Shown here one piece after another: positions 1-64,000 of a stretch of 64,000 nt of DNA. The stretch's first letter is position 1; every line of letters begins with the position of its first letter. The notes under the pieces were generated by a model. The model ran no database searches. It had not been told where the DNA came from and was given only the letters and a program-made list of their open reading frames with translations. This DNA is from Cloacibacillus evryensis DSM 19522 (GTDB taxonomy: Bacteria; Synergistota; Synergistia; Synergistales; Synergistaceae), in the NCBI RefSeq assembly GCF_000585335.1, contig NZ_KK073872.1, positions 2,285,283 through 2,349,282 of the forward strand. The letters run 5' to 3'. A program made the position numbers and the translations under genes.

Positions 1-1046
1 GCCCCGCGATCCACCATCTGCAGCAGGTTCAGCTTCGTGGTCATGCTCGCGTATTGCAGGCTCATACTCTCAAAAATGATTCGATTGCCGTAGCCGCGTT
101 CCCGCGGGCTGAAAATTTTGCGTGTAAACTCGTTGCTCATTTGCAGGGCGACCGGCTCTATCACGCTTTCGTAATAGGCGTTCCATTCATCTTCGTTATA
201 CGTCGAATCAATGATTTTCTGATTCGTGTTGTAATAACTGTGGATGCGCGTAATCGCCCTGTCCCACTGCACCGCGTTTGGCACGTAATCGTGAGGCGTG
301 ATCTGGATGGCTTCCGCTTTGCTGTCAATGCCGATCGCGCCGACGCTGCCCTCCGACGAAAGATAGGTTTTTACAAAGTTCTCGGTCTCCTTCTTGATGT
401 CTTCGGGGCGAAGCACTGAGCTCCATTTCAGCAGCCACTTGTTTACGGCGGAATTTTTCACGGCATCAACGAGACTTTTATCTATCGTCGCCGCGACGTC
501 CATCACGTCGCGCAGCGCCTCGATGTTGCCCTCGCCAAAAATATCGTTGCCGTTGAAATCCTCCCTCAAGTGGACGATGTCGGAGTACGGGAACGTGCCC
601 ATCTTTCCGCTTTTCAGGCCGAAGCGCAGGTAGAGCGTCATGTTTGCGTCGTAGAGCGCCTCGACGGATAGCGCCTCGATGGGGTATATCTGATTCGCAT
701 ACCCCGCGCCATCGCGGATGATGAGCGCAAAAGCGTTGTTGTTTAGCGCGAGCTGCACGGCAAGTTTCTGTTGCAGCATCTGCCCGGTGATCAGCGGGTT
801 CGGTTCTTCGAGGATCAACTTCACGTAGCGATCCGGATTAACTTTCAGCCCTTCCGGCCCCTCGCGGATCTGCTTCGCGCCCAGCTTGCCGATCGATCGC
901 GCAAACGGACGGATGCAGCTCCGGATTATATCGGATTTGTACATCTGCCCATTCCAACCATAAAAGCCATTGCCGCGTTCAACGATCAGCTCGTGCTTTG
1001 TGGTCGTGGGACTACGCGTAACATAATTCATCAAACGTCGAAACAT
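1..1046 (-). CDS. Phage portal protein (HK97-like), C-terminus cut by window edge
   Basis: This leftward frame is open from an ATG at 1046 to the window edge, so about 348 residues are visible. The translation begins MFRRLMNYVTRSP and contains the portal-like stretches EPNPLITGQMLQQKLAVQLALNNNAFALI (split here as EPNPLITGQ and LALNNNAFALI), DIVHLREDF and AITRIHSYYNTNQKI. Portal proteins form the dodecameric vertex through which DNA enters the capsid. The gene directly follows the large terminase, the usual small terminase, large terminase, portal order. Protease and capsid genes should lie beyond the left edge. The family call rests on these motifs and the gene order; the exact start could be a few codons upstream. 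Confidence 0.85.
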   Translation of the reverse strand, partial: MFRRLMNYVTRSPTTTKHELIVERGNGFYGWNGQMYKSDIIRSCIRPFARSIGKLGAKQIREGPEGLKVNPDRYVKLILEEPNPLITGQMLQQKLAVQLALNNNAFALIIRDGAGYANQIYPIEALSVEALYDANMTLYLRFGLKSGKMGTFPYSDIVHLREDFNGNDIFGEGNIEALRDVMDVAATIDKSLVDAVKNSAVNKWLLKWSSVLRPEDIKKETENFVKTYLSSEGSVGAIGIDSKAEAIQITPHDYVPNAVQWDRAITRIHSYYNTNQKIIDSTYNEDEWNAYYESVIEPVALQMSNEFTRKIFSPRERGYGNRIIFESMSLQYASMTTKLNLLQMVDRG

Positions 1047-1065
1047 GTTCAAGGCCACCGCCTCC

Positions 1066-2730
1066 CTAAATCAGATTCATGTAGTCTTCGCGATGGCGCT
1101 CGAAAACCACATACGCATCCAGCAGCGAGGCCAGCCCGTCAATGCGGCGCCGGCTGCTTGTGCCCTTCACAGGCTGGATGTTGTTGTTTTTGTCAATATC
1201 GATCGAGGTGTTGGAGATACACCATTTCAAGATCGGGTTGTTGTTATAGTTTACGATCTTTTTTTCAAGATCCGCGCCGAGTGACTTCATCGGCGAGCTG
1301 AGCGTTTTTTTGCCCTGGATCACCGGCTCTGGCACTTCGGCGCCAAACTCCGCCCTCATATCTGCAACAAAGTATTCCGCGCTCCATGCGTCGTAGCCAA
1401 AATACGGCATGTAGATGTCGCATTCCTCGCGCAGTTCAATAAACCACTCCACAACATGCTTGTAGTGGACACGGTTCCCAGGCGTCGTGCGGAGTAACCC
1501 CTGTTCTTTCCACGCCCCGTAGGGGATTTGGTCCTCCTGCTCCCGTTTTTCGAGCAGATCTTCAGGGAGCCAATACATCTGCTTAACATAGATGTGCGGA
1601 TCTTCCGGCACCATAAAAAGCAACGTTCCGCAGGTCAGGTCGGTCGTGCTGGAAAGGTCGGCGCCGCCTATGCCATAGCGCGGTCGCAGCGCGGCCAAGT
1701 CGTAGATCTCGGTATTGTTCAGCTGTTCAAAGGTCAGCCATGCTTCGGAGGTCGTCTCCCGAATGTTAAAATCTTTCGTTACGAGGTTCTTGACCAGCAG
1801 TGGGTTCTTTCTTGCTTTGTCTACCTTCTGCGCCAGATTTGCAGTGCGCTTTATTGTGCCAAGTCCGGGATTTGCCTTTATCCAGCAGCGCTCATCCATC
1901 CACTCGGAACGCCTGTCCAACTCGTAGATGATCGGCAAAACACCTTCGTCATGGTAGCCTTTCGGGTCGTCGTAGCCATCGAGGATCAGCTTGCACTCTT
2001 CGTATTTGATATCAAAGATTCCCTCGCGCAGCGTCCCCGCGGTGGATACGATCACCGATAGCGGCTGCTCGCGGGCGCTCATGCCGTCGATCAAAACATC
2101 ATAGAGATTTTTGTCGGCGATCGCGTGCAGCTCGTCGATCAGTGCGCAATGAAGGTTGAGTCCGTCCAGGGAGTTCGACTCTGAACTTAGCGGCTTAAAT
2201 ACTCCATCGTTGAAATCACAATCGATCTCGCCGACCAGACAGCGGCAGCGGGCCGACAGCTGCGGCGATTTCTTCACCATCCGTTTAGCCTCGCCCCAGA
2301 TGATTTTCGCCTGTTCGCGCATGGTCGCGGCGCTGACTACTTCCGGCCCTTTTTCACCGTCGGCCAGCAGCATGTAAAGCGCTATTGCTGAACCAAGCGT
2401 TGACTTGCCGTTTTTACGAGCTACGATCAACACCATTTCACGGTACTTCCGCGTACCGTCGATTTTATGTACGAAGCCAAAAAGCGCGGAGATAAGCGCG
2501 CGCTGCCAAAGTTCGAGCTTAAAGGCTCCGCCTCCGGCCGCACCCTTCGAGTGCCGGCAATACCGCTCGATAAAATCCACGGCGTGCTGAGCTCGCCGTT
2601 CGTCGTATTCGTACTCGCTGTCCTTGTCTTTTAGGCAGTCAATTAGGTGTCTGTAGATTTGCTTGATCTTTTCACAAGCAACGATCTTGCCCGTCAAAAC
2701 TTGCGTGCCGTATTCGACTATCGGGGTCAT
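1066..2730 (-). CDS. terL: Phage terminase large subunit
   Basis: This 554-residue protein packages phage DNA: an N-terminal ATPase drives translocation and a C-terminal RNase H-like nuclease cuts the concatemer. A Walker A-type loop (VARKNGKSTLG) lies near residue 105 and a Walker B/DEAD-like segment (CALIDELHAIAD) near residue 195. An acidic nuclease segment (IGGADLSSTTDLT) lies around residue 350. The length is normal for the family. The start codon overlaps the end of the small subunit gene by 4 bases, suggesting coupled translation. The portal gene follows at once. Confidence 0.93.
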   Translation of the reverse strand: MTPIVEYGTQVLTGKIVACEKIKQIYRHLIDCLKDKDSEYEYDERRAQHAVDFIERYCRHSKGAAGGGAFKLELWQRALISALFGFVHKIDGTRKYREMVLIVARKNGKSTLGSAIALYMLLADGEKGPEVVSAATMREQAKIIWGEAKRMVKKSPQLSARCRCLVGEIDCDFNDGVFKPLSSESNSLDGLNLHCALIDELHAIADKNLYDVLIDGMSAREQPLSVIVSTAGTLREGIFDIKYEECKLILDGYDDPKGYHDEGVLPIIYELDRRSEWMDERCWIKANPGLGTIKRTANLAQKVDKARKNPLLVKNLVTKDFNIRETTSEAWLTFEQLNNTEIYDLAALRPRYGIGGADLSSTTDLTCGTLLFMVPEDPHIYVKQMYWLPEDLLEKREQEDQIPYGAWKEQGLLRTTPGNRVHYKHVVEWFIELREECDIYMPYFGYDAWSAEYFVADMRAEFGAEVPEPVIQGKKTLSSPMKSLGADLEKKIVNYNNNPILKWCISNTSIDIDKNNNIQPVKGTSSRRRIDGLASLLDAYVVFERHREDYMNLI

Positions 2731-3098
2731 TGCTCCCGCTCCTGGAGAAAGTTCTGAAAATCGTCGCCTCCCGGTTTTTCGTCCGGCTCCGCTTTCAGCG
2801 CATCGTTCAGCATCTTCATTACATTCTGGTAATTTTTATTCACGGCATTGTACTGTCTGGCGATCGGGCGTTCTCTTTCGTAGGGGTCCAGTTTTTCAGA
2901 TTGCGAGAACATCTCGACAAAGCCGTTTTCGTTCAAGTCGGCCTCCATGTCTTCAAGGGTGATCCGCATATACGCCGCGCGCTTGATCAACCCGTCCAGG
3001 ACGGCGCGGCGCTTCATCGGCAGAGCCTTGAATATTTTCAGCAACCGACGGATCTCTTTTGTAATCCGCTCATCTTTGGATATCTCCCGCGTACTCAT
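2727..3098 (-). CDS. Phage terminase small subunit (P27-like)
   Basis: This small protein of about 123 residues lies just upstream of the large terminase, where the DNA-recognition subunit is expected. The chosen start gives MSTREISKDERITKE and is preceded by AAGGAG. A longer frame upstream to 3176 exists, but it overlaps the HNH gene more. The N-terminal half is basic and helical (EIRRLLKIFKALPMKRRAV). The middle (YMRITLEDMEADLNENG) and the C-terminal part (YERERPIARQYNAVNKNYQNVMKML) resemble P27-family small terminases. The call leans on position as well as sequence. Confidence 0.8.
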   Translation of the reverse strand: MSTREISKDERITKEIRRLLKIFKALPMKRRAVLDGLIKRAAYMRITLEDMEADLNENGFVEMFSQSEKLDPYERERPIARQYNAVNKNYQNVMKMLNDALKAEPDEKPGGDDFQNFLQEREQ

Positions 3099-3486
3099 GC
3101 CATCGTCTCCTTTCAGGGTGGGGTCTATGCGCAACTCCCGCGTATTTTTCAAAACTACCCTTGTCCGGTCGCCCAAAAAAGTCAGTGTTTTCGTTCAGGG
3201 GGGGCACCACAGACACCAGCTGCCCCGAGGCGTCGAATCTCACGTCGTCGCGCGTCAGTTTTTGTGCAAAATGCTCTCTGTTGTGGCAATCAAGACAGAG
3301 GTACTCGAGATTCGCCCAATTGAGTGTGATCTCTGGATTGCCCTCGTTGCTGTCCGTGATGTGCGCCTTGTGGTGGACGATATAGCCAGGCTTGCCGCAG
3401 CGCTCACACAATCCATGCACCGATTTGATGTAGCCGTCCCGGCAGCGCTGCCACGCTGCCGAATCATAAAAATCACGCCGTGCCAT
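3070..3486 (-). CDS. HNH endonuclease
   Basis: The protein starts MARRDFYDSAAWQRCRDGYIKS and has the zinc-binding and HNH pattern CERCGKPGYIVHHKAHI, then NPEITLNWANLEYLC and CLDCHNREH. Two CxxC pairs hold zinc, and the His/Asn residues form the beta-beta-alpha-metal nuclease site. HNH proteins next to terminase genes are known to assist genome packaging in many tailed phages, which is the likely role here. The 3' end overlaps the small terminase start by about 29 bases. A longer start at 3519 is less likely, because MARRDFYDS is the typical family N-terminus. Confidence 0.9.
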   Translation of the reverse strand: MARRDFYDSAAWQRCRDGYIKSVHGLCERCGKPGYIVHHKAHITDSNEGNPEITLNWANLEYLCLDCHNREHFAQKLTRDDVRFDASGQLVSVVPPLNENTDFFGRPDKGSFEKYAGVAHRPHPERRRWHEYAGDIQR

Positions 3487-3604
3487 ACTATCACCACTCC
3501 CAACAACAAACGTCCGCAAGGTTTCCCCTGCGGACGCGCGAACTTGATGCTGATATCTTATCCCTAGTTTTCGATAAAATCTATGCCATTATTTCAGACG
3601 TTTT

Positions 3605-4120
3605 TTAGGACATAATTTCGGACACTTTCTCGGACAACTCTCCACGCCGATATATTTCCCACGATATTTCTCTCAACGCCTTCTTGCGTTTGCGGTAGAA
3701 TTGCTTCTCTGTAATATGGTGTTTATATGCAAACACCTCAACAGATGGATACTGAAAACTGCGGCCTATATAATTCATATCTCGAATCAGCCGTGCCGTG
3801 CTTGGCATCTCCGCTTCGAAAAGCATGAACACTTTTTGCATAGCCTCAAGTCCGCCGGCAACCGTAATCACGCTCTTTATATTTTCTGCGGCCTCAACAA
3901 TAATCTGCTGCTGCGGCGTGCCCTTGCCGCCATCAACCGGACCGACGTCTTCCGCCGGCGCATACCTCGCCAATGCCATTGCCGCCAGCTCTTCTGTGTC
4001 CGAGAACTCCTCATCTCCAAAAAAGCAAGCCAGCCCCGTAGGACAATAATCAGCAAACAAACAAAGGACGTCCTCTATTTGCGATACTTTTTTAGGGACT
4101 ATGCTTACTTTCTTAGGCAA
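3605..4120 (-). CDS. Phage late-gene regulator-like protein (ArpU/sigma-like)
   Basis: This 171-residue protein is read from a TTG at 4120, preceded by AGGAG. The N-terminus carries a short repeat (PKKVSIVPKKVSQ). The C-terminal 60 residues (SVEVFAYKHHITEKQFYRKRKKALREISWEIY) look like a helix-turn-helix of the kind seen in small phage transcription factors that sit before the HNH and terminase genes. I infer that it controls late transcription. No name can be given with confidence, and the alternative is an uncharacterised packaging-linked protein. Confidence 0.55.
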   Translation of the reverse strand: MPKKVSIVPKKVSQIEDVLCLFADYCPTGLACFFGDEEFSDTEELAAMALARYAPAEDVGPVDGGKGTPQQQIIVEAAENIKSVITVAGGLEAMQKVFMLFEAEMPSTARLIRDMNYIGRSFQYPSVEVFAYKHHITEKQFYRKRKKALREISWEIYRRGELSEKVSEIMS

Positions 4121-4194
4121 TGTTATTCAGCTCCTATCTTGTTGTTCCTTAGGCCGTTTTCTATTTCTTGCTCTTATCGCTCGGCTTGTTTCTT

Positions 4195-4398
4195 CTAAAC
4201 TTTCCAACGTTTGCCGCCGCACTTAATAAAATCGTCGGTCGGTGCATATTCGTGGATAACCATTACCGAAGGCACATCTCCGTCAGCGTAGTCATAGCAA
4301 ATATGATCGCCTTCACCAATGGGGACAACATTGTCTCAGTTAAAACAGTCATGAATTGGCATATTATCCTTATGCCTATTTGCTTTTCTTGTTTTCAT
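4195..4398 (-). pseudogene. Small phage zinc-binding protein with in-frame TGA at a cysteine position
   Basis: Read leftwards from ATG 4398 to TAG 4195, this frame has 67 codons and one internal TGA at 4336-4338. The translation is MKTRKANRHKDNMPIHDCFN, stop, then DNVVPIGEGDHICYDYADGD and on to PTDDFIKCGGKRWKV. The part after the TGA keeps perfect frame and family-like sequence. The TGA sits where the second Cys of a CxxC pair is expected (C-F-N-stop). The ATG overlaps the stop of the upstream gene as ATGA, so translation is probably coupled. It is either a point-mutated gene or a recoded TGA. By eye I found no convincing selenocysteine hairpin after the TGA. Confidence 0.6.
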
Positions 4399-4841
4399 TT
4401 CGATTCCTCCTCCGGCAGGTCGATAGGCCGCCAATACGTTACGCTATACCCCGTCCCGTCCGGCGCAACGAAGACTTTTACCCCTGCGTCATAATTCAGC
4501 ACCATAAACCGAGGGACAAGCCCGCCGTAAAGCATAATACGGGCAACTACCAGTTCCCCATCGGCGGGCTCTTCAGCTTCATATTTCCGCCAACGATAAA
4601 TTTCGCGGAGCGCGGTGAGCCTATCCTTTAGTGCGTTGATATCATCGATCTGAGCATTAATTTTTTTGCTATCGCATTCCCCAATTATTTGCGCCATATC
4701 TTTTAGTTGGCGTATTTCCTCGTCCTGCCGCACCACCGCGCGCGCAAGCAGCAACAGCGCAGGGTACTCCTTTTCTATGCGAGAAAATTTCTCCGCCGTA
4801 CGGATCGTTACTCTAGCCACTGTTACTATGTTGTCGTTCAT
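4395..4841 (-). CDS. Phage protein with DUF551-like C-terminus
   Basis: This 148-residue protein has a helical N-terminal half (residues about 12-85, rich in charged residues and probably coiled) and a C-terminal part, ADGELVVARIMLYGG through VAPDGTGYSVTYWRPID. The C-terminal part resembles the DUF551 module common in phage early genes, whose function is unknown. It is coupled on both sides by ATGA overlaps: upstream to a 56-residue zinc ribbon, downstream to the TGA-containing mini-gene. The three genes are clearly one translational unit. Confidence 0.6.
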   Translation of the reverse strand: MNDNIVTVARVTIRTAEKFSRIEKEYPALLLLARAVVRQDEEIRQLKDMAQIIGECDSKKINAQIDDINALKDRLTALREIYRWRKYEAEEPADGELVVARIMLYGGLVPRFMVLNYDAGVKVFVAPDGTGYSVTYWRPIDLPEEESK

Positions 4842-5008
4842 CGTTTCTGTCTCCTTTCATATCTCGCGTTCCAAATTTTTATAGCGTGGGCTCTGTCGTG
4901 GCGCTTCGTGGAGCGGCCGCACTTCGAGCAATATATCTGTGTGCCTCCGATCGTTTCAATTACGGAGATCAATTCATTGCCGCATTGGCAGTTATTTATT
5001 TCTTCCAT
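4838..5008 (-). CDS. Small zinc-ribbon protein
   Basis: This 56-residue protein reads MEEINNCQCGNELISVIETI then GGTQIYCSKCGRSTKRHDRA and ends ARYERRQKR. Two Cys pairs (CxC and CxxC) about 20 residues apart make a classical zinc ribbon, similar in layout to Lar-type phage proteins, although no specific role can be assigned. Its stop overlaps the next start (ATGA), and its start overlaps the 3' end of the upstream gene by 17 bases. It is too short for most gene callers, but the frame, the motif and the coupling support it. Confidence 0.65.
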   Translation of the reverse strand: MEEINNCQCGNELISVIETIGGTQIYCSKCGRSTKRHDRAHAIKIWNARYERRQKR

Positions 5009-5282
5009 GAGTTAACCCGCAATGTCCTTCACGATTTTTTTCATCATCCCATTGCCACATCGCACAGCATCCAGCCTGACAAGTAGGATCGTGAGAGACG
5101 ACTCTATCGCCATTTTTATCTGTTTCTAATTGAATTAATGAAAATATTCCCTGTTTAAAGTTTAAGTCTTCATCCCGTATCGAATCTTTTATTCGTATAT
5201 TTTTTGTATCACACATTTTTGCGATTGTTATGGCCGCTAAAAATATTGGACATATTTTTTCAAAAGCATCATCGCTATTCAT
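4992..5282 (-). CDS. Hypothetical phage protein with Cys-rich C-terminus
   Basis: This 96-residue protein is unrecognised. The N-terminal third is hydrophobic-helical (DAFEKICPIFLAAITIAKMC) and the middle is polar. The C-terminus (DPTCQAGCCAMWQWDDEKNREGHC, residues about 65-90) holds four closely spaced cysteines that could bind metal. It sits between the repeat-rich region 5311-5493 and the zinc-ribbon gene, in the same leftward run. It lies downstream of the primase-helicase, but the long gap suggests it may have its own promoter. Confidence 0.5.
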   Translation of the reverse strand: MNSDDAFEKICPIFLAAITIAKMCDTKNIRIKDSIRDEDLNFKQGIFSLIQLETDKNGDRVVSHDPTCQAGCCAMWQWDDEKNREGHCGLTHGRNK

Positions 5283-5310
5283 TTTGTTAGTCTCCTTTTT
5301 TTTGAACTCT

Positions 5311-5493
5311 CAAACCGTCGCCCTTTTGCGTCGCACCGTCGCTACTCTAAAGAGTAGCGCGACGGTAGCGACGCTTGTTAAAAATGGGTCAATCGTCGTT
5401 TTTACCGTCGTGACCGTCGTTATTTTTTTGCGACGCTATCAAAAAGTTGTTGGTATCACAGTATATTTTAATGTTTATTGTTATTGCGACGGT
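5311..5493. repeat. Cluster of six ACCGTCG heptamers with a 14-bp hairpin
   Basis: In 183 bases there are four direct copies of ACCGTCG (5314, 5335, 5404, 5413) and two inverted copies (5360-5366, 5487-5493). Several are extended by GCGTCGC or GCGACGC. Two central copies form a hairpin at 5335-5366 with arms ACCGTCGCTACTCT and AGAGTAGC-GC-GACGGT. The region lies right behind the phage primase-helicase gene and holds no gene. Iteron-like clusters at such places often serve as phage origins or regulator sites. The function here is inferred. Confidence 0.5.
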
Positions 5494-7484
5494 TGCGACG
5501 CAATATTTTGTAACTTCTTTTTAATATATACCTTTTCAAGTTCATAATCCTCTGACATTTGGAATATATCGTTTGTTTTTATTAAGTCCCCCTTTTCTGT
5601 CAAATCTTTTATTGCTTTGTTAAAATCTTGCCTTTGAGATTTTCCTTTGTGGTTTTTATAGAAGGTTTTCCGCCACTCTTCTAATTGGACGCCTGCAAAT
5701 TCGCCATGCTCATCTAGAAGTCCAACTTTTTCGGCCGCCTCGCGATATGCCTGTAAGGCTCGTTGGGAGTTTTTTGACAATGCTTTTATCTCTTTTTCGC
5801 CCCCGTGTTCGTCCGGCTCGAGCACGATTGTTGATACCGGCTCGCCGTCCTCGTCGAACCAGCCTGGCAGGTGGGCTGGGATGCGCTCCAAATATACTGA
5901 GTCCGCAAGCTCGCTGTCCTTTTGCTTCACCTGTTCCAGCTTGATGTTGTCGCCGGAGCTCGTCACGAGTATCTGATTGTCCAGCGCGCCGCGCCATGCC
6001 GAGCTTCCGCGCGCCCGGCCTTTCGCCTCCTGGTTGACGCCGGTATGATGTACGAGGATCACCGTGCAATCGAAGGTCTGCGATAGCTTGCTGCAGGCGT
6101 CAAGCATCGTCTTCGTGTCCGTCGCCTTGTTTTCGTCGCCGATTAAAAAGCGGTGCAGGGTGTCCACGACTATCACCGCGACATTCTCCGCCTCGAGCGC
6201 GCGGATCTCGGATATCGTCTTCGCAAGCCCCTCCGGGGTGTTGAGGTCGCAGGCGCCGCCGGAGACCCAAGCGTTGAGATGCTCGACTTTGTGATACTGT
6301 TTCCAGCCGGCGATACGGGCCTTGAGCCCATAATGACCTTCTCCCGCCAGATAGATCACGCCGCCCGGCCGCACCCGCAGCCCCGCCCACGTTTCCACGC
6401 CCGCCGCCATGCGCAGCACCCAATCGAGCACGACGAAGGTTTTGCCCGTCCCGGAGTCTCCGTAGACCATCGCCAGCCCGCCCGCCTGTATCCACTTTTT
6501 TATCAGCCAGCGGATGGGCGCGGGTTTGGCGCAGAAGTCGTCCGCCTGCGTCAGCCACGCGCTCTTTCCCGTGAGCAGCGCCTTGAGGTCGCCGCCGGCG
6601 GTCACGTAATCGTTCACGTCGCCGATCTCCGGCGGCAGTATCACGCGCGCGCCGATAATCGTTGCCGCTTCGTTTGCCGCGGCTTGCCCCGTTCCGCTTT
6701 CGTCGTTGTCGCCGACGATGACGATCTCCTGCACGGGGCCGAGCTTTTCGCGCAGCCATTTGGCAACGGGCGGCAGGTTGCCGGCGTTTAGCGCGATGAT
6801 CACGGTATTGCCGGTGGCCTCATGGATGGAGGCGGCGGTGGCGTAACCTTCGGCGATGTAGAGCGGTCCTTCCTGCGGCGGCAGGGGGCCGAGGGGATAA
6901 TATCCGCCCTTGACCTCGCCGCCGCCGTGGAATTGTTTCTGGCCGTCCGCGGCGATGTACTGCGCAGAGGCAATCCGTCCGTCCAGAATTATCGGGATCA
7001 TGAGACGTCCGTCGCCTGTCTGGTAGATGCCGTATACGCCGACCTGTTTGCGCTGCAAATATGGATGCTCCGGCGCGGCCGACATGACAGTCTTCAAGAT
7101 GTTCATTACGGCGCTTGCTATCTGCTCGCGGTATTTCCGCCGTTCTTCGTCGCGGATGGCCGCGGCTTCCGCCATCCGTCTTTCACACACCGCTATCTCT
7201 TCCGCCGTGAGTTCTCGGCCTACGTCGGCAAGCCATTTGCTTTCGACGCTGCCGCGCCAGCTGCCGAACATGCCTGCGGGTATGTTGTCGCCGAAGCCGA
7301 TATACCAGCCGGCCTTTTCGGTGTTTTTGTCGCCTTCGACCGCGAAACGGTGTATTTTGCCGTCGAGGATGATTCTGACAGTTCGTTTGGGCGCAATCGG
7401 AGAGTTTGTGATAGCGTCTTGCAGTTGTATTTCGGGGGCTTCCGGCTTTATCTCGCGGTCCCACCCGGTGGGTAGTGTCGCCAT
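5481..7484 (-). CDS. Phage primase-helicase: Toprim domain fused to RecA/RepA-like ATPase
   Basis: This 667-residue protein combines two replication modules. Residues about 200-310 form a Toprim domain, with the conserved acidic segment YIAEGYATAASIHEATG and the DxD-type motif IVGDNDESG. Residues about 325-550 form a RecA/RepA-like helicase core with Walker A GDSGTGKT, Walker B VIVVDTLHR and the motif VILVHHTG. The N-terminal 190 residues lack an obvious CHC2 zinc finger, so priming relies on a variant module or on a partner. The C-terminal tail is lysine-rich. It follows the VRR-NUC nuclease in the same direction and overlaps it by 37 bases. It probably primes and unwinds phage DNA. Confidence 0.88.
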   Translation of the reverse strand: MATLPTGWDREIKPEAPEIQLQDAITNSPIAPKRTVRIILDGKIHRFAVEGDKNTEKAGWYIGFGDNIPAGMFGSWRGSVESKWLADVGRELTAEEIAVCERRMAEAAAIRDEERRKYREQIASAVMNILKTVMSAAPEHPYLQRKQVGVYGIYQTGDGRLMIPIILDGRIASAQYIAADGQKQFHGGGEVKGGYYPLGPLPPQEGPLYIAEGYATAASIHEATGNTVIIALNAGNLPPVAKWLREKLGPVQEIVIVGDNDESGTGQAAANEAATIIGARVILPPEIGDVNDYVTAGGDLKALLTGKSAWLTQADDFCAKPAPIRWLIKKWIQAGGLAMVYGDSGTGKTFVVLDWVLRMAAGVETWAGLRVRPGGVIYLAGEGHYGLKARIAGWKQYHKVEHLNAWVSGGACDLNTPEGLAKTISEIRALEAENVAVIVVDTLHRFLIGDENKATDTKTMLDACSKLSQTFDCTVILVHHTGVNQEAKGRARGSSAWRGALDNQILVTSSGDNIKLEQVKQKDSELADSVYLERIPAHLPGWFDEDGEPVSTIVLEPDEHGGEKEIKALSKNSQRALQAYREAAEKVGLLDEHGEFAGVQLEEWRKTFYKNHKGKSQRQDFNKAIKDLTEKGDLIKTNDIFQMSEDYELEKVYIKKKLQNIASQPSQ

Positions 7485-7891
7485 CGTTTTATCTCCTCCC
7501 GCCGCGCGGTAGCGGCCTGTAATGCTTCGTCTTTGCCTTTGCAGACGACGGCCTTATAGCCGTTTGCCGTTAAATACTCTATCCAGTCTTTTTGTTCGTC
7601 TGACACTTTGCCGCCCTTTTGGCGCTTCATCTCGATCCAGAATCCCCATTCGGGGACGAAGAGGTCGGGCACCCCCTTGCATACGCCTTCGGCCTTAAGC
7701 CGCGCCGCCGTCTTGATGTCGCGCCAGCCGCCGTTGGGTATGGCGATGATACGCACGCCGGGGAAAGTTTTCCGAAAGGCGGAGATGAAGGCACACTGTT
7801 CCTCATGCTCCGAGGGCAGGCCAGTGGCGCTTAAGCACCCTGTAATATCGTCCGTCTTTTTTAATTGTGATACTGTCCGGTGCCTTTGCAC
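7448..7891 (-). CDS. VRR-NUC domain nuclease
   Basis: The protein of up to 147 residues carries the VRR-NUC (PD-(D/E)XK-type) signature: SEHEEQCAFISAFRK, IPNGG, LKAEGVCKGVPDLFVP with the catalytic Asp, and FWIEMKRQKGG with the E-x-K pair. These nucleases cleave branched DNA and are often part of phage replication or recombination modules. The ATG at 7891 overlaps the helicase gene by 89 bases. A non-ATG start nearer the conserved SEHEEQ segment, about 60-75 bases downstream, is possible, so the true N-terminus is uncertain. Confidence 0.85.
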   Translation of the reverse strand: MQRHRTVSQLKKTDDITGCLSATGLPSEHEEQCAFISAFRKTFPGVRIIAIPNGGWRDIKTAARLKAEGVCKGVPDLFVPEWGFWIEMKRQKGGKVSDEQKDWIEYLTANGYKAVVCKGKDEALQAATARREEIKRWRHYPPGGTAR

Positions 7892-9416
7892 GGTTTAACA
7901 CCTCCGCGATGTCGTCAAGATAGTTTTCGTTTACGCCGTTTACACTGGAGATATCAGCGCCGCAGCCGTCGATGATCGCGCGCAGCGTCATCTCGGCGCG
8001 ATAACGAGCGTAGCCGTCGTGCAGGATGGTGATGTACTCTGTCACCTTGTCGCCTGTCAGCTCGGCGTTTTCGTAGTCCACACAGAGCATATTAATCTGC
8101 TTGGCTTTGCTTTGGCGCACATACCACCACCAGCCGCGGACGCGCATCTCTTCCGGTTCAAGTCCCATAATGTCGTCGTCGTGGAGCCTGACGGCCTCCT
8201 TCGGAGCTGGCGGGAACACATACCCGCAGCATGGGCAGACTTTGACCGAGGCGTGAACGAGCTCCGCGCATTCGTCGCAGACCTTTACCGGCGCGTCGCC
8301 GGTGCCTGCGCCCTTGTGCTTCGGCGGCTTGACCTCAGTGATCGGGCCGTGACGCTTGACGTTGCCGGCGAAGTCGAGTACAAGGCAATCTGTTTTGTCC
8401 GGTGCAATGCGCATTCCGCGGCCAACTGTCTGAATATACAAACCGGGGCTCATTGTCGGGCGGCACATCGCTATAAGATCAATGCCGGGATAATCAAAGC
8501 CCGTAGTAAGCACCGAGACGTTGCTTATTGCCTTAACACGCCCCGCTTTAAAGTCTGTTAAGATACGATCTCGCTCTGCCGTCGGCGTAGAGCCGGTGAC
8601 AACCTCGGCAATCACACCGTGAGAGCGGAGCACGCCACAAATCGCCTCGGCGTGAGCTACTCCGGTGCAGAAAAAGAGCCATGCCCTGCGGTCGCCGGCT
8701 CGGCGGATCGTCTCTTCAACGATGCGCTCGTTGTCGTCCGCGTTGTTTACGGCGGCCTGTAATTCGCTTTCGATAAACTCGCCGCCGCGCTTGCCGACGC
8801 CCTCGACGGAAATCAACGCCTCGGGCAGTTTTGAGCGAAGCGGCGCAAGAAAGCCACGCGCTACAAGCTCTTCGATCTTCACCGGCTCGATGAGCCCGTC
8901 AAAAAGCGCGCCGTGCTCTGAAATGAGGCCGTGCCCCAGGCGGTAGGGCGTTGCGGTAAGCCCGACGACGCGCATGTTTGGATTGATGGCCGTCAGCGCC
9001 GCGATAAGGGTACGGTATCCGCCTTCGGCCTTCGCTGAAATAAGATGCGCTTCATCGACGATGCAGATATCGATAAATCCCAGCATCTCGGCCTTGTCGC
9101 GCACGCTCTGTATTCCTGCTACGGTGATAGGCAGTCCAATGTCGCGGCTGCCCATTCCCGCCGAGTAGATGCCAAGCGGAGCCTCCGGCCACGCAAGCAT
9201 GATTTTTTCTGCGTCCTGCTGCAGCAGCTCTTTGACATGCGAGAGGATGAGGATGCGCGACTGTGGCCACCCCAACATGATGTTTTTGCAAAGCTCGGCA
9301 ATCACATGGCTTTTGCCGCTGCCCGTCGGCATAACAATGCATGGATTGCCGGGGTTATATCTCAGCCACGCAAAGAGCATCGTTATTGCTCGCTGTTGAT
9401 AATCGCGTAGAGCCAC
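7803..9416 (-). CDS. Phage SF2 DNA helicase (DEAD/DEAH type)
   Basis: This 537-residue protein shows the superfamily 2 motif set: the Q-like N-terminus LRDYQQRAI, motif I MPTGSGKSHVI, motif II VDEAHLI, motif III VGLTATPYR and motif VI QTVGRGMRIAP. A zinc-binding stretch, CDECAELVHASVKVCPCCGY, lies around residues 370-390 behind the helicase core. Such proteins (the Ssl2/RadD-like group in phages) unwind or remodel DNA during replication or recombination. It overlaps the VRR-NUC gene and starts right where the PD-(D/E)XK nuclease gene ends, so all are co-expressed. Confidence 0.9.
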   Translation of the reverse strand: MALRDYQQRAITMLFAWLRYNPGNPCIVMPTGSGKSHVIAELCKNIMLGWPQSRILILSHVKELLQQDAEKIMLAWPEAPLGIYSAGMGSRDIGLPITVAGIQSVRDKAEMLGFIDICIVDEAHLISAKAEGGYRTLIAALTAINPNMRVVGLTATPYRLGHGLISEHGALFDGLIEPVKIEELVARGFLAPLRSKLPEALISVEGVGKRGGEFIESELQAAVNNADDNERIVEETIRRAGDRRAWLFFCTGVAHAEAICGVLRSHGVIAEVVTGSTPTAERDRILTDFKAGRVKAISNVSVLTTGFDYPGIDLIAMCRPTMSPGLYIQTVGRGMRIAPDKTDCLVLDFAGNVKRHGPITEVKPPKHKGAGTGDAPVKVCDECAELVHASVKVCPCCGYVFPPAPKEAVRLHDDDIMGLEPEEMRVRGWWWYVRQSKAKQINMLCVDYENAELTGDKVTEYITILHDGYARYRAEMTLRAIIDGCGADISSVNGVNENYLDDIAEVLNRAKAPDSITIKKDGRYYRVLKRHWPALGA

Positions 9417-10435
9417 TAGAAGGGCACCCTTTCATCAGTTGAACCCTGATGGTCTATTACAAAAAGTTCGTCCGTTGTGAGGGCTCCAGCGTTGAGATAG
9501 GGGTTGCCGTTGAGGTACGTCACGCCCTTTATCTCATATTTGCCACACATGCCGTTCTCGTTGCCGCCGAGCCATTTCCAAGGCACAAGATCGAAGTGCG
9601 CGACGTGCGCCTCACAACCGATGCGCTGCTCTTCAACCGATAGTTCGTAATTCTGCATGGCCGCACAGGTAAATTTCCCGTCCTTAGTTGCTGTGACATG
9701 CGCGCAGGTACGGCAGTTGACTTCCGTTGATAGGTGCGAGACGTGGCAAAAATCATGACCGGGGCAATAGCGGCACTGATACCACGTCGGGTCTGCTGAC
9801 AGTGGCTCCGGGAGGCGCTCTGAGAGGGCAAGCATATGCCCGCGCGCGATCAGCGCCTCAGCCCTCTCTTTATCCAGGTAGACGCGCTCCGTGTACATCT
9901 CGTCGTTGTCCTTGCAGACGGCCACGTATAGCGCGCGGTCAATCTTTGTGCCGAGCATGTAGCCCTGCATCTGCCACCAGTGTTGTCGTTTGGCAGTAAG
10001 CACGCCTTTGGATTTAAGCTCGTTAAAGGATTTGAGCGAATGTGTTTTGAACTCGGCGATATGGCGTGTTTTTTCCGCTCCGGGGACGCCGCTTTCAATG
10101 ATTCCGTCGATGGAGCCGGAAACATGACAGCCAAAGTCAACGCGGCTTTGCCCGTCCTCATCGAGACAGGTGCTATGAATGTCTATGCCTATAGCGCGAA
10201 GATCTTTCACTATTGTTTCCTCCTCCCTCTGTCCACGACGGAAAAGGCGAAGCATACGCCCGGGAAATTGTTCGATTACCGCCCAACGAAACGAGAGCCA
10301 TATCCATCGATCACAAGGGCTGCCTAAAACAGAGAGCCCCAAGTGGGGGCGCGGGGGCTCTCTGTGCTGTACGTGATAGGCGTCAATCTGGCTCTGGATA
10401 TCAATCTGGTTGAGCGGCTCCGGTATGGCCGCCAT
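9416..10435 (-). CDS. PD-(D/E)XK nuclease, Cas4/RecB-like, with cysteine cluster
   Basis: This 339-residue protein has a RecB/Cas4-type nuclease core. A conserved Asp lies in HVSGSIDGII, the E-x-K pair in HIAEFKTHS, and a QMQGYM-type helix follows. Behind the core, cysteines in CRYCPGHDFC and CRTCAHV, plus an early PCDRW, could hold an Fe-S cluster or zinc. In phages this type of exonuclease works with a recombinase or single-strand binding protein. It is adjacent to the DUF669-like protein and the AAA ATPase, which fits a recombination module. Confidence 0.8.
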   Translation of the reverse strand: MAAIPEPLNQIDIQSQIDAYHVQHREPPRPHLGLSVLGSPCDRWIWLSFRWAVIEQFPGRMLRLFRRGQREEETIVKDLRAIGIDIHSTCLDEDGQSRVDFGCHVSGSIDGIIESGVPGAEKTRHIAEFKTHSLKSFNELKSKGVLTAKRQHWWQMQGYMLGTKIDRALYVAVCKDNDEMYTERVYLDKERAEALIARGHMLALSERLPEPLSADPTWYQCRYCPGHDFCHVSHLSTEVNCRTCAHVTATKDGKFTCAAMQNYELSVEEQRIGCEAHVAHFDLVPWKWLGGNENGMCGKYEIKGVTYLNGNPYLNAGALTTDELFVIDHQGSTDERVPF

Positions 10436-10438
10436 TAT

Positions 10439-11020
10439 CTACCACTTAAAGTCGCCGGTAACTTGCGGCGCGGACTGTGGCGCCTGCGGCTGTGCCGGAG
10501 GCTGGGCAAAAGCCTGGCTGAATCCGCCTCCATGCGACGGCATTACAGCGTCGCCTACAGGTGCGGCGCTGGGCATTGGAGGCATACCCATAGGCGCGCT
10601 CGTCGGCATAGCGTCGCCGACCGGTTTGAAGTTTTTCACGTCATTGCTGGCCGGATATTTTTCAGTCGCCTCACGGACGGTCACACTCGCCTTGACCACC
10701 GCGCCAAGTAACTGATCTGTATCCCGTAAGGGTTCCTGTACATGACCCGCAATTACAAGCGCCTTTAGCTGCTGCTTGCCTATGTTTTCAGCAATAGCCG
10801 AGTTATTTTGAATGTTAAAATTGGCAAAAATTTTTCGTCCCTGATAAGATGGGCCTATTATGTCGAATGCAACTTTGACATACTTTCCCGACCCGTCTTT
10901 CGTGGGTGATAGTTCTGTTTTTGTCACCTGTAATATATATTCTCCGGCAGGTATGGGGGAAAAGTCCTCCGGCTTTACTTCTGCAAAATCCTGTGTAAAA
11001 GTGCTGTCTAAAAGTGCCAT
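10439..11020 (-). CDS. DUF669 family protein (probable single-strand DNA binding)
   Basis: The protein is 193 residues long. Its N-terminal 115 residues (FSPIPAGEYILQVTKTEL, YVKVAFDIIGPSYQGRKIF, ALVIAGHV) match the pattern of DUF669, a phage family often placed like a single-strand binding protein. The C-terminal 60 residues are a low-complexity tail of Pro, Ala, Met and Gln ending in TGDFKW. Acidic or aromatic tails of this kind are typical of SSB-like proteins, though this one is weakly acidic. Its neighbours are the PD-(D/E)XK nuclease and the AAA ATPase. Confidence 0.72.
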   Translation of the reverse strand: MALLDSTFTQDFAEVKPEDFSPIPAGEYILQVTKTELSPTKDGSGKYVKVAFDIIGPSYQGRKIFANFNIQNNSAIAENIGKQQLKALVIAGHVQEPLRDTDQLLGAVVKASVTVREATEKYPASNDVKNFKPVGDAMPTSAPMGMPPMPSAAPVGDAVMPSHGGGFSQAFAQPPAQPQAPQSAPQVTGDFKW

Positions 11021-11021
11021 T

Positions 11022-11426
11022 CTATTTCTCCTCCTGTTTTTTGATTTCTACGGCAAAGCTGACCTTGCCGGGTGTCTTTGTGATTGCTTCAGAAAGCAAT
11101 GCCTTGGCCCTGTCGCTGGTGCTTTCCCAACCCTTTTTATTTATCTCCGGCTTCCAGCGGAAGGCGGTTGACATCACCATTTCGTCTATTTCGTTCTGCG
11201 CCGCAATCTCACGCAGCCGTACTGCGTCGATCTTGACGTTCATGGAGCGTTTGACGCAGACCTTAAATTCCCCGACTTCGTTTGTCCGCGAGCCTTCCCA
11301 CTGTTCGGGAACACCGATTGCCGCGGCAAGCTGCTCTTCTATCGCCACACGGGCGGTTTTTGCTGCGTCTTCTTTGGCTTTTGCCTGGTGGAGAGCTCGC
11401 ACAAGCTCATATACGACGTTAGACAT
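11022..11426 (-). CDS. Hypothetical phage protein in recombination module
   Basis: This protein of about 134 residues starts at MSNVVYELVRALHQ, preceded by GGAGGCGAAGCAA. An in-frame start at 11441 is possible but lacks a binding site. Residues 1-45 form a charged helix that could be coiled-coil (AKAKEDAAKTARVAIEEQLAAA). The rest is mixed and contains KVCVKRSMNVKIDAVRLREIA. It is unrecognised. It overlaps the end of the AAA ATPase by 8 bases and is followed after one base by the DUF669-like gene, so it likely works with them. Confidence 0.6.
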   Translation of the reverse strand: MSNVVYELVRALHQAKAKEDAAKTARVAIEEQLAAAIGVPEQWEGSRTNEVGEFKVCVKRSMNVKIDAVRLREIAAQNEIDEMVMSTAFRWKPEINKKGWESTSDRAKALLSEAITKTPGKVSFAVEIKKQEEK

Positions 11427-12102
11427 TTGCTTCGCCTCCAATCTTTGCCATGATGGCGCCGAGGTCGGCGGGTTCCCACATGCTCAACTGTCCGCTGCGG
11501 TCCTTTGCCGTCCAGATACCATCCGAGGCACACATAAGCATTCGTTGTACTTCCCCCTTATCGTTTTGCCCGATCCTTAGCGCGAGCACCTCGTCAAAGA
11601 AATACGGCAGCATCTGCCCAAGTTTCTGGCCGGGCATTGCTGGCGAGTGAAGCAGCTGTCCCATTTCGTTTTGCTGTCTCTCGATCTTCGCGGAGAAATA
11701 TACGTGCCGCCCCGGCAGATCACGGAATGCGCGGATGAGGGCCGTCATGATGTCCTGCATTGCGCCGTATGCCTGCCGCGGGTCTTTGGCGACCGCTTTT
11801 TCCGAGCCAAGCACCACCTCTGCGATCTCAGAGATGGAATCTAAGGCAATAGACTCAAACTGATTGGATTCCTCCGATTCATAGAGCCATCTGTGAGCTT
11901 CTCGGAGTTCAGGCATATTTTTAATTTCGATAAAGGGCAGGTTTTCCTTACGAAGCGAGAGAAGCCCGCCCTCCGCTGAAAGGATAAGCGGCTTCGGCAA
12001 CGTCTTTATGAGGGTCGTCTTTCCGGCTCCGGCCTGTCCGTAGACGAGGACCTTTAGTCCATTGGTGGTGATGGTGTTAGTGCTTTGAATATTTATTGCC
12101 AT
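11419..12102 (-). CDS. Phage AAA family ATPase (RecA-like nucleotide-binding protein)
   Basis: The 227-residue protein starts MAINIQSTNTITTNGLKVLVYGQAGAGKTTLIK, with a Walker A loop at about residues 21-28. A Walker B-type segment follows (FESIALDSISEIAEVVL), then a late motif (HVYFSAKIERQQ). This AAA_24-like group is common in phage early operons, usually beside a nuclease and an SSB-like protein. It probably loads or drives recombination proteins; the exact role is not established. Confidence 0.8.
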   Translation of the reverse strand: MAINIQSTNTITTNGLKVLVYGQAGAGKTTLIKTLPKPLILSAEGGLLSLRKENLPFIEIKNMPELREAHRWLYESEESNQFESIALDSISEIAEVVLGSEKAVAKDPRQAYGAMQDIMTALIRAFRDLPGRHVYFSAKIERQQNEMGQLLHSPAMPGQKLGQMLPYFFDEVLALRIGQNDKGEVQRMLMCASDGIWTAKDRSGQLSMWEPADLGAIMAKIGGEANV

Positions 12103-12103
12103 T

Positions 12104-12754
12104 TTATATTACCTCCATATTAGTTTTTGAAATTAGAGTTAATGCGTCTTCAAATCCCTGTTTGTAACAGGCTTCATTATCTGCTGGCTGAATTGAAGCA
12201 ACTCGTTTCGATATATGTTCTTTTAAACTATTCATGATTTCTAGAATCATGTGTTCATCGTCAGAGGTGTACATCATATTTGCACCATCTAAGAAACAGG
12301 CGTTGTCATGAATGTTTCCGATAACTTCTAAAAGCCGCAGATCTATGAGGTGGCTTATCAAATGACCATTTACACAAGCTCCCCGATAATCGAAGCTAAC
12401 TATCCCAATTTGCCCAGTTTCAATGTTTCGTACAATGTCATGTTCATATATGGGAGTGTCATAACAATCGGCTTTACCTATAAATTGTCCGACCGTCCCG
12501 GAAATTACGACTGTGTAAATGGGGAATGAGTATCCATTTTCATAAACCATATCGAACGGAGAGATGGACAAGACTAGCTTTTTGTCTTTTTTGAAGTCTA
12601 AATATACTTTACTCAGCTCACCATATATCCACCCCTTCCTTTCGCTTTTACCGCGAAAAATGATTTTTCTTGCGTCAATAACGATCGAGGTATGTCTTTC
12701 TTTGACGTAGTGATGAATAGGGATCTTTTTTTGTTCACAAACAGCTTTTGACAT
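12104..12754 (-). CDS. YopX-like phage protein
   Basis: The C-terminal 180 residues of this 216-residue protein follow the YopX pattern: IIFRGKSERKGWIYGELSKV, then VVISGTVGQFIGKADCYDTPIYEHDIV, and LLEVIGNIHDNACFL. YopX-type proteins are widespread in Firmicutes phages and their function is unknown. The extra N-terminal 25 residues and a C-terminal tail of about 45 residues are not typical. It is the first gene of the block 10.4-12.75 kb. Two hairpins lie in its leader between 12755 and 12840. Confidence 0.8.
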   Translation of the reverse strand: MSKAVCEQKKIPIHHYVKERHTSIVIDARKIIFRGKSERKGWIYGELSKVYLDFKKDKKLVLSISPFDMVYENGYSFPIYTVVISGTVGQFIGKADCYDTPIYEHDIVRNIETGQIGIVSFDYRGACVNGHLISHLIDLRLLEVIGNIHDNACFLDGANMMYTSDDEHMILEIMNSLKEHISKRVASIQPADNEACYKQGFEDALTLISKTNMEVI

Positions 12755-12816
12755 TTTCAGTTCCTCCTTTATAATTGGAGGCGGTAGTATCCGCTCCCGC
12801 CAATTTTTGGCTCGCG

Positions 12817-12839
12817 CCCTTCCGTTTGTAGCGGAAGGG
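12817..12839. terminator. Hairpin with 8-bp stem between small phage genes
   Basis: Arms CCCTTCCG (12817-12824) and CGGAAGGG (12832-12839) enclose a 7-base loop. Rightwards the stem is followed by TTATTTTTGT, as in an intrinsic terminator for the + strand. Leftwards no T-run follows, so for the leftward operon it would act only as a structured leader before the YopX-like gene. A second, imperfect hairpin lies at about 12773-12801. Confidence 0.4.
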
Positions 12840-12840
12840 T

Positions 12841-12977
12841 TATTTTTGTACCTCTTTAACGATCATCGCCAGTACGCCTATCAATCCAAAGATGCCAAGC
12901 CAGAACACGGCATAGGCGGCTTCAAGGTTCGGGGCGACATGGTGATAAAAGAACGCGCTCTCTGCTATCTGCTCCAT
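12841..12977 (-). pseudogene. Small single-span membrane protein, apparently frameshifted
   Basis: From ATG 12977, which overlaps the end of the upstream gene, the frame reads MEQIAESAFFYHHVAPNLEA then AYAVF and soon meets a stop. One base later in phase, the sequence continues as GIFGLIGVLAMIVKEVQK to a TAA at 12841. This is a good membrane helix with a charged end. A single missing G after AVFTG would restore one 45-residue membrane protein. This is a small, low-weight call: either a one-base deletion or chance. Confidence 0.3.
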
Positions 12978-13159
12978 CGCTTGGCCTCATATTCGGTTGC
13001 CTGATGGACTAGGCAGAACGCCAAACTCTTTACGTAGCGAGCTTTGTCTACGAGGTTGTCGGCGCGGCCGTTCTTGATGTCTTCGCGGATTTCTTTGATT
13101 TGAGCCTCCATCTTGTCAAGGCCGGTTTCAAGTTCTTTCTTGCGTTCTTCGGCTGTCAT
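12965..13159 (-). CDS. Small coiled-coil phage protein
   Basis: The 64-residue protein starts MTAEERKKELETGLDKMEAQ, after a GGAGAGAAAGAA binding site that decides the start over a longer frame to 13198. It is almost wholly helical and charged with heptad-like spacing, so it is probably coiled-coil. No family is recognised. Its start overlaps the stop of the upstream HTH gene (ATGA), so the two are translationally coupled. Confidence 0.55.
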   Translation of the reverse strand: MTAEERKKELETGLDKMEAQIKEIREDIKNGRADNLVDKARYVKSLAFCLVHQATEYEAKRWSR

Positions 13160-13443
13160 TTCTTTCTCTCCTTTCTGTTGGGGTGCTCCGAGATCCACTT
13201 GTCGAGCTCGTAGATGTCGTAGCGGGTTAGTTTTTCTTTCCCGTCAAGCTGCAGAAACTCGGGGCCGGTTCCCTTCTCCCGCCAGTCGCGAAGCGTGCGA
13301 GGCGATGCTCCTAAGTATTTTGCCGCGCTCTTTTCGCATAGGAGCCTGGGCGGACGATCCGCCGCGTCGTCAAGCTTTTCAATTGTCTCGGTTAGTGTTG
13401 CCTTGAGTTCTTCAACTATTGTTTCAACCTCAAGCTCTGTCAT
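13156..13443 (-). CDS. MerR/excisionase-type helix-turn-helix protein
   Basis: The protein of about 95 residues has a helical N-terminal segment (MTELEVETIVEELKATLTETIEKLDDAADR), then the compact DNA-binding module LLCEKSAAKYLGASPRTLRDWREKGTGPEF and RYDIYELDKWISEHP. This is the HTH_17 layout found in excisionases and small phage regulators. The start at 13443 overlaps the upstream stop. It lies far from any integrase, so a regulatory role is as likely as excision. Confidence 0.75.
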   Translation of the reverse strand: MTELEVETIVEELKATLTETIEKLDDAADRPPRLLCEKSAAKYLGASPRTLRDWREKGTGPEFLQLDGKEKLTRYDIYELDKWISEHPNRKERKK

Positions 13444-13877
13444 CTTTCTTCTCCTTCCTTGATGCGAAGTCCATGCCATTTACGGGTGGCATCGGACTTA
13501 TAAGAAACAAACATTTTCATCTGGCGAAGCGCGCCGCCGACAACGTTCTTTGCTGGCGGTGTCAGGCCATTGCATAAGCACCAGTCAGTAAAGGAGTCAT
13601 AGAGCTCGCGGCAGGTGCAGGTCGCTATCTCGTCCACTTCGCACCACTCGGAAATAAATTTCTGTAGGTTGCCTTGCAGATCTTCGTCCCTAAATGGGTT
13701 ACACCTTGCAATCGTTGGCGGTTCGTAGAAGGGCAGTCCCGCAAGCTCGCAGAAGCGTTTCATGATCTCTCTGCGCATGGCGCTGGACATAGCGCCTCGA
13801 AAGGCTACTGCCGCGTCCAGCATCAGCCGCGCTTCTTTAATATCCTCCTCGCGCATGTTGTTCAGTATTTCTTCCAT
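13440..13877 (-). CDS. Phage protein with primase C-terminal-like winged helix
   Basis: This 145-residue protein has an N-terminal helical part (REEDIKEARLMLDAAVAFRGAM). Its C-terminal half (CTCRELYDSFTDWCLCNGLTPPAKNVVGGALRQMKMFVSYKSD, about residues 88-130) resembles the small winged-helix module at the end of phage/plasmid primases and in stand-alone phage regulators. Function is not known. It is the first gene of the leftward block that includes the excisionase-like and coiled-coil genes. Confidence 0.55.
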   Translation of the reverse strand: MEEILNNMREEDIKEARLMLDAAVAFRGAMSSAMRREIMKRFCELAGLPFYEPPTIARCNPFRDEDLQGNLQKFISEWCEVDEIATCTCRELYDSFTDWCLCNGLTPPAKNVVGGALRQMKMFVSYKSDATRKWHGLRIKEGEER

Positions 13878-13937
13878 CTCTTTATCTCCAATCGCCTCAA
13901 TGTGATATCCTTCTCCCTTAGAAGGGAGGTGAGTTTT

Positions 13938-14108
13938 GTGGATCAGAAAACCGTGTGTCCATACTGTTCGGCTATAGATTCATATCAATGCCGTAATATC
14001 GGCGTCCCGAATCAGCTTTACCCCAAAAACGAGCCGATAATCCTTGAAGAAATATTTTGTACCGTATGTAAGAAAACAATCGCTATCATAAAGAACCCTT
14101 GCGATTAA
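13938..14108 (+). CDS. Small zinc-ribbon protein on the opposite strand
   Basis: A GTG start at 13938 follows a strong GGGAGGTGAG binding site. The 56-residue product reads VDQKTVCPYCSAIDSYQCRN and ends EEIFCTVCKKTIAIIKNPCD, with two CxxC pairs about 35 residues apart. It is a typical small zinc-finger protein. It runs rightwards inside an otherwise leftward early operon and overlaps by 4 bases the 3' end of the converging neighbour. The longer ATG frame from 13674 is antisense to the neighbour and is not used. Confidence 0.7.
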   Translation: MDQKTVCPYCSAIDSYQCRNIGVPNQLYPKNEPIILEEIFCTVCKKTIAIIKNPCD

Positions 14109-14329
14109 TTCTCTGCGCCTCCGTTATGCCGACGGAGGCGTTCAACTTCTTTTACTCCTTCACGTAATGGCTCAATGTTCTCAATCCAGTGTTCTTTTAT
14201 CTTTTCTATTGCCTCATCCGCTGAATATGCCGTAATGGGTATTCTGGCCTCGACGAAAGCACATTGAACTTTTGATAAAGAATGACTTGCAATATGGCTT
14301 TTAATTTCAATCAATGATTTGTCCTGCAT
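14105..14329 (-). CDS. Small phage protein, paralogue of the next gene
   Basis: The 74-residue protein starts MQDKSLIEIKSHIASHSLSK behind AGGAGGAGAAAA. Its core VEARIPITAYSADEAIEKIKEHWIENIEPLREG matches the core of the neighbouring protein (IEAELDYSLSADEAADVLRQAWNKKIIPLQTG) with the same spacing of A-x-E, SADEA, W and PL-x-G. Function is unknown. The tandem copies suggest local duplication. Confidence 0.6.
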   Translation of the reverse strand: MQDKSLIEIKSHIASHSLSKVQCAFVEARIPITAYSADEAIEKIKEHWIENIEPLREGVKEVERLRRHNGGAEN

Positions 14330-14451
14330 TTTTCTCCTCCTCATATACTTATCCACTCGCCTGTTTTTTCTTTGCATTTCCATACTAAGCAAGGTTAGCC
14401 ATCGTGAAGAATTGGGCGCGGATAACAGCAAAAAGATTGTTTCTCAAGAAC

Positions 14452-14793
14452 TTAATCACTAGAAACTGCTTTTTTCTTAGCTGTTATAACACGTGTAATC
14501 ATTTTCTCTTCAAACTCTTTGCGTTCAGCGTCGGTAGCGTCGAGCCCAGTTTGAAGGGGAATTATTTTTTTGTTCCACGCCTGTCTTAAAACATCTGCTG
14601 CTTCATCTGCTGATAGGCTGTAATCCAATTCAGCCTCTATCGCAACACAGGGTTTCTGGCATTCTCCGTCTTCGATAATGATTCTTAGTTCCATGTTCTC
14701 TCTCTCCTCTCGTTTGAAGTATGCTGATTTCAGTTTTTCTATTTCTAATTCTGAAATAAAGATGTCGCCGTTTTCTGCTTGCATGATTTTCAC
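14452..14793 (-). CDS. Small phage protein, paralogue of the preceding one
   Basis: The protein is up to 113 residues long from a GTG at 14793 that overlaps the upstream stop (GTGA). An internal ATG at 14694 with a better binding site (AGGAGAGAGAAC) gives an 80-residue form that starts MELRIIIEDGECQKPCVAIE and lines up with the paralogue. Both starts may be used. The extra N-terminal segment (DIFISELEIEKLKSAYFKREE) is helical. Function is unknown. Confidence 0.55.
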   Translation of the reverse strand: MKIMQAENGDIFISELEIEKLKSAYFKREERENMELRIIIEDGECQKPCVAIEAELDYSLSADEAADVLRQAWNKKIIPLQTGLDATDAERKEFEEKMITRVITAKKKAVSSD

Positions 14794-15461
14794 GATTGCA
14801 CCTCTTTTGGGGTTCGCTCGCAGGGAACTGGGTCATTTAACAATTCCTCTGACTTTATTTCGAGCTTATTCAAATAAGGCAAAACTTCTAAAAAGATGTC
14901 GCCTGGTGTTAAGTTCTCAAGACAAGATGCATAAGAATCCAACGCTTGTTTTAAATTAAGAAAAATTCTTTTTAGGTAGCCTATTTCTGTTAGGAGGTTA
15001 AAACTAGCTTCTCCACTAAGACCATATCTGGTTTCCAAGGTGCGAAATTCTTTGAGGAATACCTTAGCCAACCCGTCTGCTTGTTTTGCTCCGTAGATTT
15101 TCTGCGTTTCCTCAATTTTGTTTTGTATTAACGTCGCCAACGGCTCAATTTTTGGCATGGACTCATATAACGCCTTGATGTTAGGGGTATCATTCTGAGA
15201 AAATTTTTCTTCTGCTTCTTTTTTTGCGTGCTCGACAGCGTACTCTAAATTTTTCGCGGCCTCTTCAAGAGCGCGTGCATACCTCCAAAGGTCGTTTTCT
15301 TGTTTATATGCAACAGCATCGACCACGATAGATAGCATGACGGCGCGCAGCCAAGCGACAGAGTTGGAGCTGTCTGTCTGCGGAATACCTTCAATGCAAA
15401 CAGGGCCGCCATCTGGGCAACGAGTATCTCTGTCAATTCCTTCTCTTGTTATTTTTATCAT
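14790..15461 (-). CDS. Hypothetical phage early protein
   Basis: The 223-residue protein is unrecognised. The N-terminal 30 residues contain CPDGGPVCIEGIPQTDSSNSV. From about residue 35 onwards it is almost all helix (SVAWLRAVMLSIVVDAVAY, YARALEEAAKNLEYAVEHAKKEAEEKF), probably a helical bundle with coiled-coil parts. It lies just after the Cro-like regulator gene in the same direction, so it is expected among the first proteins made after induction. Confidence 0.55.
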   Translation of the reverse strand: MIKITREGIDRDTRCPDGGPVCIEGIPQTDSSNSVAWLRAVMLSIVVDAVAYKQENDLWRYARALEEAAKNLEYAVEHAKKEAEEKFSQNDTPNIKALYESMPKIEPLATLIQNKIEETQKIYGAKQADGLAKVFLKEFRTLETRYGLSGEASFNLLTEIGYLKRIFLNLKQALDSYASCLENLTPGDIFLEVLPYLNKLEIKSEELLNDPVPCERTPKEVQS

Positions 15462-15500
15462 TTCTTCTTTTTCCTCCTCAGTGGTGAAATGTTAGGTCTC

Positions 15501-15528
15501 AACTTGCATTCTTGTGTTTACGCAAGTT
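15501..15528. promoter_or_regulatory. Third CTTGC..GCAAG inverted repeat at 3' end of the Cro-like gene
   Basis: AACTTGC (15501-15507) and GCAAGTT (15522-15528) flank 14 bases. The half-sites match those in the divergent promoter region at 15775-15842. It overlaps the last codons of the HTH gene. It may be an auxiliary operator or a weak hairpin; it has a T-run on the + strand only. Confidence 0.4.
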
Positions 15529-15736
15529 TTTTTGAAAAAAATATATTTCTAATCTTTTCGTCAGAAAGTGAAAGTGCATTTGCTATACTCCATATTTCAG
15601 ATAAGGTGAATTGGGTTTTACCTTTTAAGCGCCTGCTCATTGTACTTGGATTTATCCCAGATTTTCTTGCTAAAGCCGCATAAGTCATATTTTGCCGACC
15701 TATTTCTGCACGAAGCTCAGGAAAATTTAATCTCAT
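15518..15736 (-). CDS. Cro-like XRE family regulator
   Basis: The 72-residue protein starts MRLNFPELRAEIGRQNMTYA after AGGGGGTGAAGTAAAA; a frame from 15763 is longer but lacks a binding site. Residues 10-60 form a single XRE-type helix-turn-helix (YAALARKSGINPSTMSRRLKGKTQFTL). It has no dimerisation or cleavage domain, so it is a Cro-type or early repressor. It is read from a near-consensus promoter (15763-15791) that overlaps an operator, divergent from the CI-like gene. Together they form the lysis-lysogeny switch. Confidence 0.85.
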   Translation of the reverse strand: MRLNFPELRAEIGRQNMTYAALARKSGINPSTMSRRLKGKTQFTLSEIWSIANALSLSDEKIRNIFFSKKLA

Positions 15737-15762
15737 TTTTACTTCACCCCCTCTCTTTGACA

Positions 15763-15791
15763 AGTATATTGCTGTTCTTGCGTTATGTCAA
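15763..15791 (-). promoter_or_regulatory. Early leftward sigma-70 promoter
   Basis: Leftwards, a perfect TTGACA (complement of 15786-15791), a spacer of exactly 17 bases and TATACT (complement of 15763-15768) precede the Cro-like gene. The -35 hexamer lies inside the operator at 15775-15805, so a bound repressor would block RNA polymerase. Confidence 0.8.
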
Positions 15792-15805
15792 CAAAAACGC
15801 AAGAA
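15775..15805. promoter_or_regulatory. Operator 1: 10-bp inverted repeat
   Basis: TTCTTGCGTT (15775-15784) and AACGCAAGAA (15796-15805) are perfect inverted arms with an 11-base spacer. The CTTGC/GCAAG half-sites recur in the neighbouring operator. It overlaps the -35 region of the leftward promoter. Confidence 0.7.
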
Positions 15806-15826
15806 TTTTTTGTAATTTTTTTATAT

Positions 15827-15842
15827 CTTGCATATATGCAAG
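15827..15842. promoter_or_regulatory. Operator 2: CTTGCATATATGCAAG palindrome
   Basis: A perfect 16-bp palindrome lies at the -35 region of the rightward repressor promoter (candidate TTGCAT 15829-15834, 16-base spacer, TACAAT 15851-15856). It shares half-sites with operator 1. The likely ligands are the two HTH proteins on either side. Confidence 0.75.
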
Positions 15843-15887
15843 GATGTTGTTACAATTATAAAACTAAAAAACAGAGAAGGTGTATAC

Positions 15888-16244
15888 ATGGAAATTAGCG
15901 AATTAATAAAAACCAGAATGGAAGAGTTGAATTTAAAACAAAAAGAAGTTGCAGAAGCTGTTGGTGTTAGCGAAGGAACTGTGTCTCGTTGGAAAAGTGG
16001 AGAAATTAATAGCCTTCGCCAAAGCCGTATTGTGTCTCTTGCAAATATACTGCAAATAGATCCTATAGACCTAGTAAGAGCCTGCCCACAAAATGCGCGC
16101 CCTAAAATTAAAGATAACGAGTCAGATGAAATTGCGCTATCTATTTCTTGCAATCCAGAATTAAAGCATCTTTTTAAACTCACAGAAAATCTTAAAAAAG
16201 AAGATCTTTTAGTTCTAATAAGTGTTGTTGAGCGATTCAAATAA
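15888..16244 (+). CDS. CI-like XRE family repressor
   Basis: The 118-residue protein starts MEISELIKTRMEELNLKQKE, after GAGAAGGTGTATAC. Residues 5-60 form the helix-turn-helix (QKEVAEAVGVSEGTVSRWKSGEI). The C-terminal half (LSISCNPELKHLFKLTENLKKEDLLVLISVVERF) is a short helical segment with no LexA-type peptidase. Induction would therefore not depend on self-cleavage and may need an antirepressor. It is divergent from the Cro-like gene across shared operators. Confidence 0.85.
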   Translation: MEISELIKTRMEELNLKQKEVAEAVGVSEGTVSRWKSGEINSLRQSRIVSLANILQIDPIDLVRACPQNARPKIKDNESDEIALSISCNPELKHLFKLTENLKKEDLLVLISVVERFK

Positions 16245-16470
16245 CTCACCACCTATGTTAAAATTGACACGTTAATTCAATAATGCAATTATAGACCTTT
16301 GTATCCTATATGTCAATATATTTTTAAAAGGTATTTATATATTTAACAATTTTTGTAAATGATTATTCACTCTTGTTTTTCAAGAGATTTATAATTGAAT
16401 AAACTTTAGTAATTAATTTAATTTTAATGATTGTATGTTTATCAACAAAAAAAGAAAGGAGCAATAACGC

Positions 16471-16809
16471 ATGAGAGAGAATATCAAATTTCGGTTAACC
16501 TATAGCTCAACATTCAGAGGTGGTGAAGAAGAGACTGTTTTTCGTTTCAACAAAGACGGATGGCTAATCGATGATCTATTCGGACATGAGGTTCAATGTC
16601 AACCCAACGGATCTCCGCAGCTTTACAGCGAAACGGGTAATTTTAAGCACGATGTTATTTCTTACCCCAGCGGGTTGCCATCTAAACTTGAAACATTGTG
16701 GGTCCAAATTTCAAACGGCAAGTTAGTTTCAGATGATGAAATACAAAAGAAATTCGACGAGTTAGGCACATGGATTTCAACCTGTGAGACAAGCCAACCT
16801 GAATGGTAG
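16471..16809 (+). CDS. Hypothetical protein, end of prophage region
   Basis: The 112-residue protein starts MRENIKFRLTYSSTFRGGEE after AAAGGAGCAATAACGC. It is acidic, with no signal peptide and no membrane segment, and is rich in aromatic residues (FRFNKDGWLIDDLFG, ISTCETSQPEW). No family is recognised. It lies downstream of the repressor in the same direction, after 226 bases of AT-rich DNA in which I see no gene, and may be a lysogeny-expressed cargo gene. Confidence 0.5.
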   Translation: MRENIKFRLTYSSTFRGGEEETVFRFNKDGWLIDDLFGHEVQCQPNGSPQLYSETGNFKHDVISYPSGLPSKLETLWVQISNGKLVSDDEIQKKFDELGTWISTCETSQPEW

Positions 16810-16896
16810 TTAAATAGGGGGCTATCATAAGCAAATCCGTCGTAACGGCTACACCTCCGCACAGTCGGAGTAAACATATATAAGGGGGTTTTTTCT

Positions 16897-17469
16897 ATGA
16901 AGAAATTTGCTCTAAGTGTTTTGCTGTTGCTGGTGGTTTCGTCGTGTGCTTTCGCGGCGAATTGGACCGTGGGCGGGACGTGGAATTACACGCTCGAGGG
17001 GACAGGAACATTCAACAACGCTCCTGCGACGATGCAGGAGACCGGAACGGTGGTAATGAGCAGCGCCATGTCCGGTGAGACGGAGATGCTCAGCGGTTAT
17101 GCTATCGCCTATAATGGCACTATTTCAATCCCTTCACAAAATTACAGCTATGATTACAGCAATTCTTTCAGCGAATCATTTTCACCTTTAGCCTATACCC
17201 CTGGAGATACATTCACGCTGTCATATACTGGATGGCTTGACGGAGTAACAACACAAATGACCTTGAAACTTAAACAAACGGGAGAGAACACCATTACCGG
17301 CACGGCAACACAGTATATTCCGCAAACCGGTGAAACGAACTATGCAAATATCTCGGCCCATCGCAACACCAGCGATGATGGCGGCAGCGGCGGCGGCTGT
17401 AACGCCGGTATGTCATCGATAATACTTCTGCTCGGCGCGATCCCCCTCCTATACTTCCGCAAGAAGTAA
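16897..17469 (+). CDS. Exported protein with Synergist-CTERM tail
   Basis: The 190-residue protein has a signal peptide (MKKFALSVLLLLVVSSCAFA, residues 1-20), then a Ser/Thr/Tyr-rich beta-type domain (residues 21-155). The end is DDGGSGGGCNAG, a hydrophobic helix and FRKK. That tripartite tail fits the Synergist-CTERM sorting signal, so the protein is probably processed and held at the cell surface. Function of the domain is unknown. It starts ATG at 16897 and is followed by a strong terminator. It lacks the TTGTTGTAC promoter box found at the other exported genes here. Confidence 0.75.
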   Translation: MKKFALSVLLLLVVSSCAFAANWTVGGTWNYTLEGTGTFNNAPATMQETGTVVMSSAMSGETEMLSGYAIAYNGTISIPSQNYSYDYSNSFSESFSPLAYTPGDTFTLSYTGWLDGVTTQMTLKLKQTGENTITGTATQYIPQTGETNYANISAHRNTSDDGGSGGGCNAGMSSIILLLGAIPLLYFRKK

Positions 17470-17483
17470 AAAACAAAAAAAAG

Positions 17484-17532
17484 AGTTCCCGCGTCTGTGC
17501 CCTTAATAAGAGCTGCGACGCGGGAACTTTTT
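17484..17532 (+). terminator. Intrinsic terminator after the exported protein gene
   Basis: Arms AGTTCCCGCGTC (17484-17495) and GACGCGGGAACT (17517-17528) form a 12-bp stem, followed by TTTTGTT. A poly-A stretch before the stem suggests it may work from both sides. The following 250 bases up to the tRNA hold no gene; short AGGTTAAA repeats occur there (about 17547, 17560, 17722, 17732). Confidence 0.85.
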
Positions 17533-17784
17533 GTTGGGAGTAAGGCAAGGTTAAAATCGAGGTTAAAATAGAAAACCCGACCATGAGAACAAAGGGATTC
17601 TTGATGCCAAGCGCATTCTCCCATTCGAGGATTTGCCTATAACACCTCACAGGCTGGCTTTTCTAGGTTATATCATGTGGTAGCTGCTATGCTTAGATTT
17701 ATTTCAAATACAAGGATTGGTTAAATAGAGGTTAAAGCAATAAAAAAACGGCTCAACTCAAATGAGCTGAACCGTTGAAATTAC

Positions 17785-17862
17785 TGGTCGGGATGAGAGG
17801 ATTCGAACCTCCGACCACCTGCACCCCATGCAGGTACGCTAGCCAGGCTGCGCTACATCCCG
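17785..17862 (-). tRNA. tRNA-Pro (anticodon GGG)
   Basis: Read leftwards, acceptor arms CGGGATG and CATCCCG pair, followed by discriminator A and an encoded CCA (17785-17787). The anticodon stem is CCTGC/GCAGG with loop ATGGGGT, giving anticodon GGG. The T arm (GGAGG-TTCGAAT-CCTCT) is canonical. The 3' end faces the prophage, which is the usual polarity for a tRNA used as an attachment site. Confidence 0.95.
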
Positions 17863-17984
17863 TACAACGGGAGATATAATACAGCGTTATCCAGCTTTGG
17901 TCAAGGGGCAAAATAAAATTCCCTAAGCGTTCAGCAAAGGGAATTTATATCTTAAGCTGATATAATCAGATTAAAAAGATAAAC

Positions 17985-18272
17985 TTACTTCTTCTCGTTT
18001 ACAGCCTCTTTAAGAGCTTTGCCTGCGCGGAAAACGGGAACGTTCTTTGCCGGGATCTCGATGACCTTCTTGGGATCCTGAGGATTACGTCCCTGACGTG
18101 CCGCTCTCTTCTGGACCTCAAATGTACCGAATCCTACGATCTGTACCTTTTCTTCCTTCTGAAGCGCCGTGTAAATATCGTTGAAGATCGCTTCTACCAC
18201 TTCGGCAGCCTTCTTCTTCGTAATACCCTCTACTTCTTTGGCCACTGTGTTGATGAGGTCTGTCTTTGTCAC
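17985..18272 (-). CDS. hup: HU family DNA-binding protein
   Basis: The protein of about 95 residues is a nucleoid-associated HU: VTKTDLINTVAKEVEGITKK, then VQIVGFGTFEVQKRAARQGRNP and the DNA-arm region up to AGKALKEAVN. The GTG at 18272 is chosen because GGAGGTG lies 8 bases before it; a longer ATG frame to 18302 has no site. It bends and compacts DNA as a dimer. It is a single gene with its own promoter (18327-18355). Confidence 0.95.
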   Translation of the reverse strand: MTKTDLINTVAKEVEGITKKKAAEVVEAIFNDIYTALQKEEKVQIVGFGTFEVQKRAARQGRNPQDPKKVIEIPAKNVPVFRAGKALKEAVNEKK

Positions 18273-18326
18273 TTCTGTGCCACCTCCAGTCAAGATTGAC
18301 ACTGCTTTTAACGCAGTATGTATGAA

Positions 18327-18355
18327 TTTATACCGATAAAATAGCTCCCCGTCAA
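18327..18355 (-). promoter_or_regulatory. Promoter of the HU gene
   Basis: Leftwards, TTGACG (complement of 18350-18355), a 17-base spacer and TATAAA (complement of 18327-18332) lie about 55 bases before the GTG start. A small hairpin (ACTGC/GCAGT, 18301-18317) lies in the untranslated leader. Confidence 0.65.
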
Positions 18356-18399
18356 GTACCTAAAGCCTAAATATTACGTCTGGAACGTATTTTTAAGTA

Positions 18400-19710
18400 C
18401 TACGCCTTATTTCTCATGAATATTTTTATCGGGACTCCGGAAAAATCCGCCATTTCACGCAGCAGGTTCTCAAGATGGCGCTTAAAAGATTTTGAGCAGA
18501 GCTCCGAATCGTTCACGAAAAATATGAAGGCCGGAGGCGCGCCGTCCGCCTGCGTGCAGTAGTAGATTTTGAGGCTGTGTCCCTTTCCGTCTCCCGGCAT
18601 CCTTTCGAATACGAGCACCTCTTTTACGAGTTTGTTGAGCTCTGAGGTGGATATCCTGCGGCGCCGGTTTTCCTCGACTCTGAGGATCAGCTCCGGCAGT
18701 TTGCCGAGGCTGCGGCCCGAGAGCGCCGAGATGAAGACGCGCGGCGCGTGGGCGGCGAATGGCACCTCTTCGATCAGCTTTTTCGTCATCACGTCGCCGA
18801 CCTTTTCCTCCCGCGGCGCGAGGTCCCATTTGTTGACTACGAGGATGAGCCCCTTGCCTCTTTCAAGGACCTGTCCGATAAGCCGTTTGTCCTGTTCCGT
18901 CACCGGGTCCTGCGCGTCAAGCAGCACGAGCGCCACATGACAGCGGTCGATCGCCTGATAGGTACGCACGTTCGAATAGTATTCAAGGTCCGTGTTCACA
19001 CGGCTCTTGCGTCTCAGCCCCGCGGTGTCGAGAAAGCGGAATTTCCGTCCGTTGATCTCCACTACGGAATCGACGACGTCGCGCGTCGTTCCCGCGATGT
19101 CGCTGACCATCGAACGCTCCTCCCCCGCAAAGGCATTCAGCAGGCTGGATTTGCCGACATTGGGACGCCCGACGAGGGTGACTCGTATCTCGTCGTCATC
19201 GGTGTCAAATTCCTCAGATTCAAGTTTCGAGACGACAAAATCAAGCATCTCGTCAAAGCCTACATTATGCTCCGCGCTGGAGGCTACTACCTCGTCGAAA
19301 CCGAGGCCATAGGCCTCGCCCAGCATCGCGTCCTCCTGTTTCTCGTTGTCGAGCTTGTTCATCACGACAACGACGGGCTTGCCGCTCCGGCGCAGTTTGT
19401 GCGCGATCTCCTCGTCGGTCGGCGTGACGCCCGCGCGTCCGTCTACGACGAATATGATCGCGCTGCTTTCGTCCAGCGCGAGATCCACCTGCTTCTCGAT
19501 GAGGTTCATGAAGGGGTGTTCCGTCTCGGACATAATGCCGCCGGTATCGACGATATAGAACTTTTTTCCGCTCCATTCGGTCTCGCCGTAAAGCCTGTCT
19601 CTCGTAACGCCGGGTTGGTCGTCGACTATCGCCGCGCGTTTACCAAGTATCCTGTTGAATATTGAAGACTTGCCGACATTCGGTCTGCCGACGATCGCAA
19701 CAATTGCCAT
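18400..19710 (-). CDS. der: Ribosome biogenesis GTPase Der (EngA)
   Basis: The 436-residue protein has two tandem GTPase domains with P-loops GRPNVGKSSIFN (residue about 8) and GRPNVGKSSLLN (about 183). G3 motifs are DTGG and DTAG, and G4 motifs are NKLD and NKWD. A KH-like C-terminal domain follows (residues 350-436). Der helps assemble the 50S subunit. The length is normal. It closes the long leftward housekeeping run and follows the DUF711 gene after 18 bases. Confidence 0.97.
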   Translation of the reverse strand: MAIVAIVGRPNVGKSSIFNRILGKRAAIVDDQPGVTRDRLYGETEWSGKKFYIVDTGGIMSETEHPFMNLIEKQVDLALDESSAIIFVVDGRAGVTPTDEEIAHKLRRSGKPVVVVMNKLDNEKQEDAMLGEAYGLGFDEVVASSAEHNVGFDEMLDFVVSKLESEEFDTDDDEIRVTLVGRPNVGKSSLLNAFAGEERSMVSDIAGTTRDVVDSVVEINGRKFRFLDTAGLRRKSRVNTDLEYYSNVRTYQAIDRCHVALVLLDAQDPVTEQDKRLIGQVLERGKGLILVVNKWDLAPREEKVGDVMTKKLIEEVPFAAHAPRVFISALSGRSLGKLPELILRVEENRRRRISTSELNKLVKEVLVFERMPGDGKGHSLKIYYCTQADGAPPAFIFFVNDSELCSKSFKRHLENLLREMADFSGVPIKIFMRNKA

Positions 19711-19728
19711 GTTTTTCGTCCTTTTTAG

Positions 19729-21087
19729 TTAGTTTTTGAAGCTGTGTATCGGCGCCGGTATCCTTCCGCCACGGTTGATGAATGCCGAGCAGTCAAACTT
19801 GTTCACCTGCATTATCGGGGCGTAACCAAGCAGACCTCCGAAGGTCACCGTTTCGCCGGCGGATTTTCCGTATACCGGTATCACACGCACCGCCGTGGTC
19901 TTATTATTTATCATGCCGATCGCCATTTCATCGGCAATGATGCCGGATATCGTCTCAGGTGAAGTATCGCCGGGTATGGCGATCATGTCAAGCCCCACGG
20001 AGCAAACGCAGGTCATCGCCTCCAGCTTGTCGAGCGTCAGCGCGCCCGCCTCGACGGATTCGATCATGCCGTGGTCCTCGCTGACCGGTATAAAGGCCCC
20101 GCTGAGGCCGCCAACGTAGGATGAAGCCATCACGCCGCCCTTTTTCACATTGTCGTTAAGTATCGCGAGAGCGGCCGTAGTCCCGGGAGCTCCCGCGTAT
20201 TCGAGCCCCATCTCCTGGAATATCTCGGCGACGCTGTCGCCGATGGCCGGCGTCGGCGCAAGCGAAAGGTCTATGATGCCGAAGGGGACGCCGAGCCGTT
20301 CTGATGCTTCGCGCGCCACAAGCTGGCCGACGCGCGTTATTTTAAAGGCTGTTTTTTTCACGGTCTCGCATAGTGTCTCAAAGTCCGCGCCGCGCACCTC
20401 TTCAAGAGCGCGCTTCACGACTCCCGGGCCGCTTACGCCGACATTGATCGCGCAGTCTCGCTCTCCCACGCCGTGAAACGCTCCGGCCATGAAGGGGTTG
20501 TCCTCGACGGCGTTGCAAAAGACGACAAACTTCGCACAGCCGAGAGAATCGGCCTCGCGTGAAAGGTAGGCGGTCTCTTTTATGACCTGCCCCATCTGCT
20601 TCACGGCATCCATATTGATGCCGGAACGGCTGGTGCCAAGATTTATCGAGGAGCAGACGCGTTCCGTGACGGCGAGCGCCTCCGGCACCGAATTTATGAG
20701 CCTTTGGTCGGCGGCCGCGGTGCCTTTCTGCACCATCGCGGAGAATCCTCCGATGAAGTTGACGCCGACCTCTTTCGCGGCGCGGTCCAGAGTGCGCGCG
20801 ATCTCAACGTAGCTGTCAGTCTCGCAGGCGGAGGCGGCGATCGCCACCGGTGTGACCGAGATCCGCTTGTTGACGACGGGGACGCCGAACTCCATCGCGA
20901 TCTCATCGCCGGTCTTCACGAGGCGCTCGGCGGAGCGGGTGATTTTGTCATATATTTTCGTACAGAATTTTTCCGGGCTGGGGTCTGCGCAGTCGAGGAT
21001 GTTGATGCCCATGGTGATGGTACGGACGTCAAGGTTCTCGTCCTGTATCATCTCGTTTGTCTTGCGCGCTTCGGATTTGCTTATCAT
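19729..21087 (-). CDS. PFL/DUF711 (UPF0210) family protein
   Basis: The 452-residue protein matches the UPF0210 family (DUF711): [17 protein letters not shown] near the start, [22 protein letters not shown] in the middle and [27 protein letters not shown] later. It is probably related in fold to glycyl radical or pyruvate formate-lyase-like proteins, but its function is unknown. It is paired with the small ACT-domain protein just upstream (6-base gap). That pair is conserved in many bacteria and suggests amino-acid-linked control. Confidence 0.9.
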
Positions 21088-21093
21088 CTTCGG

Positions 21094-21363
21094 TTATATC
21101 CTGTGCATGCTCTCAAATATCTCTTCGCGCTGGAACTTTATCATCAGCCCTATCTCTTCGCCAAGCTCCTTCAGGCCGCCGGCAAGTTCGCCGGGAGTAC
21201 AGGCGCAGGCGGTGATGTCGATGATCATGAGCATGTCGAAGTATCCCTTGACTATCGTCTGCGATATTTCAAGCACATTGGCGTTCTTATCCGCGAGGTA
21301 TGTGCAAACCTTTGCAATTATCCCCACCTGGTCTTTTCCCAATACCGTTACGATCGCTTTCAT
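21094..21363 (-). CDS. ACT domain protein (UPF0237)
   Basis: The 89-residue protein is a single ACT domain: MKAIVTVLGKDQVGIIAKVC, then TYLADKNANVLEISQTIV and FDMLMIIDI. ACT domains bind amino acids and regulate partners. The family always stands alone, and here it sits 6 bases before the DUF711 gene, the likely partner. The start follows a short gap after priA. Confidence 0.92.
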   Translation of the reverse strand: MKAIVTVLGKDQVGIIAKVCTYLADKNANVLEISQTIVKGYFDMLMIIDITACACTPGELAGGLKELGEEIGLMIKFQREEIFESMHRI

Positions 21364-21396
21364 TCTGTCTCATACCTCCAGATCATTTCTATAAGT

Positions 21397-23193
21397 TTAG
21401 TCAAGGTATAATAATACCGTAGGAAAACCGTTTCTGGTACCCCTGATGTCAAAAAAAGGCTTTAATATATTTTTTAATTGCCCGAATCGTTTGGTACGTA
21501 CCCATATTTCTTCATTGTTTTCTTCAGAAAGCCAGTATTCCATCTCCGCCCCCTCAAGCTGAGAAACGATCTTCTCCGCCATGCCGGCGGGCGTCGATAT
21601 CTTTATCATCGGCATAAAGGGCGGCAGCTCCCATTCGCGGCGCTCTTTCAGTTCGCGCTGCCAGAATACGCGCCAGCCGCGCCGCAGTGCGTCCTGCCAC
21701 TCCCGCCCCGGCCTGCGGCTTTGGACGACGATCTTTCTCTCCTGCGACCCTCCGCCCCGCCACATCGATTCCCACAGCATCGCGTAGGCGCGCGCCTTCG
21801 CGTCATATTCCTGCGAACGCGCCTCGGCGTCGGCGTCTATCCAGCCGACGACCGCCGGCGACAGTTCGTCACAGAGCGAGAGTATGCGGCGGGTGCCGAT
21901 GACGAGAGCGCCGTCAGGATATTTTTCCGCCAGCGCTTCCGGCTTCGGCATCTTGTCTTCCATGTTCTGGATAAGAAGGACGTTTTTGTAGCGGTGCTTC
22001 AGAGCGCCCTCCACCCTTTCATAAAGCGCCTCGAGCCCTGGGCGCACGCCGGTAAGCAGGAGGCCGCCGCAGTTTGGGCACCTTTCCGGTATCGGCTCGC
22101 GCTGTCCGCAGGCGGTACAGCGGAGCGAACGGCGGCTCTCCTCCCAGCGCATCGAGGAGCCGCAGCGTTTACAGCGCAAAGTCTTGCCGCACTCTTCACA
22201 GAGGAGCTCCCCCGCGTAGCCTTTTCGGTCAAGCAGCCACAGGGCCCACTTTCCCGCGCGCCTCGCCGCGGCGGTCTCTCTGATAAGCGGCTCGCTTATC
22301 GGCAGGGTATCTTTCAACGCCTCGAATTCGGATGCGAGCGCATCTTTAAGGCTGACGAATACTACCCGCCCGTCGTTTTTCTCTTCGCCGCACATGGGTT
22401 CGGCGCGCAGGAACCCCTTCGAGGAGGGCATCGTACCGCCAAGGACGAAGCGTGCCCCCGCGAAGGTCGCGCGCATACCGAGCAGGCTTCTGAGGTGAAG
22501 GAGCGGGTGGCTCTGCGTGCGCCAGCCGCCCTGGTTTTCTTCGTCCATCGCTATCGCGGAGAGTCCCGCAAGCGGCACGAAGGCGGCCCCCGGAGAGCCT
22601 ACGATAAAACGGAGCTCCCCCAGCCGCGCGCTCTTCCACATCTTCCATTGCGCGGGCGCCGAAACGGGCCAAAGCCCTCCCTCTTCCCGCAGCCCCTTCG
22701 GCAGCGAGTCCCAGAAGGACCTCGCGAGCTTGACCTCGGGGAAGAGCATGAGAGACGCGCCCTCTCCCGCGATTATTTCCCGGTAATATTCATAGCGGCG
22801 AAAGAGATCGGCGCAGTAAATGTCGTCGGCGGAAAATTTTGCTTCCGTCCTCTCCGCCTTTGGCAAGGCGGGAAGCCTCTCATCCGTGAAAAATTTTGTT
22901 GGAAGGATGGTCTTCATCGCGAGTCCGGCGCCGATGAACCATGTTTCGCCAAACCACTTTATGAGCCGCCACAGCTCCGCCGGAAGTACGGGGACGTCGT
23001 CGATCACGCCAGCTACGGGTTTCAGTCTTTTGGGGTCGATCCCCTCTTCCGCGTCGCCGGCGAGCGTCATCGCGACGCGCCGGTCCCGACCGAGAGGAAC
23101 GGAGATACGAAGCCCCTCGGGCAGCGCCTCGTCATGGCTATAGGTGAGGGGCGTCCACCAGGGGGCCGGGATCGCGGCCTGCACAAGGGCCAT
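21397..23193 (-). CDS. priA: PriA-like primosomal protein lacking ATPase motifs
   Basis: The 598-residue protein is shorter than usual PriA (about 730). It keeps the N-terminal DNA-binding region, eight zinc-binding cysteines in four CxxC pairs (LCEECGKTLRCKRC, CTACGQ, CPNCGG, about residues 330-375) and the C-terminal domain. However, the segment expected to carry Walker A reads REIIAGEGASLMLFPEVKLA, and the DEEH box reads MDEENQGG (residues 217-220). It is therefore probably not a helicase but may still bind forks and load the replicative helicase. It overlaps coaBC by one base. Known precedent: Deinococcus radiodurans PriA also lacks helicase motifs. Confidence 0.88.
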   Translation of the reverse strand: MALVQAAIPAPWWTPLTYSHDEALPEGLRISVPLGRDRRVAMTLAGDAEEGIDPKRLKPVAGVIDDVPVLPAELWRLIKWFGETWFIGAGLAMKTILPTKFFTDERLPALPKAERTEAKFSADDIYCADLFRRYEYYREIIAGEGASLMLFPEVKLARSFWDSLPKGLREEGGLWPVSAPAQWKMWKSARLGELRFIVGSPGAAFVPLAGLSAIAMDEENQGGWRTQSHPLLHLRSLLGMRATFAGARFVLGGTMPSSKGFLRAEPMCGEEKNDGRVVFVSLKDALASEFEALKDTLPISEPLIRETAAARRAGKWALWLLDRKGYAGELLCEECGKTLRCKRCGSSMRWEESRRSLRCTACGQREPIPERCPNCGGLLLTGVRPGLEALYERVEGALKHRYKNVLLIQNMEDKMPKPEALAEKYPDGALVIGTRRILSLCDELSPAVVGWIDADAEARSQEYDAKARAYAMLWESMWRGGGSQERKIVVQSRRPGREWQDALRRGWRVFWQRELKERREWELPPFMPMIKISTPAGMAEKIVSQLEGAEMEYWLSEENNEEIWVRTKRFGQLKNILKPFFDIRGTRNGFPTVLLYLD

Positions 23194-24404
23194 TACAGTT
23201 TTGCGGTACGCGCGGCGACTGCGTCAAGCAGACGGTCGGCCGCCTCCTCCTTTGTGCCGGAGAAGCGCGCCGGCTCAGCGCCGCGTTCCAGTATCGTTAT
23301 CACATTAGTGTCCACGGCGAAGCCCGCTCCCTGCGCGAGCACGTCGTTTGAGACGATAATGTCGAGATTTTTCTCGGCCATCTTCTTCTGCGCGTTCTGA
23401 AGCACGTTCTGCGTCTCCGCGGCAAAGCCGACAAGTATCTGTCCGGGCCGTTTCTTTTGGCCGAGGGCGGCGGCTATATCCCGATTCTGCGTAAGCTCAA
23501 GGGTGAGCCCCTGGGCCCCGCCGCGTTTTATCTTCTGGCCGGCGCGGCTCGCGGCCCTGTAGTCGCCGACGGCGGCGGCCTTCACGATGACGTCGGCTTC
23601 ATCCGAGACCTCCATACAGGCCTCATACATGTCGTCCGCGCTGACGGTCTCCACGACCTTTATGCCGGCGGGCCTCGTAAGAGAGGTCGGGCCGGTTATC
23701 AGGGTGACTTCCGCGCCGCGCTGCCAGGCGGCGCGCGCGATCGCGTAGCCCATCTTGCCGCTGCTGGGGTTGCTTATGTAGCGCACAGGGTCGATGTACT
23801 CGTGCGTCGGTCCGGCCGTCACCGCCAGGCGGAGGCCGGAAAGGTCCTTCTGGGCGCAGAGCATCATCTTCACATAATCGTTTATCGCTTCGCCCGCGGG
23901 AAGGCGTCCTTTGCCCTCGTAGCCGCAGGCCAGCATTCCGCTGTCCGGGTCGACGACGACTGCCCCGCGCTCCGTCAGGGTCCGCATGTGGCCCCGCGTC
24001 GCCTCATTGGCAAGCATCTTGCAGTTCATCGCGGGAAAGAGCAGCAGCGGTTTATCATTGGCCAGCAGCGACGCGCCGAGCAGCGTCGAGCTGTCGCCCT
24101 CCGCCGCCATCCGCAGCACGCTGCCCGTGCAGGGCGCGATCACGAAGAGATCCGCCCAGTCTGTGAGCGATATATGGGGAATCCGCCACCCATGCTCGGG
24201 CGACATGAAGTCGCGCTCGCGCCACACGCGGCGCTTGCTGAGCGTAGAAAGCACCATCGGACTTACAAAGGCCTCCGCCGACTCCGTAAGGATCGTCTCC
24301 ACCTCACAGCCCATCTTCACCCAGCCATGCAGCAGGTCGGGCGCCTTGTAGGCGGCGATGCCGCCGCTTATTCCGAAAAGTATCTTTTTATGCCGCAGGC
24401 ACAT
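23193..24404 (-). CDS. coaBC: Phosphopantothenoylcysteine synthetase/decarboxylase CoaBC
   Basis: The 403-residue bifunctional enzyme makes 4'-phosphopantetheine for coenzyme A. The N-terminal flavoprotein decarboxylase (residues 1-185) shows FGISGGIAAYK, PAMNCKM and the active-site cysteine loop LACGYEGKGRL. The C-terminal synthetase (190-400) shows TAGPTHEYIDPVRYISN-PSSGKMG and VKAAAVGDY. Its start overlaps the end of rpoZ by 17 bases. Confidence 0.96.
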   Translation of the reverse strand: MCLRHKKILFGISGGIAAYKAPDLLHGWVKMGCEVETILTESAEAFVSPMVLSTLSKRRVWRERDFMSPEHGWRIPHISLTDWADLFVIAPCTGSVLRMAAEGDSSTLLGASLLANDKPLLLFPAMNCKMLANEATRGHMRTLTERGAVVVDPDSGMLACGYEGKGRLPAGEAINDYVKMMLCAQKDLSGLRLAVTAGPTHEYIDPVRYISNPSSGKMGYAIARAAWQRGAEVTLITGPTSLTRPAGIKVVETVSADDMYEACMEVSDEADVIVKAAAVGDYRAASRAGQKIKRGGAQGLTLELTQNRDIAAALGQKKRPGQILVGFAAETQNVLQNAQKKMAEKNLDIIVSNDVLAQGAGFAVDTNVITILERGAEPARFSGTKEEAADRLLDAVAARTAKL

Positions 24405-24612
24405 CTTCTGTCTTCGGGAGAGGATCGATTATCTTGTAGGAGATCCTGCCCTCCGTCACATCGCTGACGGCCTTCGAGATATACTTCTCATCGCCGCCGA
24501 GGTCCTTGCGTTCGCTGAGCTGGCGCGCGCGCGCCGAGATGACGAGGGTGAGGATATACTTATTGGGGATATCCCTTTCGCGGTAAATTTTCTCAAGATC
24601 CATGTAAATCAT
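24388..24612 (-). CDS. rpoZ: RNA polymerase omega subunit
   Basis: The 74-residue protein has the omega pattern DIPNKYILTLVISARARQLSE then ISKAVSDVTEGRISYKII. It stabilises the beta' subunit. The position between gmk and coaBC is the classical neighbourhood. It overlaps gmk (ATGA) and coaBC. Confidence 0.92.
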   Translation of the reverse strand: MIYMDLEKIYRERDIPNKYILTLVISARARQLSERKDLGGDEKYISKAVSDVTEGRISYKIIDPLPKTEDVPAA

Positions 24613-25178
24613 TTGATTTCCTCCCTATGCTTTTTCACAATTTTTATAAATTCGGACACTGCGTCTTCCACAATGTCGTTCACTATCACATAGTCATATT
24701 CCCCTGCGTGCGAGAGCTCCTCTTTCGCGTTCTTCATGCGCAGCTCCTGTTCCTCGCAGCCTTCGCTGCCGCGTTTTTTAAGACGGCGCGCGAGCTCGCC
24801 GAAAGAGGGCGGCTTAACGAATACCGTCACCGCCTCCGGCATCTTTTCTTTTACGATGGCGGCTCCCTGGACGTCTATCTCAAGCACGATGTCCCTGCCC
24901 GTTGAGAGGGCCTCTTCGACGATGTCCCTGCGGGTGCCGTACAGGTGTCCGTGGACGTTCGCATATTCCAGAAAATCACCCGCCGCTATCCGGCGGCGGA
25001 ACTCTTCTTCCGAGAGGAAATAGTAGGTCTCCCCCTCGACGTCGAGCCCCGGGCGGGGCTCTCTCGTCGTGCACGAGACGGAGTAGCCTATGCCGGGGAG
25101 CTTTTTCAGCGCCCGCTGCAGCACAGTCCCCTTCCCTACGCCGGCCGGTCCTGAAAAAATATAAAGAGTCCCTCTCAT
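24609..25178 (-). CDS. gmk: Guanylate kinase
   Basis: The 189-residue enzyme phosphorylates GMP to GDP. It shows the P-loop [17 protein letters not shown] (residues 7-20), the GMP-binding segment [20 protein letters not shown] and VLEIDVQGA. Length is normal for bacterial Gmk. It is translationally coupled to remA upstream and rpoZ downstream by 4-base overlaps. Confidence 0.97.
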
Positions 25179-25429
25179 GACCGCTCCCCTTCGCCCTCAA
25201 ACCGCGCCGTGATCGTCTCCGGCTGTATCGCCGAGAGGATCACGTGTTTGCTGTCCATTATCAGTATCGCCCGCGTCTTGCGTCCCTGCGTCACATCGAC
25301 AAGCAGCCCCGCTTCGCGCGCCTCGTCCTTAAGGCGGCGGATAGGAGCCGAATCGGGGCTGATTATAGAGACCACACGCTCCGCGACGACCATATTGCCG
25401 AATCCTACATGTACAAGTTTGTAAGACAT
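25175..25429 (-). CDS. remA: RemA/DUF370 family regulator
   Basis: The 84-residue protein starts [20 protein letters not shown], then [20 protein letters not shown], the DUF370 signature. In Bacillus, RemA is a DNA-binding activator of matrix and osmoprotection genes. In the yicC-remA-gmk-rpoZ run it is widely conserved. The ATG lies 1 base after the yicC stop; a longer frame to 25468 runs inside yicC and is not used. Confidence 0.92.
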
Positions 25430-25430
25430 A

Positions 25431-26318
25431 TTATTCAAGATTCTGTATCTGCTCGCGGATGCGCTCAAGGCAGGCTTTGGCGTCCACCGCCAGCCAGCGG
25501 ATCTCCGCGTCCGCCACCTTTGAATCGAGAGTGTTTACCTCGCGGTTCATCTCCTGGATGATAAAGTCAAGTTTGCGTCCCGTACTGTCGCCGTCCTCGC
25601 CGGCGGCGCGGAATTTCGCGGTATGGCTTTTGAGACGCGCAAGCTCCTCGGATACATCCCACTTGTCGGTCAGCAGGACGATCTCCTGCATATAGCGCGC
25701 CTCTTCGAGCCTCTCCCCCATCTTTTCAAGCGCCTCGGAAACGCGCGCGCGCATGGCGGCAAAGGCGGCGTCGCGCGTCGGCAGCCAGCGTTCCTCTATC
25801 TGCGCCGCCAGCCGTTCAAGTTCCGCCAAATGGACGAGCACCTCATCGCGCAGGTGGGCGCCCTCGGTCTCGCGCATCCTCTGCCACGAGGCCGCAGCGT
25901 TCGTCAGGAGTTCTTCAAAGACGGCCTCGACAGTCTGCGACTCTTCTTCGTCGTCAAAGCGCGGAAGGTCCAGCACTCCGGGAAAAGAGGCGACCTGTTC
26001 TATATCCAGGTTGAGCGGCAGCGCGAGGCTGCGGCGCAGCTCGAGCAATTCATTGCAGTAAGAGAGCAGCACCTCGCGGTTCACGCGCCCCGTCTTAAAG
26101 GCCTGCGCCCAGAGCACCTCCATCCGCAGCTGCACCTTCCCGCGGCGGAAAAGTTTTCTAAGTTTCTGATGGAACCACGGCTCCCAACTCGCGAACTCGC
26201 GCGGCAGGCGCACCGATATCTCCTGATAGCGGTGGTTCACGCTCGATATCTCCATGCTGAGCGTTCCCCATGCTGTCTGCACCTGGGAGCGGCTGAAGCC
26301 GGTCATGCTTACGTACAT
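25431..26318 (-). CDS. yicC: YicC/YloC family endoribonuclease
   Basis: The protein of about 295 residues starts [20 protein letters not shown] and has the conserved [17 protein letters not shown]. The C-terminal DUF1732-type end is [24 protein letters not shown], with the catalytic-domain residues of the YicC nuclease family. YicC degrades RNA and some sRNAs. It is the first gene of the leftward housekeeping operon; 110 bases separate it from hflX. Confidence 0.93.
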
Positions 26319-26436
26319 GCAAATCACCCTTTAAAAAAGTCTTGCGCGGTATCGCGCGCAGGCCGACGCCCGCGCCGGATAGGTGAAAAATGCCGGCCGT
26401 CGCCTCAGGGTTCGGGCTGCGGACGCGTCTATCCCT

Positions 26437-27594
26437 TTATAATATATCTTTTATGCCGGTTAAGGCAACTTCACTTTCAAAAATTTTTTTTATCTCTCCG
26501 AGCAGCTCGTCAAAACCGCGTCCGTCGAGCGCGCAGGTACAGACGACACGCTCGCCGCGCGCGCGCAGCTCCACGGCGATAAAATCCGCCGCCTCGCCGC
26601 TTTTGTCTATTTTATTGAGCACGACTATACGGGGAAGGTGGTCGGCCTTAAGGTCGTTCAGCGTATCGAGAACGATCCCCAGCGTCTCGATCGGTTCTTT
26701 GTCGGCGGAGTCGAGCACCAACAGCAGCAGATCGGCGTTCGCCGCCTCCTCAAGCGTCGCGCGGAAGGCGGCCACCAGCGCGGGCGGAAGCTTGCGTATG
26801 AAGCCGACCGTGTCGGAGAGCAGAAAATGCCCCTCGCCGCCGCGATAGCCGATCTTCCGCACCACCGTGTCGAGCGTGGAAAATAACTGGTCTTTGGAGA
26901 CGATCCCCGCGTCTTTGGAGAGCGCCTGCAAAAGGGTGGATTTTCCGCTGTTCGTGTAACCGACAAGGGCCGCTACCGGCACGCCGTCGCGGCGGCGGCG
27001 GTCACGCCGCTCCTCCCTGCGCTTGCGTACGTCGTCAAGCCTCTGCTCGATGCTCTTCATGCGCCGGTCGAGCTTCCGGCGATGGCGCTCAAACTCGGTC
27101 TCGCCGGGGCCGCGCGTCCCGATGCCGCCGCCGGTGCGGGACATCTGATGTCCCAACCCCTTGAGGCTCGGGATCTCATACCGGTACTGCGCAAGCTCCA
27201 CCTGCAATTTAGCCTCGGCGGTATGGGCGCGGCTCTCGAATATCTTCATTATCACAAAGGCGCGGTCCCACACCTGCAGGCCGGTGACCTTCTGCAGATT
27301 GCTCTTCTGTGTCGGCGAGAGGAAATCGTCCACGACGAGGTGCGTCACTTCGTTGGGAAGCGCGTACTCCTTTATCTCGAGAGCCTTGCCGGCGCCGATG
27401 AAGTGGGCCGGATCGGGGATCTTCCTTTTCTGCACGACGCGGGCGGCAACAGGCACGCCGATATTTTCGAGCAGCATCACCAGTTCGTCGAGAGACTGCT
27501 CGGTATCGTCGGCGCTGCCGCAGTCGACGGCGGCGATGACCGCCTTCGGCGGCTTCAGCGAAAGGTCGATCGAAGTCCGTTTCTGTCTGCTCAA
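26437..27594 (-). CDS. hflX: GTPase HflX
   Basis: The 385-residue ribosome-splitting GTPase has an N-terminal HflX domain (residues 10-130), the glycine-rich loop QMSRTGGGIGTRGPGETEFE and a coiled helix rich in Arg. The GTPase domain follows with GYTNSGKSTLLQ, DTVGFIRKLP and NKIDKSG. HflX rescues stalled ribosomes under stress. It overlaps the end of cmk by 4 bases. Confidence 0.96.
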   Translation of the reverse strand: MSRQKRTSIDLSLKPPKAVIAAVDCGSADDTEQSLDELVMLLENIGVPVAARVVQKRKIPDPAHFIGAGKALEIKEYALPNEVTHLVVDDFLSPTQKSNLQKVTGLQVWDRAFVIMKIFESRAHTAEAKLQVELAQYRYEIPSLKGLGHQMSRTGGGIGTRGPGETEFERHRRKLDRRMKSIEQRLDDVRKRREERRDRRRRDGVPVAALVGYTNSGKSTLLQALSKDAGIVSKDQLFSTLDTVVRKIGYRGGEGHFLLSDTVGFIRKLPPALVAAFRATLEEAANADLLLLVLDSADKEPIETLGIVLDTLNDLKADHLPRIVVLNKIDKSGEAADFIAVELRARGERVVCTCALDGRGFDELLGEIKKIFESEVALTGIKDIL

Positions 27595-28265
27595 CGAATA
27601 TCCTGCCCCATAAACCGCAGCGCCAGCGAAGATATCGCCTCCGTCACCTGCGCCGCGTCCATATCCGAACTGTCAAGGACTATACAGCCCGGCGCCGGCC
27701 GCAGCGGCGCTATTTCCCGCGTCATGTCATAATTGTCGCGTTCGGCGACCTGCCTCAATATCTCGTCATAATCCGCGGCCTCGCCCCTCTCCAGGCGCTC
27801 CTTGTACCGGCGGCGGGCGCGTTCCTCGGCGGAGGCGGTGAGGAATATTTTCAGCTCCGCGTCGGGAAAGACCACCGTCCCCATATCGCGGCCGTCGGCG
27901 ACAAGGCCGTTCTTCGCCTGCGCGCGCTGCAGCTCGATGAGCGCGTCGCGAACCTCCGCGCGCGCGGCGTAGGCCGAAACGATCCCGTCGATCTCCGGCG
28001 TGCGTATCGCGGCCGTGACATCCGTACCGTCGGCCGTGATGCCTCCCGGGGAAAACTCAAGGCGGAAGGAGGCCAGCGCCTTTGATATGCCGCCGCCGTC
28101 CTCCGGCGGGATACCCTCTTTGCTGAGCTTCCAGGCTATCGCCCGATAAAGCGCGCCCGTATCGAGATAGGGCAGGCCGATCCGCTCCGCCGCCGCGCGC
28201 GCCACCGTACTCTTCCCCGCCCCCGCGGGGCCGTCTATTGCAACAACGATCTTTTTTTCTTCCAT
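27591..28265 (-). CDS. cmk: Cytidylate kinase
   Basis: The 224-residue enzyme phosphorylates CMP and dCMP. It shows the P-loop IDGPAGAGKSTVARAAAE (residues 10-27), LDTGALYRAIA, VADGRDMGTVVFPDAELKIFLTA and RRYKERLERG. Length and order are normal. It lies 27 bases after pyrD and is coupled to hflX. Confidence 0.96.
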   Translation of the reverse strand: MEEKKIVVAIDGPAGAGKSTVARAAAERIGLPYLDTGALYRAIAWKLSKEGIPPEDGGGISKALASFRLEFSPGGITADGTDVTAAIRTPEIDGIVSAYAARAEVRDALIELQRAQAKNGLVADGRDMGTVVFPDAELKIFLTASAEERARRRYKERLERGEAADYDEILRQVAERDNYDMTREIAPLRPAPGCIVLDSSDMDAAQVTEAISSLALRFMGQDIR

Positions 28266-28291
28266 GATTCCCTCTTAATCCAAGTTAATAA

Positions 28292-29209
28292 CTATCTTTT
28301 TCTCGCAAAGCCGACAAGCTCGGATATCCGCTCCGCCTTATAGCGGGCGACGAGCTCCGGCAATCCCGCGCAGATCGTCTCACCCGCGCCGATATTGTTG
28401 AAGAAGGCGCTGCCGACCTCGACCGCCGAAGCTCCGGCAAGGATCATTCCCATGCAGTCGGCTGCCGTGGTCACGCCGCCGCAGCCGATCACAGGTATCG
28501 AGACGGCTCCCGCCGTCTGCCAGACCATACGCAGAGCGAGCGGGAATATCGCGGGGCCCGACAATCCGGCGACGACGCGGTCAAAAGCCGGCTTGCCCGA
28601 CGCCATGTCGATGGACATGCCGAGCCAGGTGTTGGCGCAGACGATAGCGTCCGCCCCCTCGGCCTCGACCGCCTGCGCGACCGCCGCCGGGTCGGCCGCC
28701 TGCGGGGTCATCTTCACCCACAGAGGCCCGCGCCATATCTTCCGCGCGGCGCGCACCGCCTCGGCGGCGGAGCCGCACGCCACGCCCCAGGCCATGCCCT
28801 CGCCGTCAACATTCGGGCAGGAGATATTCAGCTCGGCAGCCGCGATGCCCTCCATATCCTCCAGCACCCTCAGCGTTTCCTGCGTTTGATGCGGGCGCTC
28901 CATGACCACGTTCGCAATGACGGGGCGCGGGGAACTCTTCACAAGCTCCGCGTAACGTTCCGAAAACTCCCGTACGCCGCAGTTTTGCAGCCCGATGCTG
29001 TTGAGCACGCCGGAGGGAGTCTCCCAGACGCGGACGCCGCGGTTGCCTCGCCGCGGCTCAAGGCTGATCGCCTTCGTGCAGAGCGCGCCGATCCCGTTGA
29101 GCTTCGGCTCGCGCCAGAATTCCGGCGCATAGGGCCAGACGCCTGACGCGGGGATAACGGGGCTCTCCAGCGACAGCGCGCCGATCTTTGCCGATATGCT
29201 AGTTGTCAT
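28292..29209 (-). CDS. pyrD: Dihydroorotate dehydrogenase B, catalytic subunit
   Basis: The 305-residue flavoprotein oxidises dihydroorotate to orotate in pyrimidine synthesis. It shows NGIGALCTKAISLEPRRGN, AAELNISCPNVDGEG with the catalytic cysteine region of class 1B enzymes, and IPVIGCGGV. Class 1B enzymes use NAD through PyrK, whose gene precedes it with an 11-base overlap. Confidence 0.95.
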   Translation of the reverse strand: MTTSISAKIGALSLESPVIPASGVWPYAPEFWREPKLNGIGALCTKAISLEPRRGNRGVRVWETPSGVLNSIGLQNCGVREFSERYAELVKSSPRPVIANVVMERPHQTQETLRVLEDMEGIAAAELNISCPNVDGEGMAWGVACGSAAEAVRAARKIWRGPLWVKMTPQAADPAAVAQAVEAEGADAIVCANTWLGMSIDMASGKPAFDRVVAGLSGPAIFPLALRMVWQTAGAVSIPVIGCGGVTTAADCMGMILAGASAVEVGSAFFNNIGAGETICAGLPELVARYKAERISELVGFARKR

Positions 29210-29993
29210 GGATATTCACCTCATCCGCCCGGAAGATCGTCTGGTCGACGCAGACCCGTTTAAGTCCGTTCGCCGTTTCGATCGCACAGCCCATGCAGCC
29301 TCCGTAGCCGCAGGCCATGCGCTTGTCAAGAAGATAATAAAGCCGCTGCGGGGTATCCTCATAATGGCGGCGCATCGCCTCCAGAAACCCCACGGGACCG
29401 CAGCACCAGGCCTGCATTCCATCCGCGAGCGGGCGGGGCAGCGCCTTGAACATCGAGTCCCCTTCGCCGAATGAACCGTCGTCCGCAAATATCTTCGCGT
29501 CGGGATGTATCGAAAGAATCTCTTCGGCATAGCCCTCGTAACCGCGTCCCGGCATTCCGATATAAAGCGAGCAGCGCTCTCTTCGCTCGCGCTTCTTCAT
29601 CATCAGCGCAGCCGCGCCGACGCCGCCGCCCGCAAGGATCAGCTCGTCGCCGGTGTCGGGGCAGGGCTTTCCGAGAAAGCCGCGCACGCGCAGTTTCGCG
29701 CCGGCCGGCACCAGGCTCAGCATCTCCGTGCCGCGCCCGACAAGCACATAACAGACGGAGAACTCTCCGCGCTCCGCGTCGGCGTCCGCCACCGCGAAGG
29801 GACGGCCGAGCAGCGGGTCCGTCCCCATATCCGGGAAGATCATTACGCTGTGCCCGGCTCTCACGCTCCTCGCAAGCCCTGGCGCCTCAAACGTCATCCA
29901 GAAGAGCCTGCCGGCAAGTTTTTTATTTTTAACGACGGGAAGGAGATAATCGTTTACCTCCTGCGCGTTACAGTCACAGTTCGTCATCCGCAT
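29199..29993 (-). CDS. pyrK: Dihydroorotate dehydrogenase B, electron-transfer subunit
   Basis: The protein of about 264 residues carries FAD and NAD binding regions (MLSLVPAGAKLRVRGFLGKP, LILAGGGVGAAALMM). Its C-terminal 2Fe-2S cysteine loop is CGYGGCMGCAIETANGLKRVC. It passes electrons from PyrD to NAD+. The start at 29993 (MRMTNCDCNAQEV) follows AAAGCGGGGA; the longer frame to 30062 has no site. Confidence 0.94.
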   Translation of the reverse strand: MRMTNCDCNAQEVNDYLLPVVKNKKLAGRLFWMTFEAPGLARSVRAGHSVMIFPDMGTDPLLGRPFAVADADAERGEFSVCYVLVGRGTEMLSLVPAGAKLRVRGFLGKPCPDTGDELILAGGGVGAAALMMKKRERRERCSLYIGMPGRGYEGYAEEILSIHPDAKIFADDGSFGEGDSMFKALPRPLADGMQAWCCGPVGFLEAMRRHYEDTPQRLYYLLDKRMACGYGGCMGCAIETANGLKRVCVDQTIFRADEVNIHDN

Positions 29994-30094
29994 TCCCCGC
30001 TTTCGCAATCTGCAATTTCCCTGATACAATATAGACGTGCATTCCAAAGTATATTTTACCATTTAAGAGCTCATATATAGGGGGCTGTTGAGAG

Positions 30095-31822
30095 ATGATT
30101 TTTAAACCATTACTAAAAAGCGCGCTTGGTGAAGAGCCCTGCGACCTGCTCTTCAAAAACGCGAGATTCGCGAATCTCTGCACGATGGAATATGAGACGG
30201 GCGACATCGCCGTCAAAGACGGGGTCATAGTAGGCATCGGCGCGGGCTACGAGGCAAAAGAGACGGTCGACTGTACGGGACGGCTGCTGCTGCCCGGCTT
30301 CATCGAAGGGCATATGCACGTCGAGAGCACCTTCATGACGCCGCGCGTCCTTGCGGGAGCCGTCTCACCGCACGGCACGACGACGGTGATGCCGGACCCG
30401 CACGAGATAGCGAACACCTGCGGCGTGGAGGGGATACGCTTCATGCACCGCGAAAGCGCGGGACTCCCGATAGATTTCTATTACGGAGCGCCCTCCTGCG
30501 TTCCGGCCTCCGCGCAGGAGACGCCCTTTGAAGACATCGAAGCCGGCGAGATAGAAAAACTTTTCGCCGAAGGCGCCTGTACACATCTCGGCGAAATGAT
30601 GAACTTCCCCGGCGTCTGCTTCGGAGACGACAAAGTGTGGGCCAAGCTCGCCGCGGCAAAGGACAAGGTCATCACCGGCCACGCTCCGCGCGTGAGGGGC
30701 AGAGAACTCTCCGCCTATCTGCTCGGCGGGATAACCTCCGACCATGAATGCGACGGGGAGGACGAGGCGCTGGAAAAGCTGCGCCGCGGCATGTACCTGA
30801 TGATCCGCCAGGGGGCGACGGCAAGGAACCTTAAAGAGCTCGCCCCGATCCTCGCAAAACGCCCGGGACTCGCCGTGCGCTGTCTCACTGTCAGCGACGA
30901 CATAAACCCGATGTTCATCAAAGAACGCGGCCACTTGGACGGCTGCCTGCGCGAGCTGATAGAATACGGCGTCGAGCCGCTCGCGGCGCTGCGCACGATA
31001 ACTCTGACACCGGCGGAATACTTCCGCCTCTACGACCGGGGCGCGCTCGCGCCCGCAAAGATAGCCGACATCGTAATGGTGGACGGCCTGGAAAAATGCA
31101 CCGTACTCCAGGTATGGAAGAGAGGAAAACTGGTCGCAGAAAACGGCGCGGTGATCGAAAAAACAACTCCCGCCGTAACCTCGGCGCTTCCCGGATACAG
31201 CGGCGAAGTGCGCACGCCGGCGGCGGACGAGCTGCGCGTGAAGATAGACGACCCGGGCGCCGAGATAAACGTCATCGGCGTCATTCCCGGACAGGTCGTC
31301 ACCAAGACGCTGAAGATGAAGCCGACCGACATCGGAGGATTTGCCTGCGCCGACGCCGGACGCGAACTTGCAAAAATGGCGGTAGTCGAAAAAAACCGCG
31401 GCACAGGGCGCTTCTCAATCGGATTCCTTCACGGCTTCGGCCTTGTGAGAGGGGCTATCGCATCCTCCATCGCCCACGACGCGCACAACTTCACCTGCGC
31501 CGGCATGGACGACATTTCGATGGCCGCCGCGCTGCGCGAACTATCGCGTATCAGAGGCGGGATAGTGATCGCCGAAGGGGAAAAAATACTGGCAGAGATC
31601 GAACTTCCCGTCGGAGGCCTCATGAGCCTGCTCGACGCCGGCGAGGGGCTGAAAAAACTCGAGGCGCTTGCCGCGGCGCGCGACGCGCTGGGCTGCACGA
31701 ACCCACACGCCTTCATGCACCTGAGCTTCATGTCGCTCTCCGTCATCCCCGAACTCAAGCTCACGGACAAAGGATACTTTGATATCACGGGCGGCGGGGA
31801 AATCCCGCTCTTCGTGCGTTAA
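30095..31822 (+). CDS. ade: Adenine deaminase
   Basis: The 575-residue metalloenzyme converts adenine to hypoxanthine and ammonia. It shows the amidohydrolase motifs PGFIEGHMHVESTFMTP, AVSPHGTTTVMPDPHE, ITGHAPRVRG and GGITSDHECDG, and the C-terminal extension typical of Ade (LPVGGLMSLLDAGEGL). It starts behind TGTTGAGAG and stands alone, divergent from the pyrimidine genes. Confidence 0.95.
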   Translation: MIFKPLLKSALGEEPCDLLFKNARFANLCTMEYETGDIAVKDGVIVGIGAGYEAKETVDCTGRLLLPGFIEGHMHVESTFMTPRVLAGAVSPHGTTTVMPDPHEIANTCGVEGIRFMHRESAGLPIDFYYGAPSCVPASAQETPFEDIEAGEIEKLFAEGACTHLGEMMNFPGVCFGDDKVWAKLAAAKDKVITGHAPRVRGRELSAYLLGGITSDHECDGEDEALEKLRRGMYLMIRQGATARNLKELAPILAKRPGLAVRCLTVSDDINPMFIKERGHLDGCLRELIEYGVEPLAALRTITLTPAEYFRLYDRGALAPAKIADIVMVDGLEKCTVLQVWKRGKLVAENGAVIEKTTPAVTSALPGYSGEVRTPAADELRVKIDDPGAEINVIGVIPGQVVTKTLKMKPTDIGGFACADAGRELAKMAVVEKNRGTGRFSIGFLHGFGLVRGAIASSIAHDAHNFTCAGMDDISMAAALRELSRIRGGIVIAEGEKILAEIELPVGGLMSLLDAGEGLKKLEALAAARDALGCTNPHAFMHLSFMSLSVIPELKLTDKGYFDITGGGEIPLFVR

Positions 31823-31983
31823 TTACGGTTGTTAATTGCTAATTTCAATGATATAATTTAAAATAGTTTCAAATAAAGATAACTGGCCGGTCTCAAACTA
31901 TATCTGTTAAAATAGTAGTGCCAACCGGTTATAACCACTAAAACGCCTGAACAAGGCACAAAAAGAGGGAGAGGAGCTTAAAC

Positions 31984-32334
31984 ATGGAAGCATACACAGA
32001 ACCTTACGGCCTGCTCAACAAACAGACAGTCGATATAGCGCAGGCGCTCAAAAGCCTTCAGGAAGAACTTGAAGCCATCGATTACTACAACCAGCGCGTG
32101 AACACCTGCACGAACGAGGATCTTAAGCGCATCATGGCGCACAACCGCGACGAGGAGATCGAACACTCGGCGATGCTTGTCGGATGGCTCAAAGTCTACA
32201 TGAACGGTTGGGACAAAGAGATCGGGGAATATGTGGCAAACGCGCAGGCGGGAACGATGGGCATCGACCTTGAAGACGGCCCCGGCGCCGACGCCGGAGC
32301 GCGCGGTCAGGATCTTAAAATAGGGAAATTATAA
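31984..32334 (+). CDS. Encapsulated ferritin-like protein (encapsulin cargo)
   Basis: The 116-residue protein is an EncFtn-type half-ferritin: two helices with the metal ligands expected in LQEELEAIDYY (E28/E30) and RDEEIEHSAML (E58-x-x-H61). The tail after residue 92 is a flexible Gly/Ala linker ending GQDLKIGKL, the cargo-loading peptide that docks inside encapsulin shells. It oxidises Fe(II) and delivers it into the shell. A GGAGAGGAGC site precedes the ATG, and the shell gene follows after 51 bases. Confidence 0.93.
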   Translation: MEAYTEPYGLLNKQTVDIAQALKSLQEELEAIDYYNQRVNTCTNEDLKRIMAHNRDEEIEHSAMLVGWLKVYMNGWDKEIGEYVANAQAGTMGIDLEDGPGADAGARGQDLKIGKL

Positions 32335-32385
32335 TATCAGCGGACAGCATCATAGATGATATAGAAGACAGAAGGGAGTTTAACA

Positions 32386-33186
32386 ATGGACATTCTTAAA
32401 AGATCACTCGCGCCGATAGCGGCGGCGGCATGGACAGAGATAGACAAACAGGCGGCGGACGTACTGCGCGGCGTGCTTAGCGGGCGCAAGGTAGCCGATG
32501 TGTCGGATCCGAAGGGCTGGCAGTGCGATTCGATCTCGGAGGGAACGCTTACCCTCGCGGAGGAATCGCCGGTCGAGGGCGTAAACTATGGCGTACGCGA
32601 CGTACTGCCCCTCGTAGAGATCCGCGTCCCCTTTACCCTGCCGATGTGGGACCTCGACGATATCTCACGCGGCTGCAAGACGACGGACTATACGCCGCTC
32701 CAGGAAGCGGCGCGCCAGGCGGCCCTCTTTGAGGACACCGCGGTATTCAAGGGGCTTGAAGAGGCCGGCATCCTCGGGATAGAGCTCGAAGCGGACAACG
32801 ATCCCATCGAAGCGGCCCTTGATGACGACTCGCTCATCAAAGCGATCTACGACGCGACGCAGGTGCTCGCCACGCGCAACGTCGGCGGCCCCTACCTCTT
32901 CGTATGTTCAAAAAAGGTATGGGAGAAGATCGTCACCTCGAACACCGCGTACCCGCTCAAAAAGAGCCTTGAAAAGATCGTTGACAAGATCGTCCTCTCA
33001 AAACAGTACGAGACGAACTTCGTCACCTCGCTCCGCGGCGGCGACAGCGAACTCGTGGTCGGACAGGACCTCTCCATCGGCTACCAGTCGCACACCGCGA
33101 CAGAGGTCAACTTCTACATCACCGAGACCTTCACCTTCCGCGTAACGACGCCGGAGGCCTTCGTCGAACTCAAGATAGCGGAATAA
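32386..33186 (+). CDS. Encapsulin shell protein (family 1)
   Basis: The 266-residue protein has the HK97-fold encapsulin sequence: MDILKRSLAPIAAAAWTEID, GVNYGVRDVLPLVEIRVPFTLPMWDLDDISRG and VGQDLSIGYQSHTATEVNFYITETFTFRV. It self-assembles into an icosahedral nanocompartment around the ferritin-like cargo for iron storage and oxidative protection. The operon ends in a terminator at 33210-33236. Confidence 0.95.
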   Translation: MDILKRSLAPIAAAAWTEIDKQAADVLRGVLSGRKVADVSDPKGWQCDSISEGTLTLAEESPVEGVNYGVRDVLPLVEIRVPFTLPMWDLDDISRGCKTTDYTPLQEAARQAALFEDTAVFKGLEEAGILGIELEADNDPIEAALDDDSLIKAIYDATQVLATRNVGGPYLFVCSKKVWEKIVTSNTAYPLKKSLEKIVDKIVLSKQYETNFVTSLRGGDSELVVGQDLSIGYQSHTATEVNFYITETFTFRVTTPEAFVELKIAE

Positions 33187-33209
33187 GAGACTGTTCAAAA
33201 CTTATCGAA

Positions 33210-33236
33210 GGGAGGCCTCAGCGGCCTCCCTTTCTT
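33210..33236 (+). terminator. Terminator of the encapsulin operon
   Basis: Arms GGGAGGCC (33210-33217) and GGCCTCCC (33223-33230) with a 5-base loop are followed by TTTCTTATTT. The stem overlaps the stop codon of the converging TRIC-like gene. Confidence 0.8.
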
Positions 33237-33850
33237 ATTTCCGCGATCTTAACCAGCGGCAGATTGATATTGAAATAGACCGATACCAGCCGCACCGCGA
33301 GGATAATGAAAAGCGCCGCGTAGGCCGCGGGGCCAAGCCCTATCATCCCCCTCGCGAACCAGAGGAAAGAACAGCCAACGATCGCCGCCAGGGCGTAAAT
33401 ATCATGGCGGAAGATGACCGGCACCCTCTGCGCGAGCAGATCCCGCAGAATGCCGCCGCCGATGCCGGTTATCACCGCGGCGAAGAGAAACTGCATAAAA
33501 TTATAATGCAGGTAGATCGCCTTGATCCCCGCGTCCACCGCGAAAAAAGAGAGCCCCATCGCGTCGAGCACGATCAACAGCCATTGAACCCGGAAAAGCT
33601 GCGGCACCGCGACCACGGCGGCGACGGAGAGCATCACGATGAGGACGGTCTGGTAATTTGAGAAAAAGACGGGGATGCCCCTGTCCATCACGACGTCGCG
33701 CAGCACGCCGCCGCCGCAGGCCGCGGTAAATGCGAGTATCGTTATCCCGAACAGATCCATGCGCCGCTGCACCGCGGTATGCGCGCCGAGCAGGGCAAAG
33801 CTCACGACGCCGATTATTTCCAGCACACTAAGATTGGCTATCGGCGACAT
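33218..33850 (-). CDS. TRIC-like membrane channel (UPF0126/YadS family)
   Basis: The 210-residue protein has seven predicted membrane helices and the twice-repeated family motif: TAACGGGVLRDVVMDRGIPVFF and ITGIGGGILRDLLAQRVPVIF. Bacterial members of the family form trimeric cation channels (TRIC fold); some relatives import glycine. It converges on the encapsulin operon and follows the phosphatase gene by 16 bases. Confidence 0.88.
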   Translation of the reverse strand: MSPIANLSVLEIIGVVSFALLGAHTAVQRRMDLFGITILAFTAACGGGVLRDVVMDRGIPVFFSNYQTVLIVMLSVAAVVAVPQLFRVQWLLIVLDAMGLSFFAVDAGIKAIYLHYNFMQFLFAAVITGIGGGILRDLLAQRVPVIFRHDIYALAAIVGCSFLWFARGMIGLGPAAYAALFIILAVRLVSVYFNINLPLVKIAEIRKGGR

Positions 33851-33866
33851 TTACCGTCCCGCGCCT

Positions 33867-34322
33867 TCAGACGGCCCCATCGGACTTCAGCCTGGCCATC
33901 AGGGCCTCGCAGCCCTTTCTTATATCGTCATAGGCGCGCGTGAAGTTGCCCGTATACCACGGGTCGGCGACATCCTCCCCCGCCTCGTCGGTGAAATCCA
34001 TCAGCTTCCACACCTTATCCTCAGGGTCGCCGCCGCATATCCGCAGGATATTGCGGATATTCTGCCCATCCATCCCGATAATATAATCGAACTTTCCATA
34101 ATCGGCGCGCGTCAGCTGTACCGCGCGGCGGCGCTCAAAGGGCACCCCCTCCTCGCGGAGCCTGGCCCGCGCGGCTTCGTGCATGTCGCTGCCAACCTCC
34201 TCCGCGCTCGCAGCGGACGACATGACAAGAAATTTATCAGCAAGCCCTCTTCGCGCGGCGATATCCTTCATCACAAACTCCGCCATCGGGCTGCGGCAGA
34301 TATTCCCGTGACAGACGAACAT
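33867..34322 (-). CDS. Low-molecular-weight protein-tyrosine phosphatase
   Basis: The protein of about 151 residues starts MFVCHGNICRSPMAEFVMKD, with the catalytic P-loop C-x5-R-S at the very N-terminus. Later motifs are YIIGMDGQNIRNI and the DPWYTG acid loop. It removes phosphate from Tyr residues or arsenate-like substrates. GGGTG lies 9 bases before this ATG; a GTG four codons upstream or a frame to 34424 are less likely. Confidence 0.9.
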   Translation of the reverse strand: MFVCHGNICRSPMAEFVMKDIAARRGLADKFLVMSSAASAEEVGSDMHEAARARLREEGVPFERRRAVQLTRADYGKFDYIIGMDGQNIRNILRICGGDPEDKVWKLMDFTDEAGEDVADPWYTGNFTRAYDDIRKGCEALMARLKSDGAV

Positions 34323-34501
34323 TATTTTTAACACCCTGAAGCAGGCCCCCTCAGCTAACCTCTCATTTACGCCTCCCGGCATTTCACAAAGCCTATCATA
34401 TAACGCCGCAGCCTCCGCGGGCAAGAGCCAATGCCGCTCCTCCGTCCCCGAGTACGCCGCGGATTGATTCCGAAATACAGGTAAGCGCGGGCATGGGCGG
34501 T

Positions 34502-34536
34502 TTGTTGTACTTTTGTTGCACTCTCCATGTTATTAT
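34502..34536 (+). promoter_or_regulatory. Promoter box copy A: two TTGTTG-type repeats and -10
   Basis: Direct repeats TTGTTGTACTT (34502) and TTGTTGCACTC (34513) at an 11-bp period are followed, 18 bases from the second repeat's start, by TATTAT (34531-34536). No -35 hexamer lies at the usual place. The box is 36 bases before the start codon of the M6-like gene. Spacing is identical in the three other copies. Confidence 0.8.
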
Positions 34537-34572
34537 CATTTTTATAATTTCATATATGGGAGAAATCATGTG

Positions 34573-35681
34573 ATGTCTCATTGTGAGAAACGTGTTTTTA
34601 AAGCGATGATAGGATTTGGCGTCCTGTTAACGCTCTTCATCCTGCTCTCTTCAGCGGCGGCGTCCTTTGCCGCTCCGCTAAACCCAAACAAGGTCATTAC
34701 GCTGAGACAGCCGGACGGAAGTTCTTTTTATCCCGAGAACGAGGGGAAACACCCTGATGAAAAGATAAAAATAGACGGCTCCGAAGAGCATATGAAAAAC
34801 GAGGCCATATTCGTGCCCCGCGTCCTCGAGGCGACCGGCAGGAAATACGGCATAGACTTCTCCGACTACGCCAAAGACGGGAAGATAACGCAGAATGAGC
34901 TCGCCGTCTATCTGATCCTCGCGGGATATGAGGGAGACGACGGGCCTCAGCCGATCGGTCCACGCCCTACAATATGGGAATGGGTATGTTCTCGCTGATG
35001 TCCAACGGCTGCGGCGGCGCTAAAAAGGAAGAAACAGCCGGAACGCGCCCCGTCAATCTTGACGCGTGGAGCAGATATTATCTCGGTTGGGAGATGCCCA
35101 ACGCGGCGAAGGCCGATTCGCAGGCGAAGAGCCTTGATATTTACTGCCAGAATCACACGAAGGCCAGCGGCCCGATAAAGGTAAACGGCCCCGCGTCGCT
35201 TCCCTATCAGTATTACCTCATGGAGGTGCGCGACGCCACGGATACGGGCGCCTGGGACGCGGGCCTGCAGACCTTTATGGGAACCGCCGGCACAAATGGC
35301 GTATTGATGCTGCATGTCGACGAGACGATCGGCGCGGGCAGTCTGGAAGAGGACAACGATTTCAACCAGCACGGCGTCTCCGAGGAATCAAAAGATAAGG
35401 TACTCCATCCCCACCAGGGCGCGATGCCCGTTTATCCCTACGCCGATTCCCGGCTCAAGGGCGACGATCTCGGCAAGCAGGAGTCGCTGTGGTACGCGGG
35501 CAACAATCTCGCCAAGGCAAAGGGAATATCCCATTCGTCAGCAGTGGGATTTCTCAAGAGCTTTTTCTTCTCAAATCACGATGCCGCTAAAGGCGACACG
35601 GAGACAGGAACAGACTCAGCACTGTCAACGATGACCGTCGCCGGCATAGACGCCGGCTGCCGTCACTCTAGTCTATCTTGA
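34573..35681 (+). pseudogene. M6-like exported metalloprotease, catalytic core deleted
   Basis: The first frame (34573-34998) gives a signal peptide (FGVLLTLFILLSSAAASFAA) and an M6-type N-terminus (NKVITLRQPDGSSFYPENEG, then FVPRVLEATGRKYGIDFSDY). The second frame (34974-35681) resumes at YNMGMGMFSLMSNGCGG and PVNLDAWSRYYLGWEMPNAA, the region that normally follows the zinc site. The HExxH segment expected between them is absent and the frames differ, so an internal deletion broke the gene near 34965. The C-terminus also lacks a sorting tail. The remains overlap the converging C69 gene by 14 bases. Confidence 0.8.
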
Positions 35682-37028
35682 ATATCCCGTCAGGGCTGTT
35701 CTTTATATGCTCCAGCAGCGCGGAGCGTATCTCACGGGCCCTCTCGGCCGCCTTTTCACGCGTGTCCAGCACATAGGCGGTGATATAGCACCTGGCCAGC
35801 GCCGGATCTTTCTTATAGAGCGCGAGCATTTTCGCTTCCACCTCCCGCTGTTCTTCCGAGAGCTTCAGTTCGTAGGCGCGCCAATAGTCCTGAACGGCTT
35901 TGCCGTACTTCGCGCGGTCATATCTGCAGTAATAGGCGACATTCTGAAACTGCCAATAGGAGCTGTCCGGCACATATTTATCGCTCACCGTCTTATCATA
36001 TTTACAGGTATCGGCAATGAGGCCGTAAAGCGGCAGATTGACAGAATGCTCCGACTGCGCCATCGCTATCCACATACGCGCGCCGATCTCAGGCGGAAGC
36101 TCCGGCAGCAGCTCGACGATATGCGTGTGCATCTGCGTGTTGAAGCCTATTGGCCGCAGCGTCTTCGTCCTGTCGGCGTCGCTTCCGCCAGCCGAAGACG
36201 CCGCCCCGTCGTAAAAAAGCGTCTCTTTAATGTCATAGCCCTCTGGATTAAGCGTAGTCACCCTGGGAGCCAGCGAGAGATCGTAGGAGGTTCCCTGATA
36301 GCGGTCACGCTGAAATTGCATCACAGCCTCCGCCGATATTTTCCTGTCCGGAGTTACAAACATAGGGTAGGTCTTGTCGCTGTCGCCATAGCCCAGCATG
36401 GCGATCTTTTTTGACGGCGCAAAGAGATTATAGCCGCGCCACCTGCGCCCCGTATTGTATTTAGTGTTATTCTCACCATAAGAGGCGGCGAGATTCACGT
36501 CCCCCGCGTGGACTCCCTCTTCGGCTCCGCCGTAAACGGCGAATCCGTGTTTGACGGCAAATTCTTTCAGATCAGCCGTGCCGCGAAAATTCGCCCTGTC
36601 GGAAAGGTCGGCGTAATCCGTCACCATGTCGTTCGCCACGATGATGAACTTATCGTCGGGAACCTTCGAGGCCAACCAGCGATGACGGCCAGGCCATACT
36701 CGTTCGTGCCAAAGGCGATGTGCACATCCTGCCAGTCAGGGGCCGGGGTCATCCTGGGCACGCCGGTGTGCTTATAACTGTCATGGCTCATAGTGTAAAA
36801 GTAATCGCTTTTGGTGCTCCTGAGTTTTTCGCCCTTCGCATATTTACCGGCAGGGTAGACTGCCAGCCTCTTTCCGGCGGAAGAAAAATGATCTTCCGTG
36901 CGGGCGAAAAGATAAGCGCCGGAGGCGGAAGCCCCCTTGCCGACGGCTATAGAGGAACAGGCCTCCGCCGCGGGAAAGAGAACAAACAAGCCGAGCGTCG
37001 CCAGCAGCAACAATTTTTTCATCTTCAT
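35668..37028 (-). pseudogene. C69-family dipeptidase, internal deletion
   Basis: Read leftwards, the first frame from ATG 37028 (site GGGAGG) gives a signal peptide (MKKLLLLATLGLFVLFPAAEA) directly followed by the catalytic cysteine (CSSIAVGKGASASGAYLFAR). It runs to HIAFGTNEYGLAV near 36665. There it shifts into another frame that begins WLASKVPDDKFIIVANDM and runs to 35668. In intact C69 peptidases about 100 residues lie between these parts, so an internal deletion with frameshift is likely. C69 enzymes cleave dipeptides and feed amino-acid fermenters. Confidence 0.8.
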
Positions 37029-37122
37029 AAAAACATCCTCCCTATTAAAAACATTACTATTCGCCCACGCTTCCGGAAGCTTGCGCTTCGTGTGACCATA
37101 CCGGATACTACCGCTGGTACGA

Positions 37123-37157
37123 ATTATACTATGGCAGGCACAACAAAAGTACAACAA
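37123..37157 (-). promoter_or_regulatory. Promoter box copy B
   Basis: Leftwards, repeats TTGTTGTACTT (from 37157) and TTGTTGTGCCT (from 37146) at an 11-bp period precede a perfect TATAAT (37128-37123), again 18 bases after the second repeat begins. The box is about 95 bases before the C69 dipeptidase start. Confidence 0.8.
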
Positions 37158-37270
37158 ACTTTGTCTTATATACCTTAGTAAATACATGAGCGGCGTAATT
37201 ATATAAAAATGCCGCTTTTAACATAGGAGTCGTTCTCTGCCTTGATCCGCCGGCCTTAAAATAAAAAATG

Positions 37271-37294
37271 CCCCGGCGAAGTCATCCGCCGGGG
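37271..37294 (-). terminator. Terminator of the NhaC gene
   Basis: Arms CCCCGGCG (37271-37278) and CGCCGGGG (37287-37294) with an 8-base loop are followed leftwards by CATTTTTTATTTT. Confidence 0.85.
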
Positions 37295-37323
37295 GCTGCG
37301 TTTCCGTCAGTGGGAACGCTGAA

Positions 37324-38793
37324 CTACTTCTTTTCGTATTTAGCCGCTTCGCTCTTAAGGTAGACCTGCGGCTCCGCGGGGAGCTTGAAGAGCGGGATGA
37401 AACGGTCCCAGCCGGTGAAGGTGAGGACGAGCATCGAGCCTACCGCTATCCAGGCGAGGTAGTTGTGCATGATGATATCGCCGACGGAGAGGGCTTCGGC
37501 GAGCGGATAGACGGAGACGCTGATGCCGATGAAGAATCCCATATAGCAGTGCCACGGCACGAGCTGCGAACCGAGAACGCCCATCGCGTCCGAGAGCGTC
37601 GCGTTCCTTAGAGCCAGCGTGTACATGTCTTCCTTTGAACCGACGACGTTCTCTTCCGTTATGTTCTTGATGATCGGGCCGATAGTGACGATCTGGGCCA
37701 TCTCGTCGGAAAGCGCCGCGTTGCCGATCAGGCAAAGAATGCCGTTGGCGAAGATAAGGTGGCGCACTTTGCTAACCAGGCGGGTGATGAGCAGCGCTAT
37801 CGGGTCAAAGGCGTTCATGAGCCTCATTACGCCTCCAAAGGCGCCGACCCAGAGCATCATCGCGATCGACCAGCCGCCGGCGTCCGAGAAACCGGTGTAG
37901 ACGAGATCGAGGAATTCGGTGACGCTTGTCACCGTTCCGGCCGCGAAGCCGAATACGAGCGAGGAAATTATCCCGGAGCCCAGGCAGATCAGCGTGCTGT
38001 AGCCCTTGACAGCCGTGGCGAGAACGATAATAAGAGGGATGACCATGTAGTAAGGCACGCCCTGCTTAACGAGCTCAAGCAGCGTGACGGCCGAGGGGCG
38101 CTCTTCGGCGAGCGCGGCCCATACCTCCTTGGGGATCTGCGCGATGGCGTCGGCGGCCTGTCCGCTGGTGCTGGGCAGTCCGAGGGCTACGCCGATAAAG
38201 TAAAAGACGACGGCCGAAGTTACGAGGCAGAGCAGCGACCAGACTCCCTGATGGCGGACTCTCCTGATTATCTCGACCTGCTGGATGCCGGAGCTGACGA
38301 TCGTCGTATCGGAGATAAGACCTATGTTGTCTCCGAAGCAGGAACCGCCCGCGATGGCGCCTACGGTAAGCGCGATATTTCCGCCGACGATGTGGTTAAG
38401 CCAAAGGAAGATCGGCGCGCAGGCCGCGAACGTTCCCCAAGAGGTCCCCGTCGCGATGGACAGGACGGAGGTGACCAAAAGGGCGACGACGGCGAGCACC
38501 TTCGCGTTGAGACCGGCGGCGAGAGACATATTGATGACGGCGGCGGCGACGCCGGTGGCCATAAAGCATTCTGCGACGGCGTAAGCAGCCTGAAGAATAA
38601 GGAAAACTATCAAAAAGTGTTTCAGATTATCAAGGGCCGCGTCAAGACAGTCCTGGAACTTATAGCGGTCTACGATCATCGCGATGATGACAGAGTACAT
38701 GAACGAAAGCGGCGCGGCCAGAAGGATATCCATGCCCGAGAGCATGAGACCCGCTATAACACATATAGGCGTAAGTTTCAACAAAGCTTTCAT
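37324..38793 (-). CDS. Na+/H+ antiporter, NhaC family
   Basis: The protein of about 489 residues is an integral membrane protein with about twelve hydrophobic segments. It shows SVLSIATGTSWGTFAACAPIF and GAIAGGSCFGDNIGLISDTTI, the conserved NhaC half-repeats. It exchanges Na+ for H+, or in relatives carries organic acids with Na+. The start MKALLKLTPICVIAG lies after AAAAGGAGG. It is the nearest gene downstream of the SDR/GcvP/NAD-kinase-like operon but is separated by 308 bases, so it may be co-regulated rather than co-transcribed. Confidence 0.88.
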   Translation of the reverse strand: MKALLKLTPICVIAGLMLSGMDILLAAPLSFMYSVIIAMIVDRYKFQDCLDAALDNLKHFLIVFLILQAAYAVAECFMATGVAAAVINMSLAAGLNAKVLAVVALLVTSVLSIATGTSWGTFAACAPIFLWLNHIVGGNIALTVGAIAGGSCFGDNIGLISDTTIVSSGIQQVEIIRRVRHQGVWSLLCLVTSAVVFYFIGVALGLPSTSGQAADAIAQIPKEVWAALAEERPSAVTLLELVKQGVPYYMVIPLIIVLATAVKGYSTLICLGSGIISSLVFGFAAGTVTSVTEFLDLVYTGFSDAGGWSIAMMLWVGAFGGVMRLMNAFDPIALLITRLVSKVRHLIFANGILCLIGNAALSDEMAQIVTIGPIIKNITEENVVGSKEDMYTLALRNATLSDAMGVLGSQLVPWHCYMGFFIGISVSVYPLAEALSVGDIIMHNYLAWIAVGSMLVLTFTGWDRFIPLFKLPAEPQVYLKSEAAKYEKK

Positions 38794-39043
38794 TACCGAT
38801 AAATGCCTCCTTTTCAACTATGCCTGTTTCAACAGACAAAATCGGAACCTGAGAGAACCCTCGATACGGCCCTTTGAAAACCGCACGCACCGGCCCTCCC
38901 ATCCTCGGAACGCGTGGGAACGCTTTGTATTATCTCCGCTGGCATACCTCCTTTTGAATTGCAGGCAGAGTACAAATAACAAAAAAGCCCTCGCCTTTAA
39001 TTGGTATAGTGTAGAAATTTATAACAAATTACTTATCCGATAA

Positions 39044-39093
39044 ATGATGGCATTTTAGCATGGTGAAATATATTAATACTAAAATGCCATCAT
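39044..39093. repeat. Perfect 15-bp inverted repeat between NhaC and SDR genes
   Basis: ATGATGGCATTTTAG (39044-39058) and CTAAAATGCCATCAT (39079-39093) are perfect inverted copies with a 20-base AT-rich loop. No T-run follows on either side. It ends 9 bases before the stop of the SDR gene. The rest of 38794-39101 holds no gene. It may be an operator, an mRNA processing or stabilising stem, or a factor-dependent terminator. Confidence 0.6.
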
Positions 39094-39101
39094 GTTATGA
39101 C

Positions 39102-39854
39102 TTAATACAGCCCTGCCGTTTCGCCGCCGTCTATTCGGATGTCGGCTCCGGTGATGTATTTCGCGTCGTCGGAGGCGAGGAAGGCGTAAAGCTTGCCGAC
39201 CTCTTCCGGTTCGGCGTGGCGCTTCATCGGGATGCCCTCGTTTACTTTGGCGAGCATCTCTTCAGTGTACTCGGCTTTCTGCATGGGAGTGAGGACATAG
39301 CCGGGGCATACGCAGTTCACTCGAACGATCGGAGCGAGTTCGAGAGCCATGCTCTTGGTCAGCAGGATGACTCCGGCCTTGGACGCGTTGTAATCAGTGT
39401 ACCAGCGGTGCCCCTCCGTGCCGTTGGTAGAGGCGGTCATCAGGATGACGCCGCTCTTCTGCTCCATCATGCGGCGCGCGGCTTCGCGCGCGCAGAGGAA
39501 CATGCCGTTGAGGTTGATATCGATGACTTTTTTCCACTGCTCATAAGAGATGTCCACGAAGTCGGCCCTGATGCTGATGCCGGCGTTCGAGATAAGGACG
39601 TCGATACCGCCGAGCTCCGCGTCCATTTTTTTGAAGGCGCTCTGCACATCTTCCTCTTTGCTGACGTCGCCGACATAAAATCCGGCAAAAGCCGGATTTT
39701 CGGCCATCGTCTGCTCGGCCGCCCTCTGATTATAGTCTACGACAAATACCTTGGCTCCCTGCCGCGCGAATACCTGGGCGGTGGCCAGGCCGATGCCGCT
39801 TGCCGCTCCCGTGATCATAACTCTTTTTTCCGTAAGTTCTTCATAACGTGCCAT
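39102..39854 (-). CDS. Short-chain dehydrogenase/reductase (last gene of GcvP operon)
   Basis: The 250-residue SDR shows the cofactor loop TGAASGIGLA (residues about 15-24), the NAG motif (LISNAGISI) and the catalytic YNASKAG. It probably uses NAD(P)H to reduce a keto group or oxidise an alcohol; the substrate is not evident. It ends the leftward operon with GcvPA and GcvPB. A second SDR (43982) starts the operon and is a distinct paralogue. Confidence 0.88.
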   Translation of the reverse strand: MARYEELTEKRVMITGAASGIGLATAQVFARQGAKVFVVDYNQRAAEQTMAENPAFAGFYVGDVSKEEDVQSAFKKMDAELGGIDVLISNAGISIRADFVDISYEQWKKVIDINLNGMFLCAREAARRMMEQKSGVILMTASTNGTEGHRWYTDYNASKAGVILLTKSMALELAPIVRVNCVCPGYVLTPMQKAEYTEEMLAKVNEGIPMKRHAEPEEVGKLYAFLASDDAKYITGADIRIDGGETAGLY

Positions 39855-39882
39855 AATGTCACTCTCCCGTCACTTAAAATTT

Positions 39883-40998
39883 CTATGAGACTTTAGCCAT
39901 CATTTTCCGCGCGTGTCCCGTGATAACGGGAAGATAGCCCCTCAGCTCCTCGTCGAGCGAGCTGTCGCCGGTATCGGCGATCAGGCTCTTGCCAAAGAGC
40001 TGCGCCATCTTCGCCGGGGTCGCGATGACCATGATGTTTTCTCTGGGGATCATGCGGATCACTTCGGGGCTAAGCTGCTGGTTTCCGCGGCCGAAGATAT
40101 GCCCCTGTCCGCCGATCACGGTGATGATGAGCGACCGGCGGCTGCTCTCCACGGAGGAGAGCAGTTCTTTGATCCCGGCTTCCGTCAGGTCTTTGCCGGC
40201 CAGTTTGCCGTTCATTACGGCGTCCACGCCGAGCAGGGTACCGTCGAGTCCGAGCCGGTCCGTAAGCTGTTTGGTGGTGGAACCCGAACCGATGAGGTAG
40301 AGCGTATCGGGCTTCATGGAGAGTGCGGCGAAGGCGGCCAGGTTCGCCGCTTCCTCCGCGGACCCGCCGCTGCCGCCCGATTTGCGGTCCTGCATGAACT
40401 CACGGTCGTCCGGTATCCTCATGTAGCCATAGAGTCGGGCGCGCACGACATTGTCGCGGAAGGCCTCTTCGTCTATATCTACGACCTCCGCCGCCGCGAA
40501 GCGCTTAACCCTGCCGAGCAGCAGTTTATTGACGAGCATCCCGGCGTCCCTGGGCCTCTTCGCATATACGCCGGAATGTATCTTGACTCCTGCCGGTATG
40601 CCTATGACCGGGATACTCTCGCCGATCACGGAGCATATGTCGCGCGCCGTGCCGTCGCCTCCCGCGAATACGACAAGGCCGACACCCAGCGCCAGCATCA
40701 TTTCCGCTGCGCGCTTTGTGTCGGCCGGAGTCGTCCTTTCGGATGGGTCAAACAAAAGCTCCGTCTCTATACCGCAGGATCTCAGCAGGTCGGCTCCCAT
40801 GGCGCCGGAGGGGCTGTAGAAACGGCAGCCTCCCGCGCTCGCGGCAAATTCTTTTACGGCTTCCCCTGCCCGCACGCCGGCCATCGGCACGGCGCCGAGC
40901 TCAAGGGCCCGGCGAAGAGTGTCCTCTCCGTCGGTTCCCTTAAGGGCCACCCTGCCCCCCATTCCTGCTACGGGATTGATGAGGAAGCCTATTTTCAT
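39883..40998 (-). CDS. ATP-NAD kinase-like protein (AcoX group)
   Basis: The 371-residue protein shows GFLINPVAGMGGRVALKGTD at the start and the diacylglycerol/NAD-kinase motif VFAGGDGTARDICSVIGE. The C-terminal part contains TKQLTDRLGLDGTLLGVDAV and GGQGHIFGRGNQQLSPEVI. It belongs to the long NAD-kinase-like group often found in catabolic operons (AcoX). It may make NADP+ for the SDRs, but the true substrate is unproven. It begins 3 bases after gcvPB. Confidence 0.85.
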   Translation of the reverse strand: MKIGFLINPVAGMGGRVALKGTDGEDTLRRALELGAVPMAGVRAGEAVKEFAASAGGCRFYSPSGAMGADLLRSCGIETELLFDPSERTTPADTKRAAEMMLALGVGLVVFAGGDGTARDICSVIGESIPVIGIPAGVKIHSGVYAKRPRDAGMLVNKLLLGRVKRFAAAEVVDIDEEAFRDNVVRARLYGYMRIPDDREFMQDRKSGGSGGSAEEAANLAAFAALSMKPDTLYLIGSGSTTKQLTDRLGLDGTLLGVDAVMNGKLAGKDLTEAGIKELLSSVESSRRSLIITVIGGQGHIFGRGNQQLSPEVIRMIPRENIMVIATPAKMAQLFGKSLIADTGDSSLDEELRGYLPVITGHARKMMAKVS

Positions 40999-41001
40999 GG
41001 C

Positions 41002-42567
41002 CTATTTGGGCTCAAAGTAGCCCTTGTACTTTTTGTTGTAAGCGCGCCAGGTGATCGCGTACTTCGCGGGATCGTCGAAGTAATCGTGGTCGATGTGGTG
41101 CACCGTGCTGTTCACAGGAGCGTGCTCGACCGCCTCGGGCTCCTCGTAGCACATGCGGGATATTTCGGCGAGGACCGCGCAGTAATCGTCGATATCCTGC
41201 TTTGAATATGACTCGCTGGGCTCGATCGTGAAGGGTTCGGGGATGACCCAGGGCTCGTGGCTCGACCAGTAGTGCGTGCCGAAGTCCGCGATGCAGCGCT
41301 GTACGTCGGCGGTGCCGAAACCGGTGTCTTCCTTCATCTTCTGCCAGCTGTAGCGGGCCTGTTCGATACGGGAAGGATGGTTCGGGAAGCTGATCGAGGC
41401 GCCCTTTATCGCGAGGATCTTTTTCATGCAGTAGTTGTTGTTGAGGATGGCGACGCGTGAGACCTCGCGCAGGCCGTCGGCTCCGAGCGCCATGATCCAT
41501 GAGTAGGCCTTGACGACTACGGGGGCGACGCCCCAGAAGGACTTGATCTTGCCGCATGATTTCGGAAGGTCGAAATCCAGGTAATAGCCCTTTTCCGGCG
41601 AATACTCAACAAGCGGGACGGGCATGTAGGGACGCAGCTCTTTCTTCGCCGCGACAAGTCCCGTGGCGGGGCCGCCGCATCCGTGCGGAGCGCCGAAGGT
41701 CTTGTGAAGGTTGAAGAAGGACATGTCGAAGTTCGCCTCGGCGGTACGCGTAATGCCGAGCAGGCCGTTGGCGTTGGCCTGGTCATAGCAGCAGAGGATT
41801 CCCTTCTCGTGAGCGAGGCGGGTGAATTCCTTGATGCGGACGTTGAAGATCCCCGTATCCTCCGGGTTTGTAAAGAATATTGCCGCCGTGCGGTCGGAGA
41901 TCGCCGCCTTGAAGGCCTCGATATCGGGATACCCCTCTTCGTCGGGCTGGATTATCGTTACCTTGTAGCCCTTAGCCATCGGAACGGCGCAGTCGGCGGG
42001 ATGTGAGAAGAGTGTCGTGATTATCTCGTCGCGCTTTTCTTCCTCGCCCTTGTCGCGCCAGTAGGCGCGGACGATCGAGGCGAGCGCGAGAACACCGTGT
42101 GAGCCGCCGCCGGGCTGCATCGAGAATACGTCAAGCCCAGATATCTCCTTAAAAAGTTCGCCGGTCTTATGGAAAAGCTCAAGGATGCCCTGAGCCGTTT
42201 CGTCGGGCTGCAGCGGGTGCATGTCGGCGACCTTGGGGAGCCCCGCGAGGCGGTCGTTGACTTTGGGGTTGTACTTCATCGTGCAGGTCCCCTGGCCGAT
42301 GTCGATGTTGCCGTCGACGCCGATATTTTCCTGCGAGAGGTGGTTGTAATGACGCACCAGCTGAAGCTGCGCGATCTCGGGAAGATTGGCCTTCTCCTCG
42401 CGCACCATGCCTTTGGGGAGGGTGGCGAGGGCCTCTTCCGCGCTCGTACAGCCACAGCAGGGTCCGGGGACAAGGACCGCGCGCGCGCCGGGTTCGCTTA
42501 TCTCATAGATGATCGGCTCATTCCACTTAGCCTGATGAAATTTCTTTAATCTTTCCAGATTGTTCAT
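41002..42567 (-). CDS. gcvPB: Glycine dehydrogenase (decarboxylating) subunit 2
   Basis: The 521-residue PLP enzyme subunit shows QENIGVDGNIDIGQGTCTMK and MHPLQPDETAQGILELFH. The PLP-lysine region is FFNLHKTFGAPHGCGGPATG, near residue 290. With subunit 1 it decarboxylates glycine and transfers aminomethyl to the H protein. Length is slightly above usual. The partner gene lies 15 bases upstream; gcvT and gcvH are not in the window. Confidence 0.93.
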   Translation of the reverse strand: MNNLERLKKFHQAKWNEPIIYEISEPGARAVLVPGPCCGCTSAEEALATLPKGMVREEKANLPEIAQLQLVRHYNHLSQENIGVDGNIDIGQGTCTMKYNPKVNDRLAGLPKVADMHPLQPDETAQGILELFHKTGELFKEISGLDVFSMQPGGGSHGVLALASIVRAYWRDKGEEEKRDEIITTLFSHPADCAVPMAKGYKVTIIQPDEEGYPDIEAFKAAISDRTAAIFFTNPEDTGIFNVRIKEFTRLAHEKGILCCYDQANANGLLGITRTAEANFDMSFFNLHKTFGAPHGCGGPATGLVAAKKELRPYMPVPLVEYSPEKGYYLDFDLPKSCGKIKSFWGVAPVVVKAYSWIMALGADGLREVSRVAILNNNYCMKKILAIKGASISFPNHPSRIEQARYSWQKMKEDTGFGTADVQRCIADFGTHYWSSHEPWVIPEPFTIEPSESYSKQDIDDYCAVLAEISRMCYEEPEAVEHAPVNSTVHHIDHDYFDDPAKYAITWRAYNKKYKGYFEPK

Positions 42568-42581
42568 TGAAACGGCCTCCT

Positions 42582-43967
42582 TTACGCCAGAATCTCGCCC
42601 AGTGCCGAAGCAAGAGCCTTAATGTCATCCGCCGATGTCTGCTCCGTTACCGCCAGCAGCATGCAGCCCTCAAGCTCGGGGAAATTCCTGCCAAGGTCGT
42701 AACCGCCGAGGATGCCCTTTTCAAGCAGCTTCTTGTTGATCTCGGAGACCTTTTTGCCGCTCGCGGAGAAGTCGGCGACGACCTCCTGGAAGGGAGTGCC
42801 GGAGAGCCTGTCAAATGAGAGCCCTTTGACACCGGACAGCACCTTCTTCAGGCAGACCTGGCGCTGAAGCACGGCCTCGCCAAGCTCTTTCATGCCCTGC
42901 GGCCCCATCGCCGCGAGATATACGCCCGCCGCGATGCCCCAAAGGGCGGAATGCGTGCCGACGAATTCCTTGGCGCTGTCTCGGTTCGCGAACGAGGTGC
43001 GCTCCCAGAGGACGTCGCCGAAGCCCCATTCCTTCTCGCTCGTCGGCGCGATGCCGAAGAGACGGGAGGGATACTCGTCGACAAAGCGCGGATCGTCGGC
43101 TGTCGCGATAAATCCGGCGACGCCGCCGCCGTAGTTCATATGGAGGCCAAGCCCCTGAATGTCGCCGCAGGCGATGTCAGCGCCATAGTGCGAGGGAGGC
43201 GTAAGCACGCCGAGCGTCGAAGGCTCGACGTAGGCGACCATCAGAGCGCCCTTGGCGTGAGCCATGTCGGCGATCTCCTGCGCCTTTTCTTCTACGACGC
43301 CGAAAAAGTTTGGATTCATGACAAGCACCGCCGCGACATCCTCCGTCAGCTTCTCTTTCAGGCTGTCAAGGCAGATACGTCCGGTCTTTGCGCCGTAATC
43401 CACGTAGGTTATCTTCACATCGGGCTGGAGATAGGTCTGCACCGCCCTCAAAGTGTCGGGATTGATATTGCGGGGGATGAGCACCTCTTTGCGGCGCGCG
43501 ATGCGCGTTGCCATACGCAGCGCCGTTCCGACGGCCTGACTGCCGTCATAGTTAGGAACGTTGCAGACATCCATATCGAGCAGTTCGGCCATCATCGACT
43601 GATACTCGAACATCGCCTGAAAGCGCCCGTGATCTTCGTAAGGCTCGCCGGCGTAGGCGGTGAGGAACTCGGAACGGTTGATGACTTCGTCTACGACTGC
43701 GGGGACGTAGCGGTTATAGCAGCCGGCTCCAAGGAAGCAGGCCAGCTCCTGCGCCGTCTTATTTTTACCGAGCATCGCGCCGACGTGGCGGAAAAGTCCC
43801 GCCTCATCGTTGAAGGGTTCGGGAAGTTCCATCGCCTGCTTCATGCGCATCTCTTCGGGGATGTCGGCGATCAGTTCTTCGATCGAATCCACTCCGATGA
43901 ATTTGAGCATCTCGGCCTGTACGGCCGCTTCCGAATTGGGGATATAGGGGTACATCTTCTTTGACAT
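42582..43967 (-). CDS. gcvPA: Glycine dehydrogenase (decarboxylating) subunit 1
   Basis: The subunit of about 461 residues starts MSKKMYPYIPNSEAAVQAEM behind GGAGGAGAGATCCAG. It shows FLGAGCYNRYVPAVVDEVIN, YEDHGRFQAMFEYQSMMAELLDMDVCNVPNYDG and ADIACGDIQGLGLHMNYGGG, all typical of GcvPA. It forms the alpha-beta P-protein with GcvPB. The longer frame to 44114 runs into the SDR gene and is not used. Confidence 0.93.
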   Translation of the reverse strand: MSKKMYPYIPNSEAAVQAEMLKFIGVDSIEELIADIPEEMRMKQAMELPEPFNDEAGLFRHVGAMLGKNKTAQELACFLGAGCYNRYVPAVVDEVINRSEFLTAYAGEPYEDHGRFQAMFEYQSMMAELLDMDVCNVPNYDGSQAVGTALRMATRIARRKEVLIPRNINPDTLRAVQTYLQPDVKITYVDYGAKTGRICLDSLKEKLTEDVAAVLVMNPNFFGVVEEKAQEIADMAHAKGALMVAYVEPSTLGVLTPPSHYGADIACGDIQGLGLHMNYGGGVAGFIATADDPRFVDEYPSRLFGIAPTSEKEWGFGDVLWERTSFANRDSAKEFVGTHSALWGIAAGVYLAAMGPQGMKELGEAVLQRQVCLKKVLSGVKGLSFDRLSGTPFQEVVADFSASGKKVSEINKKLLEKGILGGYDLGRNFPELEGCMLLAVTEQTSADDIKALASALGEILA

Positions 43968-43981
43968 CTGGATCTCTCCTC

Positions 43982-44764
43982 CTATGCTATGCCGCCGCCG
44001 TCCACGACAAGCGACGAGCCTGTCACCCACGGCGCCATGTCGCTGCAGAGGAAAAATACGCACATCGCGACATCCTTCGGTGCGCCAAGGCGGGCCATCG
44101 GACGCTGCGCGCATTCTTCCTTATACTTTTCGTCATATACGCCGCCCAGCTGCTCACACTCGCTTTTGAGCATCGGCGTGTCGATATCGCCGGGGCAGAC
44201 ACAGTTTATGTTTATATTGTCGGGGCCGTGGTCGATCGCCATCGCGCGCGTCATGTTCCAGACGCCGCCCTTCGCTGCGCAGTAGGAGACGGCGTGGTCG
44301 CCGCCCTTGAGCGCCCAGCCCGAGCCGATGTTCACGATCTTGCCGCCGCCGGCCTTCTTCATATGAGGCACAACATGCTTGCACATCAGATAAACGCTCT
44401 TGAGCGTAACGTTGATCGCGAGATCCCAGTCGCTTTCGGGAAGCGTCTCGACCGTGTGACGGCGGGCGACACCGGCGCAGTTGACGAGGATGTCGATCTT
44501 AGAATACTTCTCCGCGACATTGTCCGCCAGGGCTTTGCAGTCGGCCTCTTTTGTGACGTTGCACTTGATAAATTCAGCCTTCCCCCCAGCTTCTTTGATC
44601 TCTTGTTCGACTTTACGAGCAAGCTCTTCATTGATGTCAGCGATGACGACCGACACCCCGGCGTTCGCAAAGAAGCGGGCGATGCCCGCGCCGATGCCGG
44701 AGGCGGCTCCGGTGATAATGGCGGTCTTGCCGTTCATCCCGCAAAGTTTGTTCAGATCCAGCAT
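43982..44764 (-). CDS. Short-chain dehydrogenase/reductase (first gene of GcvP operon)
   Basis: The protein of about 260 residues starts MLDLNKLCGMNGKTAIITGA after AAAGGAGAGACAAAC. It has TGAASGIGAG, VNCAGVAR and the catalytic SYCAAKGG, and ends with VTGSSLVVDGGGIA. It is a classical NAD(P)-dependent SDR. It is the first gene after a good promoter (44845-44873) and a TGTATACA palindrome, so it defines the operon start. Confidence 0.9.
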   Translation of the reverse strand: MLDLNKLCGMNGKTAIITGAASGIGAGIARFFANAGVSVVIADINEELARKVEQEIKEAGGKAEFIKCNVTKEADCKALADNVAEKYSKIDILVNCAGVARRHTVETLPESDWDLAINVTLKSVYLMCKHVVPHMKKAGGGKIVNIGSGWALKGGDHAVSYCAAKGGVWNMTRAMAIDHGPDNININCVCPGDIDTPMLKSECEQLGGVYDEKYKEECAQRPMARLGAPKDVAMCVFFLCSDMAPWVTGSSLVVDGGGIA

Positions 44765-44821
44765 GTTTGTCTCTCCTTTATTTAAGTATTTATGATGTGA
44801 AACGTCATTGCAAGTATCCAC

Positions 44822-44829
44822 TGTATACA
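44822..44829. promoter_or_regulatory. Candidate GntR operator TGTATACA
   Basis: A perfect TGTATACA palindrome lies just downstream of the operon promoter's start site, followed at 11 bases by a related GGATAC half-site (44813-44818 on the reverse strand). Such AT-rich GTATAC cores are typical of FadR/FCD-type GntR operators. The GntR gene at 47868 is the obvious candidate. This is inference from position and pattern. Confidence 0.45.
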
Positions 44830-44844
44830 CTATTTCTTAGATAC

Positions 44845-44873
44845 TTTATATATTATCCGGGCCGGATTGTCAA
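44845..44873 (-). promoter_or_regulatory. Sigma-70 promoter of the SDR/GcvP operon
   Basis: Leftwards, TTGACA (complement of 44868-44873), a 17-base spacer and TATAAA (complement of 44845-44850) lie about 75 bases before the SDR start. Confidence 0.7.
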
Positions 44874-44984
44874 TACTCTTTCGGAACAAAATGAGAGGAA
44901 TATTTTTTCTCTTCCAAGCGGTCAGTCAGACGGTTTTCCGTTTTCACGCCGCCCGAAAAATATTGATACCATAGAGAATTGAAG

Positions 44985-45009
44985 AGGCCTCCCGATCGAC
45001 GGGAGGCCT
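44985..45009. terminator. Hairpin between GcvP operon and surface-protein gene
   Basis: Arms AGGCCTCCCG (44985-44994) and CGGGAGGCCT (45000-45009) with a 5-base loop form a very strong stem. There is no clear T-run on either strand. It lies between the leftward surface gene's 3' end and the GcvP operon promoter, so it probably ends the former. The remaining 44874-45090 region holds no gene. Confidence 0.55.
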
Positions 45010-45090
45010 TCTGACTGAGCGGCCTTATTTACCGCGCGCGGCCGCGCGTTTGCGGTTATTTCGTTATCGCGCCTTGCCGTGATCTTCGCG

Positions 45091-47239
45091 TTACCTCTTT
45101 CTTCTTGCCGCGGCCGGCAGTACCGCTATCGCAAGCAGCGCCAGCGCGCCGAAGCCGGCGCTGCAGCCGCCGGAGCCGCCTATCGTCTTCGTCACACTGT
45201 TGCTGTCCATGTTGGTCTCGCCGATCACTTCGCCGATCACGAGCTTCAGGTCGCCGGTGTAGTTCTTGGCCAGATCGCCCGCCAGCTCAACGCCGACCGT
45301 CTCGCCGGGCAGCACGCCGGGCAGCCTTTGGACGTCAACGACGTTTCCGTCCTTGTCAACGAGCGAGACTAGCACGTTCAGAGCGGCTTCCGTTCCCTTG
45401 TGCGTTATCTCGGTCGCGGCCTTGACGCCGTCCTGGTCCAGCGTGTAGGTGAAATCGTTGTCGGTGTCGCAGAGGTCTACTTCGCCTATGCCGAAGAACC
45501 ATGGATCGTCCGCCGATGTGTCGCCGGCAACCTCGGCGTCAAGCTCGCCCGCCGCTATCAGCGCGGAGGCCTGCTTCGGCTCCTTGGGCGCCGCGATGCA
45601 GACGTCATACCAGCCCTCGTTGTTGTCGCACGCCTCGCCGATCCCGTGGTACGGCAGCTCGTCTATGCTCTTGTCCGGGTTCACCGTTACGAATACGCGG
45701 TAGTGCCCGTCCGGCACCGCCGTTACGTCCCAGGAGACCGCGGCTAGCTTGTTGTTGTAATCCGTGAGGTTATCCGTGTTCCAGACGGGGATCTGGTCGA
45801 TCGTCGTCTCCGCTATCTGCGTTCTGCTGCCCACGAGCTTGCCCAGTTCCTTCTTCGTAGAAGTTGCCGGCCGCCATGTCCAGCGCGCCGATCTGCCTGA
45901 ACTTCCACCAGTTGTCCCAGAAACCGTATAGAAGCTGCTGCTTGGAGAAGCTCGTCGTTTTGTACGAATAGGCGGCCGCAGCCAGCATGTGGCTGCCGTA
46001 CCCGTATCCGTTCGGCTCCGTGTAGGTCAGGACGATGTCGGCCCTTCCGTCGCAGTCGATATCGGCAAGCACGCCTTTGCAAAGGTGAATTTCCGTGATG
46101 CCCTGTTTGAATGCGAGATCAAAGCGTCCGTGTGGTCCATCTCGGTGAGCTTGGCGCCCTCGTATGTGTAGAGGCGCCAGTGCAGGCCCCACTTGCCGCT
46201 GTTGTAGGAGTCCTTGTCCCTCGCGTAGCCCGCTACGAGAAGCTGCTCGCGCCCTTCGCCCTTAACGTCCCCAAAGGAGACGCCGATGCGCTTTTTCGTG
46301 TTGGCGGTATCGTGATAGGCGAGCTCCGTCTTGATCTCGGCGGCCTGCGCAAAGTGGTTGTCGGAGACCTTATAGAGCCTCAGGCGGTAGTAGCCATCGG
46401 TGTTTTCGTCGCTGAGGAATGCCAGCTCCTGTATGCCGTCGCCGTCCACGTCTCCCGCCGCGCACTCGACGACGAGCTTGTCAAGCTCCCTCGCCGCCGC
46501 GAATTCAAAATGCGAGTAGAACTCCATGCCGGAGGCCGATTTCAGCGTGCCGGAGGCGTCGGCCTGCACCTGCATGTCGGGGAGGCGCGAGATGTGAAGG
46601 TAAAGCTTGTCCGAGACCTTCGAGACGCTTGCCGCGACGATGTCCCTCGTGTCGCTGGTCGTCCAGCGGCCGGAGTAGAGGCCGATCGCGCGCGGGGAGT
46701 TAGCGTGGTCCGCCAGCTTATAGTTAAGCTTCCTACTGCCCGCCGTGCTCATGTCGTTCACAGCGAGCTTGTCCGCCTTGTAGGCGAAAAGGCGGATATT
46801 GCCTTCGACGGGGACCGGCCTGGAGCATGTACGAAGTTTCGTCGCCGCGCAGGCGCAGCGTGCCGTACGTTGAGTAGAAGCCATTCGCGTCGTCAAGTCC
46901 GCCGTCGAGGCAGAGCTTGTTGTACTCGCCGTTGTAATATGAAACCTTCTTGTCTCCCGTCACAGAGGCGTCGGGGCTGATTGCGGAGACATACGCAGCG
47001 TGCTTTTCTCCATATCTTCCGTCTGTGCCGGTGTTTGTCGCGCGCACCATGATTAGGTCGTCGCCCTTGAGCAGCGTCTTGCCGCTCGCAAACGGATCCG
47101 TCTCGCCCGGGCGTTTGCCGCCCGTCTCTATAGCGGCCGCTATCTGCGGCCCGACGTAGACGCCAGCCGCCAAGAGCAGCAGCGCCGCCGCGGCCAGAAG
47201 CCGCACGCGTTTTCCGGTAAATCTGCCGAAATACTTCAT
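45091..47239 (-). pseudogene. FG-GAP-type exported surface protein with Synergist-CTERM tail, frameshifted
   Basis: From ATG 47239 (site AGGAGGAGATAAGG) the protein has a signal segment (RVRLLAAAALLLLAAGVYVG), then FG-GAP/VCBS-like repeats (GDVDGDGIQELAFLSDENTDG, ADIDCDGRADIVLTYTE). It has a CARDB-like domain (VWNTDNLTDYNNKLAAVSWD) and the tail GGSGGCSAGFGALALLAIAV ending RRKR. The reading frame changes three times: near 46815 (TSYMLQ to VPVEGNIRLFAY), near 46118 (MDHTD to FDLAFKQGITEIH) and near 45855 (AAGNFY to KKELGKLVGSRT). Every segment on both sides is clearly coding, so the gene was intact recently. It would have been a surface-bound protein of about 710 residues. Confidence 0.82.
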
Positions 47240-47352
47240 CCTTATCTCCTCCTTAATCTCGACCGGCCCGCACCTTTACGGCCGGATATCCTCCGCTCCA
47301 TGATGCCCTCGCAGAGAACGGTAAACAATGTGACTCAATCGCTTTGTCTTCC

Positions 47353-47387
47353 ACTATATCAAACGAGGTACAACAAAGGTACAACAA
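47353..47387 (-). promoter_or_regulatory. Promoter box copy C
   Basis: Leftwards, TTGTTGTACCT (from 47387) and TTGTTGTACCT (from 47376) are identical 11-bp repeats. TATAGT (47358-47353) follows 18 bases from the second repeat's start. It is 114 bases before the FG-GAP surface-protein start. Confidence 0.82.
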
Positions 47388-47415
47388 ATCAGGGGGCGAA
47401 AAGGGGGCGGGGAAA

Positions 47416-47741
47416 GATAAATAGCGATTTATATTTTTAAGCCTCCCTCGCCGAGGGAGGTGGGCCGGCGCGCGGTTTTTGCGCCGGGTCGGAAGGAGTG
47501 TTGTACTGTTTGGCGCGGTTTTCCGCGCTAAACAGTGCCCGCGGCGCAAGCCGCGGAAAAGGCGGAAGAAGATAAGATCAAGATCAAAACACAAAACCCA
47601 AGGTCAAGCCTCCTCCAGTCTCGGCGGAAAAACACCACCGAGCCAGCCCCCTCCGGCGAGGGGGCCTTTAAAAGCATAAACCGAAATCGCTGAATATCGA
47701 CAATTTGCGTTTTGTGAGTGCCCGCTAAATCGCTGTTTACC
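47416..47741. repeat. Inverted-repeat-bounded intergenic element
   Basis: GATAAATAGCGATTTA (47416-47431) and TAAATCGCTGTTTACC (47726-47741) are inverted with 14 of 16 matches. Inside are several strong GC-rich hairpins (for example CCTCCCTCGCCGAGGGAGG at about 47441-47459 and CCCGCGGC/GCCGCGG at about 47539). No gene is seen. The same terminal sequence and the phrase GGGGAA-GATAAA-GCGATTTAT recur at 62.6-62.84 kb. It resembles a MITE or similar dispersed repeat. Confidence 0.55.
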
Positions 47742-47867
47742 GTCCTGCCGTAAAAAATAACCTGCCGTCAATTCACCGTCACCGCGGGTTTTCTTATTTT
47801 CCGCTTGCAAATCGGCCGCGTACTATGTATATTTTTATCTGAAGGCAAATTGGGGAGCTGATTGAAT

Positions 47868-48518
47868 ATGGTTATGACTACATCATCCGTGCAGACCGCG
47901 GCCGGGTTCGTGTATGATCAGTTGAGAAGGAAGATTTTTGAAAAAACGCTGGTCAGCGGACAGCGTCTGCCGGAGGTGGCGATCGCCAAGGAGCTGCAGG
48001 TGAGCCGCACTCCCGTGCGCGAAGCCTTGAGACGCCTTGAGAACGAGGGGCTGGTCCAGATAATCCCGGGCTGGGGCGCCTGTCTCGCCTCTCCGACCAG
48101 GCAGGAGATAATAGATACATACGAAGTGCGCGAGGAGCTTGAGGTCATGGCGATACGCAAGGCGGCGAAGCAGATCACGCCGCTGCAGATATGCCGACTG
48201 CAGGAACAGATCGACGCGGAACACGAGACCTTTGTAAAGCGCAATCTTGAATCCTACCTCACGGTCAATGACAATTTCCATATAATCATCGCCGAATCCT
48301 CCGGCAACAATACATTGGTCGGCTATATCAAAAACATTCTCTCGCGGACATTCGTACAGATGATCTTCTTCGAGTCTTTTTTCGATTTCAACACGAACCC
48401 GAGCCTCGAAGAGCATATCATCATTCTCGACGCGCTGAAGAGGCACGATGAAGAGGAATGCATACGCCTGATCAGGGAGCATCTGAGACTCTCGATGGAG
48501 GGGCTCAAGACAAGATAA
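47868..48518 (+). CDS. GntR family transcriptional regulator (FadR/FCD type)
   Basis: The protein of about 216 residues has an N-terminal winged helix (YDQLRRKIFEKTLVSGQRLPEVAIAKELQVSRTPVREALRRLENEG). The C-terminal FCD-type effector domain contains EVREELEVMAIRKAA, NDNFHIIIAESSGN and a final helix with REHLRLSM. Such regulators bind small carboxylates or amino-acid products. The ATG at 47868 follows GGGGAGCTGATTGAAT; a TTG at 47862 is also possible. It may control the SDR/GcvP operon 3 kb away. Confidence 0.9.
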   Translation: MVMTTSSVQTAAGFVYDQLRRKIFEKTLVSGQRLPEVAIAKELQVSRTPVREALRRLENEGLVQIIPGWGACLASPTRQEIIDTYEVREELEVMAIRKAAKQITPLQICRLQEQIDAEHETFVKRNLESYLTVNDNFHIIIAESSGNNTLVGYIKNILSRTFVQMIFFESFFDFNTNPSLEEHIIILDALKRHDEEECIRLIREHLRLSMEGLKTR

Positions 48519-48567
48519 GGCACGGGCGCGCCGCAATGGCGCGCCTTACTCTTCTGCGCCGCCGGCC

Positions 48568-49941
48568 TTACGCGCTCCGCGGCACGCCGAGCCTCCTGGA
48601 ACAGATCCGCCTGAGCAGCAGCGCGCTCACCAGCGTCGATATTATCTCGGAGATCACAAACGCCCACCAGACATCTTTAAGCGGGAACATCACGGAGAAT
48701 GCCCACAGCAGCGGCAGCAGGACGACGACGACCCGCAGCAGCGTCACGGCGAGGCTGTAAACGCCGTTGCCGAGCGCCTGATAGACGCCCTGAGCGATCA
48801 GCATGTAGGCCGTGAAAATGTAACTGACGCTGATAATGCGCATCGCGCGGCCCCCCATCGACAGCAGCTCCGGCGAGGCGTCGAAGAGCCGCAGTATCGG
48901 CAGCGCGAAAAGCTGCACCGCAAACATCCCCGCGAGCATGATCGCCGCGGCGTAGAGCATGCCATATTTTATCGTCTCCCTTATGCGCGGTTCATTCCGC
49001 GCTCCATAGTTGAAGGCCGCGATGGCGATCACGGCGTTGTTGAGGCCAAAAGCCGGCATGAAGACGAAATTTTGTACCTTTATGTAGATTCCGAAGGCGG
49101 CGACCGCCGTGGAGGAGAGGCCGATGAGGATTAGATTCACGCCAAAGGCCATCAGAGAATTCAGCGACTGCATGACGATCGCGGGCGCGCCTATCGCGTA
49201 TATCTTCCTTATCATGGAGAGGCTCGGCCGGAAGCCGCGCAGGTCAAAGGAGATCTCTTTATTCATCCGCAGGTTGAAGTAGACGGCGAGCGCGAGCGCC
49301 GTTATCTGCCCGATGACCGTCGCCGCCGCGGCCCCCTTCACGCCGAAGGCCGGCGCGCCGCAGAGGCCGAAGATCAGGATCGGGTCAAGCACGATGTTGA
49401 GCAGTGCCCCGACAAGCTGCGACGCCATTGAGAGCGCCGTGCGTCCGGTGGACTGTAAAAGGCGCTGAAAGGTTATCTGCCCGACGCCGCCGAAAGACCA
49501 GATCATACATACTGAGAGATAATCTACGCCATAACGGTAAATCTCCGCGTCATCGGTCTGCGAAGCGTAATAGCTCCCGGCGCAGAAGAGGCCGAAGAGC
49601 AAAAACAGCACGTATGTGAGTACGGCGAGAAATATCCCGTTCACCGCCGCCGCGTTTACTCCGCGCCGGTCGCCCTCGCCGAGCAGCCTCGAAAGTATCG
49701 CGCCCACGCCGACGCCCGTCCCCACCGTTATCGAGACGACTAGCAGCTGCACGGGAAAAGCCAGCGACAGCGCCGTGATCGCGTTCTCGCCGATGCGCGA
49801 AATAAAGAGGCTGTCCACAACGTTATAGAGCGCCTCCATCACCATCGAAAGCATCAGCGGCAGCGACATCGTGAAGAGCAGCCTCCTCACGGGAACCGCC
49901 GCCATCTTGTTTCTTTCCTGAACCTCATCTCTGTTTTTCAT
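48568..49941 (-). CDS. MATE family efflux pump
   Basis: The protein of about 457 residues has twelve membrane helices in two halves. It shows LFTMSLPLMLSMVMEALYNVVDSLFISRIGENAITALSLAFP and, in the second half, IGAPAIVMQSLNSLMAFGVNLI. It belongs to the Na+/H+-driven MATE exporters of cationic compounds; the substrate is unknown. The start MKNRDEVQERNKM follows AGAGGTG. It converges with the GntR gene. Confidence 0.92.
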   Translation of the reverse strand: MKNRDEVQERNKMAAVPVRRLLFTMSLPLMLSMVMEALYNVVDSLFISRIGENAITALSLAFPVQLLVVSITVGTGVGVGAILSRLLGEGDRRGVNAAAVNGIFLAVLTYVLFLLFGLFCAGSYYASQTDDAEIYRYGVDYLSVCMIWSFGGVGQITFQRLLQSTGRTALSMASQLVGALLNIVLDPILIFGLCGAPAFGVKGAAAATVIGQITALALAVYFNLRMNKEISFDLRGFRPSLSMIRKIYAIGAPAIVMQSLNSLMAFGVNLILIGLSSTAVAAFGIYIKVQNFVFMPAFGLNNAVIAIAAFNYGARNEPRIRETIKYGMLYAAAIMLAGMFAVQLFALPILRLFDASPELLSMGGRAMRIISVSYIFTAYMLIAQGVYQALGNGVYSLAVTLLRVVVVLLPLLWAFSVMFPLKDVWWAFVISEIISTLVSALLLRRICSRRLGVPRSA

Positions 49942-50066
49942 AACACTTATCACCTCTGAAAAAATAGCGCCGCGCCGACGGCAAAAAAAACGAGCCGCGC
50001 CGACGCTTCCAACCGGAATTACGTGACAGGCACAACTCGTTGTATCTTTTGATCCTTTATTCTGTT

Positions 50067-50381
50067 TTAAACATTATCCTTGAGATAACCCTCGATGAAC
50101 GACTCGACCTCTTCTTCCTTTATCTCCAGCGCCGCCGCCAGCTCCGCGTGGAGCAGGCGCTTCGCCCTTTTGCCGTACTCGCTCTCAAGGGTCCCCGTGA
50201 TCTTTCCCGAATCTTCCTCCCTGCGGAGCCAGCAGGATTTCACCACCTTCAGCCATTGCAGCGGTTCCTTTTTGCCGACGGCCCTCTTATAGAGGTCTAT
50301 CCTGGCTTTGCCGCTCGGCGCGCTGAACGTTGTGACATAGGGTATCCGCTCTATAAGTTCCAATGCCTCTTCTTTCGTCAT
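50067..50381 (-). CDS. Stand-alone CarD C-terminal-like protein
   Basis: The 104-residue protein starts MTKEEALELIERIPYVTTFS behind GGAAGGAGGG. Its content (IDLYKRAVGKKEPLQWLKVVKSCWLRREED, then EYGKRAKRLLHAELAAALEIKEEEVESFI) corresponds to the helical DNA-binding half of CarD/CdnL-type proteins, without the RNA-polymerase-interacting half. The start lies inside the 3' end of the CarD gene, with a 95-base overlap. Function is inferred from similarity of layout only. Confidence 0.6.
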   Translation of the reverse strand: MTKEEALELIERIPYVTTFSAPSGKARIDLYKRAVGKKEPLQWLKVVKSCWLRREEDSGKITGTLESEYGKRAKRLLHAELAAALEIKEEEVESFIEGYLKDNV

Positions 50382-50925
50382 CGCGGCCCTCCTTCCTTTT
50401 AGTTATATAGTCGACGATATATGGGATCACGCCCTCCCTGCGCAGGCCGAGGACGAAGGCAAACTCCTCCGTGACGGCCCGCTCGGCGAGCGCCAGCATC
50501 TTTTCATCGCAGGCGCGGAACTTTTTGTTGCTCTCGCGCATCTCTATCTTATGAAGGTGCAGTATCTTGACGAGCCATAGCACCTCTGCGATATTGCCTC
50601 CCTTGAGTATTTCGCCGAAGGCGGCCGTGCGGCTCTCGTCGTTATCTATCCACTGCCCCTCGATATCCTCAGTCTCGTCGATGATCGCCCGGATATCACC
50701 GGCGGAGAGCAGCGGCCTGATACGTTTTTCGAGCCCCTCTATCGAGAGCGGAAGATAGAACTTCGCTCCGGCGTCATAAACGGAATTCATGACATAATAA
50801 AGTTTCTCGTCGAGCCCGCTGAACTTCTCGCGGCGGATGTCGCTTATCCGGCAGATGCCGTTGCCGGCGTACATAACGTAGTCGCCCACGCGGTATTCTT
50901 TTTTGCAAAATCTGCTGAGATCCAT
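50287..50925 (-). CDS. CarD/CdnL family transcription regulator
   Basis: The protein of up to 212 residues has the RNA-polymerase-interacting domain (EYRVGDYVMYAGNGICRISDIRREKF, residues 8-35, then YYVMNSVYDAGAKFYLPLS). The helical C-terminal domain contains AFGEILKGGNIAEVLWLVKILHLHKIEMRES and MLALAERAVTEEFAFVLGL. CarD stabilises open promoter complexes. The last 35 residues (after KRKEGRDDERRG) are read through the start of the next gene in another frame and are unlike the family. The natural stop may have been lost. Confidence 0.8.
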   Translation of the reverse strand: MDLSRFCKKEYRVGDYVMYAGNGICRISDIRREKFSGLDEKLYYVMNSVYDAGAKFYLPLSIEGLEKRIRPLLSAGDIRAIIDETEDIEGQWIDNDESRTAAFGEILKGGNIAEVLWLVKILHLHKIEMRESNKKFRACDEKMLALAERAVTEEFAFVLGLRREGVIPYIVDYITKRKEGRDDERRGIGTYRADTLCHNVQRAERQSQDRPL

Positions 50926-51163
50926 TTCCAGCCCCTCCCGACAGCTCTATGCGAACTTCTTCCTCTGATATAAAGTAACTATTTATATATAAAAACAATC
51001 TATACGTAAGCGCCATAGGTTAAAATAAAACGCGCCGCTCTCAGCAACCGGACTTACGCCACCACAGAGCCGCACGTTGTGCAATAAATTATAACAATTC
51101 GCGGGAGATTTTTCAAAGTATGTATTTTTACTTTTAAGTATACTATATTTAATACAAAAAAAA

Positions 51164-51204
51164 CGGCTCAGACGATTCGTTGTTTCTTTCAATCGTCAGA
51201 GCCG
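51164..51204. terminator. Bidirectional-looking terminator
   Basis: CGGCTCAGACGATT (51164-51177) and AATCGTCAGAGCCG (51191-51204) form a 14-bp stem with one A-A mismatch. Poly-A stands before it and CTCTTATTT follows, so it can end the peptidase fragment gene leftwards. The surrounding 51017-51258 region holds no gene. Confidence 0.7.
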
Positions 51205-51258
51205 CTCTTATTTATCCATAGCGTCTATGCGGATGCCGGGTTGTGATGTGCGCGAATA

Positions 51259-51492
51259 TCAGTCCTGAAAGATGAACCTTCCGCCGTATCCATAATAGTC
51301 GAGCCAGTATATGCCTTTGAAGAAGGCCACGAGGAACGCCTTTTCGTGCATGCTCGTCCCGACGCCGGCGGTATAGCCGTCAAATGACTCCGTTTCGATT
51401 TTGTTGGAGCCGGCCGACTTAAAGGCCGCCTCAGCCTCATTCATGTTGCCGATCGGCACAAGGTCGTCGCTTACGTGGAGGTACAACAAACT
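51259..51492 (-). pseudogene. C-terminal fragment of an alpha/beta hydrolase or S9-like peptidase
   Basis: Read leftwards, LLYLHVSDDLVPIGNMNEAEAAFKSAGSNK resembles the segment around the catalytic Asp of alpha/beta hydrolases. It continues to TSMHEKAFLVAFFKGIYWLDYYGYGG, where the catalytic His would lie, and stops at 51259. The N-terminal two thirds, including the nucleophile, are absent; upstream codons to 51546 look unrelated. It is a truncated remnant. Confidence 0.55.
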
Positions 51493-51554
51493 CTTCCATG
51501 CGGCAGAAAATAGTTTTTTAAAAGAGACATAACTCCCCCTTGACATTATAACAA

Positions 51555-51571
51555 ATAACTATTATAGTTAT
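51555..51571. promoter_or_regulatory. 7-3-7 palindrome upstream of the Fur-family gene
   Basis: ATAACTA (51555-51561) and TAGTTAT (51565-51571) flank TTA. AT-rich palindromes of this size upstream of Fur-family genes commonly bind the regulator itself (Fur, Zur or PerR). It is 37 bases before the start codon. Confidence 0.5.
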
Positions 51572-51607
51572 CTAAACATTAAATTTACTATTGATCAACT
51601 AGGGTGA

Positions 51608-52093
51608 ATGACAATGGAGCAGCAAAAATTTGAGGAATTTCAGGCGATTTGCCGGCGGAACGGTTGGAAATGCACGTCACAGCGGCTCGCCGTTTATGAG
51701 TTTGTACATGAAAACTATACTCATCCCGGCGTTGACGATGTATGGCGGCATGTCAGACAAAGCTTGCCGGCCGTGACAAGGGAGAGCGTTTACCGGATAC
51801 TGAACGAACTCGCTGGGCGGGGGGTCATCCAAAAGCTGAACCATCTCGACAGCGCGCGTTATGACTGTCAGACCGGGCCGCAGGGACATTTTATATGTGA
51901 GATCTGCGGCGAGATAACAGATTTCGCCTTCCCTGAAGGGGCGCTCGCCCCCGCAGATCCTCCTTGCGGCGAAGTGCGCCATATCGAACTCAGGCTCAGC
52001 GGCGTCTGCGGAAAATGCAGACAGGCCATGACCGAAGGGAAGCCGGGGAAGGAAAAACAAGTGCGCATACGGGCGCGAAAAACCCGTAAATAA
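51608..52093 (+). CDS. Fur family metal/peroxide regulator
   Basis: The 161-residue protein has a winged helix (ICRRNGWKCTSQRLAVYEFVHEN, then RESVYRILNELAGRGVIQKL). The dimerisation domain carries GHFICEICGEITDF (C97, C100) and GVCGKCRQ (C134, C137), the structural zinc site. The tail after residue 145 is unusually basic. Whether it senses Fe, Zn or peroxide cannot be told. The QueD-like gene follows by 24 bases, which would suit a Zur- or PerR-like role. Confidence 0.85.
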   Translation: MTMEQQKFEEFQAICRRNGWKCTSQRLAVYEFVHENYTHPGVDDVWRHVRQSLPAVTRESVYRILNELAGRGVIQKLNHLDSARYDCQTGPQGHFICEICGEITDFAFPEGALAPADPPCGEVRHIELRLSGVCGKCRQAMTEGKPGKEKQVRIRARKTRK

Positions 52094-52117
52094 CATAGAT
52101 AAAAGGGAGAAATTACC

Positions 52118-52684
52118 ATGAAAAGTATTACAAAACTTGACCTGCAGTATGCACACCGTTTTTACGGATTCAAGGGCGAAGCGCAGTACCTTCACGGACA
52201 TACGGGCATTCTGACTATCGAGGTGGAAGATTCCGTCAACCCCGGCGTGAATATGGTTTTTCCCTGCAATGAGATCCAGAAAACCGCCTGGGACGTTCTG
52301 AAAAATTTTGACCACGCCTTGATCCTGCGGGAAGACGATCCCCTGCTGCCCGCCGTCCTGGACGTTTACGAGAAGCAGGGCATCAGGAACGGCGCGCCGA
52401 GCAATACCATGAAGGGGCCGGCCTTCAAGACAGAACTGGCGACCGCTTATCCGGAGTGCCGCCTCGTCGTCACGAAGGAGACTATGACGGTCGAAGGAAT
52501 GATCAAGATCGTTTACGACCTGCTGAAGGATAAGCTGAACATCGTCAAGCTGACCTTCACCAGCGGCGTCAACGCCGCCTCGGAAGAATACGTGCCGAAG
52601 CGCAGCATGGACCGCTGCCCGCTCTGCGGCATCGCAATGGATGAAAACGGCGTATGCCCCAAGTGCGGGTACAGGAAGGCTTAG
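52118..52684 (+). CDS. QueD/PTPS-like protein lacking the catalytic Cys, with C-terminal zinc ribbon
   Basis: The 188-residue protein has the pterin-synthase zinc ligands H13 (QYAHRF) and H26/H28 (LHGHTG) and the catalytic Asp-His pair in DHALIL (65-66). Where QueD has its catalytic Cys (C-x3-HGH) it has A22, with E21 next to it. The C-terminus adds a zinc ribbon (RCPLCGIAMDENGVCPKCG, C167/C170/C180/C183). It may be a PTPS-III-like or a QueD2-like paralogue with altered chemistry. It follows the Fur-family gene and appears co-transcribed. Confidence 0.8.
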   Translation: MKSITKLDLQYAHRFYGFKGEAQYLHGHTGILTIEVEDSVNPGVNMVFPCNEIQKTAWDVLKNFDHALILREDDPLLPAVLDVYEKQGIRNGAPSNTMKGPAFKTELATAYPECRLVVTKETMTVEGMIKIVYDLLKDKLNIVKLTFTSGVNAASEEYVPKRSMDRCPLCGIAMDENGVCPKCGYRKA

Positions 52685-52835
52685 CATCCTCCCGTGGCCG
52701 TTTCCGTTAAACAAATTTGAAATAAAGGGGCAGGCCTCATTCGGGCCTGCCCTTTTGCCGCCGTTATACAGGCCGCGGAGCGGCCCTCGTATATCTCATC
52801 TCACTATTATGACCTTGATCGTGTGCCGCGCAGCT

Positions 52836-53374
52836 TCAGCCGCGTTTTCTGAGCCGCGCGCAGATAAGCGGCAGCGCAAGCAGGAGCACGCCGGCCCCCG
52901 CGCCGATACCGCTGCAGCCGGATGATGAATCAGCCTTCGTCTTGGGAACGGAGAGGACGAGGACGTAATATTCGTTAGAAACACACAGAAGATGTTTCTC
53001 TTTCGGGAGCGCCACCTTTATCACGTCACCTTCCAGAGTGTAGGCGCAGTCGGCGGCCACCAGTTCCAGCGGCATTTCGTCCTCGTCGCTGAAATAGAGG
53101 TTCAGAGTCGCTCCGGCCCTTTTAAACGCGCCGAGGCGGTTTATTTGCTCTTCCGTCAGAGGGACGGCAAGCTTTATATCAATCGAGACCACATCAAACT
53201 CGCGGTCGTCGTCTCCGAAGAGGATAAAGTCCAGCAGCGAACATACCTCCACCTCTCCCAGCGGGGCGCAGAGTTTATCGTTGAACTTTCTGTACCATTC
53301 GGCCTCCTCCGCGGTGTACCCTTCAATGAGAGCGTCGGTACTGCCGCCGCCAGCACAAGAAATTTTTTCAACAT
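52836..53374 (-). pseudogene. Exported protein with Synergist-CTERM tail, frameshift in signal peptide
   Basis: ATG 53374 begins MLKKFLVLAAA, a truncated signal peptide, but the frame then runs out of phase. One phase over, the coding sequence continues STDALIEGYTAEEAEWYRKF and on to LCAPLGEVEVCSLLDFILFGDDDREFDVVS. It ends SSSGCSGIGAG, a hydrophobic helix and RLRKRG (the sorting tail). A small deletion near 53340 removed part of the signal and shifted the frame. The mature part (about 160 residues) is unrecognised. Confidence 0.78.
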
Positions 53375-53425
53375 GCCAAGGCCCCCTCTTTTTCAGTCAT
53401 GCAGTGGGTTATTCATATGGATCTC

Positions 53426-53460
53426 ATCTTAACAGGCAAGGTACAACAAAGGTACAACAA
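53426..53460 (-). promoter_or_regulatory. Promoter box copy D
   Basis: Leftwards, TTGTTGTACCT (from 53460) and TTGTTGTACCT (from 53449) repeat at an 11-bp period. TAAGAT (53431-53426) follows 18 bases after the second repeat begins. It is 52 bases before the exported protein's start codon. Confidence 0.8.
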
Positions 53461-53519
53461 AAAGGGCCGGAAACGGCAAATCCGTCCGGCCCTTTTATAT
53501 TTTTTCGATTTTACACGGT

Positions 53520-54785
53520 TTATTTTGTCGCGTCTTTGCCCTTCTGCATGACGAGGCTGTCTATCGGGTTGATGTTCTTTTCTTTATGAGTCTGACGCCA
53601 GGTCTTGATCGGCATGCCCCATATCTTGATGAATCCGACGGAGGCGGACTGGTCAAAGATATCTCCCGCCGAATAGGTGGCAAGCGCCTTGCTGTAGACT
53701 GAACTCTCGGATTTCATGCCGTTGATGATGCAGTTGCCTTTGTAAAAGACCATCCTCACGGTGCCGTTGACGGACTTCTGCGTCGAATCCATGAAGGCCT
53801 GCACCGCCTCCATCAGCGGCGAGAACCAGTACCCCTCATAGGTCATCTCGGCGAATTTCACCTCAAGCTCCCTCTTAGTTTTAAGCGTATCTTTCGCGAG
53901 GGTCAGAGTCTCAAGCTTTTTGTGGGCCGCGATGATCGCGAGAGCTCCGGGGCATTCATAAACTTCGCGGCTCTTAAAGCCGACGAGGCGGTCTTCTATC
54001 ATATCGATCCGGCCATATCCGGCGGCGCCCGCCGTTTTGTTCATGAAATCGATCAGTTCAATGGAGCCCATCTTCTGTCCGTTGACGGCTACGGGGATGC
54101 CTCCCTCAAATGTCACTTCGACGGTGACCTCTTCGTCGGGGGCTTCGGTCGGCTCGGCTGTCAGCTTATAGGCGTCCTTGGGCGGCTCGTTCCACGGATC
54201 TTCGAGGATGCCGCATTCGATCGAACGCCCCCAAAGGTTGTCGTCGATGCTGTAGGGGCTCTTTCTCGTCGTCGGTACGGGAACGTTGTGCGCGGCGGCG
54301 TAATCCATCTCCTCTTCGCGCGTAAAGCCCCAGTCGCGGACCGGCGCGAGGACTTCGATCTCCGGATTCAGCGCGTTGCAGGCTACCTCGATGCGCACCT
54401 GGTCCTGTCCTTTGCCGGTGCAGCCGTGGGCGACGGCGACCGCGCCCTCTTTCTCTGCGCACCATATGAGCGCCTGGGCGATCATCGGGCGCGAGAGGGC
54501 CGAATTGAGCGGATAGATCCCCTGGTATACGGCGTTGGCCTTAAGCGACGGCCATACGAAGGTGTCGATGAAGGCCTCGCGGAGATCCACCAGGTAAGCT
54601 TTGGAAGCGCCAGCCGCGTAGGCTTTCGCTTTTATCTCCTCAAGATTGTCGGCCTGCTGGCCGACGTGCATCGTCAGCGTGACAACCTCATAGCCCTGAT
54701 CGTGGAGCCAGGGGATCGCCACCGATGTGTCAAGCCCGCCGCTGTAAGCCAATACTACTTTTCCCTTTTTCTCTGGTGCCATCAT
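53520..54785 (-). CDS. argG: Argininosuccinate synthase
   Basis: The 421-residue enzyme joins citrulline and aspartate with ATP in arginine synthesis. It shows the N-type ATP pyrophosphatase loop LAYSGGLDTSVAIPWL, HGCTGKGQDQVRIEVA and RKSPYSIDDNLWGRSIECG. The start at 54785 (ATGATG) follows AGGAGGAGTTTCAA. The gene is alone and preceded by a T-box leader with a terminator. Length is normal. Confidence 0.96.
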   Translation of the reverse strand: MMAPEKKGKVVLAYSGGLDTSVAIPWLHDQGYEVVTLTMHVGQQADNLEEIKAKAYAAGASKAYLVDLREAFIDTFVWPSLKANAVYQGIYPLNSALSRPMIAQALIWCAEKEGAVAVAHGCTGKGQDQVRIEVACNALNPEIEVLAPVRDWGFTREEEMDYAAAHNVPVPTTRKSPYSIDDNLWGRSIECGILEDPWNEPPKDAYKLTAEPTEAPDEEVTVEVTFEGGIPVAVNGQKMGSIELIDFMNKTAGAAGYGRIDMIEDRLVGFKSREVYECPGALAIIAAHKKLETLTLAKDTLKTKRELEVKFAEMTYEGYWFSPLMEAVQAFMDSTQKSVNGTVRMVFYKGNCIINGMKSESSVYSKALATYSAGDIFDQSASVGFIKIWGMPIKTWRQTHKEKNINPIDSLVMQKGKDATK

Positions 54786-55118
54786 TTGAAACTCCTCCTA
54801 AATTTTGTCGATATTAAAAAAAGCTCGTCCCTCTTCCTTTCGGAAGAGGGACGAGCAAATTTACCCGCGGTACCACCCTCGTTGACATATCTGTCCACTT
54901 CGTCGTGTTGTGCTCTGGGGTGCGGAATTGTGATCCTTTTTGCGAAAAGCGCTTTCAGCCGGTGGCGCTTTATCTCTGTCGCCGAGTGATCGAATTCATA
55001 TCCCCGTCATCGCATATTATATGCGGTAAGGAATCGATTCGTCGTATACGTCTGTCTCGCTCAGCGGCATGCAGTTTCACAATAGCGCCCCTCCTTTCAC
55101 GGTGGTCTCAAAAACTTG
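54786..55118 (-). ncRNA. T-box leader of argG
   Basis: Read leftwards, the hallmark AGGGTGGTACCGCGG (54879-54865) precedes a strong terminator stem (GCTCGTCCCTCTTCC, 54856-54823) followed by a T-run. The 3' NCCA end of an uncharged tRNA would pair with the TGGT bulge and favour the antiterminator. The specifier codon could not be fixed by eye; arginine is expected from the gene. A promoter lies at 55125-55152. Confidence 0.92.
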
Positions 55119-55124
55119 TGTGGT

Positions 55125-55152
55125 ATTCTATCACGTGAACTTTATTTGTCAA
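55125..55152 (-). promoter_or_regulatory. Promoter of argG
   Basis: Leftwards, TTGACA (complement of 55147-55152), a 16-base spacer and TAGAAT (complement of 55125-55130). The insertion sequence's target duplication begins at 55153, directly beside the -35. Confidence 0.65.
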
Positions 55153-56585
55153 CCGGTTGACCTCAAAATGTTATTGCTCAGAGATAAAGTCACTCCATAA
55201 CAGATCTGAGAAAATGTCACTATGAGCCAGGAGCTAGTGACAATGACGAAGAAGGAAGTAAGGCGCGTTGAGGTGTTGAGTATCGCATTATCAGGAGGAT
55301 TGACTAACAAAGATGCGTCGGAGCTGCTCGGTGTTTGCGTCAGGCAGTTTATCAGAATCAAGAAGAAGTTTTTACAGGAAGGAGCACAAGGGTTGGTTCA
55401 CGGTAATCGTGGTAGGAATCCCGTCCATGCGATTACCGATGAGGTCAGAGGGGAGGTAGTGAGTCTTTTAAGGAAAGGTATTATGACTTTAATATCTCTC
55501 ATTTTACCGAACATCTTAATGAAAGGGAATGTATCAGTATCAGCCGGTCGTCGGTGTCTCGTATTCTGAAGTTGGAGGGAATAAGGAGTAAGAAGTTGGT
55601 AAAGTAAAAGACGTATTAAAATCGTCCGAGGCAAAGGAAGGAATCGTCCGGCATGTTATGGCAGACAGACGCGAGCAGCCATAAGTGGTTTGGCAAAGAT
55701 GGAGATAGTGCAACCCTGCATGCTTTTATGGACGATGCCGCAGGTATTGTTACCGGTGCATTCTTCATAGAGAGTGAATGTTTTGTCGGATATGCGGAGG
55801 CTATAAAGATGGGTATAAGGGATTATGGACTGCCCCTTTATATTTACAGCGACAGGCACACGATATTCAAGTCTCCTAAGGAGCTGACCCTCGAAGACGA
55901 ATTGAAAGGCGTATCAATTCACCTGTCGAATTTTGGCCATGCACTGAATGATTTAGGCATAAAGCAGATATTTGCCAATACGCCCCAGGCTAAAGGACGT
56001 ATAGAACGGCTGTGGAATACTTTTCAGGACAGGCTTGCGGCGGAACTCAGGCTCAATGGAATCAGGAACATTGAAGAGGCTAATAGCTTCCTCCCACTCT
56101 TTCTGGATGATTACAACGCCAGATTTTCCGTTGAACCAAAAGTAGAAAACTCTGTGTATCTCAAATTCGACAAGAGAATTGATCTGGATCTGGTCTTTGT
56201 TCTGCGCTGTGAAAGAAAGATAGGCGGCGGAAACACTATATCTTACAACAGTCGGATATATATTCCGGTTGACGGCAGTATATACATGACTCCAGGAAGC
56301 ACCGTTGAAGTTAGACAGACCGTTAAAGGAGAGATATACATCATGCGTAACGACAGGGCTATATTGATGAAACAGGTGGAGATGCCGAAAAAAGCGACCC
56401 ATAGTGATTCAAAGAAAAAAGCAGGTGTTGTGTCACCACACAAACCTGCTTCAGACCACCCCTGGCGGGGCAGATCTACAAATGTGACTACCAAGGATGA
56501 TACCATAATTCAAAGGAATAGTGACATTTTCTTTGACCATTTGGGGTGACTTTTCTCTGGCTATTGACACCGGTTGACCTCAAAA
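55153..56585 (+). mobile_element. IS1202-like insertion sequence with 16-bp target duplication
   Basis: The element (about 55169-56569, 1.4 kb) is flanked by direct repeats CCGGTTGACCTCAAAA (55153-55168 and 56570-56585). Its ends are imperfect inverted repeats: the left starts TGTTATTGCTCAGAGA, the right, reversed, TGTCAATAGCCAGAGA; both then contain AAAGTCAC and AGAAAATGTCACTAT. The transposase inside has the IS1202/ISNCY pattern. Long target duplications are known for IS1202-type elements. Confidence 0.82.
55222..56549 (+). pseudogene. IS1202-like DDE transposase, frameshifted
   Basis: The first frame (55222 onwards) gives the helix-turn-helix part, LSIALSGGLTNKDASELLGVCVRQ. The phase changes near 55472 (to YYDFNISHFTEHLNERE). 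A stop follows near 55605 and the phase changes again before MLWQTDASSHKWFG at 55653. The rest holds the DDE core: D in QTDASSH, D in YIYSDRHTIF and E in KGRIERLWNTFQDRLAAELR. It is a dead transposase of about 440 residues originally. Confidence 0.85.
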
Positions 56586-56618
56586 ATTCAAAATAAACTT
56601 TTGGTTTTTGCAAGTTCA

Positions 56619-57422
56619 CTATTTCGTCTTCATGCTCTTGTGTATCTCTGCCTCCATCGGCGTCTTTTTGGCGGCATAATATGTATCGAACGATGTCATT
56701 TCAAGGTGCACGGGGGTAATGGAGACATAGTTGTGCGCGACGGCCCAGACGTCCGTGTCCTCGTGCATTTCGTCATGAATGCTGCCGCCGACCCAGTAAG
56801 CCTCGCCGCCGAAGGGCGTCTTTACTACCGTTATCTTATCGTGGTAGCGGCGTTTTCCCTTGCGCGTCACCCGCACGCCGGCAATATCTCCCGGCTTCTC
56901 GTTGGGTACGTTGACGTTGTACATGACGTCGTCGGCCATCGGATGTCCGGCTATCCAGCGCGCCGTCTGCAGCGCCGCCTCCGCCGCGGTCGCAAAGTAT
57001 TTTTCCGGCGATTTCGAACCGCAGACGAGCGAGACGGCCATCGACGGATAGCCGAATATGAGCCCCTCCATCGCCGCGCAGGCCGTACCGGAATAGGTGA
57101 GGTCGTCGCCGAGGTTGGGACCGCAGTTTATTCCGGAGAGGACGAGGTCCGGCACAAAATGGAGCACGTCGATGCCCATTATCACGCAGTCTGTCGGAGT
57201 ACCGTCACAGGAATAGGCGGTGAATCCGTTTGCCAGCATTTTATTCTCGATCTTTTTGATGTGCAGCGGCCTGTCCATCGTCATCGAATGCCCGGAGGCG
57301 CTGCGCTCACGGTCCGGGGCCACTGCGAGCACCTCATATCCGGCGTCGTGAAAGGAGTTCGCAAGCGTCTGGATGCCCTCGGCGAAGATCCCGTCGTCGT
57401 TTGTTATCAGTATTTTTTTCAT
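56619..57422 (-). CDS. surE: 5'/3'-nucleotidase SurE
   Basis: The protein of about 267 residues starts MKKILITNDDGIFAEGIQTL, with the metal-binding Asp pair. It continues VAPDRERSASGHSMTMDRP and LVLSGINCGPNLGDDLTYSGTA, with the family's Asn. It is a survival phosphatase acting on nucleoside monophosphates. The long upstream frame to 57689 lies inside the protease gene and is not used. It is next to the site-2 protease by 14 bases. Confidence 0.95.
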   Translation of the reverse strand: MKKILITNDDGIFAEGIQTLANSFHDAGYEVLAVAPDRERSASGHSMTMDRPLHIKKIENKMLANGFTAYSCDGTPTDCVIMGIDVLHFVPDLVLSGINCGPNLGDDLTYSGTACAAMEGLIFGYPSMAVSLVCGSKSPEKYFATAAEAALQTARWIAGHPMADDVMYNVNVPNEKPGDIAGVRVTRKGKRRYHDKITVVKTPFGGEAYWVGGSIHDEMHEDTDVWAVAHNYVSITPVHLEMTSFDTYYAAKKTPMEAEIHKSMKTK

Positions 57423-57436
57423 ATCCCGTATACCGC

Positions 57437-58054
57437 CTATATCAGTAAGATGTGGAAGAGCAGTGCCATGATCGGGCGCATGATATAGGGGAACACCCCC
57501 ATCACCAGCAGTCCGACGATCACGAACATACCGTAGCGCTCGAGCCAGTAGTAGTATTTCATCCATTGGTACGGCAGCAGCACGTAGAGGATGCGCGAAC
57601 CGTCGAGCGGCGGTATCGGAATGAGGTTGAAGGCCGCCAGCCCGAGGTTGATATATATCATCAGCAAAATGAACTGCTGCGCGGCCCAACTGCCGAAGAG
57701 TTCCGGCGCGAAGCGCGCCAGCTGCGCGCAGACAAAAGCCGTCAGCATGTTACCTGCGACTCCCGCAAGGCTGACGATTATAATGTCACGCTTGGGGTGC
57801 TTAAAGTAACGCGTGTCTATCGGCACAGGCTTGGCCCAGCCGAAGCGGAAGAGCAGCAGGCAAAGCGCGCCGAGCGGATCAAGGTGGTCGAGGGGGTTCA
57901 GCGAGAGGCGTCCCGCGCGCTCCGCCGTGGTGTCCCCGAGCATCTTCGCGGCAAGGCCGTGGCAATATTCATGAAATGTAATGGCCCAGAGAACGGCGGG
58001 CAGGCTCAGAAGCAGCTCCGATATTCCCGAGGCGGAAAATAGATTTCCCAGCAT
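57437..58054 (-). CDS. Site-2 protease family (M50) membrane metalloprotease
   Basis: The 205-residue protein has four to six membrane segments. The zinc motif HEYCH lies at about residues 28-32 (WAITFHEYCHGLAAKML) and the third ligand lies in NLIPIPPLDGSRIL, with NPLDHLDPLGALCLL between. It belongs to the compact YwhC/Rip-like group, whose substrates are usually unknown. It forms a two-gene unit with surE. Confidence 0.9.
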   Translation of the reverse strand: MLGNLFSASGISELLLSLPAVLWAITFHEYCHGLAAKMLGDTTAERAGRLSLNPLDHLDPLGALCLLLFRFGWAKPVPIDTRYFKHPKRDIIIVSLAGVAGNMLTAFVCAQLARFAPELFGSWAAQQFILLMIYINLGLAAFNLIPIPPLDGSRILYVLLPYQWMKYYYWLERYGMFVIVGLLVMGVFPYIMRPIMALLFHILLI

Positions 58055-58177
58055 TTAAACACATCCTTATTCTTCTCTCAAAATCACAAGAGATATTTTA
58101 ACACGACAACGCCGCCTTACCTATCCGTGTAAAGTCAGGATCGACTTTTTTTATCAAAGGGATTGATATCTTCTTTG

Positions 58178-58852
58178 TCATGACGCGATCCGCCGTTCAT
58201 CCCACAGCCAGTAGAAGCCGAGGCGGCCGCTTTCGCAGCTTACGCGCGCGGCGAGGCCGTCGCCAAGGCGGTTGCTTATCGCGTAGGGGAAACCGCGGCT
58301 GAGCGCGACCCCGTCGAGCGGCCAGCGGACGCCGGCGATGGATACGCCGGCGCATTCCTCCGAAAAAGACAGCAGCGAGACGGCCTTCGGCCTTTCGGCA
58401 AATGTAAAGGACGCATTCGCGGGGCCGTCCAGCAAGACAAGCCCCTCCCTCTCGTCGGCTATGCAAAATGGAACGTGCGGAGAAGAAAAGTTCAGAAACG
58501 TAAGGACAAGACTCCATAAATGGTCAAATCTGCCGCCCCAGGCCCCCGTTAAAAATATTTTTTTTGCGCGGCCCTTATTTTTTTCGCGGAATAGCTCGAG
58601 CGCGAGCTGAAAGTCGGTAAGGTCCTTGTCGCTCTGGTAGCGTTCGACCGGGACGCCATTGTCCGCCGCCCAGCGCCAGCTTTCGGCGGAGGCGCTGTCG
58701 CAGTCGCCGACGAGCCTCCGGGGAATGATCCCGGCGGCGCGGCAGGCCTCGACCCCGCGGTCGACAGCCCAAACTTCGCCGCGGGAGCCAAACTCCGAGA
58801 GCCATGACGGCGAGGGAGCCCTGCCGCCGAGCACCAGCAGCGCCGTGTCCAT
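58178..58852 (-). CDS. Thiamine pyrophosphokinase
   Basis: The protein of about 224 residues starts MDTALLVLGGRAPSPSWLSE. It shows VDRGVEACRAAGIIPRRLVGDCDS, YQSDKDLTDFQLALE and LTGAWGGRFDHLWSLVL, the TPK active-site set. It converts thiamine to thiamine pyrophosphate. A TTG start at 58906 (18 residues more) is possible; neither has a strong binding site. It lies directly downstream of thiT, so import and activation are coupled under one riboswitch. Confidence 0.92.
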   Translation of the reverse strand: MDTALLVLGGRAPSPSWLSEFGSRGEVWAVDRGVEACRAAGIIPRRLVGDCDSASAESWRWAADNGVPVERYQSDKDLTDFQLALELFREKNKGRAKKIFLTGAWGGRFDHLWSLVLTFLNFSSPHVPFCIADEREGLVLLDGPANASFTFAERPKAVSLLSFSEECAGVSIAGVRWPLDGVALSRGFPYAISNRLGDGLAARVSCESGRLGFYWLWDERRIAS

Positions 58853-58922
58853 AGCCGTCTTATTTTCCAGTTCTATCGTCAGCCGCGGCAGTCCGGTCGT
58901 CTCCAATAGGCATCGCCCGCCT

Positions 58923-59423
58923 TTATTTAAATTTTTCCAATCTCGGCATTATCATGTATACCAGCGCCATTAAAATGGCCGTCTCCGGCAGGAGGCTACT
59001 TCCGTTGTAAAGGATCGAATAGAGCCAGGCATTCGTCCCTGCCGGCGCGTAAGAGGCGAAAAAGACGACGCCTGAGAGCACCGCCGCCGCAAAGTTCGCA
59101 AAGCAGGCGCAGAGCACGCCAAGCCACTTTTTCCCGGGAAAGAAACCCGCGAGGCCGACGAGCCCGCTCGCCACTGGGTAATCAAGCAGCGCCTGCAGCG
59201 GGTGCACCACATAACCGCCGAGCATGAGGCGCAGCAGCCCGGTGACAGCGCCGACGAATATTCCGTACCGCCAGCCGCTGCGGAACGAAAAGACCAACAA
59301 CGGCAGCAGCGTAAGGCTGACGGAGCCGCCCTGCGGCATCGAAAAAAGCTTGAAATAGGAAAGCACCACGGCAAGCGCTATTGACAGGGCTCCCTCCACT
59401 AAAATCTTCAACGGTATTTTCAT
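58923..59423 (-). CDS. thiT: Thiamine transporter ThiT (ECF S component)
   Basis: The 166-residue membrane protein has six helices. It shows LSYFKLFSMPQGGSVSLTLLPL, the thiamine-binding helix region, YVVHPLQALLDYPVASGLVGLAG with the conserved Asp-Tyr, and ASYAPAGTNAWLYSILYNGS. ThiT binds thiamine and works with the shared ECF energising module encoded elsewhere. A TPP riboswitch (59490-59575) precedes it. Confidence 0.93.
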   Translation of the reverse strand: MKIPLKILVEGALSIALAVVLSYFKLFSMPQGGSVSLTLLPLLVFSFRSGWRYGIFVGAVTGLLRLMLGGYVVHPLQALLDYPVASGLVGLAGFFPGKKWLGVLCACFANFAAAVLSGVVFFASYAPAGTNAWLYSILYNGSSLLPETAILMALVYMIMPRLEKFK

Positions 59424-59489
59424 TCTGATTCCTCCAGATATAATTATTACACCGGAGATGAAAGAAAGGTGCTGCTAAGTTTTCTTCAT

Positions 59490-59575
59490 CTTCCCTACGG
59501 CGGCATTACCCGCGTCAGGTTCAAAGGGTCATGACTTGCGTCGATTTCTCAGTCTTTCGACTCCCCCGATGTTAA
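59490..59575 (-). ncRNA. TPP riboswitch upstream of thiT
   Basis: Read leftwards, GGGGGAGTCGAAAGACTGAGA, ACCCTTTGAACCTGA and GGGTAATGCCGCCGTAGGGAA are the THI-box motifs (given in three parts; the first is 59573-59554). The aptamer ends about 65 bases before the thiT start. There is no obvious terminator, so control may be translational or by an unseen stem. Confidence 0.93.
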
Positions 59576-59642
59576 GAATGTTTTAGCAACTCGCCCCATC
59601 TTTGTCAAGTTGACAGTACCGTCCGTTGGTATGATAATGTTC

Positions 59643-59735
59643 AAAACTCCGGGGGAGCTCATGAAGCTGAGAGGAAGTTTTTAACTTCGACCCCATACCT
59701 GATCCGGCTAATACCGGCGTAGGGAGCGAGGCCAC
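59643..59735 (+). ncRNA. TPP riboswitch upstream of thiD
   Basis: Rightwards, ACTCCGGGGGAGCTC, CTGAGA, ACCCCATACCTGATCCGG and CTAATACCGGCGTAGGGAG are the THI-box motifs. The intrinsic terminator at 59750-59777 follows directly, so TPP probably stops transcription of the thiD-thiM-thiE-thiW operon. Confidence 0.94.
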
Positions 59736-59749
59736 GAAATGAAAAACCG

Positions 59750-59777
59750 CCCCGCTCTTTGTTAGAGCGGGGTTTTT
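59750..59777 (+). terminator. Riboswitch-controlled terminator
   Basis: CCCCGCTCT (59750-59758) and AGAGCGGGG (59764-59772) form a 9-bp stem followed by TTTTT, between the TPP aptamer and thiD. Confidence 0.9.
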
Positions 59778-59798
59778 ACTTTGAAAAGGGGAATTGCT

Positions 59799-60629
59799 AT
59801 GAAACATGGGATATACCGGGGGATAGCGATGTCGGTCGCCGGAAGCGATTCAGGCGGAGGAGCCGGTATCCAGGCGGATTTAAAAACCTTCGCGGCATTA
59901 AAGGTCTTCGGCACCACGGCGATAACGGCGCTGACCGTGCAGAACTCGCTCGGCGTGACCGGCATCCACAACGCGCCGCCTGAGATAATCAAGGCGCAGA
60001 TGCTGGCCGTCGGCAAGGATTTTCCGCTCGACGCGGTCAAGACGGGGATGCTCGGCAACCGCGAGACGATCTCCGCCGTCGCCGAAGGGCTTTCCGAGCT
60101 GGGGATAAAGAAGGTCGTCGTCGATCCCGTGATGGTGGCGCAGAGCGGGGACTCCCTGCTCGCCGCCGACGCCGTGGACGCGGTGAAGAATATCATCGTG
60201 CCGATGGCGATGATCGTCACGCCCAATCTGCCCGAGGCGGAGAAACTGACGGGGATGAAGATCGACGACGTCGACGGCATGGCCGCGGCGGCGCGCGAGA
60301 TAAAAAAGCTCGGCTGCGGCGCGGTGCTCGTCAAGGGCGGCCACCTGCCGGGCGAGCCGGAGATGATAACGGACGTGCTGCTGGCGGACGGAGAGATATC
60401 GCTGCTGCGGGACAGGCGGATCAATACTACGGCCAACCACGGCACCGGCTGCACGCTGAGCTCGGCGATCGCCGCGGAGCTCGCCGCCGGCTGTTCGCTC
60501 GCGGAGGCGGTCGCGCGCGCACGGAAATACCTGCGCGCCGGGCTGCTCTACGGAGTGACGGCGGGACACGGCGCGGGCTGCCTCGGACATGCCGTCACGA
60601 TGCAGTGGACAGAGGTCGTCAATGGCTAG
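59799..60629 (+). CDS. thiD: Hydroxymethylpyrimidine/phosphomethylpyrimidine kinase
   Basis: The protein of about 276 residues phosphorylates HMP and HMP-P. It shows SVAGSDSGGGAGIQADLKTF, TALTVQNSLGV, VKTGMLGNRE, VVVDPVMVAQSGDSLL and NTTANHGTGCTLSSAI with the catalytic Cys. The ATG at 59799 follows AAGGGG; the in-frame TTG at 59781 lies in the terminator area. Its stop overlaps the thiM start. Confidence 0.95.
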   Translation: MKHGIYRGIAMSVAGSDSGGGAGIQADLKTFAALKVFGTTAITALTVQNSLGVTGIHNAPPEIIKAQMLAVGKDFPLDAVKTGMLGNRETISAVAEGLSELGIKKVVVDPVMVAQSGDSLLAADAVDAVKNIIVPMAMIVTPNLPEAEKLTGMKIDDVDGMAAAAREIKKLGCGAVLVKGGHLPGEPEMITDVLLADGEISLLRDRRINTTANHGTGCTLSSAIAAELAAGCSLAEAVARARKYLRAGLLYGVTAGHGAGCLGHAVTMQWTEVVNG

Positions 60630-61356
60630 ACCCCTGATCTACCAGATAACGAACGGCGTCTCCGCGCAGCTTCAGGCCGACTGCGTGGCGCTGCTCGGCG
60701 GCTCCTCGGTCATGTCGTGCCGGCTCGCGGAGGCGGCGGAGATCGCCGCGGCGAGCGACGCGCTGCTGATAAATATCGGCACGCCGCCCGACAACGCCGA
60801 AGAGCTTTATCGGACGGCGGCGGCCGCGGCGGCCGCGAACAACATCCCCGTCGTGCTGGATCTCGTCGGCTATGGATTTTCAAAATGCCGCACGGAGATC
60901 GCCGACGCGCTGCTAGCGGAATTCCGCTTCTCCGTGATAAAGGGCAACGGGGCGGAGATCGGCGCTCTCTGCGGCGCGGGGACCGCCCCGCGCGGCGTCT
61001 CCTGCGACAGTGAGATCGCGGAGGCGGAGCGTCTGACGGAAGATTGCGCGAAAAAATTCGGCTGCGTCGTTTATTCTACAGGAGAGACGGACCACCTCTC
61101 CAACGGTGAAAAAAGCTTCGCCATTATCGGAGGCTCGCCGCTGCTGAGAGGCACGAGCGGGATCGGCTGCGCGCTTGGCAGCGCGACGGCGCTTTTCTGC
61201 ACCCGGGACGAGCCGCTTGAGGCCGCGCGCCGCGCGCTGAAGCTCTTTCGCCGCGCGGCGGCCGAGGCGGGCGAAGCGGCGGGGCCATATTCGTTCAGGA
61301 TAAAATTCATGGACATGCTCGCGAAATTCGGCTCCCTTGAAAATGAGGTGAAATAA
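60622..61356 (+). CDS. thiM: Hydroxyethylthiazole kinase
   Basis: The protein of about 244 residues salvages thiazole. It shows YQITNGVSAQLQADCVALLG, ALLINIGTPP, VVLDLVGYGFSKCR, VIKGNGAEIGALCG and GTSGIGCALGSATALF. The usual GTGC loop reads GIGC, with the catalytic Cys kept. It overlaps thiD by 8 bases and thiE by one. Confidence 0.94.
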   Translation: MARPLIYQITNGVSAQLQADCVALLGGSSVMSCRLAEAAEIAAASDALLINIGTPPDNAEELYRTAAAAAAANNIPVVLDLVGYGFSKCRTEIADALLAEFRFSVIKGNGAEIGALCGAGTAPRGVSCDSEIAEAERLTEDCAKKFGCVVYSTGETDHLSNGEKSFAIIGGSPLLRGTSGIGCALGSATALFCTRDEPLEAARRALKLFRRAAAEAGEAAGPYSFRIKFMDMLAKFGSLENEVK

Positions 61357-62006
61357 TGACGGCGGACAGAAAGAAACTCGCGGAGCGGCTGCGCCTCTAC
61401 CTGATCTGCGGCGAGGGCGACAGCCCCGAAGCGGTGATAAAAAAGACGGCGGCGGCTATCGAGGGCGGCGTGACGGCGGTCCAACTGCGCGTCAAAAGCT
61501 GGACTGGGCGCGAATGTTATGATACGGCGCTGGCGCTGAAAAAGATCTGCAGCGCGCACGGCGCGCTCCTGCTGATAAACGACCGCCTCGACATCGCGCT
61601 CGCCGCGGGCGCGGACGGCGTGCATCTCGGGCAGAAGGATCTGCCCATAGGCGCGGCGCGGCGGCTCGCGGGGACAGACTTCATCATCGGCGGCACGGCA
61701 CGCACACCGGAGCTCGCGCGCGAAGCGCAGCGGCTCGGCGCGGACTACGTCGGCTGCGGCGCGGCTTTTGAGACCGCGACGAAGGGCGACGCCGTCGTCA
61801 TCGGCCCAGACGGCATCAAAAAGGTACTGTCGGCGATCGACATCCCCTCTGTGGCGATCGGCGGCATCGAGCTCGGCAACGTAAAATACCTCGCGGGATG
61901 CGGCGCAAGCGGCATCTCGCTCTCCGGCGCGATAATGAGGGCGGACGACCCGAAAGAGGCGGCCGCGGCGCTGATAAAAGAGGCCGGCAGAGTCCTCAGA
62001 GGCTGA
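61356..62006 (+). CDS. thiE: Thiamine-phosphate synthase
   Basis: The 216-residue enzyme joins HMP-PP and thiazole phosphate. It shows GVTAVQLRVKSW, LLINDRLDIALAAGADGVHLGQKDLPI, GGTARTPELAREAQRLGADYVGCGAAFET and VAIGGIELGNV. It is a normal-length TIM barrel. Its ATG overlaps the thiM stop by one base (TAATG). Confidence 0.96.
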   Translation: MTADRKKLAERLRLYLICGEGDSPEAVIKKTAAAIEGGVTAVQLRVKSWTGRECYDTALALKKICSAHGALLLINDRLDIALAAGADGVHLGQKDLPIGAARRLAGTDFIIGGTARTPELAREAQRLGADYVGCGAAFETATKGDAVVIGPDGIKKVLSAIDIPSVAIGGIELGNVKYLAGCGASGISLSGAIMRADDPKEAAAALIKEAGRVLRG

Positions 62007-62056
62007 CGTCCGGCGGACGGCTTTGTAAAAAATTATTGAATATGGAGGCAGCAAAA

Positions 62057-62581
62057 ATGCAGAACGAAGAAAGAAAAAAGATGTTTAAAAAGGCGGTCCT
62101 CGCCGGGGCCTTCGCCGCGGCGGGCGTAGTGCTCTCGGTGGTCTCGATACCGATGGGGCCGACAAAGTGTTTCCCCTTCCAGCACACGATAAACGTGCTC
62201 GCGGGAATACTGCTAGGCCCCTGGTGGGCGGTCGGCGCGGCCTTCACGACCAGCGTCATCAGGAACATGATGGGGACGGGCAGCCTCTTCGCCTTCCCCG
62301 GCAGCATGTTCGGCGCGCTCTTCGTCGGACTCGCGGCCAGAGCCCTGCCTGAAAGATACAAGCTGTGCGCCGCCTGCGCGGAACCGGTCGGAACAGGCAT
62401 CGTCGGAGCCTGGGTCGGAGCGAAGATACTAGGCCCCATCCTCGGCAAGGGCATCGGCTTCCTCTTCTTCTCAAGCTCCTTCCTCATGAGCTCCGTGCCG
62501 GGCGCGGTGATCGGAGCGCTGCTCGTCTATTGCCTGCAAAAGCGGATGGCGCTGACAAGGACCTTCGGCGCGATGATCTGA
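62057..62581 (+). CDS. thiW: ECF transporter S component ThiW (predicted thiazole uptake)
   Basis: The protein of about 174 residues starts MQNEERKKMFKKAVLAGAFA behind GGAGGCAGCAAAA, which decides against the longer frame to 61898. It has five to six membrane helices and the motifs IPMGPTKCFPFQHTINVLAGILLGPWWAVGAAF and GSLFAFPGSMFGALFVG. ThiW is known to be co-regulated with thiM and predicted to import hydroxyethylthiazole. That fits a salvage operon that has thiM and lacks thiazole synthesis genes here. Confidence 0.93.
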   Translation: MQNEERKKMFKKAVLAGAFAAAGVVLSVVSIPMGPTKCFPFQHTINVLAGILLGPWWAVGAAFTTSVIRNMMGTGSLFAFPGSMFGALFVGLAARALPERYKLCAACAEPVGTGIVGAWVGAKILGPILGKGIGFLFFSSSFLMSSVPGAVIGALLVYCLQKRMALTRTFGAMI

Positions 62582-62621
62582 GGAATCCAGGATATCATCT
62601 ACGATAGCCACACAAAAACGG

Positions 62622-62842
62622 TAAATCGGCGTTTATAAGCACGATTTGCGTCATAAAACGGAGGCTCCGAATCCTCGCCGTATACAAATACGGCTCCGGT
62701 ATCGGAGCCCCCATTTTATTTAGCAACTCGCACTTCTGGTGAACAAATTAAGCGATTCACACAAAACGCAAAACCGGCGTTTTGGTTCACTGCTTATAAA
62801 CGCCGATTTACGCGATTGCGGGGGAAGATAAACTGCGATTTA
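62622..62842. repeat. Inverted-repeat element after thiW
   Basis: TAAATCGGCGTTTATAAGCA (62622-62641) and its perfect 20-bp inverse (62791-62810) flank 149 bases. A third related end, GATAAACTGCGATTTA, lies at 62827-62842. Inside is the hairpin GGCTCCGA (62663-62670) / TCGGAGCC (62702-62709) followed by CCCATTTTATTT, which can serve as the thiW terminator. The ends match those of the element at 47416-47741. The rest of 62582-62941 has no gene. Confidence 0.6.
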
Positions 62843-62941
62843 TCAAAGATCTTTGGCTCCCTCTCCGATAAGCAGGGAGCCAAAACGATGTTTTTCGTTT
62901 TGTGCGAGTCGCTTAGCTCCGGCGAAGCCGGTGGAGGAGGG

Positions 62942-64000
62942 GTGCGCCCGACATGCACATAAACTAGGCGGTGTAAGTCCGCTACAGGCATTGCAGTGTG
63001 AACTGTTAGCCAAAGGCAAGGGTGTCCATCGTGAGGTGGAATCTGAAGGAAGCCGGAGGCAAACCCTCGGTCCGACGAACAGGAACCGCATGTGAGGCAT
63101 TATGGGACGGACGAGTCTACCCCCAAGACAAAGTCCTACACTGCACGAATCCCATGGTGTAAATGCGGCGGATATATGAGGAGAAAGTTTATGTGCTTAC
63201 TCGGGGAGATCTTGCGGGGGCTTAACCTGAGTGCAATCCACCCAGAGATGGATGGATGAACCGCAAGAAGTCAGCAGAGGCCATAGTACTGGTGAGAGAA
63301 AAAAACAATCAGGAAGGGCCGAACGGTAACAAACTTCTCAGACGAAAGAAGGTCGGGCAATGCGAAGAAAGCAGAAAACTGCGCAAGCAGGCTGTTCATG
63401 CGAGGACAAGCTGGAAGCGGAAAGCACCATGAAAGCGCCGAGTATTGCCCACACAGAAACGCAGGAGAAGAAAGAGCGCAAACGTTGCTCGAATGTATCC
63501 TCACCAGAGCGAACATGGCAGAGGCGTACAAACGGGTAGTCAAAAACGGAGGTGCGTCAGGCATAGATGGAATGACAGTCCAAGCGATGTATGGACACCT
63601 GAAGGAGCACTATCCCGAACTTATCCAAAGCCTCTATGATGGAAGCTACAGGCCCCAGGCAGTAAAGAGAGTCGAAATCCCCAAAGCGGACGGAGGAAAG
63701 CGCAAGCTGGGAATCCCCACGGTCATAGACCGTATGATACAGCAAGCCATCTCCCAAGTGCTGACGCCAATATTCGAGAAGCAATTCTCCGACGGCAGCT
63801 ATGGATTCCGCAAAGGAAGAAGCGCCCATCAGGCAATAGAACAGGCTAGGATATATTACGAACAGGGATACAAAGTATCAGTGGATATCGACCTGGCCAA
63901 ATACTTTGACACGGTCAACCACAACCTGCTCATAAAGACGCTTCGGGAAGAGATAAAAGACGAGCGTGTAATAAGGCTCATCAGGAAATACCTCAAAAGC
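62942..64000 (+). mobile_element. Group II intron, 5' part, cut by window edge
   Basis: The sequence begins GTGCGCCCGACATGCACATA, a typical group II intron 5' end. About 450 bases of structured RNA domain follow (for example GGCATTGCAGTGTGAACTG and GTGAGGTGGAATCTGAAGG), then the reverse transcriptase/maturase gene. The 3' end, including domains V and VI, lies outside. It sits just behind a palindromic GCTCCGGCGAAGCCGG stem (about 62920-62935), and the thiW-side repeat precedes that. Confidence 0.9.
63398..64000 (+). CDS. ltrA: Group II intron reverse transcriptase/maturase, N-terminal part
   Basis: From the ATG at 63398 (MRGQAGSGKHHESAEYCPHR) 201 residues are visible up to the window edge. 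They include LLECILTRANMAEAYKRVVK, NGGASGIDGMTV, VEIPKADGGKRKLGIPTVIDRM, FEKQFSDGSYGFRKGRSAHQ and the first catalytic block KVSVDIDLAKYFDTVNHN. The YADD box lies beyond the edge. The frame is also open upstream of the ATG, so the start is uncertain. The protein splices and mobilises the intron. Confidence 0.9.
   Translation, partial: MRGQAGSGKHHESAEYCPHRNAGEERAQTLLECILTRANMAEAYKRVVKNGGASGIDGMTVQAMYGHLKEHYPELIQSLYDGSYRPQAVKRVEIPKADGGKRKLGIPTVIDRMIQQAISQVLTPIFEKQFSDGSYGFRKGRSAHQAIEQARIYYEQGYKVSVDIDLAKYFDTVNHNLLIKTLREEIKDERVIRLIRKYLKS

Follow-up and report, generated by a model that had tools for sequence, protein, structure and literature searches.

SARPs are known activators of antibiotics in actinomycetes (Streptomyces). 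In regulators of the PhoB type, tandem 11-bp half-sites replace the -35 element, and the DNA-binding part of OmpR/PhoB proteins consists of a roughly 100-residue winged helix only. SARP sites are described, in the available text of PMC10936776, as direct repeats with an 11-bp (or 22-bp) period whose 3' repeat lies 8 bp from the -10, while assignment to the family by Pfam takes PF00486 plus PF03704 (PMC10663231). The repeats bound by LytTR regulators are 9 bp long, ~12 bp apart and placed upstream of the -35, according to the available part of PMC6193735.

Here we analyse a box found in a 64,000-nucleotide stretch of the Cloacibacillus evryensis DSM 19522 genome (the window), which we hold, with a probability of about 0.85, to be the operator of a SARP-like activator belonging to a two-component system of a LytS-type kinase and a receiver-SARP regulator. 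In the literature searched no published naming of such a box was found, the search by motif letters having partial coverage.

The box in the window, the genome and the phylum

The box and its -10 occur four times in the window:

34501..34522, + strand: box 1, two 11-bp repeats TTTGTTGTACT TTTGTTGCACT
34531..34536, + strand: -10 of box 1, TATTAT, 8 bp past the box
37137..37158, - strand: box 2, repeats TTTGTTGTACT TTTGTTGTGCC
37123..37128, - strand: -10 of box 2, TATAAT, 8 bp past the box
47367..47388, - strand: box 3, repeats TTTGTTGTACC TTTGTTGTACC
47353..47358, - strand: -10 of box 3, TATAGT, 8 bp past the box
53440..53461, - strand: box 4, repeats TTTGTTGTACC TTTGTTGTACC
53426..53431, - strand: -10 of box 4, TAAGAT, 8 bp past the box

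The initial annotation had placed four promoter sites here, and their coordinates and strands were all borne out. At all four the 22-bp box TTTGTTGTACY-TTTGTTGTACC ends 8 bp upstream of the -10 hexamer, in agreement with the fixed -10 recognised earlier, which lies 18 bases on from where the second TTGTTG begins. The period of 11 bp also stands, with the correction that the real 11-bp unit is one base longer at its 5' end than first noted. The -35 is missing as claimed: spacers of 15-18 bp before the -10 give at most 2/6 matches to TTGACA, and TGTACY, 19 bp before it, gives 3/6. The pattern matches four times in the window, against 0.00 expected (100 shuffles), and five times in the whole genome, where the reversed pattern gives no match.

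The proposed search of the genome and of Synergistota did find the box, at five sites in the former and 19 in the latter. A 40-nt profile run over the 3.49-Mb genome (150 of 754 first-pass candidates scored) returned the five sites at E-values of 4.2e-9 to 5.7e-8, with the next best at 0.39; the fifth site stands upstream of an intact ArnT/PMT-like glycosyltransferase gene. Four of the five genomic copies fall inside 19 kb.

The 19 accepted sites share the same architecture and lie in 4 of 185 Synergistota genomes; when aligned, the heptamer TTTGTTG is near-invariant, the spacer behind it is variable, and the sequences flanking the boxes are unrelated to one another. When the phylum was searched with no -10 requirement, 17 of 20 box matches showed TA...T exactly 8 bp downstream, and the reversed control gave two matches (G092, G093). 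Left out of the accepted set were the triple repeat TTTGCTGTACC TTTGCTGTACT TTTGTCGTACT of G162 (2 of the 20 matches), which has TTAAAT at the -10 position in a genome lacking a regulator match, and L020 (G163:C20), which has no -10. Lone box matches in G060 and G108, outside the family, look like chance; the reversed control of that search also gave two (G154, G169).

Genes behind the boxes

Five gene remnants in the window bear on the targets:

34570..35681, + strand: disrupted gene coding for an exported protein like M6-type metalloproteases, downstream of box 1
35668..37028, - strand: disrupted gene coding for an exported peptidase of the C69 family (PF03577), downstream of box 2
45091..47239, - strand: disrupted gene coding for an exported, FG-GAP-like surface protein that ends in a Synergist-CTERM tail, downstream of box 3
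52836..53374, - strand: disrupted gene coding for a small protein of Synergist-CTERM-like type (tail match sub-threshold), downstream of box 4
51259..51546, - strand: possible fifth relic, what is left of the C-terminus of a secreted lipase (residues 435-515 out of the 521 in a boxed lipase of G163)

As the initial annotation had it, the four boxes point into exported-protein genes, but all four genes are broken by frameshift and/or deletion. The M6-like gene is divided between the frames 34513-34998 and 34974-35681, which overlap; no family is matched by the first, and the second covers no more than positions 195-271 out of 286 in the M6 domain model (TIGR03296, E 3.1e-5, below cut-off). The two frames of the C69 gene match PF03577 profile positions 1-72 and 173-400 of 402 only, so that about 100 residues are absent and the frame is shifted; the protein was not found in G134, G163, G165, G160 or G162 in a search run without a positive control. 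The FG-GAP-like gene is spread across four overlapping frames (TIGR04564 at 3e-8, FG-GAP_3 sub-threshold), and the product behind box 4 is homologous to an intact, boxed protein of G165 (L050:5375-5998) only from residue 71 of the latter onward. Within the lipase remnant a single 12-nt half-box, TTTGTTGTACCT, lies at 51490-51479 inside the reading frame and may be a chance occurrence. In the Cloacibacillus evryensis genome four of the five boxed genes are decayed; they form a cluster of exported-protein genes that have broken down while the promoters ahead of them are intact.

Across Synergistota, 17 of the 19 sites stand upstream of exported- or membrane-protein genes, as judged from N-termini read by eye and from family matches. 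The predicted targets include Synergist-CTERM proteins, lipoproteins, peptidases of the C69 and M6-like kinds, a secreted lipase and the ArnT/PMT-like glycosyltransferase; in the relatives the system's own kinase or regulator gene is also among them. The suggested regulon of secreted peptidases and surface proteins survives as a small activator regulon with exported or membrane targets, although the window's own targets are remnants.

The candidate regulator and its kinase

A conserved winged-helix regulator, which the initial annotation had proposed to look for, was found in the boxed genomes. Among 185 Synergistota, the top four regulator matches (E at most 1e-56; next 3.6e-45) are those of the four genomes that have clean boxes, and in the window genome (G000) the gene lies at G000:C1:403234-404040 (= L076:9235-10041). 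Kinase and regulator genes adjoin in G000, G134 and G163, and a box stands upstream of the kinase gene in G134, G163 and G165 and upstream of the regulator gene in G165; one was looked for upstream of the kinase-regulator operon of G000 and none was found. The kinases of G000, G134 and G163 match His_kinase (PF06580) and HATPase_c, that of G163 with a sub-threshold 7TMR-DISM match in addition, while the G165 kinase, which shares 44% identity with the sensor part from G163, is cut by the contig end before these two domains. The most likely identity of the regulator is a response regulator whose DNA-binding domain is SARP-like (AfsR/EmbR-like) and whose partner is a LytS-type histidine kinase. 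Among 12 more distant Synergistota regulators, three loci show, on the strand of the regulator, a tandem repeat of 11 bp followed at 8 bp by a -10, and nine have none; in L078 the repeat lies 2.7 kb upstream of the regulator, and in L087 and L088 repeats with the heptamer CGCAACA lie 114 and 79 nt upstream, their orientation being uncertain because the reverse strand of L088 fits too.

LytR and BtsR models give the receiver its highest scores, and a winged helix makes up the C-terminal half of the regulator. When the whole regulator was used to search PDB sequences, mainly receiver domains came back, and AfsR and EmbR were matched weakly by sequence alone (E 0.24 and 0.013). Foldseek with the modelled DNA-binding domain gave six matches at E<=0.001, all AfsR or EmbR. 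The modelled domain reaches a VIA Z of 14.3-15.6 against AfsR/EmbR over 139-142 residues (model residues 1-147), compared with at most 10.3 against PhoB/OmpR types over ~92 residues (model residues 4-101). It runs ~45 residues past the winged helix, and the extension aligns with EmbR/AfsR, up to chain residues 175/183 only, where the protein ends. Pfam BTAD was not matched in the regulator and Trans_reg_C fell below cut-off; by the Pfam rule it is therefore not a standard SARP and we file it as SARP-like. On the modelled fold, its nearest family is predicted to be SARP, not PhoB. The box itself has the layout of SARP sites, with 11-bp direct repeats and 8 bp to the -10.

The base after the heptamer (G, C or T) shows stronger co-variation with the recognition helix than with the remainder of the domain (p 0.002) or with the receiver (p 0.0005), in a test that handles relatedness only through the comparison of columns and in which 7 of the 15 top columns lie outside the recognition helix. 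This yields a testable specificity rule that pairs base 8 of the box with residues of the recognition helix:

base-8 classes: T-class, regulator of G000; G-class, regulator of G134; boxes TTTGTTGTAC and TTTGTTGGAC; recognition-helix residues 187-197

The regulon had been proposed for this lineage; it is not limited to it, and the box-regulator module also occurs in Clostridia. A search elsewhere with the box only gave at least 119 loci (849 kb), mostly from Clostridia among the matches listed (80 titled of at least 120 loci). Among those listed, 29 of 119 box loci encode this regulator type, against ~0.7 genes expected by our own sum from 106 domain matches in ~127 Mb of 50 box-bearing genomes; the 29 are partly non-independent, with two regulator pairs 96-97% identical. 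The median distance from box to regulator is 125 bp compared with 1,280 at random, and none of 2,000 shuffles came as close. In 9 of the 50 genomes, hand-picked from the 80 titled loci, no such domain was found at E<=1e-10. In the G210 family (one Butyrivibrio record, picked for its box), 97 of 250 genomes have the DNA-binding domain at E<=1e-20, counted without requiring a receiver and with some matches in longer proteins; the contrast between box carriers (5/7) and others (92/243) is weak. A signal-like or membrane N-terminus follows 61 of 129 boxes of L097-L215, a set that includes L163 (= G165), by a crude hydrophobicity rule, 10 of the boxes having no ORF behind them; the figure is a raw count, and export enrichment beyond Synergistota is not claimed.

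Proposed mechanism and relation to known systems

In the mechanism that we propose, a membrane histidine kinase of the LytS/YesM type would sense a signal and phosphorylate the response regulator, which joins a LytR-like receiver to a SARP-like winged helix. A pair of protomers would then sit side by side on TTTGTTG-N4-TTTGTTG, the heptamers one helical turn apart and immediately ahead of the -10, and would take over the role of a -35 in recruiting RNA polymerase, the way AfsR acts at the afs box. Boxed kinase or regulator genes in relatives would provide positive feedback. The box, its spacing, its number in the genome and its conservation, the contexts of the genes, the fold family, and the way box and regulator occur together and close to each other come from the analysis itself; binding, activation, phosphorylation and the signal are the parts of this model that we infer.

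That an ordinary OmpR/PhoB-type response regulator binds the box, as the initial annotation supposed, is unlikely. Such regulators also use 11-bp direct repeats in place of a -35, their domains share the winged helix with our candidate, and L051 holds a standard OmpR-type gene ~7 kb away from the box of G165. However, no PhoB-type gene stands directly behind any of the 19 Synergistota boxes, and the regulator that tracks the box, with its own or its kinase gene boxed, is SARP-like across the whole DNA-binding part. What remains of the earlier reading is the OmpR-like winged-helix fold; the family gives way to the match with AfsR/EmbR over the whole length and to the 8-bp spacing of the SARP rule, and a pho box was rejected with SARP fitting domain and spacing better.

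If the box were a dispersed repeat or belonged to a mobile element, with no regulatory role, this would account for four of five copies inside 19 kb ahead of decayed genes, yet the unrelated flanks, the fixed -10 spacing and the recurrence of the module at different genes of other genera and of Clostridia make this very improbable. We give still less credence to a LytTR site: PF06580 in the kinases of G000, G134 and G163 and the LytR/BtsR-like receiver would suit it, but the C-terminal half of the regulator is a winged helix, a search with domain models found no LytTR domain in it, and the box has the wrong period, 11 bp, and no good -35, so that this reading was discarded. The least credible candidate is a CodY-like regulator known from Synergistetes; its regulons are described in Cloacibacillus in the available text of PMC9318921, where the consensus is an AT-rich palindrome (AATTTTC...) as opposed to direct repeats of TTTGTTG.

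With the SARP-like activator as the preferred reading, we lean towards a wider view in which a portable module, (heptamer-N4)x2-N8-TATAAT, serves a large, unmapped family of LytS-kinase/receiver-SARP systems in Synergistota and Clostridia. It would turn on surface proteins, lipoproteins, in places RiPP genes, and its own regulator, and the base by the heptamer and the recognition helix would change together, keeping parallel systems apart. A SARP-like domain is seen here as a probable two-component output in unrelated anaerobes, and with its likely operator identified, its regulons could be read from genome sequence.

With PhoB/OmpR and the pho box the system shares the winged helix and an activator-type promoter, whereas the fold match to the regulator model is only partial (residues 4-101). 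The likeness to LytS/LytR systems lies in kinases with PF06580 and HATPase_c and in a receiver nearest the LytR/BtsR models; the output domain differs, being SARP-like instead of LytTR, as does the site architecture. The closest resemblance is to SARPs (AfsR with its afs box, and EmbR), in the two 11-bp direct repeats, the 8 bp to the -10 and the lack of a usable -35 (as given in the available text of PMC10936776), and in the AfsR/EmbR fold predicted for the DNA-binding part. Unlike SARPs of actinomycetes, the domain here follows a LytR-like receiver, lacks a full BTAD and has a histidine kinase partner, its hosts are Synergistota and, among the matches listed, mostly Clostridia, and its targets are mostly exported proteins and its own system.

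The box and its promoters in Cloacibacillus evryensis

The initial annotation placed a promoter box at four sites (34502-34536 on the plus strand; 37123-37157, 47353-47387 and 53426-53460 on the minus strand), and all four were confirmed directly in the window. The repeat unit is 11 bp long and reads TTTGTTGTACY, then TTTGTTGTACC, and at each site the 22-bp box is followed by 8 bases and the -10 hexamer. As had been noted, there is no good -35, the best candidates reaching at most 2/6 matches at 15-18 bp and 3/6 at 19 bp. With up to three mismatches, the window holds four box matches against 0.00 expected, and the whole genome (G000; 3,488,464 bases, one contig) holds five, the reversed pattern giving none. 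A 40-nt profile built from 19 accepted Synergistota sites recovered the same five at E-values of 4.2e-9 to 5.7e-8, flattered because all five belonged to its training set, with the runner-up at 0.39 (150 of 754 first-look candidates scored). This gap points to a small, well-defined group of five promoters. Four fall inside a 19-kb span, and the remaining one lies elsewhere in the genome:

G000:C1:222479-222500, minus strand: box with TATAAT at 8 bp, upstream of an ArnT/PMT-like glycosyltransferase gene (564 residues)

All four boxed window genes, i.e., those preceded by the box (34570-53374), are broken by frameshifts and internal deletions, with their promoters intact. The C69 peptidase gene is divided between two frames that cover profile positions 1-72 and 173-400, leaving about 100 residues missing. 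The M6-like gene also occupies two frames, of which the second alone matches the M6 model (positions 195-271 of 286, below cut-off), the FG-GAP-like Synergist-CTERM gene is scattered across four frames, and the small Synergist-CTERM-like gene is homologous to its intact, boxed counterpart in the relative G165 from residue 71 onward only. Generally poor sequence is an unlikely explanation in this one strain, since unboxed neighbours keep long open frames. We read this stretch as a group of surface-protein and peptidase genes that have decayed, and most of the local regulon in this genome with them. One further remnant was found:

51259-51546, minus strand: C-terminal remnant of a secreted lipase, with a full-length boxed relative in the Synergistota genome G163 (L046:8331-9896)

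A 12-nt half-box (51490-51479) lies within its reading frame; together they are possibly a fifth relic, although the half-box might have arisen by chance.

Target genes and a candidate regulator in Synergistota

Among 185 Synergistota genomes, searched with up to three mismatches and no -10 required, the box is present in five, namely G000, G134 (same genus), G162, G163 and G165, all within the window's own family group (52 genomes). TA...T stands exactly 8 bp downstream in 17 of the 20 matches, the others being two overlapping ones in G162 and one in G163; a second pattern requiring TA...T added two sites, both in G165. All 19 accepted sites form a gap-free alignment in which the second TTTGTTG is invariant and the first is changed once. 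The bases that follow the heptamer are TAC in G000 (except that the second repeats at sites 1 and 2 carry CAC and TGC), mostly TAC in G163 (two sites have TAA then TAC) and TAA/TAG in G165. All three G134 sites carry GAC in each of their two repeats, as expected if both protomers belong to a single altered regulator. At L042:6088-6120 in G162, a TTTG(C/T)(T/C)GTAC unit recurs in three tandem 11-bp copies with no good -10, in a genome without the regulator.

The first long gene downstream encodes an exported or membrane protein at 17 of the 19 sites, the four window genes included, as judged from N-termini read by us and family matches. These targets include Synergist-CTERM proteins (G134, G163, G165), lipoproteins (G163, G165), a secreted lipase (G163), ArnT-like enzymes (G000, G134, G163) and histidine kinases (G134, G163, G165). 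The Synergist-CTERM genes of G134 and G163 start ~480-530 bp downstream of the -10, and the intervening short frames are unsupported. At the other two sites the target is, in G163 (L045), a small Nif11-leader-like protein (NCBIfam E 0.025, below cut-off) and, in G165 (L051), the regulator gene itself. The boxed lipoproteins of G163 (L046:5970-8111) and G165 (L049) are homologous (51% identity); the former contains a BACON domain and matches the leukocidin/hemolysin family below threshold, and the latter matched no Pfam family.

The boxed response-regulator gene of G165 (L051:277-1107) encodes a LytR/BtsR-like receiver, and a phylum-wide search with its product gave matches at 1e-8 in 23 of 185 genomes. 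The top four, G165 (self), G134, G163 and G000, score 1e-56 or better, the next 3.6e-45, and coincide exactly with the set of clean-box genomes; G162 gave no match in this search. Directly upstream of the regulator in G000, G134 and G163 is a kinase gene with His_kinase (PF06580) and HATPase_c domains, plus a sub-threshold 7TMR-DISM match in G163, and a boxed gene at the end of G165 contig C106 shares 44% identity with the G163 kinase in its sensor part. The regulator in four clean-box genomes and the five-promoter set support the activator regulon originally proposed; we infer regulator binding, activation, phosphorylation and a signal.

The receiver-SARP architecture is a known one (COG3947), and more distant regulators of this kind occur at L077-L088 (G160, G169 and f6/g37 genomes). 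No kinase motif was seen alongside 10 of these 12, and four have, by eye, E at the phospho-aspartate place. In f6/g37, many adjoin genes resembling those for RiPP precursors, SPASM-type enzymes and peptidase-ABC transporters. Upstream of two of the regulators (L087:5987-6022, L088:5488-5523) copies of another heptamer, CGCAACA, recur with an 11-bp period and stand 8 bp ahead of TATAAT, which keeps the box architecture in different letters and with uncertain orientation.

The box in Clostridia and its possible specificity

The regulon had been proposed for one lineage; a contig search outside the phylum (heptamers, spacing and TA...T) found at least 120 stretches. About 70 of 80 titled stretches among the matches listed are Clostridia (Lachnospiraceae, Ruminococcus, Oscillospiraceae and similar) and two are G165 contigs, which widens the scope to Synergistota and Clostridia. 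From the matches listed we took 119 loci with 129 sites (L097-L215; L163 is G165). Among these, TATAAT is the commonest -10 (41/129), the base after the heptamer is identical in both repeats at 124/129 sites (GG 71, CC 35, TT 16, AA 2), and 29 loci encode a regulator of this type (E below 1e-39). Chance would give about 0.7 in the 849 kb of the 119 loci (from 106 matches in ~127 Mb of 50 such genomes, a sum of rounded sizes); the 29 are not all independent, because two regulator pairs are 96-97% identical. The median box-regulator distance is 125 bp, compared with 1,280 bp at random positions in the same loci (0 of 2,000 shuffles as close), and the box lies within 600 bp in 17 of 29 loci against 9.8 expected, a count reached by 0.35% of shuffles. 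The regulator is the next gene in six loci, 15-133 nt downstream of the -10.

Speaking against the link, the SARP-like domain was undetected in 9 of 50 box-bearing genomes, and in the family of G210, a genome chosen for its box (250 genomes), it occurs in 5/7 box carriers versus 92/243 others, a weak co-occurrence. L115 and L128/L194 (G201, G213) have TTTGTTGTAC-type boxes in genomes with no detectable SARP-like domain. At L097, L105, L113 and L151 the box precedes small genes that resemble, by eye, those of RiPP precursors bearing GG-type leaders.

In 35 regulators that share a locus or genome with a box, the base following the heptamer and the protein sequence co-vary; relatedness inflates every column, and the informative part is the contrast between columns. 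The recognition helix holds eight of the top 15 (183, 187, 188, 190, 191, 194, 196, 197), the other seven being 131, 248, 108, 256, 168, 115 and 41. Its mean z of 4.3 exceeds that of the remaining domain columns (2.1; p 0.002) and that of the receiver (1.8; p 0.0005). Naming regulators by that base, residue 190 is D in 17/22 of the G-class (H in G134), R or Q in 8/8 of the C-class and H in 3/5 of the T-class, and residue 196 is L in 22/22 of the G-class and M or I in 5/5 of the T-class. In PMC10936776, base contacts of the AfsR structure also lie in the recognition helix.

Comparison with SARP-type regulators

No paper describing the TTTGTTG box or linking SARPs with Synergistetes came up in the literature searched; among the matches listed for the motif letters, the sole bacterial promoter topic by title was Leptospira lexA. 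The site had been attributed to the PhoB-type family, and structure comparison together with the site spacing corrects this to SARP-like. The DNA-binding half, modelled alone (pLDDT 93), yielded six matches in Foldseek at E<=0.001, each to AfsR or EmbR. VIA-align scored EmbR at Z 15.6 and 14.5 and AfsR at 14.7 and 14.3 over 139-142 residues, whereas PhoB, SaeR, GlnR and similar reached at most Z 10.3 over ~92. Sequence alone ranks EmbR first among natural proteins (E 0.013), with a weak AfsR match (0.24), and places two designed proteins above both. Pfam found Trans_reg_C sub-threshold and no BTAD in the regulator, hence SARP-like rather than standard SARP.

According to PMC10936776, SARP promoters have direct repeats spaced 11 or 22 bp, the 3' repeat 8 bp from the -10, and the afs box comprises two 11-bp repeats that a side-by-side dimer occupies, with its upstream repeat overlapping the -35. 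We favour the SARP-like reading because the box follows that repeat/-10 spacing rule exactly, and the regulator that tracks it is predicted to share the AfsR/EmbR fold.
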